A DNA stretch of 64,000 nucleotides from Gaertneriomyces semiglobifer (taxonomy: Eukaryota > Chytridiomycota > Chytridiomycetes > Spizellomycetales > Spizellomycetaceae), in the NCBI GenBank assembly GCA_025558075.1, contig JAHLKF010000003.1, positions 1 to 64,000 on the forward strand, written 5' to 3'. Every line of letters starts with the position of its first letter. Position 1 is the stretch's first letter. Shown piece after piece: positions 1-64,000 of this stretch. The notes beneath the pieces were generated by a model that saw nothing but the letters and a program-made list of their open reading frames with translations, had not been told where the DNA came from and ran no database searches. The translations under genes were made by a program, and so were the position numbers.

Positions 1-2981
1 CCCTCATAATACCCCTTCACATCCATACTCGAACACGAACTCGTACGACGACTACGAGGACCCGTTTGTGTAATGGTTAGGTCTCCACCCGTCACCCCAC
101 TGTGGCCCCTCATCGAACCATTGTTAGAGGGTTGATTCGAGATTTCGGACATGCGTCGTGAAGATGCGGATGTGGGTCTTGTGAATCCCGTCGACTGCTG
201 ATATTGTTGATGATGGTGTTGCTGATGTTGGTGTGCGTGTGGGTGGTCGTACCCCCCTTCGAAATACGACCGCCTTCTCCCACTCTGATACCCCTGCCCA
301 CCACCACCAGGCAAATTAGTATTAGTAGTGTTAATAGCAGTAGGATACAGTGGTGGCGGAGCACTACTCTGCACACCCCCATTCCGTCGCCGGATCTCAT
401 CCAAATACGCTTTCAAAGGGGGTGGAGAAAACGGCCTTCGGCCTCGTAAGTCCGGACGGTCTCTAATATCCCTTTCCCTATCCCTTTCCGCAAAACTCGA
501 TTGGTGGTGGTGTTTATGATGTGTGTTGGGGTGTGGAGAATGTCCCGGGATGGGTTTGGGTGATCGCAAATACGTTTCGGATACGGAGATGGATGGAGCG
601 CGGGATCGCGGGTCGGTGGGTGTATACGCATGTGGAGAGGGTGACATGGTTGCGCTCGTAGTGGTGGTAGTGGTGGTGGTAGTGGTGGTGGTGACTGGCG
701 TAGTGTTTGTGGTGGTTGGTACATCAAACCCACGATGTCGACGCCGGGGTCCTCCCACATCATCCATCTCCCGTTCCTTCCTCTCCATCAAAGGCGACTC
801 CTTTTTCTCCCTCTTCACATCCCGTTCGTCAGCCTCGTGATTTCCTGTTCCGGTTGCTTCACTTTTCGGATGCTCCTTTTCTTCGGTAATGTCATGCAGG
901 CTTTTTCCCTTTTCTTTTTCCTTTTCCCGCTGTTGAGCGCGTTTTTTCATAAACTCTGCCAGACTGACTTTACGCACTGTGGTCGCTGTGGGTGTCGGTG
1001 TCATTGGGGTCGTCGGAACCGAATTCGTACCGTCCATCTCATTATTGGCATTTATAGGCGTGCCAATCTGCGTATGAGGATCCGTACTCAACCGTGGACG
1101 AGGAGGCGGGATGTGAAGACTATTTCTATCCGACGCACCAGGTAAGGAAATCGACAACGGCACAGGGACCACCCCCTCCATCTCAATCTGATCCTCATCA
1201 CTCTCTCCACTCTCATTGTCACTCCCTTCCTGTTTCACGGGTTGAGATTCACTCTCTGCATCACTGTGTCCCTCTCGATCTCGCAACTTTTCCACGTCCT
1301 CTGTAGCTCGATCGTCGTCCACATCCATTGCACCTCCATCTTCCTCGTTTGGCTTCTCAGTATCTGATACACGACGACCCGCATTCTTTACGTTCCGACA
1401 GCAATCGCAGACACAGACACACCCGCTCGCCTTCCACCCTTCCATCAACACCACCACCTCCTGTCCCCTCACCACAGGCTTCGTCGTAAACACACCCAAA
1501 TACACCATCTCATTAATCAACCTCCCCCGACCACCTTCTCCCGCTTCCCCATCTCCATCCTCATTCCCACTCTTCTTATCGACAACAACACAACTCCGTA
1601 AGACAGCATTCGCCCGCTCCGCGCAGCAGGTGAACCGCACATACCGACACGGCGACGTGGCATACACCCGCGTGTCAACGACCAATGGGGCGGTGGACGT
1701 ACGTAACGCGAAACACCGGGCCATATGCGGGACGACAAACGGGGGCACCACGCGGTCACGCAGTCGATCTCGTTGCACATCCTCTTTGGCAATCCCCACT
1801 TGTGAAGATACATCATTCGTACCAAAACCGTCTTTTGATTGTGAGTCTGAAGAAAAGTAGTGGTATACTCCCCCGATACTCCCGATCCACCCCTCCACAT
1901 CCCGCGTGACGAAACACGCCCATCCGCCTTTAACCCGTTGAGCGACCGTTGATTCCACAAACCTGTCCAGAAAATGTGCGTCAATGGGAACGAGTAACCC
2001 CGGATCACGACGCGATTGTGGGGGTAACATGCCCTTGGTGCCTCGCCGGGCATGAAAAGCGACCAGGACTTTACGGAGATGCGACGTGACCACGGAGGAG
2101 AAGAGGGAAAACGAGAGGGGAATGTAATGCATGGAGGAATGGTACATGCGCGTATGGTAGTGATGTGCGTCAGTAGCCGTCAGACCATCACTGTCGATAT
2201 CAAGATGTGGGGGTATCTGTCCGTCTGTAGTAGTAATAACCTCATCCCAATCGTCCTCTGACTCGGTTTCACTATCATCGTCGTTTTCTTTCCGTCGTCG
2301 TTCTCTCTGGCGTTCCCGTTCTTTTAGCTTTTTGTTCCGCAGTGATTTTTCATAGTTTCTTAACACTCCCCACATGATTTCTGCATCGTTCCCGCGGCCG
2401 CGAGGTCGTAGAAGTGGGGCACCATTTGTAGGGAAATAATCGTTATGTAGAGAAGAAGACGTGGGAAGCGGGGATACCGGGTCTTTAGCACGCTCCGACC
2501 GGTCTCGTTCCTTCTCCTTGTCTCGCTCTCTACGATACCCCGTCCCAGCAATACTATTCACAGTCCCACCCACACTCGGGCGTTTCCCACGTTTTCTCGG
2601 GGACTCTCCTCCATTCCTCAATCCCTCTGCGGTTCCTCTTCTCCCACTCCACGCAGCAGCAGCACCAACAGTAGTCTCTCCATCATCCACCACACGGGTA
2701 GTAGTAGCCCCACCACCACGTCGTCTCCGCATCATCTGCACCTCCATGGCCCGTTTCCGGTCAACCTCTCGCGGCACACATCGTTCACAGAACCATTCTT
2801 CGGGAACGTGTCGGTCATCAACCCCGACGCAGACCATGTGTTGCCATTTGCCGCAACGGTCACATGCAATGGTCGACCCGTCGTCGTCGGTGAATGTACA
2901 GATACAGCGGATTTCGTCGTCGGAAAAGTGGGAGGACGGGGACGTGGGTGAGGGTGAACGGGGGCGACGGCGTTTGGACAT
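1..2981 (-). CDS. PHD finger and divergent SET-domain protein (Set3/MLL5-like), C-terminus cut by window edge
   Basis: One open frame runs without a stop from the ATG at 2981 to the window edge, giving about 993 codons with no 3' end. Residues 26-72 form a C4HC3 PHD finger (CIC, CDRCGKWQH, CVGV, CERC), a type that reads histone H3 tails. Around residues 280-530 lies a SET-like region. Where active enzymes carry the RFINHSCDPN motif it reads RYVRFTCCAERANAVLR, followed by GVFTTKPVVRGQEVVV and a cysteine cluster (CVCVCDCC). That layout and degeneracy recall the Set3/MLL5 class, which are usually chromatin adaptors rather than methyltransferases. The rest is low-complexity: an acidic and basic middle, a polythreonine tract near 660-705, and a His/Gln-rich stretch. 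A nuclear chromatin role is inferred. Confidence 0.8.
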   Translation of the reverse strand, partial: MSKRRRPRSPSPTSPSSHFSDDEIRCICTFTDDDGSTIACDRCGKWQHMVCVGVDDRHVPEEWFCERCVPREVDRKRAMEVQMMRRRRGGGATTTRVVDDGETTVGAAAAWSGRRGTAEGLRNGGESPRKRGKRPSVGGTVNSIAGTGYRRERDKEKERDRSERAKDPVSPLPTSSSLHNDYFPTNGAPLLRPRGRGNDAEIMWGVLRNYEKSLRNKKLKERERQRERRRKENDDDSETESEDDWDEVITTTDGQIPPHLDIDSDGLTATDAHHYHTRMYHSSMHYIPLSFSLFSSVVTSHLRKVLVAFHARRGTKGMLPPQSRRDPGLLVPIDAHFLDRFVESTVAQRVKGGWACFVTRDVEGWIGSIGGVYHYFSSDSQSKDGFGTNDVSSQVGIAKEDVQRDRLRDRVVPPFVVPHMARCFALRTSTAPLVVDTRVYATSPCRYVRFTCCAERANAVLRSCVVVDKKSGNEDGDGEAGEGGRGRLINEMVYLGVFTTKPVVRGQEVVVLMEGWKASGCVCVCDCCRNVKNAGRRVSDTEKPNEEDGGAMDVDDDRATEDVEKLRDREGHSDAESESQPVKQEGSDNESGESDEDQIEMEGVVPVPLSISLPGASDRNSLHIPPPRPRLSTDPHTQIGTPINANNEMDGTNSVPTTPMTPTPTATTVRKVSLAEFMKKRAQQREKEKEKGKSLHDITEEKEHPKSEATGTGNHEADERDVKREKKESPLMERKEREMDDVGGPRRRHRGFDVPTTTNTTPVTTTTTTTTTTTTSATMSPSPHAYTPTDPRSRAPSISVSETYLRSPKPIPGHSPHPNTHHKHHHQSSFAERDRERDIRDRPDLRGRRPFSPPPLKAYLDEIRRRNGGVQSSAPPPLYPTAINTTNTNLPGGGGQGYQSGRRRSYFEGGYDHPHAHQHQQHHHQQYQQSTGFTRPTSASSRRMSEISNQPSNNGSMRGHSGVTGGDLTITQTGPRSRRTSSCSSMDVKGYYE

Positions 2982-3106
2982 TGGTGAGGGCAGTTTTTCT
3001 CTGTTCTGCCCGTTTGTATATGTACACAACAACCTATACCTCCTTTTCTAGCACCTGGCTAAAGTCCTAATATTATAGGCCCCACTTCCCTTCCCAGTTA
3101 TCCAGG

Positions 3107-3607
3107 ATGACTGTGCCACTCCACGAAATGTATGTATTCAAGGCATCCCTGTACATGTACAAATTCATGCAATCAACTCTCTTTAATGGGCTGCCCACAC
3201 AAGCATGTTGGTGGTCCACCCAGGTAGAAGGGCCGTGTAAGGACTGCAAGGTAAGTGTTGTGCAATTCCAGCACGGATATGGGAGGCGACCAGACGGACC
3301 TACGGAGCGTGAAGGGAGCGTGTGGGGCACAGATGGGGAGGAAACTCGTCGCCGCCGCTCAAACTGCCCAGTTTCGATGTTTTGGACTGTGTGACACTTG
3401 ATCGCCCGTTGTCTATATGGCAGCACCATGCACGGGTAAGCATGTCTTGTACTTGTCATTGTTTGCTGGTCCCCTACTCTTGCGTTGTTCACCGATCAGT
3501 ATGTCATTGCACATCAGGACGATTTCACGGCAGAAGCGAACATACGAACACGATCTCCCTTCCGCCTTCATCATTATGTGTACGAAGAGAGACGTACCAG
3601 AAATTGA
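3107..3607 (+). CDS. possible small spliced gene, unknown
   Basis: Tentative three-exon model: join(3107..3250, 3319..3435, 3500..3607), 122 residues. The introns (68 and 64 nt) have GTAAGT and GTAAGC donors and AG acceptors, the usual size here, and all phases close. The first exon begins MTVPLHEMYVFKASLYMY and ends in a Cys-rich CWW...CKDC stretch. The last two exons join into a coherent reading (SIWQHHARYVIAHQDDF). I recognise no family. It could be a relic or chance splicing signals in non-coding DNA, since the middle exon is open upstream only back to a stop just before 3313. Confidence 0.3.
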
Positions 3608-4120
3608 TCGACGAAGAGATGAATGTTATTGATGCCTTGTTGCCGCCTACGTTGGAGCAATTCGTGGACATCTTTTTCCCAACAAGAATTCACCGCGGCT
3701 ACCCTGGCGTAGCAAGAGAGAGCAGTTATTGGATTGTCAAGCGACGGAGGGTGGTGCGTTGCGGAAAAATGAGATACATTCTTTACGAAATCCTACTCCC
3801 CTTCTTCGAGGCCGTCTTGTTTGTCAGGGAATAGGCAGGATTGTGTTGTGAAGGGTGAGCTATACCGTAAGTTGTCGCTGGTGCCAGTGTTCGAGTGTAA
3901 TGGTTCCTTTTTTACTTTTTTACCTTTAGAGGTGAGACGTGCCTCTTGTTTGTGTTGGGAAGCGAAAGGCGATTGACGAACAAAGACGGACGCCGAAGAA
4001 AGGGCTGACGGTTTGGGGTATATTCATACGTCGTCGAGTTACGAAATCGCTGTTCTGGAAATGAGGAAACTATATCCACCAGCCGACAAGTACATCAAAT
4101 GTGCCATCTGACGCCGTGCC

Positions 4121-4184
4121 CTTCCCATTCTTCCACTGCCGTCCAAATCTACAGTGGATGGGAAGGCGGTGGAAGAATGGGAAG
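4121..4184. repeat. inverted repeat (20-bp arms, 24-nt loop)
   Basis: The left arm at 4121-4140 (cttcccattcttccactgcc) is the reverse complement of 4165-4184 except for one position that can form a G-U pair. It could be a hairpin in RNA or a remnant of a small inverted-repeat element. No gene overlaps it. Confidence 0.7.
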
Positions 4185-4839
4185 AAGCCGGAAAGCTAGC
4201 TAACGCAAGGGTATCCGTAAGGCCTATCTTGATAGCATGGCATGACTAATTTTTATGCTATAATCGTTGACAGGTTGATAAGTTTTGTACTCGATAAGCA
4301 ACCATGAAGAATTGAAAGCGATAACTGCTTTCATGTGATGCTGTGTGAGTGCCACGTGCAAGCATCATGTGATCTGAGATGGGGAGATTTGATTTGATCT
4401 CTTGCACGATCTGTTGCGTTACGTCAGCGCCAGGTGAAGATGATCGCCTCCTTTCCGCGGAGATGGTGCCCTTGCGCGTGTCTTCCGCTTGCATCCTGTG
4501 GGGGAAATTACTTATGCTTTTGTGGAGAACAGTTAATTCACAGCAGCGAAGTATAATTCATTGGAAGCATTCAAATGGACCTGGATCGATCTGGAGTGTA
4601 TGTTGATTGAAGCTAATAGCTAAGGATGGAAGTAGGTTCTGGGTAAGATCAGAATGTCTCGTCCTGGGCGTACTATGTGTGGGTGTGTGCAGTGGGTGTC
4701 AACGTCAACTCGATCCAGGATGATCCAAATTAACAAAGCAGATCCCATCCATCTCCTTTCCTTTTGCATTGATCTGATTCACATCTCGCACACACACACA
4801 GACACAGACACCCCGACGCATAATAATCCACGTGAAAAC

Positions 4840-4849
4840 TTATATATAA
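4840..4849 (+). promoter_or_regulatory. TATA-like element upstream of LYS20
   Basis: The sequence ttatatataa lies about 260 nt before the homocitrate synthase ATG and is followed by a C/T-rich region. Assignment rests only on sequence and position. Confidence 0.3.
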
Positions 4850-5105
4850 CCTTTTGTCGCCTCGCCTCCCCTTCCCACGCCCGCCGCCATTTATTCTCAC
4901 ACACACACGCACGCACGCCTGCCTCATCTCCCTTCGCCATCTTTTTTTGCCCCCGCACGAGATATAAAAAGACAGCTGTCCATCTGCCCTCCCCCCACTT
5001 TCGTAGTTTCTCTTCTGCAGCATCATCATATATATTCAAACGTCTCACGGACATTCATACAGATAGTATACCATACAGCACAACAACAACACCGATTTCC
5101 ACAAG

Positions 5106-6594
5106 ATGTCACCGCCAACACATATCCAGAACGGTGCCCACAATGGGCCGGACAGAGCCGCAGAGAACATTCACGCCCCGTCAACAACGAATCACTACGC
5201 CCCGAGACCGAGTGATTTGTTGAGTAGGGTCGATAACTTTTCCATCATCGAGTCAACTCTAAGAGGTGAGTTTACATGCAGCCAAAAAGTAGCCTGAGGT
5301 GTGAACGCAGGAGCGGTGTAAAACGTGTTCAGGCTGGGAAAAAAGCGTGCATGGAAGTTGAAAAGCGCCAGAGAGACCGAGAACCAAATAGAAATGACAC
5401 GAAATAGTGAGCGATGGCATTAACAAAGGATTCCGTTTTACAGAGGGAGAACAATTTGCCAATGCATTCTTCGACACGGCAACAAAGATCAAAATCGCCA
5501 AAGCTCTCGATGAATTCGGAGTAGAATACATTGAACTCACATCCCCTGCCGCATCCGAACAATCCCGCGCCGATATTGAGGCCATTACCAAACTCGGCCT
5601 CAAGGCCAAAATTCTCTCTCACATCCGGTGCCACATGGACGATGCGCGAATTGCCGTAGAAACGGGTGTGGACGGGCTTGATGTCGTCATCGGCACCTCG
5701 TCGTTTTTGCGCGAGTTCTCGCATGGAAAAGACATGACCTACATCACCAAGCAGGCCATTGAAGTCGTCGAGTTCATCAAATCAAAGGGATTAGAAGTCC
5801 GATTTTCTAGTGAAGACTCGTTCCGCTCAGACCTCGTGGATTTGTTGAATATCTACCGCGCCGTCGACAAGATTGGTGTCAACCGCGTCGGAATAGCGGA
5901 TACCGTTGGGTGCGCAAACCCGCGTCAAGTCTACGAACTTGTGCGGACGCTTCGCGGCGTAGTTTCCTGTGACATCGAATGTCACTTTCACAATGATACC
6001 GGCTGTGGCATTGCGAACGCCTATGCGGCCCTAGAGGCGGGTGCCACGCATATCGATACCTCGGTACTCGGTATCGGTGAGCGAAACGGTATTACCCCTC
6101 TCGGCGGTTTCTGTGCCAGAATGTACGTTGCAAACAAGGACTATATCATGTCCAAGTACAAGCTTCACAAGCTGCGCGACCTTGAAAACATTGTCGCAGA
6201 GGCCGTGCAAATCCAAGTGCCGTTTAACAACTATATCACTGGATATTGCGCGTTCACTCACAAGGCCGGTATCCACGCCAAGGCCATTTTGAACAACCCC
6301 TCGACATATGAAATCCTCAAGCCGGAAGACTTTGGCATGACGCGATATGTGAGTATCGGGCATCGGTTGACGGGATGGAATGCCGTCAAGAACCGTGTGC
6401 AACAACTGGATTTGATGTTGACCGATGAGGATGTCAAGGCTGTCACTGCCGAGATCAAGCAGTTGGCGGATATCCGACCATTAAATATTGATGAGGTAGA
6501 TACGCTCTTGAGAAAGTTCCATGAGGACAAGAATGGAGTGAGGAGTAGTGCATTTGAAGGAATTGATGATGACGTGGAGGAGGCAAGGTGTTGA
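5106..6594 (+). CDS. LYS20: homocitrate synthase
   Basis: Spliced join(5106..5265, 5444..6594), 436 residues. It condenses acetyl-CoA with 2-oxoglutarate to homocitrate, the first step of the alpha-aminoadipate lysine pathway. The single intron splits the active-site signature, and splicing restores STLREGEQF; the exon-2 frame alone lacks it. Other hallmarks are the metal-binding HFHND within [16 protein letters not shown], the [11 protein letters not shown] segment and the [10 protein letters not shown] motif, all in family order. Length agrees with yeast Lys20/Lys21. I see no mitochondrial presequence in the first 50 residues (polar, rich in Asn, His and Pro), as in Lys20. Expected control is lysine feedback at the C-terminal region; no regulatory site is visible in the DNA. 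Confidence 0.96.
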
Positions 6595-7300
6595 GCTATC
6601 AGTGACCTTTATACGAGGAAGGGAGTGCAAAGCTTTTTTGTTTAGATTTACTCCGTTTTTGAACAAGAACATGTGTATCGCGCAAATACTTTTCATCTCG
6701 ACGTTGTCATAATTTGCTGCGGCTGATATATAGAACGATATGGACGGCTGAATTCTCACATTGACACATGAATCCTACTATAATGCAGTACCGAAAGGCT
6801 CCTTCATTGTTCTAAAACGATCGAGGCCCGCAATTTCTGCTGTTTTACGTCCTGGATGCTTGAAGTGCCCACCTCTAGATCTAGATCCAGATCTATCCAA
6901 GACAGAAATGCAAAACGCTGGGCATGAAGGTTAACATCACGTGCTCCTTTAGTAGAAGCCTTGTCATGATGAACCGAAAAGCATACGCGGATCGGACTTT
7001 CAGAGTGCTTATGTCAGAAGGTATTACGTAAGCTGCGGGCATGGCCGTATAAAATTGGAGCGGGTTGCGTTCTCGTCCCGTATTCACTGACATTCACCGC
7101 CAATTCGCCCCTTCCAGGTGCATCCCATTCACCCACACTAGTGACAGGCGCCAGGCAGCAGGCGAGTGCAGCCGGGGGACAGTAGGCCGTACGAGTAGAG
7201 AGAGTCATTTTGGCAGAGAGCGTGAACCGCCGTGGTGGAGGAGTTTCCCGTCGCATCGATTTCCCGATCAAGACACCGTTCACAACATATATAGGGCAAG
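6595..7300. other. intergenic region
   Basis: About 700 nt between two same-strand genes. No gene is recognised. A short internal repeat of 'agatct' occurs at 6876-6896, and 'catatata' (about 7287-7294) lies directly before the fatty acid hydroxylase start. Confidence 0.5.
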
Positions 7301-8600
7301 ATGATGGGCCTTCCATCCTCAACTGCCGCAGTGGCGGCGTCAGCTGCCGCGTTAGCATCAGCTGCCATTACTGCCGACACCATCACCCAGCGTACCCACA
7401 CGAACGCTGACAAATCCACAAAAGACGCTTCTTCGTCGCCATCGGCACCAGCAGCGACCGGACCGACGACATCTACATCCCTCTCCTCCTACACGCGTGC
7501 CCAAATCCGACAACACACGACCGCGAAATCGCTATGGGTCATCTTCAATCACAAGGTGTATGATGTGACAGAGTTCATGTTTGATCATCCTGGTGGTGAA
7601 GAGTTCTTGTTACAGTATGGTGGAGAAGATATTACATCTGTTATGGCAGACGAAAGTGCGGGGGGGCATGTTCACTCCGAGGGCGCGTATGAGGTGTTGG
7701 ACGAGTACTGTATCGGGGTTGTTAGAAAGGAAGGAGACGCTGAACAAGATCACGATGATGAAGGAGCTGATCATTTGGCACCATTGAGCACACAATCCAT
7801 CCTCGGCAAGAAGCAACCGTTCATTGATTTGTCCCTTCCGATGCTCGCGCAAATGTGGTCCAAAAACTTTTCGAAAGAGTTTTACCTCACCCAGGTCCAT
7901 ATTCCTCGCCACGTCCCGTATTCTGCTCCTATTTTCGGACATCCGTTACTGGAGATGTTTACCAAGACCCCGTGGTGGGTGATCCCGATCTTGTGGGTTC
8001 CCATCTGGATGACGGCCATCTACTTTTCTGTTCAGTTGCAAGGTGTGTCGGCGACAATGACGTTGGGACCTGCCGGTGTTATTCTGTGGACGTTGCTCGA
8101 ATATGGATTACATCGGTTTGTCTTTCATGTGGACAAGTGGTTGCCTGACAACCGGCTAGCATTGACCGCACATTTCTTGTTGCACGGGATACATCATTAC
8201 ATCCCGATGGATCGGTATGTATCACGAGTCCTTCAAAGTCGGTGACGTTTTTTGTCCATTTTTCGTGTGGTCTGACTCTTTGGTTCCTTTTTTTTGTGTG
8301 TGATGTAGGATGCGTCTGGTCATGCCTCCTGCCCTCTCCCTCTTCATCGCCTTCTGTCTTTACTCCCTCTTCTCCCTCTTCCTGGCACCAGCAACCGTCA
8401 TCAGCCTCGCGACGGGCGTTATTCCGGGGTACATCACGTACGACTTGATCCACTACTACCTCCACCATGGCCGGCCTCTCACGCATCACCTGCGGAATAT
8501 GAAAACCTATCACTTGGATCATCATTATAAAGACCCGGAGAGGGGATTTGGGATCAGTTCTACGTGGTGGGATTGGGGGTTTGGCAGTTTGTTGGATTAA
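7301..8600 (+). CDS. SCS7: fatty acid 2-hydroxylase with N-terminal cytochrome b5 domain
   Basis: Spliced join(7301..8214, 8309..8600), 401 residues. The enzyme 2-hydroxylates the very-long-chain acyl group of ceramides in the endoplasmic reticulum. Residues about 65-150 are a cytochrome b5 fold with the haem-binding FDHPGGEEF segment. A fatty-acid-hydroxylase domain follows, with membrane-spanning stretches and the di-iron histidine clusters (HGIHH, YYLHHG, HHLRN, YHLDHHY). The 94-nt intron falls between HHYIPMDR and the next membrane segment; joining it restores the family order. Two ATGs (7301, 7304) sit in frame, and a low-complexity Ala/Ser/Thr leader precedes the b5 domain. Confidence 0.95.
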
Positions 8601-9348
8601 ATGGAAAAATGCTGAAACGGAAACGAGGGTGTGTGTCGTTAAAGCACACGATGATCGTTTTTTTCTTTTGATGGTGGAGGGTTGCTGGGTTTTCTGTGCA
8701 CAAATTGTTTTTTTTCTGGTCCCCGCCCCGCCGGTACGACGACTTTTGGATTCTGATTAGTATCGCGAATCGTTACCGATTATTCCCCACCATCATTCTC
8801 GGTCGACGCTGATCTGACATGATTGGATTACACCTTTGCCCTTCTGGAGGATGCTACATTCACCGACGGACCCAGCGGTTTTTCGCGGACTTACCATTCA
8901 GAAAAATGCAACAACCGGAAACACATACGGAAGGGGAGTGAAAAAATGGTTCAGAGAAAGGAAAACTTGAAAGAAATGAACTTTCTATATTTGAACGTTT
9001 GTTGGGATTTAATATTTTTTGTTAGTTTCCTTGTTCTTTTTTTGATGGGTTTAATGAGAGTTTGGGATGTTTGTGGGCTAGGCGGGGGGTGGAAATTTTC
9101 GGAAACTTCGTACTTTGTCTGTAATAGGATACCAACACAGACATTGATAATAGAATTGATTGATGGAGTATTTTGTGGATATAACACTTGTAATTGTTCC
9201 TATCTTTTTAAATTCAGGCAAGGTGACCATAAAGTTGTTTGTCAACATAGCGTCTAACCTCAACCGTCCACCTAAGGACCACCTTAAGGTGTAAAAGAGA
9301 CTTTATGCATTTTCTGATAAATGTGAAGAAGAGGAATGAAATATCAAC
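8601..9348. other. intergenic region before tRNA-Ala
   Basis: No gene is recognised. The stretch contains AT-rich segments and T runs and ends at the tRNA gene. Confidence 0.5.
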
Positions 9349-9421
9349 GGGGAATTAGCTCAAATGGTAGAGCGCTCGCTTAGCATGCGAGAGGCACGGG
9401 GATCAATGCCCCGATTCTCCA
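9349..9421 (+). tRNA. tRNA-Ala (anticodon AGC)
   Basis: A full cloverleaf is readable. The acceptor GGGGAAT pairs with ATTCTCC (one G-U), the D-arm contains AGCTCAAATGGTAGAGC, the anticodon stem is CTCGC/GCGAG with loop TTAGCAT and anticodon AGC at 9382-9384. The T-arm is CGGGG...CCCCG with loop ATCAATG (consensus TTCAANN with a change at its first position). The discriminator base is A. No intron. AGC is read as IGC for GCU/GCC/GCA alanine codons. The adjoining downstream DNA is the start of the first repeat island. Confidence 0.96.
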
Positions 9422-9424
9422 ATA

Positions 9425-9430
9425 TTTTTT
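9425..9430 (+). terminator. RNA polymerase III terminator of tRNA-Ala
   Basis: A run of six T residues starts four bases after the tRNA 3' end, as expected for Pol III termination. Confidence 0.8.
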
Positions 9431-10056
9431 GCGTGGATGTTTTATTTTCGGAAAACTGCGATGTGGACCGGAAAACGCTAATGCGAGGGTTTAATTGGAC
9501 GTAAGGACGGCTATTCGTAACTCGGCGAAGCTTATAAACGTGCGGAAAACTGGCAAATGCCATGGTGTCAAACGTCCGGAGGTTTTGCGGGAGGTTCCCT
9601 GAAAACAGTCAGGATGTCCACGCATTAGCTCCTTGATTCAGCCGCCACTTGAATTAACTTTAAACATATAACATCAACAGCCAACTTGGACAGGAATTGA
9701 CGGTACGTGCCCGTGGGCAACTTGACCTTGAAGTTTTCTTTGAGCGACAATACGCATATGGCGGCATGCGTTTGGCGAACCCTCCGTGACCTTTTTCGGT
9801 GGGCAAATCATTTGGAAGCGGTCGTTAGAGCATGGGGTGTTGTAATGACGCTCCTGGCATGGGGACTATGGTAGGCTCCATCTGTCCAGGTCGGACGTTT
9901 ATGGCAAACGGACCCAGTTGGATTTCGCGAAACCATTGATCAGCCTGCGGTACTTTTTTGAATTGATGGGTTTCTTCACTAACCATATTGACCATAGTGA
10001 TCGATTCTGAAGTTGGTCACCGACTGGTACGATAGACGTGCTTGGCCGGCTTGCCA

Positions 10057-10082
10057 TGATCCACTATCATGATAGTGGATCA
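10057..10082. repeat. perfect 26-bp palindrome
   Basis: The sequence tgatccactatcat continued by gatagtggatca reads identically on both strands. It could be a protein-binding site, a cruciform or a relic junction of an inverted duplication. It overlaps the start of the possible oxidoreductase relic. Confidence 0.85.
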
Positions 10083-10200
10083 AAAGCACCACGTGCTTGG
10101 TGTCAACAATATCCTGTTTCTTTCAAGCGCTGATTTGCCACCATTTATCGGAAGCAACAACGCTAATAAGAGAAGCACCCAATGCGCCTTATGGAAGCGC
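10069..10200 (+). pseudogene. possible relic of a GMC oxidoreductase C-terminus
   Basis: A frame reading VDQKHHVLGVNNILFL, then FIGSNNANK and CALWKRI resembles the C-terminal end of glucose-methanol-choline oxidoreductases. There the order is a Val-Asp, a V-x-G-V-x-N-L strand, a phenylalanine/proline/glycine loop with Asn-Pro, and an ALA-x-R-I/L helix. No flavin-binding N-terminus is visible upstream, and the catalytic His region is not seen. If the match is right, this is an eroded fragment. It could also be chance similarity. Confidence 0.3.
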
Positions 10201-11025
10201 ATCGTCAATCAAGGTCGCAATCACTTGGAGATCGTATGGAGATCGCGAAAAACGGATTCACCCTTCGCAGAGGAATTCCAAGCTACCTGTAGACAGGGAT
10301 CAGCAGCAATCAATGGCTGTTTCATCAAGACTGTTTCCAGCCTCAAAGATGACGAGCATCGCGACTGGAACCTTAGGCTACTCCCAACCTGCCGCTCTTT
10401 CGCTATGGCTTGTGGTGGAGGTTCAGCAACGCATGGACATATGATTCCTTGAGGACGAGGACAACACTGTTCACATTCGGGCTACATGACCTCCACTCTG
10501 AAGTTTCTCGTGATGATGAATTACGTGTTATGTGGGTCAATGGAGAGAGTACGTCCTCCAAGCTTCACAGGCAAACTTTAACACATTGCACGGAAAGCGA
10601 CCAGACTTCCGTGTGGTAAACCACGCCTTCTCGGAAGATGCCTTTGGCGACTTCAAGAAAACTTCAGTCAAAAGCCAGTAGTGCCCATGGCGTTGCACAT
10701 TTTATGAAATTGGCGATCTTTCTACAAGGAAGTGTCAATGCGAAAAGTCGCAGGGAGAACAGGATCGAACGGCAATGGCCCACGACCGATGACCCACGAT
10801 GGCATATGCCCGACGAGCTTGTTTTGTTCTTTTCCTTCAACCCTTCAAAGACGGGCGTCGTTGGACATTGTACCAGTCTTATAATTTCCGGGCTATATGC
10901 CATTGTGGGTCATGGATCGTTGAACATTGTACCACCTGCCACCTGAGAGTGGATTGCCTGTAGCTTTTGAACAATGTACGTATGTGCGTTTAGTTGCCAT
11001 GCCTTCGTAAACCGCACCGACTTTA

Positions 11026-11071
11026 GATGCTATCCTTCCGCAAATGCGCAAATGCTGAGGTACCGCCTATT
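11026..11071 (+). repeat. 46-bp dispersed element, copy A
   Basis: This stretch (starting gatgctatccttccgcaaat) matches the reverse complement of 30912-30957 at 42 of 46 positions. The second copy lies inside an intron of the proteasome beta-6 gene. It is immediately followed here by the direct repeat that flanks the repeat-protein gene. Confidence 0.85.
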
Positions 11072-11224
11072 TGAACGCACCAGATGTAGACATTGCGAGG
11101 TTGGAAATCGCAATACGATTGTCTGATTGGGTGTAAGGTGTATGGCATCGTCAGTGGTTCAGCTGTGGTTCCGATTGAGGAGCGTCTACACATCCTGGAA
11201 TACTGTTCAGGGCTTTCGTTTCGG
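11072..11224 (+). repeat. diverged direct repeat, left copy
   Basis: It aligns with 13917-14040, best over 11151-11224, where tggttcag, cgattgaggag and acacatcctggaatac are shared. Differences are mostly C/T. The two copies bracket the first repeat-protein gene. Confidence 0.75.
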
Positions 11225-11819
11225 CCGATGTTGCCGCATCCGCCTCACCGACATACAACACCGACATGCAACATCAACTGCATGGCATACTGCAGCATTC
11301 ATTCCGATTGGCCGCATTCAACGCGATGTGTGAACGGTCTAATTTACTATTTAGTGTATGAACCACAACTGAAGTACGTGAACCAAATTATTCTTGCGTA
11401 GAATCGGTTACAACTTCTAAATTTCGTCACTATGACAAAATTCTTTGTTGCTCTGGTCGCCTTTCAAAGCAAACAGGACATTTGGATCATGTATTCCAAA
11501 CTAAAAGCTCAAGATCTGGTTTCTCTGGTTTCCCACCGTTGAAAGCTTGAAGAACATTCGGCCTGATGCACCACGCTTTTTGAAGGACCACACTTTGACC
11601 AATTATTGGTGGGTACACTGTGGACTGATCTTTTTATTCTGAATGGCCTTGATGAACGCAAATTGCAGAGCATCGTTGTCTTTCATAACACCGGGGTGAG
11701 GACATCTATCAACGATGCAATCGAATCTGGCCCTTTATTCTCTAAAGGGAATTCCAGGAAGATTGGAAACAGTCATTGTTCCATTTCTTTTCTGCGAGTG
11801 ACTAACAGGCTGTGAAGTA
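11225..11819. other. island sequence with no recognised feature
   Basis: About 600 nt with only short frames; nothing resembles a known gene or RNA. Confidence 0.5.
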
Positions 11820-12095
11820 CCTCTGATGAACGAGCTCTATTCGTGTGCTGGGATGGGCTTGGGGTCTAGACACCTGGTGAAGCGCCTGTGGGGACCCGTG
11901 GGGAACATCACCTATGATGAATAAGAGCTATTCGTGGAGGAATGGTTCCAGGAGGCGGGGTATGAAGCTTACGTGAGGAACGTTACCTTTGATGAACAAG
12001 AGCCTATTCGTGTGCAGGGATGGGTTCTGGGAGGCGGCGTGCGAAGTACCTACGATGAACGAGAGGTATCCGTGCACCAGGATGATGGTGAGAGC
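11820..12095 (+). repeat. tandem ~75-bp degenerate repeats upstream of repeat-protein gene
   Basis: Four diverged units begin near 11826, 11917, 11992 and 12053. Each carries a core like tgatgaacgagctattcgtg followed by a G-rich ggatgg...ggaggcggggt segment. Related units lie upstream of the paralogues at about 39262-39320 (one) and 40800-40915 (two), in the same position relative to the gene. They are therefore part of the duplicated upstream region and may be regulatory. Confidence 0.75.
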
Positions 12096-12122
12096 GCCCC
12101 ACAATCGTGAGACTTATCCCCG

Positions 12123-12130
12123 CATACAAA
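12123..12130 (+). promoter_or_regulatory. degraded TATA element of repeat-protein copy 1
   Basis: catacaaa occupies the position of catataaa in the aligned promoter of copy 3 (39218-39225), about 95 nt before the ancestral start at 12225. The T-to-C change weakens the element. Confidence 0.5.
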
Positions 12131-12224
12131 ATGGGTAGAGTCCTCTCCAGACCGAGCCGTTCTGGAAAGGACTCGGTAAAGCTGCAGAGTTTCAAATCGT
12201 AGAGAAGCGCGGAGAGACACCATA

Positions 12225-13767
12225 ATGGAGCAGGAAAAGAAACCCGGTGTCGATGCTGTAAGTTTTGGTGTCCCAATTATGGCAGATTGCTTATGTTGAT
12301 ACAGTTGCTTTCGTAGTTCGCAGCTATGCAGCGGAACATCAAGCGGATGGCCATTGCATGGTCATACTGTTTTGCTTATGGATTGTTGCTGTTAGTATCG
12401 CTATTTATGCAGCGGTGAATACCAATGGGTTTAAATCTGGAGAAGCTCTTGGCGCAGGAGTCGTAACGAGTGCAAAGCTGGCGTCCGGCGCCGTTGCTTC
12501 AGCAAATCTGTTGCCGAATGCTGTTGTCGCCCAGCATATTGCCGCCAATGCCGTGACTGAACAGAAAATAGCTGCCGGTGCGGTGACTGAAGGCAAGATC
12601 GCCGTTGGTGCGGTGACTGGGTCGCAAATTGCTGACGGGTCGGTGGATTCGACGCACCTTCTTAACAATGCGGTGGCTGAACAGAAGATCGTCGACCGTG
12701 CAGTGACTGGACCGAAAATTGCCAGCGATGCGGTGGATTCGATCCACATTGCTGACAATGCCGTTATTGAAGAGAAGATCGGCATCGGTGCGGTGACTGG
12801 GCCGAAGATTGCTGATAGATCGGTGGATTCGATCCACATTGCTGACAATGCCGTTATTGAAGAGAAGATTGCCAACGATGCAGTGACTGGAGACAAGATT
12901 CACAACGATGCAGTGACTGAAGAGAAGATTGCCAACGATGCAGTGACTGGAGACAAGATTCACAACGATGCAGTGACTGGGTCGAAAATTGCCACCGATG
13001 CCGTGACAAACGTCAAGATTGCCAACGATGCAGTGACTGAAGAGAAGATTGCTAACGATGCAGTGACTGAAGAGAAGATTGCTAACGATGCAGTGACTGT
13101 AGACAAGATTGCCAACGGTGAGGTGACTGGACGGAAAATCGCTGACAGATCGGTGACTAGCAAGAAGATTGGCAACAGTGCGGTGAATCGGTGGAAGATT
13201 GCTGAGGACGCGGTGCTTACGGAGCACATTGTTAACAATGCTGTTAAGGAACCAAAGATCGCCATCGGTGCGGTGACTGGGCCGAAAATTGCCGACGGTG
13301 CGGTGACAGACGCCAAAATTGCGAATGAAGTTATAACTCCCGCCAAGCTGAGCACTACAGCTGATTGGCCGGCTTGGATAGAGAGCAACATGCCGCCTGG
13401 TAACGGCAACCTGGGAAATACAGGCTTGACATACGAATATTCTGGCTGGCATATAGGCGCATCTCCCTTAAACGAGTGTTCTCTGCAATCTCGAGCGGGA
13501 GGTGGAATTTTTAGATCTTGTGTCCGAGTCTCCGCGGGTTTGTATCAAGTCTTCCTAGACCCCATTTTTGCCGGAATCTATCAGTTGGTGGAACTCAAAC
13601 CATTGGTTACGCCGCGTAACGGCGAGTTTGAGATGCCAACGATGTGTGTGGTACTAGAGACTAGTGTGGGAAGCAATTACGTTAGGATCCGCTGTTTTGG
13701 AGTGGATGGCACTCCTGCTGATACTGACGGCTCAGTTCTGCTGATGGCGGCTGAGCCGACTGATTAA
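12225..13767 (+). CDS. decapeptide-repeat membrane protein, copy 1 (30 repeats, ancestral start broken)
   Basis: The main frame runs from an ATG at 12358 to 13767 (469 residues). It has a membrane helix starting VILFCLWIVAVSIAIYA, thirty tandem ten-residue units of the form NDAVTEEKIA, and a C-terminal domain with four cysteines (ECSL, RSCVR, TMCVV, IRCFG) ending in DADGS-like TDGSVLLM. Alignment with copies 3 and 4 shows an ancestral first exon at 12225-12257 (MEQEKKPGVDA), a 59-nt GT-AG intron and exon 2 from 12317. One base is missing near 12357 relative to the paralogues, so the spliced product would be out of frame. Translation from 12358 would give a protein starting at the helix without the basic lead. 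It may be a functional short form or an early pseudogene. Its function is unknown; an extracellular fibre or adhesin is a guess from the architecture. Confidence 0.7.
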
Positions 13768-14155
13768 CGGTATAGATGTAGTGGGCTGCAGTAGTCTCTT
13801 TACACCAATGATGTGGACCTGCATGACGGGCGAAACGGCCAAAATAATATAACATTTTCACACTGTGTTGTTTGTTCGCATTTGGTCTCCTGGCCGGAAG
13901 AAGATGCGATTTGGCCTGAAAACGCGCCAGACATTGACAGCTTGGAAAATGCACTGAAGGTCAATGGTTCAGTTGCGGTTTCGATTGAGGAGTGTTTACA
14001 CATCCTGGAATACAGTTCAGGGCTCTCGATCTCGCTTCGGCTGCCGTCAGTGGACAATTTCGAATGACGCGTGCGAAAATGGGAGCAGATCTACATCTTG
14101 CGTGGGCGTCCACCGTCCTTTACAATCAATATCGGGTCCGAAAGCCATAACCACA
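13768..14155 (+). repeat. conserved 3' flank of copy 1 and right direct repeat
   Basis: At about 13801-13842 the sequence ccaatgatgtggacctgcat and the following bases match the 3' flanks of copies 2 and 3, so the duplicated unit includes downstream sequence. From 13917 to 14040 lies the right copy of the direct repeat whose left copy is at 11072-11224. Nothing else is seen before the cupin gene. Confidence 0.75.
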
Positions 14156-14683
14156 ATGTCCTCCAAACCCACCCACCTCCACATCTCACCTTCCTCTCAC
14201 TCTCAACTGGCCACCTTACGTCCACACCCTTTGAACGCCGATGCACAGCGCCTGACCTTGTCTCTGGGAGACTCTGCTGGCCTGACTAATCTGGGAATCC
14301 ACCACGTCCGCCTAGCACCCAATACCGAAAGCACTGTCCTGCACCGCCATATCCACGACGAAGAATGGATTTACATCCTCTCGGGCCGTGGTGTCGCGCT
14401 CATCGAGAAGGAGCGACCCGATGATAAGTATGAAGGACAGTATGATGTTGAAGTGGAGGAAATTCCTATTGGTCCCAATGATTTCTTGGGTTTCAAGCGC
14501 AGTGGACGGGCGCATAGCCTGCGATGTGTGGGCGGTGAAGAATTGGTTTATTTGTGTGGAGGCACACGGAACAAGATGGATGTCGTGGAGTACCCTAACG
14601 CGCGCAAAGTCTTGAAGATGGAGAGACAAGGGAGTGAGCGACGAATGGATTATTCGGATGTCCCGCCTGCAACCAAGGAATGA
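14156..14683 (+). CDS. cupin-domain protein
   Basis: The protein has 175 residues in a single exon. A conserved cupin motif 1 is visible around residues 62-80 (HRHIHDEEWIYILSGRG: two His, a Glu and a Gly, the usual metal-binding set). Motif 2 is seen in PNDFLGFKRSGRAHSL. The ATG at 14156 was chosen because upstream in-frame codons belong to the direct repeat at 13917-14040 and are not conserved. Single-domain cupins of this type occur in bacteria and fungi and bind a metal, but the substrate cannot be told. It borders the first island, so transfer or rearrangement is possible. Confidence 0.85.
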   Translation: MSSKPTHLHISPSSHSQLATLRPHPLNADAQRLTLSLGDSAGLTNLGIHHVRLAPNTESTVLHRHIHDEEWIYILSGRGVALIEKERPDDKYEGQYDVEVEEIPIGPNDFLGFKRSGRAHSLRCVGGEELVYLCGGTRNKMDVVEYPNARKVLKMERQGSERRMDYSDVPPATKE

Positions 14684-14729
14684 ACACGCGTGCTTTTGTG
14701 GGCTTAGGAGGGTTACTTTTTATCAATGG

Positions 14730-17525
14730 TTATAATGACAATGAAGGATCTGCACTTGGCATCTCGAGATAATCATCCTTCAATTCATTTATCAGTAGAC
14801 TTAGCGGTTTCTTGGGTTTGCTCCATCGTTCCATTGCCATTCGTTTTTCATTAGCTAATAAGCGTTTCGCAACTTGGGTCCAGCTGTGACAATGCGCACT
14901 ACAAAATATCAGTATGTCAGCGCGCTCCTCGGTGCATTTTGAGCATCAAATAGTGTTCTGAAACTTACAGTACTAAATCTCGTAATTCAACGCCTTGTTC
15001 GGTGAGAGTGTTGATATCCTGCGCGTCACGTAGCAGATTGGTGTTGAACGCTTGCAGTTCGGTCTCGAGCAGCGTGTAGGCATGATCCCATGTTTCGTCT
15101 GGGCGAACAGAGACGCTTCCACCTTGAACGAGGAGGTTGATCATCCAGCTTATAAGGGATGTGTGGAGTTTCATGTTTTCTGGTAACAGCAGAGCGATGC
15201 CACAATGTTAGCTCATGAAAAGGAAAGAAAGGCAACCGTTAATATGAATTGCGTACCTTCATTCCGAATGTCGGAATCCGTGTTGAGTTGGTCCATCAGC
15301 CTGGACAAGAAGTTCTCTACGTGTAGTGGGATCTTGTGTTGTTCCTTCTCCGTCGTATCAGATAGCGTTTCTATTGAGCACCGAAACGCCATGAACGTGA
15401 GAAGGGCAATTCAGAGAAAGGTGCGAGATAACAACACAAGCCATACCAATCAAATTGTTCTTGATTTGCAAACTCCATGCTGTCAATGTTTCCATTAAGG
15501 TCGTTCGTTCAGAAGACGCCAGCGGTTTCTCCACATCACGTGCCCCATACGTCGTATATCGATCCTCCAGCTGATTCTGAAGACTAATCATATTCCCCGC
15601 AATTCCATCTTCACCGGTAACTCTCAACATTAGTTTATCCAACCAATCCCGAACCTCAATGGCTATCCGCCCCAGAAGCTCCGTTAATGGCTCGTACTCT
15701 TTTCCGTTCGTGTTACGTTCGTTACGATGAAGCAGTCGGTATCCTTCTTCCACCCAAACATTTGTCTCTTTTCGGATTTGCGTGATATCTTCCTGAAAAG
15801 CCAGATCCTTGTCACTTGTGAATCGCGTCGCTACAGTTGTTATTTGATCCACCCACTTGCGTAAATGGTCTGCAATGGATTTGACGTCGTGTACATGAAA
15901 CACCTTCAATAGCGGGTGCTCGGCCTCGATTGCTTCAGTGGGCTCACTCACATCCAGATTCTTCAGCACGAGTTCCATGTCCCGCTGCATTTTCGCCAAC
16001 ACATCAATATTGTGTCGGTCCTCTTCCACAACCGTTTGCGACAGCTTAATCAGCTTTTTTCGCCATTCGTCAATCTTCTTTTCCACCGACCGCAAATGGA
16101 CGTCATGTGTCGTACTAATCGTCACTATTATATGACTTGTCGCTCTCATTCTACGATGTTCATATTTCTGCAACAGCATGAGCTCCGCAAACCCATGTTC
16201 CTGTCCTATCCGCAGGGCGAGACTCGTCGCTGCATCAATCCATACCCTCTTCTCCTGTTCAGCCTGTCGAACCGCTTCCTCCAACCGATCCCGCTGCATG
16301 CGATACAACTTGTGATACTCTTCCAAAATCTCCCCAGTATTATCCGACTGCGTCAGCACGGTGGACAGTTTCTCATGTGCATCCTGCGCCTGTTTGGTCA
16401 CTTCATAATCGTGTTTCCGGATAATCTCCAGCTCCTTGACCATTTCAGTGACCATTTCTTTACTCCTGAGCAACTCTTGCGTCAGTCGCCGATTGAGTTT
16501 GCGCTGGGCAAGCAACTCGGTATGCAAATGTTTCACGTGCTTGGGTATCTTTGTGAACATGTTCGCATACCGATTCCGGATCTCTGCGAGGACTTCGCCG
16601 CGTTCAATCATGTTTACCGTCACTTGTCGGATGAGTTCTTGGAAAACCGCGTCGTAGATCTTTTGTTCTTCAGTTATGATGGCAAGAAAAGCGTGCATTT
16701 CTGTTGGGTACGGTTGGTCCACCTCCGCCCCGATTTCCTTGATTAGTTTCTCGGCGGTGTGCTTGAGAAGTGCAACGTCCTTTCGCGTAGTCGGCCGCAT
16801 GGTGGCCCCAGAGAGGTGCGATACATCCGAATCTAACGACTATCCAAGAATAAAAACCAATTGAGAAACAAAAAAAGTCAGCAAACTTAATTCTGGAACC
16901 CTCATGAACGTGTTGAATCGCTCACCGAAGTGCTTTGAGCCAACGACACCATATGCATCTTTTCCGGATTCACCGAGACCCGTCTGCCAGACTCATCCCG
17001 CCCTTTTCCACCTCCCAAGGACTGCACGGATCTCATACTTCGCGTGTCGCTTAACAGATTGGTCTTTCCTGCAGGTTGCACCCGCGATACATCCTCGTCG
17101 GCTTCGTACACAAAGGCTAACTCATCATTCACGTCCGGCACCTCGCCACCGGACGTTGGGGATCGTTGTCGATTCGGAGACCGTTGTCTTCCGCGGCCCT
17201 CGGGCGAACGTTGTCTGCTCGCTGGTGTTATTTGACGCGCGCCAGATCGTGTGGAAGTAGCAGTATACGCCGGAGACCGTGACCGAGGTGGTTGAGTGGC
17301 AACAGCGACATTGGTAGAAGGCCGGTTGGACGGTGAGCCGCCGCCGGTGGGGATGGCATCAAGTGTGGCGGTGGAATTGTATTCGGTCAAAGGATCCGCA
17401 GATGTTGCGGACGGCGCAAATCCTTTTCGAGCTGCTGAGGATCTTTTGGAAGCAGGAGCTGGCTTCGGGCCGTCTGTTCTCAGTTTATTCAAGTCAGAAA
17501 GGAGTGCTGCTGGTACAAATGCCAT
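14730..17525 (-). CDS. AXDND1: axonemal dynein light chain domain-containing protein 1 homologue
   Basis: Spliced complement(join(14730..14898, 14969..15179, 15257..15370, 15447..16839, 16926..17525)), 828 residues; all phases close. Exon 1 is a disordered Ser/Arg/Pro-rich region. Exon 2 holds the family core: FQELIRQVTVNMIERGEVL, then an R-x-R-Y segment and a long coiled coil (LLAQRKLNRRLTQELL), matching the axonemal dynein light-chain-like region of AXDND1. Further exons continue a helical protein. AXDND1 is linked to sperm flagellum assembly in animals; here a role in zoospore flagella is inferred. Only 201 nt separate its ATG from the stop of the upstream ribosomal protein gene on the same strand, so its promoter must be short or overlap that 3' UTR. 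Confidence 0.88.
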
Positions 17526-17726
17526 AATGACGGAAATGTGAGGGCCGGCTGGAAAATCACTGGACAAAAACACTGGGCGCGAAGTGACGCGAAGATCGGA
17601 GATTTACGTAATCTCGTTAACAGTGCGAAGATGTTTCTGCTGAGTTTAACAAAATGGACATGAGCTACCAGCACAGCAACAGAACGAAAGTGAAGCACCG
17701 AGATAGTTTCGCAACAATGTCATATT

Positions 17727-18111
17727 TTAAGCGACAAGTTCAACCTTGCCACCAGCAGCAACAATCTTCTCCTCTGCCTTCCTGCTCACGAAGCGAGCCT
17801 TGACAATGAAGGGAATGTTGGGGAGACGGCCCTTTCCAAGAACCTTGGCGTAACCCTACATGTCTCACGTCAATACCACAAAATGCATCAAGTAGGCGGT
17901 TAACAAAGTACATACGTGGCTGAGGACATCGATGACAGGGACGGGGCCGGTGGGGTTGGCAGCAACCTTGGCGCGAGCCTCCTCACCAACAAGGGACCAG
18001 AGACGGTCAATGTTGACGACGGGAGCCCAGTACTGCTGGTGCGTCAAGTGGAAGTGACGCATACCGACCTTTCCGAAGTAACCAGGGTGGTACATGTCCA
18101 TGTTGATACGA

Positions 18112-18143
<32 letters not shown>

Positions 18144-18497
18144 TCCGGGATGCTTGCGGTGCTTGCCGACACGACCGTGACCGGCGGACACGTCTATAAA
18201 CATGCTCGTTAGTCATATGTTGGTCAAATGCAATTTTGAATGATGTTTTGATACGTACGACCGCGCTTCTTCCTGTTCTTGTGAAGGTGGGTAGGCTACA
18301 AAGATTCGACTGTTAGACAATGGCTTCTCCATATGGCACGCTCGCTGCTGCACGAAACGTGCTCTCCTATGAGGCAGATCTCCCAAAGCGGTTCCACTTC
18401 CACCCATCAACAAATCTGCAAGCGCCTACAGCATAGCTTACACCGCCCCCTCATGTTTCTTAGCACGAAAAACCATTTGCCACCATCCACTCACCAT
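17727..18497 (-). CDS. RPL28: 60S ribosomal protein uL15 (L27a/L28)
   Basis: Spliced complement(join(17727..17855, 17916..18193, 18259..18295, 18495..18497)), 148 residues, the family length. The first intron begins directly after the ATG (ATG|GTGAGT), a layout common in fungal ribosomal protein genes. The joined protein begins [19 protein letters not shown] and contains [39 protein letters not shown] and the C-terminal [18 protein letters not shown]. It is a structural protein of the large ribosomal subunit. The 60-199 nt introns make it one of the most intron-dense genes here for its size. Confidence 0.97.
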
Positions 18498-18887
18498 GTT
18501 GACTTAGTGAACCAGCGAGAAACGACTGTTCTGCTATGTGGTTGATGTGGCCAAAAACAAAGTTCCTCTCCGCCGAAACCCTTTTTCTGACCTGCAGTGA
18601 AAGCCCTAACCCTTGACGTGCAGTTATCAATCACAACGTCTTAAATCAACCCAACCAAGTGCAGATAGTACTTCTTGCAAGGACAATTATTAACGAGCGT
18701 TTTTCGTACCTCGTCCAAAAGTATCCACTAGGTACCAAGTAGATTGATAAAAATAAAAAGATGTACATGTCCAATTTTCCATTCGCCCACATCACAGTAT
18801 AATAAACAAACTCGGTGCTAAAACCTTTTTCGTTCGCCACTGCCATTCCTCCACGTCACAGACCCAAAACCTGATAATTCAGCTAAT
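18498..18887. other. intergenic region
   Basis: This 390-nt stretch holds the promoter of the ribosomal protein gene and the 3' end of the acyl-CoA dehydrogenase gene. 'aaccctaaccctt'-like words occur near 18575-18615, but not as a telomeric array. Nothing else is seen. Confidence 0.5.
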
Positions 18888-20246
18888 CTAATACACAGCG
18901 CCAGCCTTTGCCATGTCCAACACTCCTCGTGAAATGACCAATCGCTGAATCTGTGACGTTCCTTCATAGATCATGAAAATCTTGGCGTCACGCATTAATT
19001 TCTCTACCGGGTATTCGGTGTTGAATCCATTGCCTCCAAAAATTTGTACTGCATCTGCCGCGTTCTTGTTCGCCACCTCCGAAGCATACGCCTTGGCGAT
19101 AGATGCCCAGTACGTGTTGCGCTTGCCTTGGTCACGCAACCATGCGGCTTTCCAGACAAGGTTACGTGAAGCCTCCACACCAATGGCCATGTCAGCGAGC
19201 ATGAAAGCGACGGCTTGGTGGTCCGCGATGGGCCGTCCCATGGTCTTGCGCTCAAGAGAGTACTTGGCGGCTTCATCCAAGGCACGACGGGCGAGACCGA
19301 CGGCGCCAGCAGCCACAAGAGGACGTGTAATATCGAAAGCACCCATGGCAATCTTGAATCCAGCGCCAACCTCTCCGAGAACGTTCTCTTCCGGCACGAC
19401 GACATCTTCGAAAGTGAGGCCGCGAGTGTCAGACGCACGCTGACCCATGTTCAACTCCTTTTTGCCAACAGTGATACCGGGTGTGTTGCCGTCCACGATG
19501 AATCCGGTAAAGGCCTTTCCTGTTCCTGCTTTATCGTCTGTGCGGGCAAGGACAAAGTACCAGTTGGCCTTTCCACCATTGGTGATCCACATCTTGGAGC
19601 CGTTTATGACCCACTTGTCGCCCTTCTTCACAGCGCGAGTCTGAAGGCCAGCGACGTCAGAACCTGCACCAGGCTCCGTGACACCATAAGCACACATTAA
19701 AGGCTCCTCTGTCATGCGGCCAAGATACTTCTTCTTCTGGAAATCGTTACCAGCAATAATGACGGGGGCTTGAGCCAGGCCATTTGCTTCGGCAGCGGTC
19801 TGGATACCTGTACATCCGTAGGCCATTTCTTCGGTGACAATGGCGCAGTCCAAAACACCCAAACCCATACCACCGCACTCGGCCGGGATGTGCAAGTTCA
19901 TGAGACCGACTTCCCATGCTTTCTTCAAGATTTCGGTAGGGTATTCTCCGGTACGATCATGGTGCGCAGCATTTGGAGTGATCTCCTTTTCAGTGAACTT
20001 GCGGGCAAGGTCTTGCAACTCTCTTTGCTCCTCGGTCAGACTAAAGCCGATACCCTCAAACGAGCTCGCTTCTGATGCGAAGCCACGGCTTGCCGTCTGC
20101 AAAAGGGAATGACTTTAACTACTCGTCTCGGTTAATCATTCCACCGAACATGGCAAGCATACCTTCCTGGCAACGGACAGGCCTGAAGACCTAGCGTATG
20201 CACCAGCCGAGGCAGCAGATCTGATGAGGCAGCGAGAGGCGAACAT
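18888..20246 (-). CDS. ACADM: medium-chain acyl-CoA dehydrogenase, mitochondrial
   Basis: Spliced complement(join(18888..20096, 20163..20246)), 430 residues. Exon 1 ([20 protein letters not shown]) is Arg/Ser/Ala-rich without acids, a typical mitochondrial presequence, and is joined in phase 0 to the mature enzyme. Signatures include [14 protein letters not shown] and [17 protein letters not shown] for FAD and substrate binding. The catalytic Glu lies in [11 protein letters not shown] and the C-terminal FAD-binding helix in [10 protein letters not shown]. It carries out the first dehydrogenation of mitochondrial beta-oxidation. The YEGTSQ context and length fit ACADM better than isovaleryl or short-chain members, though chain preference is inferred. 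It is divergent with CEP164. Confidence 0.93.
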
Positions 20247-21043
20247 GTTTATATTTTTGAGCTAGGCCAAAGGAGAAAAGAAAGCGTGGACAGGACGGAG
20301 GGACCGGGGAAACCAAGGTCTGCTCCCCTTTTTATACGCGCGGACGAACGCGGAAGAGGGGAATTTGCCTCTCGAGTTGAGTGAATTGCCCATATGCCAG
20401 TCATCATTTGTTAATAATAACACATTCAGTTATTGATGGGAATCAACCGATCATCTCTGGTCACGGGATCGCGTGTCGCGTCGCGTGGCGCCGAATTTAC
20501 CGAGCCGCGTTCTCACAGCCCTTGCCTCTCAAATGCATCCAGGGTTGTTGCGACAATTCAAGCAAGGTTCAGATGCAGCGGACGGAGATACTTTCAAAGT
20601 TGCAGCTACACATGTGGCCTCTCACTATGTGATTGGCCATTCGCTAACTGCGGTAGCTATCGTTTGGCTCCGTGTGAACAGGTCCCTCGCGTGAATGATG
20701 TGTTTTGGATAAACCCAACGCCACAGGTTTCTCAGAAGTTGTTGCGCGGAAGCTGTTAGATAGACGCTGGTTGTATGTTTTCTGAGAAAGCGCTTGTAAG
20801 TTTGTAGATCTCCATGTCCTCCGCAGGTCAACAGAACTGTGCTTGTCATCAACGCGACAGTCGCGTCAAAACACGGTCGTTGACTCGTTGGCACCGTGTT
20901 AGAAGAAAGGTATATTTACACTCGGAACACTTTCAGCTACCAGCGTCGGGAAGGGAGGACTGGAAACGTTCTCGCAAATTTCTTCCTCTGCTGTCGAAGG
21001 CTGTTGAAATCTTTTCTCTGCCCGCGCGCGCCGTGAGCTAAAA
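20247..21043. other. divergent intergenic region (ACADM / CEP164)
   Basis: About 800 nt between two divergently transcribed genes, so it must hold both promoters. No gene or clear element is recognised. Confidence 0.5.
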
Positions 21044-23977
21044 ATGTCGGAACCAGTGGTTCTGGAAGAGGAGTATGTCTTTTGAGCAGCGTGCTACCTT
21101 GCAAACTCGACAAGAGCACCGTTCTTAATTTGTCTTCTATAGATTCGACGAAAACTATGAGCCCACCGAAGATGGTGAGGGGCGCGATTTTCCATACCTT
21201 CAGAGCGCATGTAGACATTCTTAACGTTCGACGTTCTTTGTAGAAATTATCGAATACGCCAAGTTTCTTGGCATGAATGTCAATGAGGATAAGGACCTCT
21301 TTTGGATTGCAAAGGAATCATTGAAAGCTCCATTGCCAAAAGATTGGAAGCCATGGTAGGTTGCTCACTGTACAGGCTCTTAACCGGTTAGCCTAATCAA
21401 AGGGTAATGTATCAGTCAAACGGACGACGGTAATATCTACTACTTCAATTTTTCAACGGGCGAGAGCATATGGGATCATCCATGTGACGAGCATTATAAA
21501 AAGTTGTACGAGGATGAGAAAGCGAAGCGGAATGCGAAGCGAGGAAGTCATAAGGCCGAACCAAAAGCAACACCTACAATAAAAGTGGACGATGACTTGA
21601 AGGTTTGTTCCCTTCATTATCATTTTTTCATAGGACTTCAGATATTTATGGCGCGTTCATTTAACAGCTACTAGAACTGAAACCGAGTTCAACACCGTTG
21701 ACCAAAGACCTTCCACCGTTGACTATCCCAACACAAAAGTCATCGGTACTGAGCGCAATCACTAAAACCGAGCCAAAGAAGGAAAGCGATTACGACTATG
21801 ACGTGGATGATTGGGATCTTTCGTCCGCCAATAATGAAAGTGTTGATAAAGTCCTCGGCGGACTTCTGAAAAATGAGCAATTAGTTGGACAGAGCAAAGA
21901 TAAGCGTCCGGACAAAGATGAGAGAGATTCCTTAGACTTTGACCTGAGCACGGATGACAAAGAGTTTGAGTTGGGATTGGGGGAGTCGCGTAAGCAGGCG
22001 GAGAGTGGGAAAACCGTACGATGGGAAAAGTCCGTTGTCCGTGCACCGAGTTCGGATGACTTTCATCTCAGTGAGACAGAGGATGAATCAGAAAAACAAG
22101 ATGAGAAGCCGACTGCGATACCTACTGGGATTCTGAAAACTGTCCCTGCAACTGCGGCAACAACCACACCAAGTGATGCCCTATTGTTAAAACTACCCAC
22201 TGGGGACAGTATTAAGCCGTTGCCCAAATTGAGTAACGATACACCTTCCCCTATTTCACCTGTACCAAAAACTAGGCTTCGAGATGTTGACGTGGAAACA
22301 GCCGAACGTGCGGAGAAAGCAGAGTATGAAACTGCGGCTTCGCAATTGCGATCTAAATATGCTGCGCTATTGCATGCTACCGAGCAAGAGGAGAAGGATA
22401 AATATAATGTTGCACAAGCAAAGATCCGTGCAGAGTACGACAATACGCTTGAAGAATTCAGAAGGAACCAAGACGAATCGGTGGAAACACACAGGAGGGA
22501 GTATAAAGAGAAGTCAGACAAGCTTGTAGAAACATTACAAAGGGAGCATGCTTCGATGCAAACAGCCATGCGCGAGCAGCATCAAAAGGCATTGGACAGC
22601 TTGTCGAAGACGTATGACGAAGAGATCCGATCGTTAAAACAGACACATGAGCGACGCGAAGCTCAGATGAAAATTGAGTTGGATTCCAAACTAGATAAGC
22701 TTAAGGAAGAATACTCTAAGCGTGAGAAAGCCGAAACCGAGGCGAATACCAAGCGATTGAAAAAGTTGCAAGAAGATTTCCAGAAGCTCGAAAAGGAGGA
22801 GCAAGCGATATTCAGCAAGCGCGTGTCAGAAATAAAGGAAGCCAGTGAAAGGAACTTAAGAGACCTCGAAAGGAGCCTGGGGCAACGTGAAACTGAGGCG
22901 CGATCGCGTGTCGAAACGGCGTCTTCCAGAGATGTCGAGGAAATGCGACGTGCGAATGAAGAAGCTAAAGCCGAGCAGACACGTTGGCGGGAGAGGCTGG
23001 AGCGCGAAAAAGATGATTTGAAAAGCCTCGAAGTAGAGCTGAGAAGATTGCGTCAGAAGATTGACCAAGAGCAAGTGGATATTGAGATCCTTCGTAAATC
23101 GTTGATTACGCAGCGCGAAGAGGTTGAGATACAAAAGAAGGAGATTGCAAGTCAAAGATCAGATATTGAAGCTAGCCGCACGCGGCAGGAGGATTACTCG
23201 CACATTCGTGACGCGGAGCGACGTGTACGCGAACTGCGCCGTCGGGTTGAAGCCGAGGTCTCAGGATTGGTAGAAGGGGAAATGGAAGCACGGCGGCAAG
23301 ATGACGAGGAGGATCGCATCAGCGAGGACTTCGGCCGAAGGGTGGACGAAGACGAGGCAGAAAACAATCCCCTCTTACGATCCACCGCATTACAAGAAGC
23401 CGACCTTCGCCCTTTCTCTCCCACGCGGACTCATCGGTCTGCATCAACGGCTGCACAACTTCTTGCCCAAATTCAGCGCGACACGATTGGACTCACAGAA
23501 ACGCAACGCGCACTCAAACAACAACGAGAAGACATCAAGCAACGACGACGAACGCGCATCATGACAAACCGGGCTGCATCCCCAACTCGCAAGGCCTACG
23601 CGACAAATGCAATGCCATCGTCTGCCCGTAACCTCACTCAAATTGAGGCAGAACTTACTAAACTTCTCCACACTCTCCGAAAATCGACGCACCGAATATC
23701 CACATCAACTCCCTCGCCGACATACGCATACAAACCAGTAGAGAGTCATCGAGTTCCGCTTTACACCCGCGAATCAAGTAGCCCCTATTCGACCGCTTCC
23801 ATACGCATCCCTCCCGCGGTGCAACCATCAGCGCATTCCCTGTCCTCATCAACCCCATATATCAGTCTGCAACGACGTAGGGCGTGGGAATCCGGTCACT
23901 CAAAGAGCGAAGCCTTACTGGCCGAACATCAGGCATGGCTGAAGGGATTCAGAGCACGGTATGCTGCCACAAGATAG
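21044..23977 (+). CDS. CEP164: CEP164 homologue (centriole distal appendage / transition fibre protein)
   Basis: Spliced join(21044..21072, 21143..21174, 21244..21355, 21416..21602, 21668..23977), 889 residues. The first four small exons assemble the hallmark N-terminus: [20 protein letters not shown], a [13 protein letters not shown] segment, and a WW domain with DWKPCQ, IYYFNF and [13 protein letters not shown], closely following animal CEP164. An acidic linker and a long coiled coil (about residues 190-530, Glu/Lys/Arg/Gln-rich) follow, then a Ser/Pro/Arg-rich tail. CEP164 anchors distal appendages and recruits TTBK2 to start ciliogenesis. A role in zoospore basal bodies is inferred, and the gene is evidence for a flagellated life stage. 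Confidence 0.95.
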
Positions 23978-24482
23978 TGTCCATGGGCACTCGGAAAGAC
24001 TTCCCGATATTGGAAGTATTTGTTTTAGAAGAAGCTCAAGCAGAGAGCATGTACAGCACAAACAGATGCCAATGCATTCGGTAATTTTTTAAATAGATGG
24101 TATTATATGCAATTCAGCACCCAATACTATGCGGACGGCTGTCTTGGTTGCTAACTCTAAACGGTTGTGGATGGCTCATAAACAGCAATGACACGCATGT
24201 CCCAGGCGCACTGAAGGAATGGTTTCTCAGCCGTAGGTGTCGTCGTTCATCATTGGCGAGCACGTACAGAAAAAGGATATCATGAAATTAAAGGCTCCCG
24301 GCAATAGCTGGAGTCGGTGGTATGAGCTGGCGTCATCGGCAAAAGTCCGACACAGCGCCCCGGCAATAGTGAACCGCTTTACACTGCCTTCTTTATTTAT
24401 CCAGCAGCTAGAAACGGATGGCAAGCAAGGATGCCGTTGCCACCTTTACTCGATGGTTACAACCAGCAGCTTTCATCGACAA
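23978..24482. other. convergent intergenic region
   Basis: Lies between the 3' ends of CEP164 and the dsRNA-binding protein gene. Nothing recognisable is seen. Confidence 0.5.
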
Positions 24483-25853
24483 CTATGCTTGTCTCCTCCT
24501 ATCTCTCTGCGTGACAAACCATTCCCAAGCCATCTCGCATACCTGCCTTTTGGCCTCCTTCTTACTATACGTCACCGGAGAGGTAAATCTTCTCCCGTTA
24601 TCAGGCAAGATAACCGTACATGTAAACGCCTGCTCAGCAGGGGAGTGGTACGTGAACGATAACCCCGTGTGGTGGACCCTCTGATAATACTCGTGTAGCA
24701 TGATACGGGCGTCCCCAAGTGAACTTGGGCCTGAAAGAGCAGAGGAAGTAGATTCAGGCGGGGAGAACCGTGATCCAGAGTCCGGATTGGGGCGAGAGGC
24801 AGCGTAGTTGAGCCACGCATCCCCGCGTGACTGGGAGTTGGTGGAAGAGCGAGATGCGGCACCTCGTAAATGCGCAGAGGAAGATCTGTTTGAGCTGGAT
24901 CGAAAGAGACCGTCAGACTGATCACCGCTTTGCAAATGATCACGGTCCGAACGGTCCGAACGTTCAGACCCGCGAGAGTGGTCCCGACGTTCAGACCGGT
25001 CGGACTGCTGAAGGGTGGGCGTTTGAGTCGGCAAGTAGGAAGGTGGGAGAAGGGCTTGAGCCGGGCTTATTGGCGGTGGCAATACAGCGGTGTTCAAGGG
25101 TTGTGATACCAGCGGGAGGCCAGACAATGCACCGCTGGAAACAGTCGGCAGCGAAAACCCAGAAACCAAAGGTAATTCATTACCTGAAACAATGGGCAAA
25201 GAATTACCGCGTAGAGCGTTTAACCGGTTACTGGAGACGGTGGACTGACCATTACCAGTAGCAGTCGACGAATTCCGCCCTTCCGCGTACGGCTGCGCCC
25301 GCGGTTGATAAGACTGAAATGCACTCGGCATCATGCCAGCACCTTCGAACCCTCCATATTCTTCGCTATGTCCCTTTTCTCCCAGAGTTGCATTTGTCAA
25401 TGCCTCTTCCTGCTTTGCGGGATCTAGTTGCTGCATCAACACCCGCATCAGATCCCCACTCAACCCTCGGTTCAAAGCATCCTCCACCGTATGCCATACT
25501 CTCTTATACATATCCAACTTCGACTTCAACAGGATATTCCAAGCTTGCAAGTGTTCGATTTGATGATCCCGTTCCCAGATCCAATTGACCACCCCGGACG
25601 ACGTATACACATACCGACCGTCGTCATCCGTTCGCTGCCTCTTGTTCGCTATAGAGTGGACAAATTCCTCTACACTATCCCGTGTGTACTGTTGTCCTGA
25701 TTGTTCAACGACTTTCTCGTCCGGTGGATATTCTGAACGTTGGTTGGGCCTGGCTCTTGCCGCACTCGGCTGGGTGATCTCACTTTCATCGTCAGAGATA
25801 GGTTCGGACTTGTATTGAACGGGGAAGTTATCCGCAGCGTCGTCCATTTCCAT
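24483..25853 (-). CDS. protein with C-terminal double-stranded-RNA-binding-like domain
   Basis: Single exon, 456 residues. The last 75 residues have the dsRBD order: a first helix (MLHEYYQRVH), strands containing LSFTYHSP and FTCTVILPDNG, then the SKKEAKRQVCEMAWEWF helix with the SKKxAK RNA-contact signature. The N-terminus has an acidic stretch and a conserved-looking helical part with W residues (VVNWIWERDHQIEHLQAW). The centre is Ser/Pro-rich with RSDRS-type repeats. No catalytic domain is visible. It may be an RNA-binding accessory protein; the partner is unknown. It is divergent from the LYR protein gene, 200 nt away. Confidence 0.7.
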   Translation of the reverse strand: MEMDDAADNFPVQYKSEPISDDESEITQPSAARARPNQRSEYPPDEKVVEQSGQQYTRDSVEEFVHSIANKRQRTDDDGRYVYTSSGVVNWIWERDHQIEHLQAWNILLKSKLDMYKRVWHTVEDALNRGLSGDLMRVLMQQLDPAKQEEALTNATLGEKGHSEEYGGFEGAGMMPSAFQSYQPRAQPYAEGRNSSTATGNGQSTVSSNRLNALRGNSLPIVSGNELPLVSGFSLPTVSSGALSGLPLVSQPLNTAVLPPPISPAQALLPPSYLPTQTPTLQQSDRSERRDHSRGSERSDRSDRDHLQSGDQSDGLFRSSSNRSSSAHLRGAASRSSTNSQSRGDAWLNYAASRPNPDSGSRFSPPESTSSALSGPSSLGDARIMLHEYYQRVHHTGLSFTYHSPAEQAFTCTVILPDNGRRFTSPVTYSKKEAKRQVCEMAWEWFVTQRDRRRQA

Positions 25854-26053
25854 TATGCTCCAGGGTTGCTCGACAGGTCTCAGCGTCCTTCAATTACTCG
25901 CTTTCCGACTGATGAAGGAACGAGGCTCTTGATACGGGTTTTATTATATGCGTGTGTCAGGGACGTGTTCAATTTGAACAATTTCTTTGTTTTCGTCTGG
26001 ACGACTGGAAACCTGCATCCCGACAGCGCTAACAATCTGACAGAAAGGCCAAT

Positions 26054-26394
26054 ATGCCATTAGCAGTGGAGAAGCAACATATCATTCGGCTGTATCGCCA
26101 GCTACTGACTTCATCAAGGTAACAGTTAATTCTAATTGTGACACACGCAATGATCTGCATGCTCATAGCCTTTGCAACAGGAACCTTAAATACACTGACA
26201 AGAGCTATTACCGCTCTCGAGTACAAGACGAATTCAGAAGAAATCAGGACGTTTCGGATCCCACAAAGCAGGAGCGACTGTATAAGGTTTGTCGCTGCGC
26301 CCTGTCTCGTCCCATACCGCTGACTGACGCACGCCATGACAATTTACAGAAAGGGATGTTCATTCTGAATAACGACCTCGGAGGCCTTCGTTAG
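26054..26394 (+). CDS. LYR-motif mitochondrial microprotein (MIEF1-MP-like)
   Basis: Spliced join(26054..26118, 26181..26286, 26350..26394), 71 residues; phases close. It has an L-Y-R tripeptide near the start (IIRLYRQLLTSSR) followed by NLKYTDKSYY, an EFRRNQ segment and a GMFILNNDLGGLR C-terminus. This layout and size follow the human MIEF1 microprotein (about 70 residues), which is encoded upstream of MIEF1 and acts with the mitochondrial ribosome. LYR proteins bind acyl carrier protein in mitochondria. Here it is an independent three-exon gene. The family is seen in the sequence; the precise role is inferred. Confidence 0.85.
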
Positions 26395-26907
26395 GTCGGA
26401 CTTTGTACTTTGGTATCCCCTATGCCCGCTTTTGACGTCAAGTGATGTCGGTAGCATGCACAGTGCACCGGGAGGAGTGCCTCGGGTATTTCTCGTGAGC
26501 CTTTAGCGACCCAGAAGGTACACCAACGAGGACGGACCGCTCATACATGCAAAGACTACAGAGCTCAAGAAGAAGGCTAGTTTAGAGCTTATTGCGACCT
26601 CAGCTACAGCCAGATGTGGCATGGTGGGAGTGGCCGGTGATTCTTCAACCAAATTTTGACTGTGACCGTAACAACAAAGTGAATTTGACACAAATGAAGC
26701 ATGTTGCATATGGATCGTCTGGAGGCGATTATTCCACCAAGCAATGCTTGTTGTCTTATTAGTCTCGGAGTCACTAGAGTACAAGCCTCGGCGTTAGTGT
26801 ACTGTACATGTGCTTCCATAAAAGCACCACCGGTGCTAGCATAGGCCTTTACGACGTTGTTCATCACTTCCACACTCTGACACTACTATCATCGCTCCCG
26901 AAAGCTG
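26395..26907. other. convergent intergenic region
   Basis: About 500 nt between the 3' ends of the LYR gene and BCAS3. No feature is recognised. Confidence 0.5.
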
Positions 26908-29527
26908 TCATATGCCCTCCATAGACCCAACCCACTCCTCATCAACATTATTTGTCGTAGATCCAGTCACACTATCATTCGCACCCGAGGGTCGATCCAG
27001 GGACAACCCGTCTTCCATCGCTATCTCTAAATTGCCATCCAGATCATCGTCGGGCGCATGAACTTGCAAGCGGGGGTGGTGTGTTGTCGGCGTGTCATTC
27101 CTATCAAGAGATGAGACATTCAGTAATTGACTAGGGAGTAATGTCATAACCCAAGCTAAACGTACCCGTACGGTTTCTCCGGTTGGAACCTGGTCGGCAA
27201 AGTCTTGGACATAACTTTGCTGGCATCGCGACAACTCTCCAATGTACTTGGCGGGTGCTCCAACACCTTTAACACAAACTGCCCGCCCAGCCATATAGGC
27301 GGCGGGGTTGAAGGTATGTCTCCCACTCGACGCGATTGTTGCATCACACAGGTCTCCAACTCAATCTCATCCTCCCATCTTCTGCTTTTCTTCGCTGTTG
27401 GGCTGCTGCTGGGAGCAATTGGCTTCTTGACTTCTGCCCAATCACCATGTCGACAAACCTTCCACTCCATCAAATCCACACTGCGCACCGGCGGATCCCG
27501 GTGTACAGAGTTCATACCAGGTAAAAGGCTTGACGGGCTAAATCGTTCCATGATTGTTGTTGGCGGCGAGAATCGCACGGGAAGGGAAGATGATGTCGCG
27601 CTGCCGTTGCTGCTACTCATAACGGGTTTGGGACTAACGGATGCTGGGCTCAAGTTTGGTGAGAGCTGGGGTTCGGCATCGGCGGAGGTCTCCAAGTGGT
27701 GTAGTACTAGCCGAGGGTCCATAGGGTGAAATGTCAGCATTCTTTGTCGCGTAATGTGGGGATGCTGTCGTGTACTGCTGCTACTGCTGGGAGGCAAGAA
27801 CGCCGTAACAAGGTGGGGCGCCGGTACATCCACAACGGCGTCAATTGATGACAACGGGTGTGCTGCGGACGGTACAGCATCGTTCTCGTTGGTAGCCGCA
27901 CTGCCCGCGCGTTTAATACGTGTGGCAGGATAAATGGATATAGGCCCCTCACTGTTGCCTTCGATGGGCGACACGGCGTTGCTTGGGCCTCCAACCAGGC
28001 CACCGCACGACGCTACAGTCTTCTTCTTCGCGATGTCACTGAGATCAATTCGATAGACATGCGTTGTCCCACGTTGGGTGGTAACACTACACCATCGACT
28101 GCTAAGGTCAAAAGAAGCGCTCTCGACTGTCGCCATAGTGTACCCACGTTCGAGCTTATAAAGACACTTCACGACGGTTCGCGGCGTGCCCTGACGAGGT
28201 ACGCCAGGCAACGCCCAGATATAGAAAGTGTTAGCCTGGGTTGATGCTGTAAGGATGAGCGCCTGTGATGTGTCAAAAGTGATGATGGAAACCGGATTGT
28301 TATGAGGACGCCAATGTGCATGGGCAATATCTTGTGAAGTCGAGGACGAATGGACGGTCGGTGACGGAAACCGGCGAACGACAACCTAGGAATAGGAGAG
28401 AACGACTTGGTTAGCTGAGCCACCCACCCAACGGCCATACAAGTTGCGTCTCCTCACCACGCCAACCGCTCCACCTGAAGAGGGCCTTCTCTCCATTTTC
28501 ACATCCTTCTTCGTACCAGCCCCATTTCCTTCCTTTCCAAAGTAGTTGCTAATAGCTCGAGCACTCATTTCCCCCAATACCTTCGCGCCGCCAACAAGTT
28601 CCTTGGCAACTTTGCCAGCGACTTGGCGGGCTAAGCCTTGTGTCATGTCATTATATGCATCTTCATCGCTCTCGTCGTCCTCCGAGTTCGCTCGTGTCGG
28701 TGGAACAGCGGTTGTAGTCGCGTAGATAAGAAACTGTGAGCCAATATCGAAGACGATAGGGGAGGCTACGTCGGTGTAAACGGCGAGTTGGTGGAGGGTC
28801 AGGGCGGAGTACAACTGGAGGGTGTTCGACCGCATTGCCTAAGAACATGTCAGTGCATTTGCGCTGCCAGACTCTATGGTCATACATACCACCACAATCA
28901 CTCGGTCATTGCATTTGGCGTCCATAGCTACATCATCAGAAAAGCGGATGGTTTGAACCACCGCTTGTGACCGTAGTGAGTAAATTTGCAAAGCACTCTG
29001 CGAAGGAGAAGCCGGGTTGTCGGGCCTAGCAGTCGCGGGATTCGCATTGGTACTAGATCAAACCAGGAGAACCCTGCATATCAGGACCATCACCATCACC
29101 AAGCCGGCCGCATATCGTACAACACTCACATGTATGCCATTACCGGGCGACTGGCCTCCAAATAATCCTTTGCTTCCTTGACACTCTTCGGGTTGGGCAC
29201 GGCATCCAGCCACTTGACCGACCCTAAACCATCACGGACGCTAATCACCTCTCTGACATCCTCGATATCATCAACAACCCACACCTGGAATCCCCTCGCA
29301 TATCCCAACAATAAACATAACCGCGCTCGAGACGTTCCCCACCAATCGACGCGACAAAACTTAACGCAGATAACCTTTTCTGGTCCCCGGGCTGTTGCCT
29401 CCTGCTGATTTATGAGCGGCGACGACGGAGAATGCGAACTGACGTATGAAGATATGCCACTTAGATACGATGATATAGTTGTTATCGTAGAAGGTGATCT
29501 ATCCAAGGCGAAAAACAGGATCAGCAT
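26908..29527 (-). CDS. BCAS3: BCAS3-like WD40 protein
   Basis: Spliced complement(join(26908..27100, 27166..28385, 28458..28838, 28890..29052, 29130..29527)), 784 residues. The order of motifs fits BCAS3/Rudhira and its plant and fungal relatives. An N-terminal blade has LGYARGFQVWVV, then a LQIYSLRSQAVVQTIRFS blade and a SNTLQLYSALTLHQ blade. Further on are a LILTASTQANTFYIW blade and the diagnostic LYKLERGYTMATVESASFD segment of the BCAS3 domain. BCAS3 forms a phagophore-associated complex with PHAF1 and binds phosphoinositides through its propeller. An autophagy role here is inferred. The 72-nt intron after residue GVV was chosen over a 42-nt alternative because it has a better donor and a CTAAC branch site. 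Confidence 0.83.
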
Positions 29528-30271
29528 CCGTTGATGAGGTGTAAAGTACGCTTGCCAGGAACAACAGCGTTGCCTCTTACTTGATACTGGTTGGTTGAGC
29601 TTTGACCCCTGAAGAAGTGTTGAACATTCCACGAACGAGGAGTGGGCAAGTGGTAGTGACAGTAGCAATAGCGCAGGCACCAGTCGCCAGTCTTCTAGTC
29701 CACCAGTAGACGTATTCAAAACGTTTAAACTCGCCAGAATAAAATCCCTCTTGAACTTCTTTTCAGCTTTGAGTTTCCTCTCCCTTCAATTTCAGATGGA
29801 AAATATCTCTTTCACGCTGTGCTCCGCAAACGGGTTTGTCGTCGTCGGCTACAAAACAGACGAGTGTCGCGCGTGCTGGTTCCTGAAGTACCCTTACACA
29901 GAAGCAGCAACGCAAACGTAGAATCGGCCAATAGAGAATTATGTAAGGAGAACGGAGTTGAACGTCTTCCTGGTGAATCAAACCAGTGTAAATGAGTCTT
30001 AGTAGGGATTGCAAGTGCCTGTTAGCGCGGCACACGTGGAGCACAGGAGACGTTAACAAGAGCTGTATCAGAATCTACAGACGACGACCTTGCACAGATC
30101 AATGGACGGGATGTTAAAGTGTAGCTCATACATTCCATGTTCTGCACAAGTCCTGGATCAAAGATAAAGCTCCTTAGAGAAGCTGCCGCACTATGAAGAC
30201 TGCGCCTATCATGGTATTTGATGTAACTCTGCTATAAAGGCTGTATAACTCAAAGAGACTCATGATTTCCA
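29528..30271. other. intergenic region
   Basis: Contains the BCAS3 promoter and the 3' flank of the proteasome gene. No other feature is recognised. Confidence 0.5.
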
Positions 30272-31246
30272 TCAATCCCGCTTTAAAGGGTACAGTTCCT
30301 TTCTAATGCCTTCTTTTCTCACGACAAACATCTCCAGGTTGTCACCCGTGTAAATATCTCGCTCTGTCGCCGATGTGAAAGCATCTTTGGTAATTTTTAA
30401 AACCTCCTCTTCAGTAAGAGGCCGTGCGTCTTGCTTATGGTTCTGAAATCCGACCTGGTTATCCAGAACGGGCTGTATCAAGTGGCCCGCTGATCCCGAA
30501 CAGTTCCACTTGTGTTTTTCGTAGTTACCGACGGGGTCGTAACTGTATACGGCGCCCTTGCCTAGACGAAAGAGCATTGAGGCCTGAGAAACGCAGATAC
30601 CCCTACCATCATTTTTGCGTACCTTCTTCATCCAACCCGCCAAGGGTGTTCCACACATAGTAGGGGAAGAACCGTTTGTGGTATAGGATCGTCGACAACA
30701 TCTGCGCTAGAGCGCCGGAACTCATTTCCTTTTCATGGTGATGCCTGTACCACTAGTCGTGCATAAAGGCATCAGTCTCATGCGTCCTTCAAAGCAGATA
30801 GACGTCCAAACCATTACCTCCAGCCTCTGTTCGAGGCGCTTGACAAGCGTAACCCCATCTGCGTACATCCCACCAGTAGCCAGTACACATCCATTAGACC
30901 TAACAAATTAGAATAGGCGGTACATCAGCATTTGCGCAGTTGCGGAAGGACAGTATCTGCTGGGGGCTTTCCGAACTACTTACAACTGGAATACTTTCGG
31001 GGCGTATCTCGTATTGATATTGTATCCCTCGCTTTGACGAGTATCACCCGCAATCACACAGAAATCTTCGCCTGCGATAGCAAGTGTCGTTCTACCAACA
31101 ACAGCCTCGTCAGTGACCCGCTGGCGCCTTCATGAGATGATACATAAGATGCTTCTGAACCCTTACCCGCCGTTATCCGTGTATGGCGAGAATGCGTGCT
31201 CGATCGGCACCTTCACCGGTGCTGCTGTTTGCTGCTGGCAAATCAT
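30272..31246 (-). CDS. PRE7: 20S proteasome subunit beta-6
   Basis: Spliced complement(join(30272..30561, 30623..30752, 30818..30899, 30984..31091, 31167..31246)), 229 residues, all phases closing. The joined protein follows PSMB1/Pre7: [69 protein letters not shown] and LDNQVGF, ending [19 protein letters not shown]. Beta-6 is a structural, non-proteolytic ring subunit. One intron contains a 46-bp element shared with the first island (30912-30957). The gene marks the left edge of the second repeat island. Confidence 0.96.
30912..30957 (-). repeat. 46-bp dispersed element, copy B, inside a proteasome intron
   Basis: The reverse complement matches 11026-11071 at 42 of 46 positions. It lies wholly within the 84-nt intron 30900-30983, so most of this intron is the shared element. 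Confidence 0.85.
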
Positions 31247-31460
31247 TATATCAAAAAAAGCTTTGACAGTGGTACTCTACTCGCTGCGTTGGATGTGGAA
31301 TGTCAGTGGGTGCAGGACAAGTTCACGCGCGTCATGTACTAACGTTGAAAGGTGAGTGCACCAGTGACAGCCTGCACCTTTTTGGAGCCATCCACAAATA
31401 AGGAATGATCATGTTCAATGCGCTTTAGGAACCTCACATCTATTGCCATAAGTATTGCTG
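31247..31460. other. island sequence
   Basis: Mostly unrecognised. At about 31388-31433 the words ccatccacaaataaggaatg and atcatgttcaatgc recur near 32616-32657, marking another dispersed repeat. Confidence 0.5.
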
Positions 31461-31700
31461 GGAAATTTAAAGTTATGTACTTTCTTCAAGAAGTACGGGC
31501 AATACATTCTCAGTTATGGGGGAAGGGTCATCACCACACCATTGGAATCCCTCAGAGAACCTGCACTGCTCCGACCGATGATTGCTTGCGAGTCCGGTCC
31601 GGAGGCAGTTGCGTCGTATAAAACATGTGATGGGAAGAGTATCATCCACACTGGCGGGGTCGATACCCGCAAAATCCAGGGGCGCATCATACGTAGCCGT
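31461..31700 (-). repeat. segmental repeat with coding-like relic, copy A
   Basis: It aligns with 36580-36765, sharing gtactttcttc, gggcaatac, caccattgg, atccctcaga and gatcatacg. On the minus strand both copies read a similar peptide (YDAPLDFAGIDPASVDD here, YDPALIFDDIDPASLDE there), with several synonymous differences. In both cases the segment lies just downstream of a broken repeat-protein copy. Confidence 0.7.
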
Positions 31701-31779
31701 TACGAGAAGGGGCAGTGTTGATAGAGTCGAGTGCGTTTCCAGCAGATACTGCCCTACCGAAACTCGAGTGCACGCCCCA

Positions 31780-31962
31780 AGGAGACCTCCAGTTGCCATC
31801 CATAAGCAAAGAGGATGGCTATGGCAATGAACATGCGCTTGATTCTCCGCTGAATAGCGCCCATCTAGGCAAACAAACCAGATCTCATGAATACGTGATT
31901 GTTTGCCAACGTGAAAGAATGGAACCTACCCCATCTGTGCTAGCAGTCTTGACTTTCTCCAT
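31780..31962 (-). pseudogene. decapeptide-repeat membrane protein, copy 5 (5' relic)
   Basis: Exon 1 (31930-31962, MEKVKTASTDG) and an intron with a GTAGGT donor and CTAG acceptor are preserved. The start of exon 2 (ATG at 31864, MGAIQRRIKRMFIAIAIL) is recognisable against copy 2. The frame is lost inside the membrane helix, where TTCTG became TTTG, and similarity ends near 31785. No decapeptide repeats follow. The promoter with catataaag (32041-32049) and the leader are still well conserved with copy 2. Confidence 0.8.
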
Positions 31963-32040
31963 GTTGAACTACTGACGACTTCACGTACAACGATACGATG
32001 AAGGCTGAAGCCCGACAGTGCTATCGTCCCAACTGACCCC

Positions 32041-32049
32041 CTTTATATG
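32041..32049 (-). promoter_or_regulatory. TATA element of copy 5 relic
   Basis: On the minus strand catataaag lies about 80 nt before the start at 31962, the same spacing as in copy 2. Confidence 0.5.
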
Positions 32050-32079
32050 AAGAAAATAGGTGGTTCACTTCGCTGGGGA

Positions 32080-32300
32080 TGGCGACAATGGTCGCATTCC
32101 CATTTCAGAGACATAAAACGCTCGTGGGCTTGCTTTTTCTAGGAGCCATGGTGTGTTATAGAATGTTGTTTAACGGTGCTGTTCCATATTCACCGGGAGG
32201 ACGACAAAGTGCGCCTGGCTGTGTTCGAAAGAGTTGACCGTCATTGCACCGAACCAGGCGCATCGGCAAGACCAGCAAGGACACGTTGGCTATCGGGTAC
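32080..32300. repeat. dispersed island repeat, unit a
   Basis: Begins with gtcgcattcccatttcagag and runs through ggagccatggtgtgttata, the gtgctgttccatattcaccg block and an acaaagtgcgcctggctgtg block. The same order recurs at 32705-32985, 33040-33480 and 35935-36360, and in part at 37060-37330. Confidence 0.7.
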
Positions 32301-32497
32301 TTACCGGCTACTCGAAGCCTTTACAATATCACCTTCCTCGCTGCCCTTGGGTTCTGTCTGCACGCGTCATGTCGGCAGATCTTATAAAAGCAACTCGGCA
32401 ACGCTTTCAACAGTGTACACCCCTAAATTCATGCGTTGCATGTCCACCGAGCATTCCTTTCGCAAGCGAAGATTCTGAGGCAGTTGGTGGAGTAATT

Positions 32498-32612
32498 GAC
32501 CTCAGGACATTCCGCAAGTTTGTCGGTGGTGACAGATAAATCTGCAACTTTGGGAGTAGCAAGGGCACTGGGGGCGATCTTGTCAGTAGAGACGGCATCA
32601 GAGTATTCTGGA
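32498..32612 (-). pseudogene. decapeptide-repeat relic, copy 7 (three units)
   Basis: The minus strand reads DAVSTDKIAPSALATPKVAD and then LSVTTDKLA, three units of the ten-residue pattern, followed by a remnant of the end cap. No membrane helix or C-terminal domain is attached. Confidence 0.65.
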
Positions 32613-32704
32613 CCCATCCACAAGTAGGAATGATCATGTTCAATGCTCTAGGAACCTAGGCACAAGTCTAGCTGGGTAATGTAAACTTAAGCATTTTTCT
32701 TTGT

Positions 32705-32985
32705 AAACAGCATTTGTTTTGGAGCCATCGTCCATCAAACGATATTGTTTACAGTGCTGTGCCATATTCACCGGGATGGAAGACAAAGGATCTGGCTGGG
32801 TTCAAAAGTGCAGACAGTCGTTGCAAAGGCCAAACCAGGCGAGTCTCGACCGTAAAGTTAAAACAGTGGTCGTCCATTGTCGTGACATGGCGGGTCTAGG
32901 TGAAGGAGGACGATCGGAAGCTCAAAAGAGCTCAAGTTTTTTTCCTAATTGCGGGCCGAAAATAAACTGTTAGTGAATGTGCAGA
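32705..32985. repeat. dispersed island repeat, unit b
   Basis: Contains ttttggagccatcgtccatc, gatattgtttacag, gccatattcaccggga, and a gtggtcgtccattgtcgtga block. It ends in gccgaaaataaactgttagt. All have counterparts in the other units. Confidence 0.7.
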
Positions 32986-33039
32986 GGCTATTGATCGACA
33001 TGGCATCGGCAAGACCGCCAACGTTGACTATGGTGCGGG

Positions 33040-33480
33040 AAAAGGGACCATCGTGCGTCAAAGGATATTGTTTACGGTGGTGCCATTTCAGTGTTCACAA
33101 GAAGCTTCCTGATACTCAGGCTGAGCGTCAATGCATTTCAGAAACCTAATCGTTCGTCGGCTTTTGGTTTGGAGCCATCGTGCGTCAAAGGATATATTGT
33201 TTACGGTTTGCGGTTTGCCGCCGCGTTAATGGTAGCATTCCCATTTCACAGATACTTAAAAATGCTTTACTGCCTATTAGAGCCATTGAACGCAAAGGAT
33301 ACCTTTGCATATTCACCAGAGGAAGACAAGGTGTGCCCGACTGCGTTCGAAAAGGCTATAACTGTCGGTGCCTCGGGTCTCAGCTGTGATGTCCGTGCAG
33401 TTAAAGCTGTGGTCGTCCATTGTCATGACAAGGACGGGTTTTTTTCTTGAATGTGCGCCGGAAATAAACTGTCAATGCGC
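33040..33480. repeat. dispersed island repeat, units c and d
   Basis: Two copies of catcgtgcgtcaaaggata lie at about 33053 and 33177. They are followed by cattcccatttcacagatac, the gcatattcaccagaggaaga block and the gtggtcgtccattgtcatga block, then ggaaataaactgtcaatgcg. Units are partly nested, and no single frame stays open across them. Confidence 0.7.
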
Positions 33481-34614
33481 CTTGCAACCACCAAGCATGA
33501 ATTGAAGTGAAGGAGTATCCGTGCCGACCGCCCAACCGCCAAGTGGGAAGACAAAAAGAGGCAGTTTCTTGGATTCTTAGCCAGAGCCAGAGCGTCCGGA
33601 AGGGTCAACCGTGCAAAACTTGCGAACCCTCTATGACAGTTGGGACTTGGTCAGCGTCGCTCAGCTGGAGTGGTTGAGTAAGTTCTTTGGGTGCGCTCAT
33701 TAGTGTATGGAGTGTTGTAGGGATGTTAGAAAGCAAATGGAGAACACCGTTTGCTCTCAGTGCTTTCCGCCATGCACGTCTCGTCGATCTACCACAACAA
33801 GAGGGACATGTAAGGCCCAGCGCTCGTACATGTACACAGGGGGTGTTCGAGCTGTAGGTGACTGCCGTACGATCTTGCATCCCACCCGATGCTATCGCCG
33901 ATCAATTAATTGGTCATTAAGATAACCACCAGAAAAGAAGCTCCGGGTGAAATATCAGTGCTTCTGTAGCATTGGCCCCGTAGACTGCTTGCGGTACATG
34001 TACAGGTCCTATGAGGTAGTTGACCGTCATGGAGAGAAGGTGGTTGCATTTCCCAAATTGATTAGAGCAGCCAAACTGTGACAATCTCAGATCGGGCTGA
34101 AAGTATAAGCCCAGTTACAATCTTGGTCCAGTCATCGTCGATCATCACCTTCATCAAAGCCGGGGACGGCAAGCGACACGGGGGCATAAGCCTAAATGGA
34201 ACACAGAATCGGATATAAACTCAATAACGCCAAGCCCGTGAGAAAACAATATTTGCAACATTTCTCGGCCTTCGCGAACCAGCGTATCCTGAAATGCAAC
34301 TCGGGAAAAGGGAGGCGACTTAGGCGTGAAACCTAAGGGAAACCAATTTGCCTGATCTTGTACAATGTGATTATCTGAAAGTCGACAACAACGCTTAACG
34401 TTATTACTGAGTAATCTACAAGAAGCAGCGCTTGATTCAACATGATTACATTTTACTGTAAACATACGCCGAGTCCGCCAATGCTGCTCAAAGAACGGGA
34501 GGACTGTGTGTGAATTTCTGCAAGTCGCTCATGACCCCTCATACAAGCTCCAATGTCGAGGGTTCATGCGTTTAGCGCAAACATGTATATATATATGGTA
34601 TTCAATTCGTATTT
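33481..34614. other. island sequence with no recognised gene
   Basis: Short open frames on both strands, the longest being 103 codons on the minus strand ending at 34154, show no family resemblance. An AT dinucleotide run lies near 34586-34596. Confidence 0.5.
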
Positions 34615-34687
34615 GTATTTGCCGTTTCCGTCATGCAAGTCCACATCATTGGTATACGACGGCCACGGCAGGCACTACGCGTACGAA
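34615..34687 (-). repeat. conserved 3' flank of copy 2
   Basis: tatttgccgtttccgtcatg followed by a conserved tggtata..gacggc block matches 37838-37901, the 3' flank of copy 3, and in reverse 13801-13842, the 3' flank of copy 1. It is probably the 3' UTR of the family. Confidence 0.75.
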
Positions 34688-35790
34688 CTAGGGTAAACCA
34701 TCATCAGGGTAAACCATCACCATAATGGAACCCTCAGCATCAGCAACGTGACCTTCTAAATCATAACAGCGGATCTCAAAGACCGCGGTTGGCCCAGTAG
34801 CCGCATCTGTCACACACAGACGTGGTGAAGCATTTCTAATACGAGGAGTAATCAATACCTCTACCATCGTGCCGCTCAATATATAACTATGAGCTGCGTT
34901 CAGGGTGAATTCATAGTGACCGACGCCGCGTCTGCCACATGTGTGGAAAATGCGTACACTGCCAGGTTGGTGCGTAAGTATGCAGTAACCATCGTCCGCC
35001 CAGCGTACAATTTCGAAAAGGGTAGGAGATGCGTTGCTCTGTATCCAAGTCGGCCAGTCAGCTGTAAGTGCAGTGCTCATTTTCTCAGGTGTTATAACTC
35101 CATCAGCAATCTTGACGTTTGTCACCGCATCGTCGGCAATCTTGTCTTCAGTCACCGCATCGTCGGCAATCTTGTCTTCAGTCACTGCTCCGTTGAGGAT
35201 CTTGCCTTCATTCACTGCACTGGGGCCAATTTTGGCGGTGGTCACTGCTTCGTTGCCAATTTTGGCGTTGATCACCGCACCGTCAGCAATGTGCGTCGAA
35301 TCCACCGAATCCACAGCAATTTTCAACCCAGTCACCGCACCGTTGCCGATCTTGCCTTCAGTCACTGCATCGTTGACAATCTTGTCTTCGGTGACCGCGC
35401 TGTCAAGAATGTGCGTCGAATCCACCGAATCCACAGCAATTTTCGGCCCAGTCACTGCACTGGCGGAAATATGTTCGGTGATCACTGCATTCGGAGACAG
35501 ATTGATCGACGCGACGGCATGAGAAGCCAGCTTTGTACTCGTTACGACTCCTTCACCCAGAGCTTCTCCAGATTTTAACAAGCCGGTATTGGCGATGGCG
35601 GCAATGGCGATACCGGCAGTTGCAATCCATAAACAGAAGAGGATAGCCATGCCAATGAACATGCGCCTCATGCTCCGGTGGATAGCGTCCATCTAGGTAA
35701 ACAAACCAGATCTCATAAGTATGTGATCATTTATCAATGTGAAAGAACGGAACCCACCCCATCAGAGCTAGCTCTTTTAGCATTCTCCAT
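34688..35790 (-). CDS. decapeptide-repeat membrane protein, copy 2 (16 repeats, intact)
   Basis: Spliced complement(join(34688..35692, 35758..35790)), 345 residues. Exon 1 gives MENAKRASSDG; the 65-nt intron (GTGGGT...CTAG) is phase 0. Exon 2 starts MDAIHRSMRRMF, then a transmembrane helix (AILFCLWIATAGIAIAAIAN). Sixteen decapeptides follow, between an opening cap (GEGVVTSTKLA) and a closing cap (DGVITPEKMS). The C-terminal domain of about 120 residues has four cysteines (GYCIL, HTCGR, RLCVT, IRCYD) and ends DAEGSIMVM. The basic N-side and the helix imply a signal anchor with repeats and the Cys-rich domain outside the cell. No fungal family is known to me. It is the best-preserved member together with copy 3. 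Confidence 0.85.
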
Positions 35791-35867
35791 GTTGAACTGC
35801 TGACGACTTCAGGCAAAACGACAAGTTGAAGGTCGAGGACCGACAGTGCTATCGTCGCAACTGACTC

Positions 35868-35877
35868 CTTTTATAGG
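35868..35877 (-). promoter_or_regulatory. TATA box of copy 2
   Basis: cctataaaag on the minus strand, about 80 nt before the ATG at 35790; copy 5 has catataaag at the matching place. Confidence 0.6.
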
Positions 35878-35934
35878 AAGGAAGCCGACAGTTCACTTCA
35901 TATCTTCCACGAGCCCGCCGCCCGGTTGCGGATC

Positions 35935-36360
35935 TGGAGGATGAGTGGCACTTGTCGCACTCCCATTTCAGAAACATAAAAAGCTTCGTTTGCTTTGTCT
36001 TTTTGGAGCCATCGTGCCTCAAAAGACGTTGTTTCTGGTGCCATTCCATGTTGTTTGCCGCCACGGTTGTGATCCAGGCTATGCCTTGACGGTAGAATTA
36101 CCATTTCATGTGCCTAAAATGGTTTAGTTGCCTATTAGAGCCATTGGACCAAAGGATACTGTGTGCGATCCTGTCCATATTCACCAGAGGAAGACAAAGT
36201 GTGCCTGACTGCGTTCAAAATGATAACTGGCCACCCCACTCCCAGGCGGATCTCGGCCGTGGAGTTAAAGCTGTGGTCGTCCATTGTCATGACAAAGACG
36301 GCTATTTTCTTTGAATCCGAAAATAAACTGTTGGTGAACAGGAAGGTGCAGGCGACGGCA
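35935..36360. repeat. dispersed island repeat, unit e
   Basis: Contains ctcccatttcagaaacataa, tttttggagccatcgtgcct, atattcaccagaggaagaca and ctgtggtcgtccattgtcat, ending in ccgaaaataaactgttggtg. It is the longest unit of the family. Confidence 0.7.
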
Positions 36361-36579
36361 GATCGGGCATGAGTGTCAATTTTAAGGACAAGTTCAGGCG
36401 CGTATTGTCAAGTTCCAACTGGGAAGAAGCGGGCAAAGGTTGCTCGAGGATGGGCTCTGCTAGCTGCTTGTGGACGAAAAGCTACATCTCTTCCACTCGT
36501 CCTCAAATGCTCTTATTATTATGATCACCCTCTTTGTACGATACCTCACACCAGTGCTAAAGTCTCTTGTTAGGTCCCG
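36361..36579. other. island sequence
   Basis: No gene or repeat is recognised in this short stretch. Confidence 0.4.
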
Positions 36580-36765
36580 TAAATTTATCTGTACTTTTTC
36601 CACAAACTACAGGCAATACAAACTCAATTATGAGAACGAGGTGCTCACTTCACCATTGGTATCCCTCAGATTTCCTGCGCTGTTCTGACAAAGGATTTTT
36701 TGATTTCATCAAGGCTTGCAGGGTCGATATCATCAAATATCAGTGCCGGATCATACGATTGCGGC
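36580..36765 (-). repeat. segmental repeat with coding-like relic, copy B
   Basis: Partner of 31461-31700. On the minus strand an open stretch reads VADHVAELGPQSYDPALIF and continues through IDPASLDE to a stop. The gene of origin is unknown. Confidence 0.65.
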
Positions 36766-36783
36766 CCAAGTTCAGCAACATGG

Positions 36784-36990
36784 TCAGCTACCCATCGTCC
36801 CAACTCGCATTGGGTGCAGGTTGGTCGGGAGTGATTGTACCATCGGCAATTTTAGCCGAGGTAACAGGGCCATCCGCAAGTTTGTCAGTAGTGACTGCGT
36901 CGTCCGCAGCGCCAGCTCCCGCTCCATATTCACCGCGTTCGGAGCCAGGTTTGTTGATGTGACGGCGCCCCATTTCGTATTCACCAGCAG
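36784..36990 (-). pseudogene. decapeptide-repeat relic, copy 6 (frameshifted)
   Basis: One minus-strand frame reads WGAVTSTNLAPNAV, the opening-cap region of the family. After a frameshift another frame reads DDAVTTDKLADGPVTSAKIA followed by DGTITPD, two repeats and the closing cap. It has no membrane helix and no C-terminal domain. Confidence 0.7.
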
Positions 36991-37235
36991 CTTTCCCAGT
37001 CAAATACTGAATGTTCGTCTTCGCAAGGTTGCGATCGTCCATGGTAGCGCTCCCGTTTTTAAAACCTGAATGTTTGACCTGAATGGCTTTTCGAGCCATT
37101 GGACGAAGAAGGGCATTGTACGCCGTGCCATATTGTATTCACCAGCAGCTTTCCCACGCAACAACTGAACCGCACCGTTGCGATCTTGGCTGAGCGGTAA
37201 CACTAGCACACCGTTTCGAAAACTTACAACGCCAT
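36974..37235. repeat. tandem duplication of ~150 bp
   Basis: gtattcaccagcagctttcc recurs at about 36977 and 37136. It is followed in both copies by a related gttgcgatc...ggtagc/ggtaac...ccgttt segment. On the minus strand both read GKAAGEY, which hints at decayed coding sequence. Confidence 0.65.
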
Positions 37236-37837
37236 TAAACGTAATGGATATTATTTATGGTACCATACTTACCAGAAGCACCAGAGGAAGGACAACGTGT
37301 GCCTGAAAGCGATCAAAACAGTTATAACTGTCGTCGCAAAGACACCAGACGGGGACAGCCGCTGTGCGCCGAAAATGTGAATACGTAGATGAGCGGACAC
37401 GCTAGTCTGGTAACAATAAGGTGGACATTTTTTCAAGATTTACATGAATTCCCACAAGCCTACTACCCTAATTTCGCACCATTATACGATGCTATGGTCA
37501 ACAATTTTGGTGGGATGAACAAGAAGCCACAAGGGTTTTGTTTTCGCTTACTTGCCTGGCTATGAACAAGCGGTCATCAATTGCTAGTAAGGTTGACTCG
37601 TCTTTCTCAATGTGAACACATCCGACATCAAAAGGCATATCTTAGCTGCTGGTGAAGGCGATTCGTAATACTCGCCTTCGAGGATTGTTCTGCTCAAAGT
37701 CCCTGCCAAGGGGCGTGGTGCAATAACACATAATGTACTTTGGCCAGGTGCCTAAGGCCTGGCAGTGATAGTCGACACTGGGTATTGATAGTGGTAATAC
37801 CATTTGTATATTGTACTCGTATTTATTTGTATGTGTA
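37236..37837. other. island sequence with a partial dispersed-repeat unit
   Basis: About 37258-37370 resembles the central part of the dispersed repeat (ccagaggaaggacaacgtgt). The rest has no recognised feature. Confidence 0.5.
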
Positions 37838-37901
37838 TTTGCCGTTTCCGTCATGCAAGTTCTCATCAATGGTATAAGACGGCTACAGCAGGCACTGCGA
37901 A
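37838..37901 (-). repeat. conserved 3' flank of copy 3
   Basis: Matches the flank of copy 2 (34615-34687) with few changes, again starting directly at the stop codon of the gene. Confidence 0.75.
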
Positions 37902-39122
37902 TTACACCACATTGTTATACATCAGCATGAAGGAACCGTCAGCATCGGCAGGCATACCAGTTACTACATCAAAACAGCGAATCACAAAGGCCGTGCCCGG
38001 AGGCGCAAGTAGCCCAGAAGTTTCTGTCGCACACACTACTGGATGGCCAGCCGCGGGACCGTCGCTACGAGGAGTAACCAACACCTCTTTCCTGATGCCG
38101 TTTGCGAGATACATAAAATCTAGGCTCGCTTCGAATCCATAGTGACCAGGTGAGACCACGGTACAGGAGCTGAGAAGCACCTCGCCCGCTTGAGGCACAA
38201 CCAAACAGGAAGGAACACTACCACTATTGTCCAGTGTCCAGCCTGCAACTTGGACACGGTTAGGAGATGCGTTGCTCTTGCTCTGAATCCAAGTCGGCCA
38301 ATCAGCTGTAGGATCAGCGCTCATTTTCTCAGGAGTTATAGCTCCATCCACAATCTTGTCGTTTGTCACTGCTCCGTTGAGGATCTTGCCTTCAGTCACT
38401 GCATCGTCGGCAATCTTGTATTCAGTCACTGCTCCGTTGAGGATCTTGTATGCAGTCACTGCTCCGTCGTCAATTTTGGCGGTGGTCACTGCTCCGTTGA
38501 GGATCTTGTCTTCAGTCACTGCTCCGTTGAGGATCTTGCCTTCATTCACTGCACTGGGGCCAATTTTGGCGGTGGTCACTGCTTCGTTGCCAATTTTGGC
38601 GTTGGTCACCGCACCGTCAGCAATGTGCGTCGTATCCACCGACCCGATAGCAATTTTCAACCCAGTCACCGCACCGCTGCCGATTTTGGACCCAGTCACC
38701 GCATTGTCAGCTATTTTCTGCTCAGTGACAGCATTGTCGAGAATGTGCGTCGAATCCACCGAATCCACAGCAATTTTCGGCCCAGTCACTGCACTGGCAG
38801 AAATATGTTCGGTGCCCACTGCATTCGGAGACAGATTGATTGACGCGACGGCATGAGAAGCCAGCTTCGTACTCGTTACGACTCCTTCACCCAAAGCTTC
38901 TCCAGATTTTAACAAGCCGGTATTGGCGATGGCGGCAATGGCGATGCCGGCCGTTGCAATCCACAAGCAGAAGAGGATGGTAATGGCAATGAACATGCGC
39001 CTCATGCTCCGCTCCAAAGCTGCGAACTGCAAAGGAAAATTGATCAACATCCAGAAGCCATCTGCAATAAGTGGGGCACCAAGACTTACACCATCGGCGC
39101 TGGGTTTCTTCTGCTGCTCCAT
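37902..39122 (-). CDS. decapeptide-repeat membrane protein, copy 3 (19 repeats, intact)
   Basis: Spliced complement(join(37902..39026, 39090..39122)), 385 residues. The 63-nt intron (GTAAGT...TTTGCAG) is a multiple of three and lacks a stop, so an unspliced form would also be open and 21 residues longer. Exon 1 is MEQQKKPSADG; exon 2 starts FAALERSMRRMF, then the helix TILFCLWIATAGIAIAAIAN. Nineteen decapeptides follow, and a C-terminal domain with the four family cysteines (PSCLV, SSCTV, VVCAT, IRCFD) ends in PADADGSFMLM. Its promoter has a clear catataaa. Repeat number and order differ from copy 2, consistent with expansion and contraction. Function unknown; surface fibre or attachment is inferred from architecture. 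Confidence 0.85.
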   Translation of the reverse strand: MEQQKKPSADGVSLGAPLIADGFWMLINFPLQFAALERSMRRMFIAITILFCLWIATAGIAIAAIANTGLLKSGEALGEGVVTSTKLASHAVASINLSPNAVGTEHISASAVTGPKIAVDSVDSTHILDNAVTEQKIADNAVTGSKIGSGAVTGLKIAIGSVDTTHIADGAVTNAKIGNEAVTTAKIGPSAVNEGKILNGAVTEDKILNGAVTTAKIDDGAVTAYKILNGAVTEYKIADDAVTEGKILNGAVTNDKIVDGAITPEKMSADPTADWPTWIQSKSNASPNRVQVAGWTLDNSGSVPSCLVVPQAGEVLLSSCTVVSPGHYGFEASLDFMYLANGIRKEVLVTPRSDGPAAGHPVVCATETSGLLAPPGTAFVIRCFDVVTGMPADADGSFMLMYNNVV

Positions 39123-39560
39123 GATGGTATCTCTCCGCGCTGCTTTACGATCTGAAACTCTGCAGCTTGACCGAGTCTTTCTCTAAAATGGCTCGGTCTG
39201 GAGAGAACTCGACCCACTTTATATGCGGGGAAGGTCTCGCGAGAGCCGGCCTGCCAACAACATCCCGATTCACAAATAGCTCTCATTCATCGTAGGTACT
39301 CCACACCCCGCCTCCTGGAACCCTCAAGAGGTCACTTCTCAGTTTGTTAGCCACCCACCATCACTCGCAGCAACGAAAGATAAGACATTTTTAGCAGTGC
39401 CATGAAGCGCAAGAATGAAAACAAGGATTTTCGAAATGTCCGGAAAACTCTTGTCACTCCCTTTCAAAACAAAAGCTCAATGCATGGTCGACATTCTAAA
39501 ATCCATGGCCATGATGACAATGCTCCCTGCATCCATCTACATGTATATATAGACATGCAG
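39123..39560 (-). repeat. upstream region of copy 3, duplicated at 40693-41140
   Basis: This 5' leader and promoter aligns with 40693-41140: for example, tctccgcgctgctttacgat matches tctgcgcgctgctctacgat. The gctctcattcatcgtaggta block, the tcactcgcagcaa block and the caatgcatggtcga block also recur. Copies 3 and 4 are therefore a tandem duplication of about 1.6 kb. A TATA-like catataaa lies at 39218-39225 (minus). Confidence 0.8.
39218..39225 (-). promoter_or_regulatory. TATA box of copy 3
   Basis: catataaa on the minus strand, about 100 nt before the ATG, embedded in sequence aligned with the copy 1 promoter. Confidence 0.55.
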
Positions 39561-39887
39561 CAAAAGACAGCCCGCCGATCCTAGTGCGCTATGCCGACCT
39601 TGCTGAGATCATGGCCTTGTCTTGCGCTTCCATTGTTGGAATCGAACCATTGGGCAGAATATAGAACAGACATGAGGCGCGTCTGCCGCCAACGCCACCA
39701 GTGGTGTCAGCGGGTCGTGTTTGTTTGTTCAGACAGCCAGTGAGAACAAAGCATGTCAATGTACGCAGAAGCTGTTGGCTTACTATGATAGTATGAATTG
39801 ACGTGGACGGGATGGTATCAGTTTCTACCATTTGCACAAACCTAAGGCGTATCCATCGGACATCATATATATTTGATATGCAACCCG
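39561..39887. other. spacer between copies 3 and 4
   Basis: No gene is recognised. Some similarity to 41040-41140 continues at the left edge. Confidence 0.4.
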
Positions 39888-40692
39888 CTAAGAACTACGG
39901 GGGTACAAGCACCAAGGTTGAGGGCTAATCATCAGCAGAACTGAGCCGTCAGCATTAGCAAGGATTGCCATCCAATCCAAAACAACGGATCCCAACGTAC
40001 TAGCTTCCCGCACCATTCCCAACTGCCAAACATATCCTTGGGCTATCAGCAAAGCCGACATGCGGCGTTGATCATTACTTGGAGATCCACGCTGTTCCAT
40101 ATAGCGGCAAAATGGGGGTCTAGGAAGGCTTGATAGACACCGGGGGAGACTCAGTTACAGGACAGAAAAATCCTCTCCCGCCTGAGGTTGCAGCGAACAC
40201 GTGTGTGCGTGCAACCCGGGTATGCCAGGCTGCAAATTCGTAATTCTCGTCTGTATTCCCTGTTACCAGCGGGCATGTTGTTCTGTACCCAATCAGCTGT
40301 GCTCAGTTTGGCGGGAGTGATAGCTGCATCCGCAACCTTGACCGCACCGCTGGCAATCTTCTGTTCAGTCACTGCACAGGCGGAACTATGATCGGAGACC
40401 ACTGCATTCGGTGACAGATTCACCGAAGCAACGGCGCCGAACGCCAGCTTTGCACTGGTTACGACTCCTGCGTCAAGAACTTTCCCAGATTTCAACAAGC
40501 CGGTATTCACCACCGCATGGATAGCGATACTAACAGTGACAATCCATTAGCAAAACAGTGTGGCCACGGCAATGGCCATTCGCTTGATGTTCCGCTGCAT
40601 AGCTGCGAACAATAAAGGAAAACTGATCAACAACCACAAGCAATCTGCGATAGTTGCACCATGACTTACACCATCCGCGCTGGCTGCTCCAT
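39888..40692 (-). pseudogene. decapeptide-repeat membrane protein, copy 4 (broken)
   Basis: The whole gene outline is present but disabled. Exon 1 (from 40692) lacks 11 bases and is out of frame. The acceptor CAG is changed. A TAA replaces Leu in the membrane helix (40547-40549, LFC then stop). Only about five repeats remain (PNAVVSDH, CAVTEQKIAS, AAITPAKLS). The C-terminal domain is frameshifted, with ADGSVLLM recognisable near 39930. It is a non-functional tandem copy of copy 3. Confidence 0.85.
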
Positions 40693-41140
40693 GGCGATAT
40701 CTCTGCGCGCTGCTCTACGATCTGAAATTCTGCAGCTTTACCGAGCCGTTCTAAGGAGGGCTCAACGCGAAAGCATGCCGCTACCAACATCATCCCGGTA
40801 CACGAATAGCTCCCGTTCATCAAGGTATCGTTTTGGCATGCGTGCTCCACACCCCGCCTCCCGTAACCATCCCGGCACACGAATAGAGCTCGTTCATCAG
40901 AGATACTACACAGTCTGGTAGCCACCCAGCATCACTCGCAGCAAAGAAAGACTTTTTTTGGTTCTTATCATAGTGCCATGATGCCCCAAGAATGGAACAA
41001 GGACATTTCCAAGTGTCCCGCAACTTCTTATCTCTCAATGCATGGTCGATGTCCTAATCCCGGTGTCCCGAGGACAAGATGCTTCTGCAATTTGTTCATC
41101 CAGGCAATCAGAAAAAGGGCAGTCTGCCGAATCCAGTACA
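40693..41140 (-). repeat. upstream region of copy 4
   Basis: Partner of 39123-39560, with two of the ~75-bp units also found upstream of copy 1. No TATA element remains at the expected place. Confidence 0.75.
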
Positions 41141-41336
41141 TGGTCGAGATAGGTTTGGGAGGACTTGGACCGCCAACAATGGTCGAGGTGTGTCAGTCAA
41201 ATTCAACAAACTTGTCCGCCCGAAGGAGTCTTAAAAGCTTATTTAACGTATTCTACAAAAGATAATGGTCCTGATCTGATGTACAGCCAAAGGGACGGAA
41301 TGCAGCTATATATAGCACTGCTGTGAGAACTAGACA

Positions 41337-41753
41337 TCACTCGGCTTTTCCGCCACAGTGGGTCTCGAGCTGCTCTTGTCGTTCGAGCGCGGATGATTGT
41401 TGTTGCAAGAGAATCTGATTCTTCCTCTGCTGTAGCATCCGCATCTCACCCAAGATCATGGCGTGCTCTTGTTTCAGTCGCCCAAGCTGCTGGTATAATG
41501 TGCCGTAGGTCTTTGAGACCACCTGGGAATCTGCAGCCAAGATAGACAATAAGTTTGCTTGCTCTTGCTTCAGTTTCTCTTGTTGTTGGCCTCCGTTGAC
41601 TTCCAGTCCATTGTTCAACCTGGCCCTTTTGGCTGGTCGGTGGTGAGACTCTTGGCCATCGGACATCGAGTGCTGTAAAGTGGCAGTTTCGGAACCTGCA
41701 TCCTCATCCTCATCTTCCAGCGGCCCGGAATCGTAGTAATCTTCTAAGGACAT
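41337..41753 (-). CDS. small coiled-coil protein, unknown
   Basis: Single exon, 138 residues. It has an acidic N-terminus (LEDEDEDAGSE), a possible nuclear signal (RPAKRARL), then a Gln/Leu/Lys-rich coiled coil over roughly residues 58-130 (KLKQEQANLL, RLKQEHAMILGEMRMLQQRK). No family is recognised. It lies at the right edge of the second island and is upstream, on the same strand, of nothing else in the island; its own promoter region is about 245 nt before the XPF 3' end. A small nuclear scaffold or complex subunit is possible. Confidence 0.55.
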   Translation of the reverse strand: MSLEDYYDSGPLEDEDEDAGSETATLQHSMSDGQESHHRPAKRARLNNGLEVNGGQQQEKLKQEQANLLSILAADSQVVSKTYGTLYQQLGRLKQEHAMILGEMRMLQQRKNQILLQQQSSALERQEQLETHCGGKAE

Positions 41754-41998
41754 CTCGCCACCGTCGCTCTACTGAAATGAAAACTGTTTCGCCATAGTGG
41801 ACTTCACCGTTCTGAGCTGGCTAGGCGAATTTGGAGAAAGAAGGCGCGGCGTATATGCTCTCCTGACTTGAACGGATTTCCACTCAGCACATATTGACAG
41901 GATATATGTACAACGTGCCCACAGGAATTGCAGCCAATGCTATGTGCGACATATAGTAAACAAATCATATTCTCAAATGACGAGTCTATTGTTTCATA

Positions 41999-44900
41999 TC
42001 ATACTGGCTCTGCATCCAGTTCTCTCGCATTTCTTCGAAAGAACTTGAAGAGTCTCCTCCCAGCATCTGCTCCTAACATCTCTTGGCATTCTGGCAGGCC
42101 CAACTGACTTAGCTCTTGCAAGTTATTCGCACGAGTCATGACATGTCGATAATTCTTCGAAGTTATTCCAGGAAGTGAACGAAGAATATCGGCCGGCGTG
42201 ATACTGTACATTGAATTAATGTCTGACGGGTTGTCCACTCCAACTGATTGCGCAGCGGCAAGTGACGGAGCTTCTTGTTGTTTCTGGATATATAATGGTT
42301 AATTGGAGAACGGCAATAATGGACAGCAGTCTACAACGTTTCGTAGCAAAACTAACCTTTAACTCTTCGAAAATCTTCGCTGTTTCCTCCGCACCAGCAC
42401 TCCAAATGAGCCTCAGATTTGGAAAGTGCAGCAGCAGAAGACATAGCTTGGATCCGACATCCCTCGAGTCAATGTCGCCACTGTTGCCAGCAGGTCCCAG
42501 ACCCATCAGTCCCGCCCCTTTTCGTCCCGAGTCAAATTCAATCAACAAAGTCGGGATTTTGTAGTGCAACGACATTGCTTCAGCTTGGGTGTATAAGCGA
42601 CCGGACTTAAGGGACGAAACAAGATCCGAGAGAGACTTGCGCTCGACGCATATATCTGGAGAGAGAATGTAATCTCCAACCTCCAGCGTACATGGAAGCA
42701 GCGTCATCTTCTGGACATGTAACAGAGATGGAAGAGCTGAGCGAAACTCTCTCACATCAACAATGACAGTGTTTTTATCTTGATGGTTATCCGCGCGACC
42801 ACCTGCCAGTCGTGTATCAAGGTTCTCCCAGAACTCTTCGTCACGATCTTTGGCACTTCGTCCATCTTGATCTATGGGGATAGCCATTATACTTTTCTCG
42901 CGAATCAGCTTTTCGAAGGCCGCCTTTTCTTTACGTATGTGGGAGAGATAGCGTTGCTCTTCGACCGAGCTTTCATAAACCAGAAAGTAGACTTTCAGTG
43001 GATTACCGGGCGAGGAATACGTGGCCTTGTACAGTTCAACCCGGCGAACAAACCCGACATCTGGATCATATAGGACAATCCAACCCGGCCTCAAATCTTC
43101 CAGAATTCGAGAATCGTCTTCACCGTTCGACACAGCACTGCCAGCTAAAGAAACAGATGTCGAACTGTACGGCCGCACAACAACAAGAGATGGCTCCGGA
43201 ATGGGACCATAGCTGGTGGACATATACAATTCGTCCGCTGGCGAGCAAGTAGGATCTGTATGATCATTGTCCGCATCGTTGAGTGCGGGGTCCGCTTGGC
43301 TCAAGAATTTGGCAAACTGAGCAGCTTCATCGTCAAACGCTTTGGCCGCCGTACTGGGGCTGTCCTGCCTGGCGTCTGAGCGTGCGGTAGCATTGCTTCC
43401 ACCGCGCGTTCTCCTTCGCTTATTCAACGGTGAATTCCGCGCGCTAGACGACTGACCCCTCCCCAACACGGTATCAAGTCGCCCTTGATGAGGATCACCG
43501 TGCACATTGTGAGCGTATTCGAAACTTTTTTTGACCGCAGACATGTGAGTTTTCCATTCAAAGTATCGGCGTAACTCCTTGGTCATGAGCTTCTCAGTAC
43601 CTGGGCTGGAGTATTTCGGTTCCTTCGGCAACAAAGTATCAGCTGACGTAGAGATAGCATCCTGATCTCTTGCTACCGTCGCTTCTTCCGTATCTACAAT
43701 CACAACATCATCTCCTCCTTCTTCAATGTCCCGTTTGACTATCGTTAAGTCTGTTTCAACAAGAATATCTCTGATCTGCCTGCACGCACGATCACCGTCC
43801 ACCATAATCAATACTGGCGCAGGAACCTCACCGCGGTCTACCATTTGTTTACGTTCGGCCTCAATCTCTCGCAAGGTATTTTTCAACACGATCCACTTCG
43901 GTTGTTCTTCTAACACAGGGACAACCCCTGGCGGGATGCCTTTCTCTAAATCACCAGGTGCACCGGCGACACGTGTGAAGACCCTCTGCCTTGCACCGGA
44001 AAGCACTGTGTGAGCGGCGTCCAATAGCAACCATTGCGACTGCGACGATTCAGAGTGAAATGCACTCTTACTGACTTCCAGGCGATTTGACACGACAAGA
44101 GCTTCCACGAACCTATGGAAGCTCACGCAGTCGTACGAAACCAGGTAGCCTAACAGCTTTCGCAGGATTTTCAAGTCTCCAACAAGTTGCTTAGTCTTAT
44201 GGCTGACGCGATACCAGATAGGTTCGAGCTGCCGCCTCACTGTCTGATCGAAATGTTTGAAAAAAGCGTTCTCCAACGTGAGCTCTTCGGCGTCGAGAGT
44301 TGGGTGGCTTCTTCTTAGCTCTGACAGACATTGCTCAATGCAATCTAATAGTCCTGCTTGGATTTCTTTCATCGCCTGAGTGAAGGGAACACGTAGCTCT
44401 GTCAAGTCAATCTGATCGGAAGCGGAAACTGAGTCCGATACAGACATATGAAAGCGAGGATACAAAAACGCATGGCGCAAATACAGTAGCTTGAGCGATC
44501 GTTGAAGCTTGTAGAGTCCTTGACTAAATTGCTCGGGTTCGTCGGATATGGCCTTGATGAAGCCTTCCTGTGGGATTAGCGCAATCAGCGACTACCGATT
44601 TCGCGTAGCACGACGATTCCAACCTTATTGTCCTTTCGAAAGAGTCTCAGAATAAATGCTTCCGTAGATTGCTCCGTAACTCTAGAAATGGTCCTTGTCA
44701 GCACACAAACGCAGTTCAACGAAACTGCAGATGTTCCGCACCTATGAGCATGATTGACGATAATGCCGGTAACTTTCTCAATCGGTACAACCTTGTTCAA
44801 CAAATCCACAACCAAGATCCTCGACGTGATGGCCAGTACGCCGCCGGATGCATAGAGCTCAGACCTGCCCTAACCGAACATGTTTATGTGGCGAAATTAT

Positions 44901-45274
44901 GACTAGCGTCCCAGCTCCTGAAGCATTTCAACATACCTTTCGCTTGCAGGATTCTCGTTATCCACTCTTCGAAACCACGATGGCTTAAGGTCCCCATCGT
45001 TGTCCAGCCCCGCCGTCATCGTCATTAGATCCTCCCTAAGAACTTTCCATTCCCTCATATTGGTGTTCAGCAGTAAAACGAGACATCGGGGGTCCGAGTA
45101 TAGCTGGAGGAGAGTGAGGAGGACGTTGCGCAGGCCTAAGCCTTTGGCAACAATCAGAAGACCATCCCCGCTGGTATCGGAAGGTGCTGGAAAGGGTTCT
45201 GTAGAGTCCACGGTCCCAAGACCTAAGAGGTCTTGCAGCATCTGCGCATGGAAAGGTAGAAGCTTGGCTGGCAT
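41999..45274 (-). CDS. ERCC4: XPF/Rad1 structure-specific endonuclease catalytic subunit
   Basis: Spliced complement(join(41999..42283, 42357..44567, 44624..44681, 44742..44864, 44937..45274)), 1004 residues; phases close throughout. The N-terminal half is the inactive helicase-like module (LLIVAKGLGLRNVLLTLLQLY, TSRILVVDLLNK, STEAFILRLFRK, RFHMSV). The nuclease domain near residue 810 keeps the active site GDYILSPDICVERKSLSDL (GDx9ERKxxxD). A C-terminal helix-hairpin-helix region (DILRSLPGITSKNYRHVM) binds the ERCC1 partner and DNA. It cuts 5' of lesions in nucleotide excision repair and in recombination. The central linker is longer than in human XPF. It is divergent from POP4. Confidence 0.96.
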
Positions 45275-45753
45275 TGTTGAGGTATATTGCAATTACTGGT
45301 GAAATTATCGTTGTGGGACCATCTATCTTTCAGCGCTTTCTCAATGTTTGAACGCAACTCATTCGCGCCTCGACAAGAGCGAGTGAACATCTCCTCATGA
45401 TATGCAGGCTTCTGAATCCACTCCCCGCTCATGATACCGGTCAGGGCATTGCGCGGCTGGATAGTGGTAAAGCTGGTAAGCTTCAAGTGTACTCTGCAAT
45501 TGACGTATAGTCTTTGCGAATTCAAGTTTCCACCATCGGCCAGTTCCCATTTCATTATGCCCACCATGGACCTTACGCTTAGAGTTGATAGCATGCAAAT
45601 GCTGCATGCCTATTCACTTTATCCCGTCTTTTACATACGTCCATGCCACGTTCGCAAATCCATGTTAAAATGCAGCTAAAACGCCCAGATTGAGCTTCGA
45701 TCTGCTCCTACCATGCTTTTAGAATAAACAGCCGACCTAATTTAAATTGGGGA
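45275..45753. other. divergent intergenic region (ERCC4 / POP4)
   Basis: This 480-nt stretch holds both promoters. No other feature is recognised. Confidence 0.5.
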
Positions 45754-46679
45754 ATGGCTCCAAAACGCAGAGGTTCACAGGCAGCTAATTCCAATCCGAA
45801 CAAGAGATTGCGGAAGGACGATGGTTCGTGGAATATTAGAACATGGTGTAAACAGGCCCAAAGAAAGTTGCAGTACTAAACACTGTTTCTCCTTTTGAAG
45901 AACCCCCATCGCTAAATCCGGAAGTAACCGGCTCGCTCTATGAACCACTGCCTGCTTCCATAACGTGCGACCCCTCCATACGAACCGATGTAAGTTCTTT
46001 TGCGTGCTTTCTGCTCCTCTTACTTTCCTGTTAATGACTCCAACAGGTTCTTCCAGTTGATCCCTCTCAACCATTCGCACCCACTTTCATTAAATCCCTC
46101 ATCCCATCTACAAACGCTAACAATGTAGACTACAACTATGATACCAAAGTTCGCAACAAGGTTCTGCTAGTCGACAACCCGCCGGCGGACGACAAACTCA
46201 AAAAAGAACGCCAGGCCAAACGCTGCGAGCTGAAAAGAAAGCGCAAACTCATGAGCAACAAACTGAGGAAAAAGAGCGGACTGTATGATATTCCTACGGA
46301 CGTCAAGTACGAGGCTTTCCTGCCCTTACACCAGTTATGGAAGGGCTATATGAATATGTTACTGGCGGATTCAGCACACGGGACGACTGCTATGATGCGA
46401 CTACTGAAAGCAGACTACCACGGTGCGGTATTTTCTGTCGTGCGCTCCAAATGTCCGACATATGTCGGCATAACTGGAATAGTTATAAAGGAAACGGAGA
46501 ATATGTTTTACATTGTGACTGAGCAGGATGAAGCAAAAGTTGTTCCGAAACGGAATAATGTGTTCATGTTTGAGACCCGTGAGGGCGAAAGGTTCACATT
46601 ATTTGGCAATCAGTTCTGCACGAGATCGGGCGAGAGGGTGGCGAAGAAGTTTAAAGACAAACCGACAGTGGATATGTAA
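45754..46679 (+). CDS. POP4: RNase P/MRP protein subunit Pop4 (Rpp29)
   Basis: Spliced join(45754..45823, 45901..45989, 46047..46679), 263 residues. The N-terminus is basic (MAPKRRGSQAANSNPNKRLRK). The C-terminal Sm-like barrel of the family is clear: YEAFLPLHQLWKGYMNML, LLKADYHGAVFSVVRSKCP, YVGITGIVIKETENMFYIV, VPKRNNVFMFE. It binds the catalytic RNA and helps process tRNA and rRNA precursors in the nucleus and nucleolus. Joining the exons extends the family's N-terminal region in frame. Confidence 0.94.
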
Positions 46680-46966
46680 TGGACGCATGGTTAGACATCT
46701 GGAACTTGCCTTCGAGCGTGCTGCCAGTGCGATGGAAGGCGCAGTGGAGCGAACTGGAACAGAAAGATTGTTTCGCATGTACAGTAGCATGGGCGGGAAG
46801 GAGTTCGCATTAAAGGTAGAGCTGCAACAACCGATCATACCACCCGCGCGCTCAGATGCAGGCGGAATCACTCGAACGCTTGTATACATTAAATTATTAC
46901 TCTATGAACACCATGGTCCATATCTTAACCTAATATCAACGACTATTGGTACAATCCGTTGACGCT

Positions 46967-49900
46967 TTAAGTCTCTGGTTGGTCCTCTAACCCTTCCAAT
47001 CCACCAAAACCCCATGCAAACTCCTCTTCTCGTTTGCCACTCGTCTGAAACGCTTCTCTTTCTCTAGCATCTTCCATCTGCCCTTCTGCCTCTTCCCGTT
47101 TCACGAAACCAATCTCGACATCCACACCCACTCCCCATCCTACCGCATCCGTCCCGTCACTGTGTGGATGACTGTGGCCCAACAACATCTCATTGATGCC
47201 TTCGCTCCCACCGCTCCGCACAGCTCGTTTGAGTATCCCTCGGTTCAATGCTCTTGACATTCGCCTTCGAAAGGCGGATATGGGTATGTGGTGGAACCGG
47301 TCAGACGTACCAGATGTTGTTGGTGCATATGAACTGCTAGGGGAGGTGGGGTCAGTTAAGAGGGTAGTATCGATGAAGGAGTCCAATGACAGAGGAATAG
47401 AAGGGACGGCGTCGGGTATTGAAGCATTTGGTTTGGATGGTGTCGCCGATGTCGACAGTGGGGTGCTAGCTTGAACCGGTTTGGGTGTAGAGGAAGGATG
47501 TCCGGGTGTCTTATTTTGAACTGGAGCAACGGCAACCGCAGGCTTGCTGGATGGCGGTACACTAGCCTTAGGAATGGCTGGGGTTGCGGGCGCTGCTGTC
47601 GCTGAGGTGGCAAGAGCTGTTGCGCCCGTACAAGGTGTACCACCAGGGGTGTTCGTACCAGGTACGCCGCCCACTCCACCATATATGCCACCTTGAGCTA
47701 TTAGGCCGCCCATTAGAGCTACTAACCCATTCCACCCTAGACTCCCTAAATTGCCAAACGCTCCAAGGTTCACAGCCCCCATACCAACTCCATTCAGCCC
47801 TGGCACAGCTGCGTTAGTGGCACCTCCCATTCCTGGAACGCCCATAAGTCCAGGCAATCCGCTGCCCGGAATGGAGGACAATCCTGGTATGGAACTTAAT
47901 GGGTAGGCACTAGTTGGTAGATTGGCTGTTGATGCGCCAATCGCTGAAACGTAGTCTGCCATGTTGGTTGCCGGGTGATGCGGATTAGGTATAGGATTCA
48001 AATGATTCAACGGCAGGGTGAAAAACGGGTTCGGTGGTGGAGCCAACGGCGTTGGCTGTGGTGGGTTCGCTGCGGGATTTGATGCAGGTACAGCGGTAGC
48101 GCGAGACGGGGCCATATGTATCGCAGACGCTGTGGATGGTGTAGATGGCGAAGTGGTATGCAATGATTGTGGGCGAGTGGAGGTGGGAAGTTGCGGTAAC
48201 GGTTGCGAGTAGTTAGGAAGTGTCGAGCCAGTTGTGGCGGACACACTCTGTACGCTTGGGCCACTTGTTCCAGTGGTAGAGGTCGGCCCTCTAGCAGCAT
48301 TATTCCGCTTACCAATGATCTCCTCAATCCACTTCTGCACCTCCATCCTCGTTCGCATTTGTTGCTCTGATCCCAAAACTCCTGATGGGAAAGTATTAGG
48401 GAGCGCTGTTGAGGATGGAAGTGATGGGAGTGACGATGAGTTACTCGAGAAAGCGGGTGTAGACGGCAATCCAGAGGAACTAGAGAACGTTTGGAGATTC
48501 GTTGCTGGTAGAGACGTAGGTAGGTGCCCAAGTTTCGAAGCATAAGCGTTAACGGTAGAACTTTGGCTCGTGTTCACTCCGATTCCTGTTACAGGTAGCG
48601 ATGCTGATCCACAAGCTCCTCCGGTGCCTGCAGTCGTACCACCACTCGAACTCTGATTATTATTGTTCGCCAACATACCAGCTAATCCTACCAGCACACT
48701 CGGGTCCAGGTTTTGCAACAGTCCACCTTTGGCGAGCGTTTGGAAAATATCTAGGTTGCCCAAGTTGACACCTTGCAATCCTTGTAGATTCAAACCTCCT
48801 AATCCAGCACTACCGCCGAGTCCCAAGTTATTGGTAGTAGATGCACCAGCTCTCCCAAGGCCGGTGTTATAAGTGGTTGGTCTAGCCCTCGGGGCGGGTT
48901 TCCCTCGGCCTCTACCCCTACCGGCCTTGAGCCCTCCGCGCCCGACAGGAAATGTCATGGTCTTGGTCGTCGTTACAATCTCACCATTGGGTCCCACTTC
49001 GTTCTTCTTGATATCAATAGAAATGGTGGTTGGATTCAGCAGCGTTAGTGGGCCGTCAAGTGAAATCGGCTCCGGAGGATCATTATTCGCGCTCTGCGCA
49101 TTGGAGGAAGATGTCGATGATGCGGCGGCGGTATTTGCATTTGCGGAGGCCTGAATATTGGAAATTCCAACTGTGTGTGCCTTTTTCAAAGAGCTGTGGC
49201 CATTTGTCGACTCATCAGACGTCAGCAGTGAGGAAGACAGCGACCCATCCCCATTTCCCACACTCTCCAATACTTCTTCTAGAAACTGCAGGTCTTCTTC
49301 ATCGATCGCAACATCCAAACCAAGATCCATGTCCATGTCCATAGATAGCAGGTCCTCAGTGTCTAGCACACTTGACACAGGTGCGGATGCTGCAACACTC
49401 TTAGCTTCCTGCTTCCCGCGTTTCCTCGATGATGGATCCCCATCTGGGTCCGGCTTAATCGCGGTCGGCTCTGTAATGGCATCTTTGAAGGGAACATCGT
49501 CATCCTTATCATTCTGATCAATCGCCAGGCCATCGTCCTGAATAACAGGGCTCTTCATCCAAAACGCCTCCTCGTCTTCATCATCGGCATCGTCCTCGTC
49601 TTCACTGTCGCTCCATCCTAAAATTCGCTGTTCATTGTAATCGTCGTATGTCGATCCTTCGATGAGTTCAGATTCCGAATTGGAAAAGAATTCATCATCT
49701 TCATGGTCGGTGGAATCAGCATGCGCCGATAGAGGATCGGATGTAACGAGGCACTCCAGTGCCGTATTCGAGTCTAGCGCAGCCTCAGCAGGAGCTTCTT
49801 CTTTTGATTCCGACAGTTTTGTCGTCTTAAGGGACTTTGATGCTTTTCTTTTAATAGTGATTCCAAGGTGCTTCAGCCCTTTGCCTGCTTTGCTTTGTAA

Positions 49901-50491
49901 CCCTTTCCCAGGAACACCACAAGTGCAGTCGCCTTCACATTGACCACACCCAGCGACTTCCTCCTCATTATCTTCACGTATTGACCCGGGAGGTGCTTTT
50001 ACTGACTTTCCTTTGCCCGCTGTTTTTTGTCCAACTCCTTTGACTCCTTTTCCTTTCCCACCCTTTGCTGCGTGCGTTCGATGTGTGAGAGCGCAACTAG
50101 AACAACTCCAACTCCCTTTAATACGCTTAGGCTCTACACCAACGCATTTTCCGTGGAACCATTCCTCGCACGCTTCGCACTGTATCATGAACTCGGATCC
50201 ATCATAAGGCCGTCGACAAATGCAATATACCTTCTCGTCGTCATCATATGCGCTATGTCTTTCCTCTCTACTCGTGCGTCGACCCTTGATAACTCCTTCG
50301 GTAGATTTATTCGCAACCCGTTTCCGTTTCTTGAGAGCGCCCAACGGTATGCTGCTGGAAAATTTCCTTTTGCGACCAATGTCGCTGCTGCTGCTACTAC
50401 TATCACTATTACTATCGTCGTTGCTGGAGTCGCTATCTGAAGATGCATGCTCACTGATGTCGGAAAGCTCCGAATCGTCCGAATCCACCAT
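46967..50491 (-). CDS. PHD-finger protein with long low-complexity C-terminus
   Basis: Single exon, 1174 residues from the ATG at 50491. Residues 1-45 are acidic Ser/Asp-rich, followed by a basic segment. A PHD finger near residues 87-135 (YCICRRPYDGSEFMIQCEAC, EEWFHGKCVGV, SWSCSSC) keeps all zinc ligands and an aromatic set like H3K4me3 readers. The rest is acidic patches, RGRGRG-type basic motifs and Ser/Pro/Ala/Asn-rich disorder with many short repeats. No second domain is recognised, so it is not a clear Bye1, Spp1 or ING homologue. A transcription or chromatin reader is inferred. The frame stays open upstream to about 50704 without another ATG. Confidence 0.78.
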   Translation of the reverse strand: MVDSDDSELSDISEHASSDSDSSNDDSNSDSSSSSSDIGRKRKFSSSIPLGALKKRKRVANKSTEGVIKGRRTSREERHSAYDDDEKVYCICRRPYDGSEFMIQCEACEEWFHGKCVGVEPKRIKGSWSCSSCALTHRTHAAKGGKGKGVKGVGQKTAGKGKSVKAPPGSIREDNEEEVAGCGQCEGDCTCGVPGKGLQSKAGKGLKHLGITIKRKASKSLKTTKLSESKEEAPAEAALDSNTALECLVTSDPLSAHADSTDHEDDEFFSNSESELIEGSTYDDYNEQRILGWSDSEDEDDADDEDEEAFWMKSPVIQDDGLAIDQNDKDDDVPFKDAITEPTAIKPDPDGDPSSRKRGKQEAKSVAASAPVSSVLDTEDLLSMDMDMDLGLDVAIDEEDLQFLEEVLESVGNGDGSLSSSLLTSDESTNGHSSLKKAHTVGISNIQASANANTAAASSTSSSNAQSANNDPPEPISLDGPLTLLNPTTISIDIKKNEVGPNGEIVTTTKTMTFPVGRGGLKAGRGRGRGKPAPRARPTTYNTGLGRAGASTTNNLGLGGSAGLGGLNLQGLQGVNLGNLDIFQTLAKGGLLQNLDPSVLVGLAGMLANNNNQSSSGGTTAGTGGACGSASLPVTGIGVNTSQSSTVNAYASKLGHLPTSLPATNLQTFSSSSGLPSTPAFSSNSSSLPSLPSSTALPNTFPSGVLGSEQQMRTRMEVQKWIEEIIGKRNNAARGPTSTTGTSGPSVQSVSATTGSTLPNYSQPLPQLPTSTRPQSLHTTSPSTPSTASAIHMAPSRATAVPASNPAANPPQPTPLAPPPNPFFTLPLNHLNPIPNPHHPATNMADYVSAIGASTANLPTSAYPLSSIPGLSSIPGSGLPGLMGVPGMGGATNAAVPGLNGVGMGAVNLGAFGNLGSLGWNGLVALMGGLIAQGGIYGGVGGVPGTNTPGGTPCTGATALATSATAAPATPAIPKASVPPSSKPAVAVAPVQNKTPGHPSSTPKPVQASTPLSTSATPSKPNASIPDAVPSIPLSLDSFIDTTLLTDPTSPSSSYAPTTSGTSDRFHHIPISAFRRRMSRALNRGILKRAVRSGGSEGINEMLLGHSHPHSDGTDAVGWGVGVDVEIGFVKREEAEGQMEDAREREAFQTSGKREEEFAWGFGGLEGLEDQPET

Positions 50492-51314
50492 CTTCTCCCT
50501 ACCTATTAAATAAGAGCTACTTCTATGTGATATGTACAGTTCTATGCGCAATGTTCTGAAGTGTGATATTTTGAATTTGTTTCGGCAAAAGAAGACCTCG
50601 CGCGTTTTTTGGGAGCCAAAAAGGAACTTCGAAAACTGTTCAACGCCGACGGGAAGCCGACGGGAAAGCACCCAGGCCACGGCCCTTTGCGCTGCGTTCA
50701 ACACAATGAGCAGGCCCGGAAAACTAGGCTACGCAACGCCATGACGATTTTTGTCGAGGCGGTGGGCCCGTCGCCGAAAGTTTTTGGTGATGAGAATGGC
50801 TAAAGGAATGGCATTCGGTAGGCCGATGGGTGCTAAACATACGAAGAACCTGCTGGACTCGCTTAGAAATCAGTTCAAACACAAGAGCATGCTTGGAGGA
50901 CGGAGAGTGCCACGGGTGTGCTGCCAGTGAACCCCGCTCGACCAGCAGTCGTTCCCTTTCGGCGAAATCACTTGTTCTCGCCGAAAGATTTCGAGCCTTT
51001 GCCGGTACCTTGATTCACTGGTCTCTGTCTAATCGAGTGCACGCTCACCAGCTTTAGGATCAATATGCCAATTCCGGTTGGACTACATGGTATCGTTTTC
51101 AGTCCGCTGATCATGCTCATCATATGTGGCCTTGTCCTTAAAGATGTTCGATTATCATGGTATTTCGACTGGAACGAATGCTCTACGTACACGCAACTAC
51201 AACGTAACAAACCACGAAAAGCCAGCAAGCAACATACGCCTTGAGGTCCTAGACCTCAACGAACACGGGTTGAAACCGAATGTAAATGGCCACCTCGTCT
51301 ACAGAATGATCTAA
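50492..51314. other. intergenic region
   Basis: Promoter of the PHD gene plus about 800 nt with no recognised gene. A GC-rich patch with a duplicated ccgacgggaa word lies at 50645-50668. Confidence 0.5.
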
Positions 51315-53054
51315 CTACAGCTTCGGACCAAAGACCAGATCTCTCGCCTCGGCAACTTCTGGATCCTCAATAATTTTCAACTCATTGGCTCCGCTTTGTA
51401 TCCTTTCACACCACTTCCTAACTGCAATTCTCGAAGCCTTCGCATCCTCATGACCAACTCTCTCCAAAAACACAGCATGATCCAGCATCAACGCCCCAAT
51501 CAAGACTCGCGCGAGTGCAAACCCAAGAACTCTTGCCGATGCTTCCTGCGTGCTTCTAGGTAAACCAAAGAACCGCTTCACATATGCGGATATGCCAGCC
51601 AGGGCTGAAACAAGGACGGCACGTTGGCTTTCCAGCCCAGTTGGAACATCGGATATCAATCCTTGAACGGTTGGAACATATGCCACACTGTAAAGCTGGT
51701 GGACAATGCGTAATAAATCAAGGGCTTGAACGTTTGTAGTCCCCTCCCAAATCGCATTCACGTTCGCATCGCGCAATTGCCGGGCAATGCCTGTTTCTTC
51801 CATATATCCCTGACCGCCTACCGCTTCCATGCATTCACGGATGGCTTCCATTCCTTCCTTGCATGCAAACATTTTCAACAAGGGCGTTGTGAGCCGCAAC
51901 ACCTGACTTGCGTCTTTCCGAACTTGCGGGTCCGATGCAGCCTCACTTTGCCCTAGTAACTTGACAGCAAAGAATAGAAGATGTGTGCAGCCACGTAGTG
52001 CGACACCAACCTCACTTAGGGTAGTGACGTGCAGAGGCAAGTCCGTGAGTACTTTCCCAAACGCTCGTCGCTTTTCGGCGTAAGATTTGGCAATATCATA
52101 GGATCTTCTCAGCGCAGAAATTGTAGACAGCGCCGAATATATTCTCGTAATGTTCAAAATTACCGCAATGGTCGGGACTCCTCGGTTTACATCTCCAACA
52201 AGCTGTCCGGGTAAATTACTCAATTCAAGCTCTGCGGTCGGAAGTGCCTTGGTGCCCAGTTTGTTTTTGAGACGATGAACTTTTATTCCATTGAGTTTGC
52301 CATGCTCGTCCCGCAGTTCAGCGTAGAACAGGCTGAGACCCTTTGATCCCCGTAAGGTTTCTCCATTGGCATTACGAGTGCGCGCCAAAAGAAACGTCAT
52401 TTCAGCATCGGTAGCGCTCGAAAACCACTTGAAACCTGAAACATTCCACCTGCCAGCTTGTGGGTCATAAACTGCTTCTGTTTCTGTTTCTCCAACGTCG
52501 GAACCTCCAGGGCGCTCAGTCATCCACTGTCCACTTGTCCAGAAACGCTTAGGGTCTCTGGTTGTCAGATTCACATAGGCGCGAGCTTTCAAACGCTCAT
52601 CACCATAGAGCTCAATGAGTCTCGCGGCACCATCCGTCATAGCAAGTGGACACCCAAACATGGCCATATCTGGCACGCACATGTACTGCTTAGCAAATTG
52701 ATATATGCGGCTGAACTCTCCAAATTCCCGCTCATAGGCAATCGCAACGAGACCTTCCCTCGCACTGATCTTTTTCAATTTTTTCCACCCTGCGCTTGTA
52801 TGAATGACATCGATGCGCTTACTCCAGTGGTCATACTGGGTGAGAGTCGGCGGATGAGCCTCCGCATCATCTCCATGCAGGGCAATAGCAGGCAGAGTGG
52901 ACCCAAATTTTGCAAGTTGGGAGTGAATAGGAGTAACTACATTGGGAGGAATGAGATGGGTGAGAATCCCGTGGAGATGGGCGTCGGATGTATAGGGGTT
53001 CGACAATTTCGGAGGAGTCTGATGGAACCCCGAGTCGGCAGTTGCTGTGCCCAT
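51315..53054 (-). CDS. AidB-like acyl-CoA dehydrogenase family protein
   Basis: Single exon, 579 residues from the ATG at 53054. It has the acyl-CoA dehydrogenase fold with AidB-type signatures: MTERPGGSDVGETET, VSGFKWFSSATDAEMTFLLAR, IKVHRLKNKLGTKALP, EAVGGQGYMEETGIARQLRD and the Glu motif in NAIWEGTTNVQALDLLR. AidB relatives bind FAD; E. coli AidB is part of the alkylation response, but fungal members are uncharacterised or act on unusual acyl-CoAs. No mitochondrial presequence is seen. The C-terminus GPKL is a weak peroxisomal-like ending at best. A short in-frame upstream exon cannot be excluded. Confidence 0.85.
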   Translation of the reverse strand: MGTATADSGFHQTPPKLSNPYTSDAHLHGILTHLIPPNVVTPIHSQLAKFGSTLPAIALHGDDAEAHPPTLTQYDHWSKRIDVIHTSAGWKKLKKISAREGLVAIAYEREFGEFSRIYQFAKQYMCVPDMAMFGCPLAMTDGAARLIELYGDERLKARAYVNLTTRDPKRFWTSGQWMTERPGGSDVGETETEAVYDPQAGRWNVSGFKWFSSATDAEMTFLLARTRNANGETLRGSKGLSLFYAELRDEHGKLNGIKVHRLKNKLGTKALPTAELELSNLPGQLVGDVNRGVPTIAVILNITRIYSALSTISALRRSYDIAKSYAEKRRAFGKVLTDLPLHVTTLSEVGVALRGCTHLLFFAVKLLGQSEAASDPQVRKDASQVLRLTTPLLKMFACKEGMEAIRECMEAVGGQGYMEETGIARQLRDANVNAIWEGTTNVQALDLLRIVHQLYSVAYVPTVQGLISDVPTGLESQRAVLVSALAGISAYVKRFFGLPRSTQEASARVLGFALARVLIGALMLDHAVFLERVGHEDAKASRIAVRKWCERIQSGANELKIIEDPEVAEARDLVFGPKL

Positions 53055-53422
53055 CGTGTTCAAGACAAACTCGTTCGTAGCACTCGAGAGCTAATTCCTA
53101 CAGTCGTCTCCAGTGCAGCTTTCCCGTCCGAGCAACAAGGATCTTCGGCATGCCTTTTGTTGCGCCGTCCCACGCGACCACGATAACGCGAGCTTTTGGC
53201 TTACGCAAGCAACTCCGCACACATCCGTGAACGCGCTTCCGTAGTTATTATGGGCAACCATCCGACTGCTGGAATAAGTCTGAAGTCTCGCCAGTAAAAG
53301 TTCGTAGGATTCTGCTCCACCCTTCATAGCTGCTTGGGGAATAATGTTTACATAGAGTAGCTCACAATCATCTGGTTGCTCACGTCGAAATTAACACATA
53401 TACTGAACATTAACCATTCACG
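53055..53422. other. divergent intergenic region
   Basis: This 368-nt stretch lies between the AidB-like gene and the LMBR1-family gene and holds their promoters. No other feature is recognised. Confidence 0.5.
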
Positions 53423-55224
53423 ATGGATGTCGTGTTGATCATCACTGTGGTCGTATTTGCCGTTCTCATCATCCTCGCCGCAACCTACTTTTTGGCCTAC
53501 TTTCAGCATCCAGACGACAAATGGGTTGCATGGTTTCCCAAGTTGGTTGTCGTGAGTAGCGGCCACTTTCCACTTGCACTTGTGAACCAACATTGACCAC
53601 GCTCCCAACACTTCATTGACTAGATCCTGGGGATTTCCGTGGCTTGCTATAATATCTTTCTTCTGCCATTGGATGTTGCCAATCAAAAAGGAGCCTTCGA
53701 ATCGGGGCTTCTACCCATGGCGAAAATCTCGATTGCGTTCTATATCGCAACGATAGCAATGGCCATCGTCATCGTTCCTTTCACTGTATTTTTCTACGAA
53801 GGAAGTGATGCGGACGCGGATGACGAAAAACGATCAGCGCCGTCTGCCTTTGCATATGCTTTGAAGTGGCTGGTTCCCGTGTTGATTTTCGCTGTCGGAT
53901 TGATTGCGGTGTTATACTGGTTTCTGGGGTATGCGGACATTAAGGCCGTCAACCTTACAAGTGTGTTGGTGCCGAATGTGGCGGGGCAAGACCCGCTAGA
54001 CGTCACTAAGTCGCTAGCCTATTGTGCGACAACACTCGACCCGACCCGACCGGCTGATGCAGCTCCGATGACGCTGGTTCGTTGCTTCTAGTAGATCAAT
54101 CGCTACGGCTACGACAGCACTTCTAACTGCATTGTTTCTCTTTAGTGCCAATATCGAACCGGGAAGCTACACGTGGTTGTCAACCTTCTTGTCTACATCA
54201 TTGCCATCATCACATTCGTCGGCTGGATCCTCTTCTCTGTTTTTGGCGGTGTAGGACTAATAGCTCTTCCCACCGACTTAATTGCTCAGTTTTTGGGCCG
54301 ACCCAAGAAAATTTCAGCAACGGAGTACGCTGAACGCAAAAAGCTAATTGGACAACATGCCACCGCGCTACTTGAAGCAGGAAAAACATTAAACGAAGAT
54401 GTTAAGGTTGCCAGCCGCGGCGGCGTTACATCGCGAAGATACCGTCGTCTCAAAATTCGCGAGAATGAGTTCCGAAAGGACGTCGTCATTCTGGAGTACC
54501 ACTACCGGCGTCTCGAGGACGCATACCGGAATCAGGGCGGAAACTTTTTACGCCAGCTCCTTCTCTTCATCGTCGGCATCATCGGCTCGCTTATTAGCTT
54601 CTTCTGGATACTACATATGATATTATACCTAATCCCCGTGGCATTGCATCAGCTGCCGTTCTCGCCGTTTTTGAACGACTTTTTTGAGGCCGTTAATGTG
54701 GTGCCCTTCTTGGGAACGGCATTCTATGCGCTGTTTGGATTTTGGCTGCTAGGGTGTGTGGTAAAGGGTAATGCATCATTGGGGATGAAGGTATTCTTTT
54801 TGCCTGTACATCCGTTGAGGTAGGTGATCATGTTGCACCGAAATGAGGGCTCAACATGAGCTAAGAGCTGCAATTTTGATCACTGCAGAATGGGCGAAAC
54901 AATGATGAACTCCCTGGTCTTCAACGTCGGAGTGGTACTCATCACATCAATGTCGGTTGCGCAGTTTTGTGCGCTGGCATTCCGAAAGTTCGCCAAGTAC
55001 ACATCCAACGACAGTAAGTGCATCCGGTCTTTCGCATGAAGCATTTCCCCTAATCTAAGGCTTTCCATCGCCTAGCAATATTTGGGGTCCAAATGCAAAA
55101 CCTTCGGGGCATCCAATACGGCTACGATGCATTCATATTCATCCTGCTGGGTTTCGCGGTATTGACAATTGGTTATATGCTGTACAGAAAGAAGCGAAAG
55201 CGGCCCGACCCGTTGGATTTCTGA
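53423..55224 (+). CDS. LMBRD1: LMBR1-family multispanning membrane protein (probable lysosomal cobalamin transporter type)
   Basis: Spliced join(53423..53551, 53624..54076, 54146..54819, 54889..55013, 55076..55224), 509 residues. About nine hydrophobic segments are visible: VVLIITVVVFAVLIILAAT, ILGISVACYNIFLLPLDVAN, ISIAFYIATIAMAIVIVPF, WLVPVLIFAVGLIAVLYWFL, VVNLLVYIIAIITFVGWILF, the helix containing FIVGIIGSLISFFWIL, and three more toward the C-terminus. The family phrase LLPLDVAN is present, with a charged cytosolic loop between the fifth and sixth segments. Human LMBRD1 carries cobalamin handling at lysosomes; fungal members carry that name by similarity only, so a vacuolar role is inferred. 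The gene ends in a basic KKRKRPDP tail. Confidence 0.87.
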
Positions 55225-55973
55225 GAGGCTCTTCTGAAAGACTTAATCACCGTTGTCTGTGCTTATTTAATACCACTTGAATATGATATTTTTTGGCGTC
55301 CAACTGCGTCCTTCCCTTAATCCTATTGATCGGCCGCAAGCATGCTGAGCAGCGGCGTACTCGAGTCCTCTCTGAAAGGAACCCTTTCCTCACCAGTGAC
55401 CGTGGTTTGAAGATGCCATCAAGAGACGAAAGGATATCAGTCCTCGAGGTTCTGATGAACATTGGACGAATGGCCATGGTGACGGAGCTGCTGACATGGA
55501 TCGCTGGTGCAAAACTTTTTGCCACAACCTTTCAGCACTAGTTTCGTCGAGACCTTGGTTCCTGGAGTGTCAGCTGACTGGTAGCGGTTTTCCAAAGCCC
55601 GAGATGAAGCACCGCTGCATTCCTAGTGCAACATCAAGCACTTGCTATGCGGGATTTGTCCAGACATTAATCCACGTTTGCCACGGGAGCGGACGTCGGT
55701 GTACAGGGCAGGAATTGGTTGTAGAGACCTCCTCATAGGTCGAGATTATCCATATCTCCATAAACGCTCGTCCATTAACAGCTGTTGTTGCTTCATTACT
55801 TCCTGCCTGTGGAGAGTATTTCCATGTCAACAGGTGCGGTCTAAGTTGGGCCACGCCGCGCGTTGCGAGATCGAACCGGTTTCCCCTCAACGAGCACGAC
55901 GGAGAGGCGGACGGACACTCAAGATTACAGAACAGCGTCCTGGAACGACAACGTAAGGGCGCAGCAAATCAAG
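55225..55973. other. intergenic region
   Basis: About 750 nt between the LMBR1-family and delta-COP genes. Short open frames are present but none is recognised. Confidence 0.5.
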
Positions 55974-57750
55974 ATGGTTCGTATGCCTGCACGATTAGTC
56001 GTTGAGTATGAAATGGATATTGAAAAGGTGCTTGCACTTTTCGTCATGTAGGTCGTGCTAGCAGCTTCGATATGCACAAAATCCGGCAAAGGTATGTACG
56101 ATGGACTTCCCTCTATACTGCTACCATACTGGGGACGTAGCGCCAACAAGCTTATTACTCATCCACGTTTTTTAAACAGCCGTGCTGTCCCGTCAGTTTG
56201 TGGAGATGCCTCGTTCCAGGATTGAAGGCTTATTGGCAAGTTTCCCAAAACTGATCTCCTCCGGCGACAACCAGCACACTTTTGTGGAAACCGAGACAGT
56301 TAGATATGTTTATCAGCCTCTTGAGGATCTCTACATGGTCCTTATCACAAACAAACAATCCAACATCCTCCAGGACATTGATACTCTACACCTATTTGCT
56401 CGCCTTGTTTCAGAATACTCGCGCTCCATCACCGAACGAGAAATTTCCAACCATGCCTTTGAGCTTGTTCATGTTTTTGATGAGGTTGTGAGTCTTGGGC
56501 TACGTGAAAATATTTCTGTTGACAAAATCCGCACGATCACGGAAATGGAAAGTCAGGAAGAACGTGTTGCTGCTGAGATAGCCAAATCAAAGGAAAAGGA
56601 GGCAAAGGAGGATGCGAAACGGAAAGCCAAACAAATGGATATTCAGAGACGCGAAGCCGCCAGAAGCGGTGCGTCAGCGGGCTACGGCAGTGGGTCCGGT
56701 TACGGTGGTGGTAGTGGTGGTTCATACGGTGGATCTCCTTATGGCGGATCATCTTATGGTGGCTCTGCTGCAAATGCTGGAGGCAGTTTTGGAGGATATC
56801 GTAGCGGATCTCCCTATGAACCTGTGCGTTCTCAGACCCCTGAAGTTGACCGTTCAACATATACCACCCCGTCGTCTGCACCACGTGGGAAGGGCATGCA
56901 ACTTGGCCGTAAGCCCGATTCTGTCAGCCTCATGAACACCATTCGAGCAGACGAGGGTCTCACTAATGCTCCTGTCGCTTCCGCCATGGCGCCTCCCGCG
57001 ACCATTGCCACACCTCCTGTCCCGGTAACCCCAACACATCCGATTCACATTTCGATAGAAGAAAAGTTTTCAGCAACCCTCTCGCGTGATGGTGCCGTGG
57101 AGGCTCTGGAAATCAAAGGAGATATGCTGCTCAAACTTTCTGACGCTTCGAAAACGCAACTCCGCATTTCTATCACACCGCCGGCACATCCCTCTATTCA
57201 GTGCCGGACACACCCAAATGTTGATAAAAAGCTATTCTCCGATTCCAATATTCTTGGCCTGCGTGACCCAAGCCGACCATTCCCAGTACACCAAGCTCTT
57301 GGAGTACTCAAATACCGTTATGTTGGCAAAGATGAAGAATTCTTGCCAGTTAGTGTACACGTATGGCCAAGTCAGACGGACAGCGGGCTGGACGTGAATA
57401 TTGAGTATGAAAAGCTTGGAAACATGGAGATCCGCGACCTGTTTATTTCGATTCCTTACCAGTCTCGCTCGGTGCCAATGATCGGAGATGCCAGCGTTGG
57501 CACGGCCATGGTGCAAACCGCGCAAAATACCATTATTTGGAATATTCCCGCAGTTGAAGAGAGCGGGGTGTTGGATTTCAAAGTTGATGGGGACATTGAG
57601 GGGCTATTCCCAGTCAATGTGATGTTCCGAAGTGAGCAAAGTTTGTGCGGAGTGGATGTGAGGGATGTTACAGATTTGCAGGGCGTAAGCGTTGGCGAAC
57701 ATTTTGGAAAGGATGTGAATGTGGAGGTTGAAGGTTATAGAGTTGTATGA
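55974..57750 (+). CDS. RET2: coatomer subunit delta
   Basis: Spliced join(55974..55976, 56052..56091, 56180..57750), 537 residues. As in the ribosomal protein gene, the first intron sits directly after the ATG (ATG|GTTCGT). The N-terminus VVLAASICTKSGKAVLSRQF continues in a longin fold with RFVEMPR-type and LYMVLITNKQSNILQDIDTL motifs. A charged coiled segment, a Gly/Ser/Tyr-rich linker (YGGGSGGSYGG) and a C-terminal mu-homology domain (EEKFSATLSRDGAVEALEIKG to the end) follow. Delta-COP is part of the COPI coat in Golgi-to-ER retrograde transport. Confidence 0.95.
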
Positions 57751-58309
57751 GGGCCCCATTAGATGCCTGCCTTGCTAAGAGATCTGTGTTTTGAATCGCA
57801 ACGATCCTTTCTATCTACAGTTTCGACGATAACAGCTTGACACCGTTGCTGAACAATCATTGTTGCGAAGATTTTGCTATTGTGCGTTATGTGCTCAATG
57901 TTAGCGGGCGTAGACTATCGGTAATTGCCCGCGCTGTTAACAAGTAGACGTTTGCAATTGAAGCAACTTTGTGAGAATAGCCATAGATTTCACAGCTTGA
58001 GGGCTTTGAGTCGAATTCCTGGTCATGGCTTCCCGTAGGGTGCCGGCAATTTGTTTTCAGGTTTTCCTTGGGCTGCTAACCGTCTGTCCAAATGATACAT
58101 GAAGTCGAGCTCCATGGTTAAAGGTGCTATACTGAACTTGGTAGCCCTCTCATTGTTGCTGCGTACGATTGTATTTGTAACTTCAACTTCATCATTGCGG
58201 GCTCGTTCCTACTTGTGTTCTCGTCAACATTTGTTAACCTGTGGTCATTGCCCCAAGGCTCTTCGCATTCGCGCGTTGCTTGAATTGGACGTTCTTAAGA
58301 AGCCAAATC
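57751..58309. other. intergenic region
   Basis: No recognised feature. It includes the promoter of the small protein gene that follows. Confidence 0.45.
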
Positions 58310-58633
58310 ATGGCACCTTCTGCGAGAGCAACAGCAAAAGCGGGAGCTGCAGCTAGTATTACCGGTACTCCGGCGCTTGCTATTGGCAAGCTTCGTGATC
58401 CAGCCAGACCTTTTCACAAACGTGTAGTTGATGCGGTAAGCGTTTCTGGCCCGTTCACCTCCATTTCCTCATCTTGACCATTGAAGTGGCATCCCATGCA
58501 GATAATGGACTGTGCGATTATGCCATTTGTTAATGGATTACTCTTTGGTGCTCTGAACTCTTATGTGCGGCGAAGTTGGGGGGCCCGAAGACTTGCGCGA
58601 CAAGCAGCTCGCCAGACGATTACAGCACAATGA
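58310..58633 (+). CDS. small single-span membrane protein, Mim1-like
   Basis: Spliced join(58310..58435, 58502..58633), 85 residues, phase 0 junction after VVDA. The first half is Ala/Ser-rich. The second half has one hydrophobic segment, CAIMPFVNGLLFGALNSYV, followed by a strongly basic tail (RRSWGARRLARQAARQ). A Pro-Phe-x-Asn-Gly then G-x-x-x-N/G pattern resembles the membrane helix of Mim1/TOM13, the outer-membrane insertase component of fungal mitochondria. The match is short, so this is a suggestion. Coding status is supported by clean GTAAGC...GCAG splice sites and in-frame closure. Confidence 0.55.
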
Positions 58634-59027
58634 GAGATGAGAAGAAGCGATTCGATGATTGGGAAGCATGAACATGGCAATTCAATCCATTCTTCCATGG
58701 GCATGTAAACTATTCTGATTAAGTGGATGAAAGCAGAATCTGCGCCATCTGCTAGAGTAGCACCCGTCCGACAAAGACGGTCGATCTGCATTCTCCCGGA
58801 GAAACTCCAATGTACCTAACCTGTTTGGTCGCCATTTCAAATGCTTTAGTTAGACTAGCTAAGCTGCTGCATGCCTGCTGTATTGCGATCGAGTGTTTGT
58901 ATGCAGTTTCCTATATAAGACTTGTTTGCTACGTATCAATCGGGAAGTTTTCCCAACTTGATGGCGCCCAACAGGCCCAAGCACACACCTCTTTCCTTGG
59001 AAAGGTTGAGCATTCAAATGTATCCCT
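58634..59027. other. convergent intergenic region
   Basis: Lies between the 3' ends of the small protein gene and msrB; nothing recognised. Confidence 0.5.
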
Positions 59028-59710
59028 CTACTTCTCCGCAGAGAACGTCATTGAAACAGAGTTTACGCAATGCCGCTCATCTGTGGGAGTACGAAAGCCC
59101 TCTCCTTTGAAGACATGCCCTAAGTGGCCACCACACTAGCAAGCAAACATCAGTAAGCAGCACAAGAACCTACATGCCACGGACGCCTACCGCAGAGCAG
59201 CAAATCTCTATTCGTTCCATGCCGAAAGACTCATCCGTGTGTCTGACAACCGCCCCAGGGATGGCATCTATCATCAAATGATTAGCCGAACTCTTAACGG
59301 TGAATTTACACGCTTGCATACCAAAGAAAGCGGGCCATCCACAGCCAGAGTCGAACTTCGTAGTGGATTTGTATAGCGCTGCTCCACAGCCTGCACAGTT
59401 GTACACACCTACACTGAACCGTTACTCGTCTGGCGCAACATTAACCATCGAGGTACTAAAGCAACGTACCATCAGCTTTATGCTTGTTGTACTCTCCAGT
59501 ACCAGGTGCTTCCGTTCCCTTCTCCCGTAGCACTCGGAATTGTTCTGGCGACAGGACAGCTCGCCATTCGGCGTCGGACCGTTGTGCTTTAGATGACATT
59601 CCAATTCGCGAGAACCGAACGAGAGTACGGGGCAGCAAGGACTTTAGGAGTTTACGGTGTGGACCGGAGAATGCGGGGCAATGAACAAAATTCCTGAATT
59701 CTAACAGCAT
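59028..59710 (-). CDS. msrB: peptide-methionine (R)-S-oxide reductase
   Basis: Spliced complement(join(59028..59135, 59191..59267, 59322..59408, 59470..59710)), 170 residues, all phases closing. The joined core reads [55 protein letters not shown] and [16 protein letters not shown], ending RHCVNSVSM. It has both CxxC zinc pairs and the catalytic Cys in RHCVNS. It reduces methionine-R-sulfoxide in proteins. The N-terminal 37 residues are basic and hydrophobic (mitochondrial-like), and an internal Met ([12 protein letters not shown]) just before the domain could give a cytosolic form. Confidence 0.95.
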
Positions 59711-60348
59711 CCATGCCACTGTGAAGAAGAAAGCAGGCTCTTAACGCGGTCTTGCTGGCGGTTTGTCAGATGACACATTGTAGAACATGCAAGCGTCAAC
59801 CGGCGCCTACAATGAATTTTTTTGAACTACCAGCTTATCTGTTGCGATGCGAGAGCAATTATGGCGCAAGTAGTGGCTGGTTTGAGTATGGTTATTCAGC
59901 AAACCGCTCGCGCTAGCAACTTCTTGATTCAACAGCGTTAAACAGCGAAGTTGATGGAGACAGATGCTGTCTCTGGCGCTGCTTCGAATGAAATAACGTA
60001 CTGTTGTTATATCACCCATTTTTCCCGCAGTCCCGACGTTAGTGGACCACAAACGATTTTGAAAGCGATGCATATTGGGAACCATTGTGACCCACTCTGC
60101 GTAGATGATACTAATCATTTTGACACCACATGTTACCGGGGCAGGCGCGATTGCATGATCGAAGCAATATCGGGTAGCTGTCGCGTATAAGTATAGATGA
60201 GCACTCGATGTTCTGAGGCGCACACGGCACGTTGCAGGGAACGAAGTAATGGAGTCCAGACAATGAATCTCATGAAAAATAAATTAAGCTTATACGTACA
60301 ATGGTTACAGTCCAAAACAAAAATGGTTTCGGTGATCCTAGATGTTGT
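59711..60348. other. intergenic region
   Basis: About 640 nt between the msrB start and the 3' end of the Mbp1-like gene. No feature is recognised. Confidence 0.5.
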
Positions 60349-63300
60349 TCATTCAAACTCTTTGACCAATTGCCCCAGGATACCTTCGACACGATCCACT
60401 GAAATCTTGCAACACGCAGCTATTATTTTCTTGAATTTGCGATCTTTTTCTTCGCGTGCGCATTTAATGGTTTCGATCTCAGAGAGCATTTCGTGCCGAT
60501 TGCGCTCGGATTGGCGCAAGAGGGTCTGAAGGGTGGCGACTTGAGTGTGTAAAGAGGGTGCTGGCGGTGGGGTATATGGATCGGCGGAAAACTGCGATGA
60601 ATGCCGTCTTGGCGTCTGGGCGGGCGTGGTAGGATTATGCATACTGGTCGGAATGATTGATGATGCTGCGTCGCTGTCACTTGCAGGCATATCGTGTCGA
60701 GGAATCTTAGCTGGCGGCGCATCTGCAGAAGCGTCAGCCGCGTCTCCATTGTCCCGCTTCCGTTTCTGTCCTTCGTTTGTATCAGGCAGTGCGTCAGAGC
60801 TGTGTCCATGATCAGGTGTTCGCGTAATTGCTTCCGCAGCTTGGCGTTTAGACGTCTCTGCAATTCGTTGTTCCAACTCTTCCTTGATCTTCCACAGCTC
60901 GTCAACTCTTCTACGTCGCTCTTTGAGCAACACTAGTTCTTGTTTCGCGCTAGCAAGTTGTCTCCGAGCTTCTTCAAGTTCGCGTTGTGTGCACTCTACT
61001 TGATCTGGCTGTTCGTACGGTTTAGACGGTGGGACCAATGTACGTAATATCCTTGGAAGTTTCGATCCGTAATATGATGATAGTCTTTGTAGCGTCTGAG
61101 AGTGGGCTTGTAGTACATTCTGATCAGGCGATGGAGACCGTGTGATAGTAGTGGCAGACATCTGACGTCGCCTTCTCTCATGATCAACATCACTGGACGC
61201 ATCGTCCATCTGGGTTTTCGAGCCGTAATCATCGGAATGACGAGCAGCATCCGCGAGCAGTGGAAGAATGCGATCATCGTACCTAGCAAACTCGCCCGCT
61301 CGGTCACCCCTCCAGTTCCTCAAATGAACATTGGCCCCGAATCGTAGCAGAATTCGTACCATTGTCACACAGCCATAGCGGGAGGCGTAATGTAAAGCAG
61401 TATTGCCAAATGCATCTTGCGCATTGATGATCTCCCGTATATGCTGCGGAGTATCGTGATAACACTGCTCCAGTACAATAGACATCGTGTGGAAGTAATA
61501 TGGCGCGGCTGCAAATAAGTGGCGATGGCGGGCTGATCGTGCACAGTGGTGCAGAATACTACGCTTTCCAGCGTCAGTAAGATGTATTGAATCGCGTAGC
61601 AAGTCTGCAAGTTCCGCAAAATTCTGCATATTGTAGGAGTTGATATTTTGAACTGCTCGCATCAGCGCTGTTTCACCCTTTTTACCGCGAGCGCCGACGT
61701 CCGCCCCGCCCTCAACCAAAGCCCTCACGATTGCAACTCTTCCTAGGGCTGCGGCAAGGTGTAGCATGGTGCTCCCCCGTTTGCTGTCAAGCACCATGTC
61801 CCATTCAAATTCTTCCGTCTCGGGGTCCTTGAGTGGGTCAAGTATTTTACTTATTTGAGCATCAGAGTATAAATGAAGGTTGGTAAGTGCTTCTCGTTGT
61901 CGTGTACGGAACGATGACAGGACGGCAAGTCGGCCTGGTGATAGCGGAGGCGACAGACCTATGACATTGCGATGGTCGGACGGCGGTGAATTTGGCGTCT
62001 CTTGATCGCCTGGCCCAGCAGCATCAGTGTGGCCATGCAGAAACAAGTCAGACTTGCGTGATTTTTCTTGACTTAATTCTGCCTTTTCCTGTCCTTGCCG
62101 CCGCCATTCGATACTATCCTTGATGAATCCCCCGGGCGCTCCCCCCCACAGTTCGCTTATGTTCTCCGCCGTCAAGGGAGTGGCATCCTTTGCGAACCTG
62201 TCCATCTGATTAGATTGCATGGGCGATCCAACAGATGGTGAAGATGCAGAGTTGGCATGGCCTGTGTATGCAACTGAAGGGTGTACATATGACGTATAAG
62301 CCTGCTGCGCCGCTAAACTCAACATGTTCAACATCGCAAGGGAATGGTAAGCGGTCATCCCTGGCATGCCATTGTACCCTCCGGGAGTTACGGCTTCACT
62401 TCCATCTCCACTCTGAGGTTGTGCGCCAGCTTGTGCTGACAAATACTGGTAGCTTTGTTGCGCTTTTGCATCCTGATTTCGAAGAATATCCTGTATGTGT
62501 TGTACGTAGTTCTGTGCTGTGGTCTCGTCATACAATAGGCCTTGCTGAAGTCTCTGGTAATACTCTGCCTCGACACTGCCAGGAAACGGATTGGAATGGG
62601 ACGTCGTACGAGAATGGGGAGGAGTCAGTGATGGCAGTGAGTTCGTGCTTTCATCGTTTGCAGTAGCAACGGAAAGAAGGGACGGCGTGGATAGAGTTAG
62701 ATTCCTATCACGTCCTTGTCGAGCTGACAAGGAATCATCGTCACCAGTTCTTTTGAGAAAGTCGGAGACAGCAGATTCAGGTACTTGGGTGTCATTCTCC
62801 GCGCCTTCCATCCTTACCATATCTTCAGATATCTCCCCTTCTTTACTTGGCTCTGGCAGTGAGAAGGCGTCCATTTGCGCTGTGGTACTATCCGGAGACG
62901 GTGACCCTGGCACCGGAAGTTCGTCTAGACGTTCCGGTCTTGAAGGGCTCACAGGGGGCGGTGTTGGAGATAAAACATCTCTTCCCTCTGTTAGTAAAAG
63001 CTCTGCGTTGTGTACTTTCAAATTTGGCGGTTTCGGTGCCACCGCGCCAGTCTGCGGGTCGAAATCGAGTATAGGCCGAAGATCATTCTCCACATTGTAC
63101 CGCGAGGCCAGCCGTCGTGATTCCCAAAGTGGTATCCTACCAGATGCCGCGTAAGTTACAAGCGCAAATGTAACGAGATAGGAGTGACTCAGTGTGAGCA
63201 AAGCGCATGGGCATTCGGGCAGTCCACTCTGAAAAGGCTAGATGGATGCACAATCCTTCTGCAACAGGCACCATGTCTGCTTCCTCAAAGATACAGGGAC

Positions 63301-63887
63301 CTTTGTCAGGGGTTTGTACGTTCTGTAAGGAACAATGGCTCCAGGCAACGGTCGTATTCAACGCTGATTGCGCAGCGGTTTCTCTTACGCCGCATATCTC
63401 GCAACCTCTAACATTCCACTCAAGCTTCAACAAGTTGGATCACATTCCCCGCACATACAATATGCCGCAAGCCGTTCCGTACTCACCATGTGCCCTGGTA
63501 CTTCCCGTATCCTCCCTGTATTTTTTCATGCTCTCCGTTCAAAACCTCCCGTTCCAGGATCTTTGTGCGCTTTGGCTTAGTAAAACCAGCTACTTTGAGA
63601 ATCTGCGTTGCATTCATGTAGCTGTCAGACATTCTACGCATCACCGGGGTGTCTCGACACATCATCTCGTATACAGGAACGCCCGAGTATATCGCCGAGT
63701 AGATTGTGGTTCCGTTAACAGCTCCCGTTGGGCTGCCCGGCCTATCCACACTTTGATGGGAAACGTCATCAGCTGGGCCTGCTGGCGTGTGTGAACTCGC
63801 GAGAGGTGACGGCTCCATAGGAGGATGGGAGGCCTGACTTAAGGGCGACGCGACGTCGACATCAGATGCGAGAGTTGTCACCTCCAT
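60349..63887 (-). CDS. MBP1: APSES/ankyrin transcription factor (Mbp1/Swi4/Res type)
   Basis: Spliced complement(join(60349..63136, 63487..63887)), 1062 residues. The 350-nt intron splits the DNA-binding KilA-N/APSES domain. Splicing restores YGKYQGTW joined to [15 protein letters not shown], after the signatures [21 protein letters not shown] and RTKILE (residues about 60-165). Ankyrin repeats follow at about 575-735 ([40 protein letters not shown]), then a coiled coil with long charged helices and a C-terminal dimerisation-type helix. These proteins form MBF/SBF and drive G1/S genes. The long linker between domains is Ser/Pro/Gln-rich and probably phosphorylated. Confidence 0.95.
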
Positions 63888-64000
63888 AGTAGCAAACTTC
63901 CGCTATCTCCTTGTACCGTGGGCTGAGCTGCACTGCTGCTGCCTTTCGCCTTTCTCACCACTTCGTACCTGCGCTTCCTTTAAGTTCCCTTTTGACGGGC
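63888..64000. promoter_or_regulatory. 5' flank of the Mbp1-like gene
   Basis: The last 113 nt of the window lie upstream of the start codon. There is no clear TATA box; a pyrimidine-rich stretch is seen on the coding strand side. Confidence 0.3.

Follow-up and report, generated by a model that had tools for sequence, protein, structure and literature searches.

Anchored decapeptide-repeat proteins of a chytrid suggest a borrowed phage-type fibre serving as a fungal surface hook

Why does a soil chytrid fungus carry what appears to be a small, rapidly changing cluster of genes whose products combine a membrane helix, a shaft of ten-residue repeats and a cysteine-bearing terminal domain reminiscent of phage fibres? 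We analyzed a window of 64,000 nucleotides of Gaertneriomyces semiglobifer DNA (contig JAHLKF010000003.1), to which all positions refer. The original prediction took the host to be a chytrid, and this was supported: the nearest protein comes from the chytrid Gaertneriomyces sp. JEL0708, a neighboring gene is 92% identical and a nearby open reading frame (ORF) matches axonemal dynein light chain. In the family architecture, a short basic exon and a conserved intron precede a single hydrophobic helix, which is followed by a decapeptide shaft with regularly spaced valine and isoleucine, a cap and a four-cysteine head. Our results suggest a borrowed fibre that now serves as a fungal surface hook. 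The explanation we favor, with fair though far from complete confidence, is that these genes encode fibres of phage type that are fixed in the membrane, probably trimeric and tipped by a binding head that diversifies; the family, a chytrid one, has so far turned up in Gaertneriomyces alone.

Searches of the genome located family members at this locus only. Seven places had been proposed to share one architecture; family sequence is present in all seven, at or very near the predicted positions, whereas the common architecture holds in only three. Two of the seven are intact, one is open but frame-shifted at its N-terminus and four are relics. The motifs LFCLWI, ITPxK(L/M)S and AD(A/T)(D/E)GS and the four head cysteines are, as predicted, all found in copies 1 to 3. 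The relics lie on the reverse strand. At 31780..31962, translation and gene-model reading reveal exon 1, an intron (GTAGGT...TAG) and the start of exon 2, with only the end of the anchor left and the frame lost within it. About three degenerate shaft units lie at 32498..32612, a place accepted from reading its translation alone. Translation and genome search identified a few shaft units and a cap-like ITPDQ without the four-cysteine head at 36784..36990, and a pseudogene, copy 4, at 39888..40692, with a TAA inside LFC-WI, few units, the cap ITPAKLS and a broken head.

An intron after codon 11 occupies the same place in copies 1, 2 and 3 and in the relic starting at 31962; part of the copy 3 N-terminus as read straight from the ORF is therefore intron. 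The frame is fully open across it in copies 2 and 3 alone. On the reverse strand, copy 3 has exon 1 (MEQQKKPSADG) at 39090..39122, a predicted 63-nt intron (GTAAGT...GCAG) without an in-frame stop at 39027..39089 and exon 2, which spans anchor, shaft and head to the stop, at 37902..39026; spliced, the two exons encode 385 amino acids. Copy 2, also on the reverse strand, is organized likewise, with exon 1 (MENAKRASSDG) at 35758..35790, a predicted 65-nt intron with a weak donor (GTGGGT) at 35693..35757 and exon 2, again with anchor, shaft and head, running to the stop at 34688..35692. Copy 1, on the forward strand, has exon 1 (MEQEKKPGVDA) at 12225..12257 and a predicted 59-nt intron (GTAAGT...GTAG) at 12258..12316, but splicing leaves exon 1 one base off the LFCLWI frame, and the spliced product from the ATG at 12225 has 44 amino acids and then a stop. 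Its long frame, MVILFCLWI... with anchor, shaft and head (469 amino acids to the stop, 12358..13767), opens at the ATG at 12358, so that the basic N-terminus is not in frame there. RNA folding at the start of copy 1 gave no signal (z 0.25).

A basic N-terminus followed by a single helix had been predicted. One strong N-terminal hydrophobic helix was indeed found, whereas the basic part stood for copies 2 and 3 and failed for copy 1, in which it is out of frame. In copies 2 and 3 the first 21 residues, five of them basic, lead into a hydrophobic run of about 24 residues, and both copies thus have the features of a type II signal anchor, a strong hydrophobic helix with a basic N-terminal side. 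The copy 3 anchor, MFIAITILFCLWIATAGIAIAAIA (38925..38996, reverse strand), was placed by hydropathy, which reaches 2.48 over 19 residues; the first 22 residues of this copy include 5 basic and 3 acidic ones. We found no N-terminal virion-attachment domain: copies 2 and 3 had no Pfam match at E<=1, and copy 1 only sub-threshold rows at this cutoff (E 0.056 and 0.19).

Counted as perfect-period decapeptides back from the cap, the shaft comprises 29 units in copy 1 (12460..13329, forward), 15 in copy 2 (35099..35548, reverse) and 18 in copy 3 (38343..38882, reverse), and across the family its length ranges from 12 to 29. Position 2 is valine and position 7 isoleucine or leucine in all units (62/62 each), and position 6 is lysine in 47 of 62. 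The predicted resemblance of the repeats to bacterial and phage fibre proteins was upheld, as the phage tail-fibre register was found above chance: PHROG families 892, 28766 and 21412 matched copies 1 to 3 with E-values from 1.9e-80 to 1.3e-18. The copy 3 shaft hit phrog_892, a family of phage tail fibres, at E 5e-40. Permuting its residues left no family match at E<=1, and the reversed sequence scored no better than 2e-3, so the match is far from chance. These tail fibres, with AVTxxKIADG shafts, share the decapeptide register, and in both groups a terminal domain follows the shaft. By contrast, the chytrid protein carries at its N-terminus a eukaryotic membrane anchor, encoded downstream of a spliceosomal intron, in place of a virion-binding domain, and the chytrid head has four conserved cysteines and no sequence relative found.

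Two other fibre systems bear comparison with the shaft. PMC6542822 describes the phi29 head fibre gp8.5 as trimeric, with a repetitive helix-turn-helix supercoiled stem. This stem is a possible model for the chytrid shaft, but a shaft profile run against PDB sequences matched only 9eg4 and no gp8.5 chain. YadA-type trimeric autotransporter adhesins are linked through two shaft relatives with YadA-type Pfam domains (P0010, PF05662; P0059, PF03895), yet their anchoring is opposite to the N-terminal helix seen here, and Pfam searches of copies 1 to 3, and of three heads at E<=10, found no C-terminal YadA outer-membrane barrel.

The cap and four-cysteine head lie at 13330..13764 in copy 1 (forward), 34691..35098 in copy 2 and 37905..38342 in copy 3 (both reverse). 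Predicted as a single chain, the copy 3 head forms a terminal beta-sandwich like those of phage fibres and tailspikes, in a model of moderate confidence whose Z barely exceeds the best value that unmatched models typically give. Fold comparisons of this model back the prediction of a terminal domain comparable to phage fibre heads; the close fold systems named are the phiAB6 tailspike C-terminal domain (PDB 5js4, 5jsd) and tailed-phage fibre heads in BFVD. The matches also include other virus coat and TNF-like rows and, at rank 36 (prob 0.92), a mimivirus protein. The chytrid head, with its four cysteines, is 11% identical to phiAB6, its helix follows strand 4 rather than lying between strands 5 and 6, and the chytrid protein is without the beta-helix depolymerase body.

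Separate profile searches with the repeats and with the head had different outcomes, the repeats finding phage fibres and the head no sequence relative outside Gaertneriomyces. A single-region head search recovered only itself among 202 candidates; it missed P0003 and was hence insensitive. Scanning the head alignment over prokaryote and viral contigs gave no relatives, tblastn of the head against phages and plasmids yielded nothing below E 1, and none of 72 repeat-bearing ORFs in loci L022-L102 matched the head (best E 0.77). Weak HMM matches (P0114, P0065, P0076 and P0096; E 0.001-0.003) were discounted because the best match was N-terminal in the two alignments examined (P0114 and P0065). 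A second prokaryote scan pointed to a single locus, Thauera propionica L102; the short ADWPTWI match there lies within an ORF read as unrelated, and it was dropped. Among 118 tail regions compared by hhalign, P0080 and P0010 scored best. The head's match to a phage head family was co-linear, but 8 of 200 shuffles scored as high. A small phage alignment matched the head at E 0.0044 (prob 7.9%); the larger phage profile did not rise above column shuffles, and we therefore do not claim sequence homology of the head to phage heads.

A precedent is MYRF, a metazoan membrane transcription factor that, according to PMC3742443 and PMC8326128, is a eukaryotic membrane protein using a phage tailspike trimer domain. 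MYRF relies on a self-cleaving chaperone and DNA-binding domains, whereas the chytrid family has no Pfam match of either kind; a MYRF-like Peptidase S74/ICA self-cleaving domain was not found by Pfam in copies 1 to 3 or in three heads.

Copies 2 and 3 differ unevenly along their length. Between them dN/dS is 0.12 in the anchor and about 1.0 in the head, where the cysteines are kept. Identity drops after the cap, and the head is flanked by more similar sequence on both sides, anchor and shaft on one and the 3' flank on the other.

The sole full-length relative seen, HDU85_000227 of Gaertneriomyces sp. JEL0708, is syntenic, adjoining the same neighbor gene. In two lists of the best 120 hits, the only fungal protein is the Gaertneriomyces hypothetical protein, and no broad orthology with a characterized intracellular fungal protein was seen there. 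Nine neighboring ORFs were scanned with Pfam; six matched (cupin, dynein light chain, acyl-CoA dehydrogenase, double-stranded RNA-binding, BCAS3 and ERCC4) and no viral hallmark was found among the nine. Among open-access papers listed by title on Gaertneriomyces, on chytrid transfer, adhesion and giant viruses, on decapeptide tail fibres (10 of 7,069) and on phage-derived eukaryotic genes (10 of 23), none describes such a family; literature on 9EG4 and on TNF-like phage heads yielded nothing useful.

The phage likeness might instead be analogous, with a Val/Ile-spaced decapeptide shaft that expanded locally and a small beta-sandwich of an ordinary kind both having arisen within chytrids. Low-information repeats converge easily, no head relative was found outside Gaertneriomyces and the fold matches include virus coat and TNF-like rows. 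The V-T-x-x-K-I-A register of phage fibres is nevertheless retained in the shaft, and tailed-phage fibre proteins are indicated independently by the shaft and by the head; we consider convergence rather unlikely. We give similarly little credence to a secreted fibre, otherwise as in our favored explanation, in which the hydrophobic stretch would be cut off as a signal peptide, leaving the product released or cross-linked into wall or matrix. By our own reading AIAAIA-NTG resembles a signal peptidase site and stretches like signal peptides open the shaft proteins P0124 and P0200, and copy 1 as found would start at MVILFCLWI without the basic tail. Nevertheless, some 24 residues is more than would be expected of a signal peptide, and in copies 2 and 3 the run is preceded by the 21-residue N-terminus with its five basic residues, an arrangement more in keeping with a signal anchor.

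A dying family, mostly pseudogenes under relaxed constraint and without present function, is improbable. Four of seven places are relics, the copy 1 N-terminus is frame-shifted, the copy 2 splice donor is weak and head dN/dS is near 1, but two copies are open, as are shaft and head of the JEL0708 relative, anchor dN/dS is 0.12, and all four cysteines and the strand cores are kept. Least credible of all is that an integrated element encodes the fibre of a virus or virus-like particle rather than a cell-surface protein: shaft and head are phage-type and a mimivirus protein is among the head matches, yet the genes have a eukaryotic intron and a membrane anchor, a syntenic member exists in JEL0708, and none of the six Pfam-matched neighbors is a viral hallmark.

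Returning to the anchored fibre, the N-terminus would stay in the cytoplasm as a signal anchor, three chains would assemble along the shaft, and the heads would stand off from the surface of the cell or spore and may there bind a glycan or other surface ligand. Protein-level change is fastest in the head, with anchor and shaft conserved or homogenized between copies by recombination; the locus would thus supply a small set of different binding tips while the stalk stays constant. More tentatively, and as a possibility we rate below an even chance, the fungus may have taken over a phage-type fibre whole, with both shaft and receptor-binding head, and placed it on its own membrane as a small diversifying repertoire with homogenized anchor and shaft, diverging heads and shafts of 12-29 units as in phage host-range fibres, perhaps for zoospore adhesion or for recognizing bacteria.

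Among the tools with which bacterial viruses bind, phage fibres are the classic example of modularity and fast evolution. To our knowledge, eukaryotic use of a phage fibre is known mainly from MYRF, which keeps the trimer and self-cleavage domain, and we are aware of little work on surface adhesion proteins of saprotrophic chytrid zoospores. If the explanation is correct, a fungal family that kept shaft and head, gained an anchor and an intron and diversified the head would be a second, more literal co-option than MYRF, and would offer concrete genes for testing surface adhesion in chytrids. The ectodomain probably came from a phage, a prophage-bearing bacterium or a large DNA virus, at a time when the two Gaertneriomyces lineages had not yet diverged, after which the intron would have been gained and the gene duplicated. 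The family member closest to the gene at 41337-41753 is copy 4, and JEL0708 has an open relative beside that gene.

All seven places in the window that the original prediction assigned to the family of membrane-anchored decapeptide-repeat proteins hold family sequence, but the complete architecture that it described is restricted to copies 2 (34688-35790) and 3 (37902-39122), each with an 11-codon first exon, an intron, a hydrophobic helix, a shaft, a cap and a four-cysteine head; four of the places are relics (31780-31962, 32498-32612, 36784-36990 and the copy 4 pseudogene, 39888-40692). All these parts recur in copy 1 (12225-13767), with exons 1 and 2 off by one base relative to the long ORF, possibly through a single-base assembly error. 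Copy 1 with its upstream DNA and the copy 4 region form an inverted, diverged duplicate at 71-81% (11634-12096 against 40779-41116; 13268-13746 against 39930-40377), and a 69-base direct repeat (88%) on either side of the copy 1 island (11150-11218 and 13960-14028) may mark duplicated-segment borders.

Searches of the 20.9-Mb genome (66 contigs) with copies 1, 2 and 3, the head of copy 1, an ORF at 31476-31799 and the DNA at 36560-37330 gave no match outside the window with any query (match counts are lower bounds), restricting the family, within the reach of these searches, to a single locus. The window covers the first 64 kb of contig C3 (about 1.35 Mb), with the cluster 12-41 kb in from the contig end; no telomere repeat was seen by eye in the first 1500 bases, and a subtelomeric location is possible. 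Six of nine neighbouring ORFs scanned had Pfam matches (cupin, axonemal dynein light chain, acyl-CoA dehydrogenase, double-stranded RNA-binding domain, ERCC4 nuclease and, below Pfam's cut-off, BCAS3), a set that fits a flagellated eukaryote.

In a protein search, 1756 of 8000 scored candidates matched at E<=1e-3. Among the best 120 of these, the closest was HDU85_000227 (P0003) of Gaertneriomyces sp. JEL0708, from the same genus of Spizellomycetales (Chytridiomycota). Residues 1-140 of P0003 share 92% identity with the window gene at 41337-41753, and in our reading of the translations it is spliced at the site matching the predicted family intron, in another reading frame. The public model seems to merge this neighbour, the upstream region and the off-frame N-terminus of the adjoining family member, which makes the locus syntenic; the annotation probably needs splitting. 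Further fungal members may lie below the best 120 matches or outside the database.

Counted backwards from the cap, the shafts of copies 1, 2 and 3 contain 29, 15 and 18 units (consensus A-V-T-x-x-K-I-A-x-x), and that of P0003 has 12 in its in-frame part. All three copies matched PHROG tail-fibre families. The copy 3 shaft alone matched phrog_892, a tail-fibre family, at 5e-40; reversed, its best PHROG match was only 2e-3, and with residues permuted no PHROG family was found at E<=1. Most of the best 120 protein matches were unnamed or "hypothetical protein", the informative names including a phage tail protein, a phage-related tail fibre protein, a trimeric autotransporter and an Ignavibacteria protein. 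One PDB match, the solved chain 9eg4_H ("orf16"; 5.9e-7), was made through the shaft. Phage fibre heads at loci L069 (4376-4747, behind the same decapeptide shaft) and L105-L112 share a conserved domain, WINFNGTG..NVSSI.DNG.GDYTVNWDTDFA, for which the sole Pfam match, to Gp53-like_C, was sub-threshold (E 0.022) and came from one of the two heads examined.

Shaft and head point independently to tailed-phage fibres, the likeness of the head coming solely through fold prediction, which supports the head fold. The N-terminus, with its intron and membrane anchor, is eukaryotic. Judged from three paralogues and one further protein, the family is most likely a phage-type fibre on the chytrid membrane with a diversifying head. 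Such a protein would form a trimer with the proposed topology, bind a ligand and act in adhesion, and may have originated by transfer.

Divergence between copies is unequal. In 60-column steps, DNA identity of copies 2 and 3 starts at 0.60 and 0.41 over exon 1 and the intron, reaches 0.90-1.00 in seven of ten steps across anchor and shaft (0.80, 0.73 and 0.84 in the remainder), is 0.85 and 0.83 across the cap and the beginning of the head, drops to 0.53-0.67 over the remaining head, and is 0.88 directly after the stop and 0.68 beyond that. Blastn gave a 557-base tract (89.6%) spanning anchor and shaft and stopping at the extra units of copy 3. The first 100 bases of copy 3 resemble copy 1 (85/99) rather than copy 2 (46/91), so copy 3 is a mosaic.

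For anchor, shaft and head, dN/dS was 0.12, 0.43 and 1.01 (copies 2-3), 0.23, 0.45 and 0.76 (copies 1-3), and 0.22, 0.64 and 0.76 (copies 1-2), with a nonsynonymous excess in the head in the three pairs (Fisher p = 8e-4, 4e-3 and 0.02). Because synonymous divergence between copies 2 and 3 is also raised in the head (0.48 versus 0.20 and 0.31 elsewhere), flank recombination or conversion contributes, and positive selection is not proven. When neutral decay was simulated starting from one shared head, both frames were open in 317 of 20,000 trials and all four cysteines were present in both copies in 229 of 20,000. Invariant head columns are commoner in predicted strands (15/66) than in loops (4/54).

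Two relics share downstream sequence distinct from the four-cysteine head (31473-31799 and 36580-36790, both minus strand), with the translated motifs YDAPLDF..IDPASVDD and YDPALIF..IDPASLDE; 31468-31583 and 36580-36697 are 73% identical over 118 nt. This could be a second, lost head type, of which whole-genome searches found no other copy. Diverged duplicate blocks (71-75%) in the second island pair 33223-33472 with 36083-36331, 32719-32887 with 36135-36294, and 32134-32260 with 32713-32841; they probably represent vestiges of additional tandem copies or of their 5' regions.
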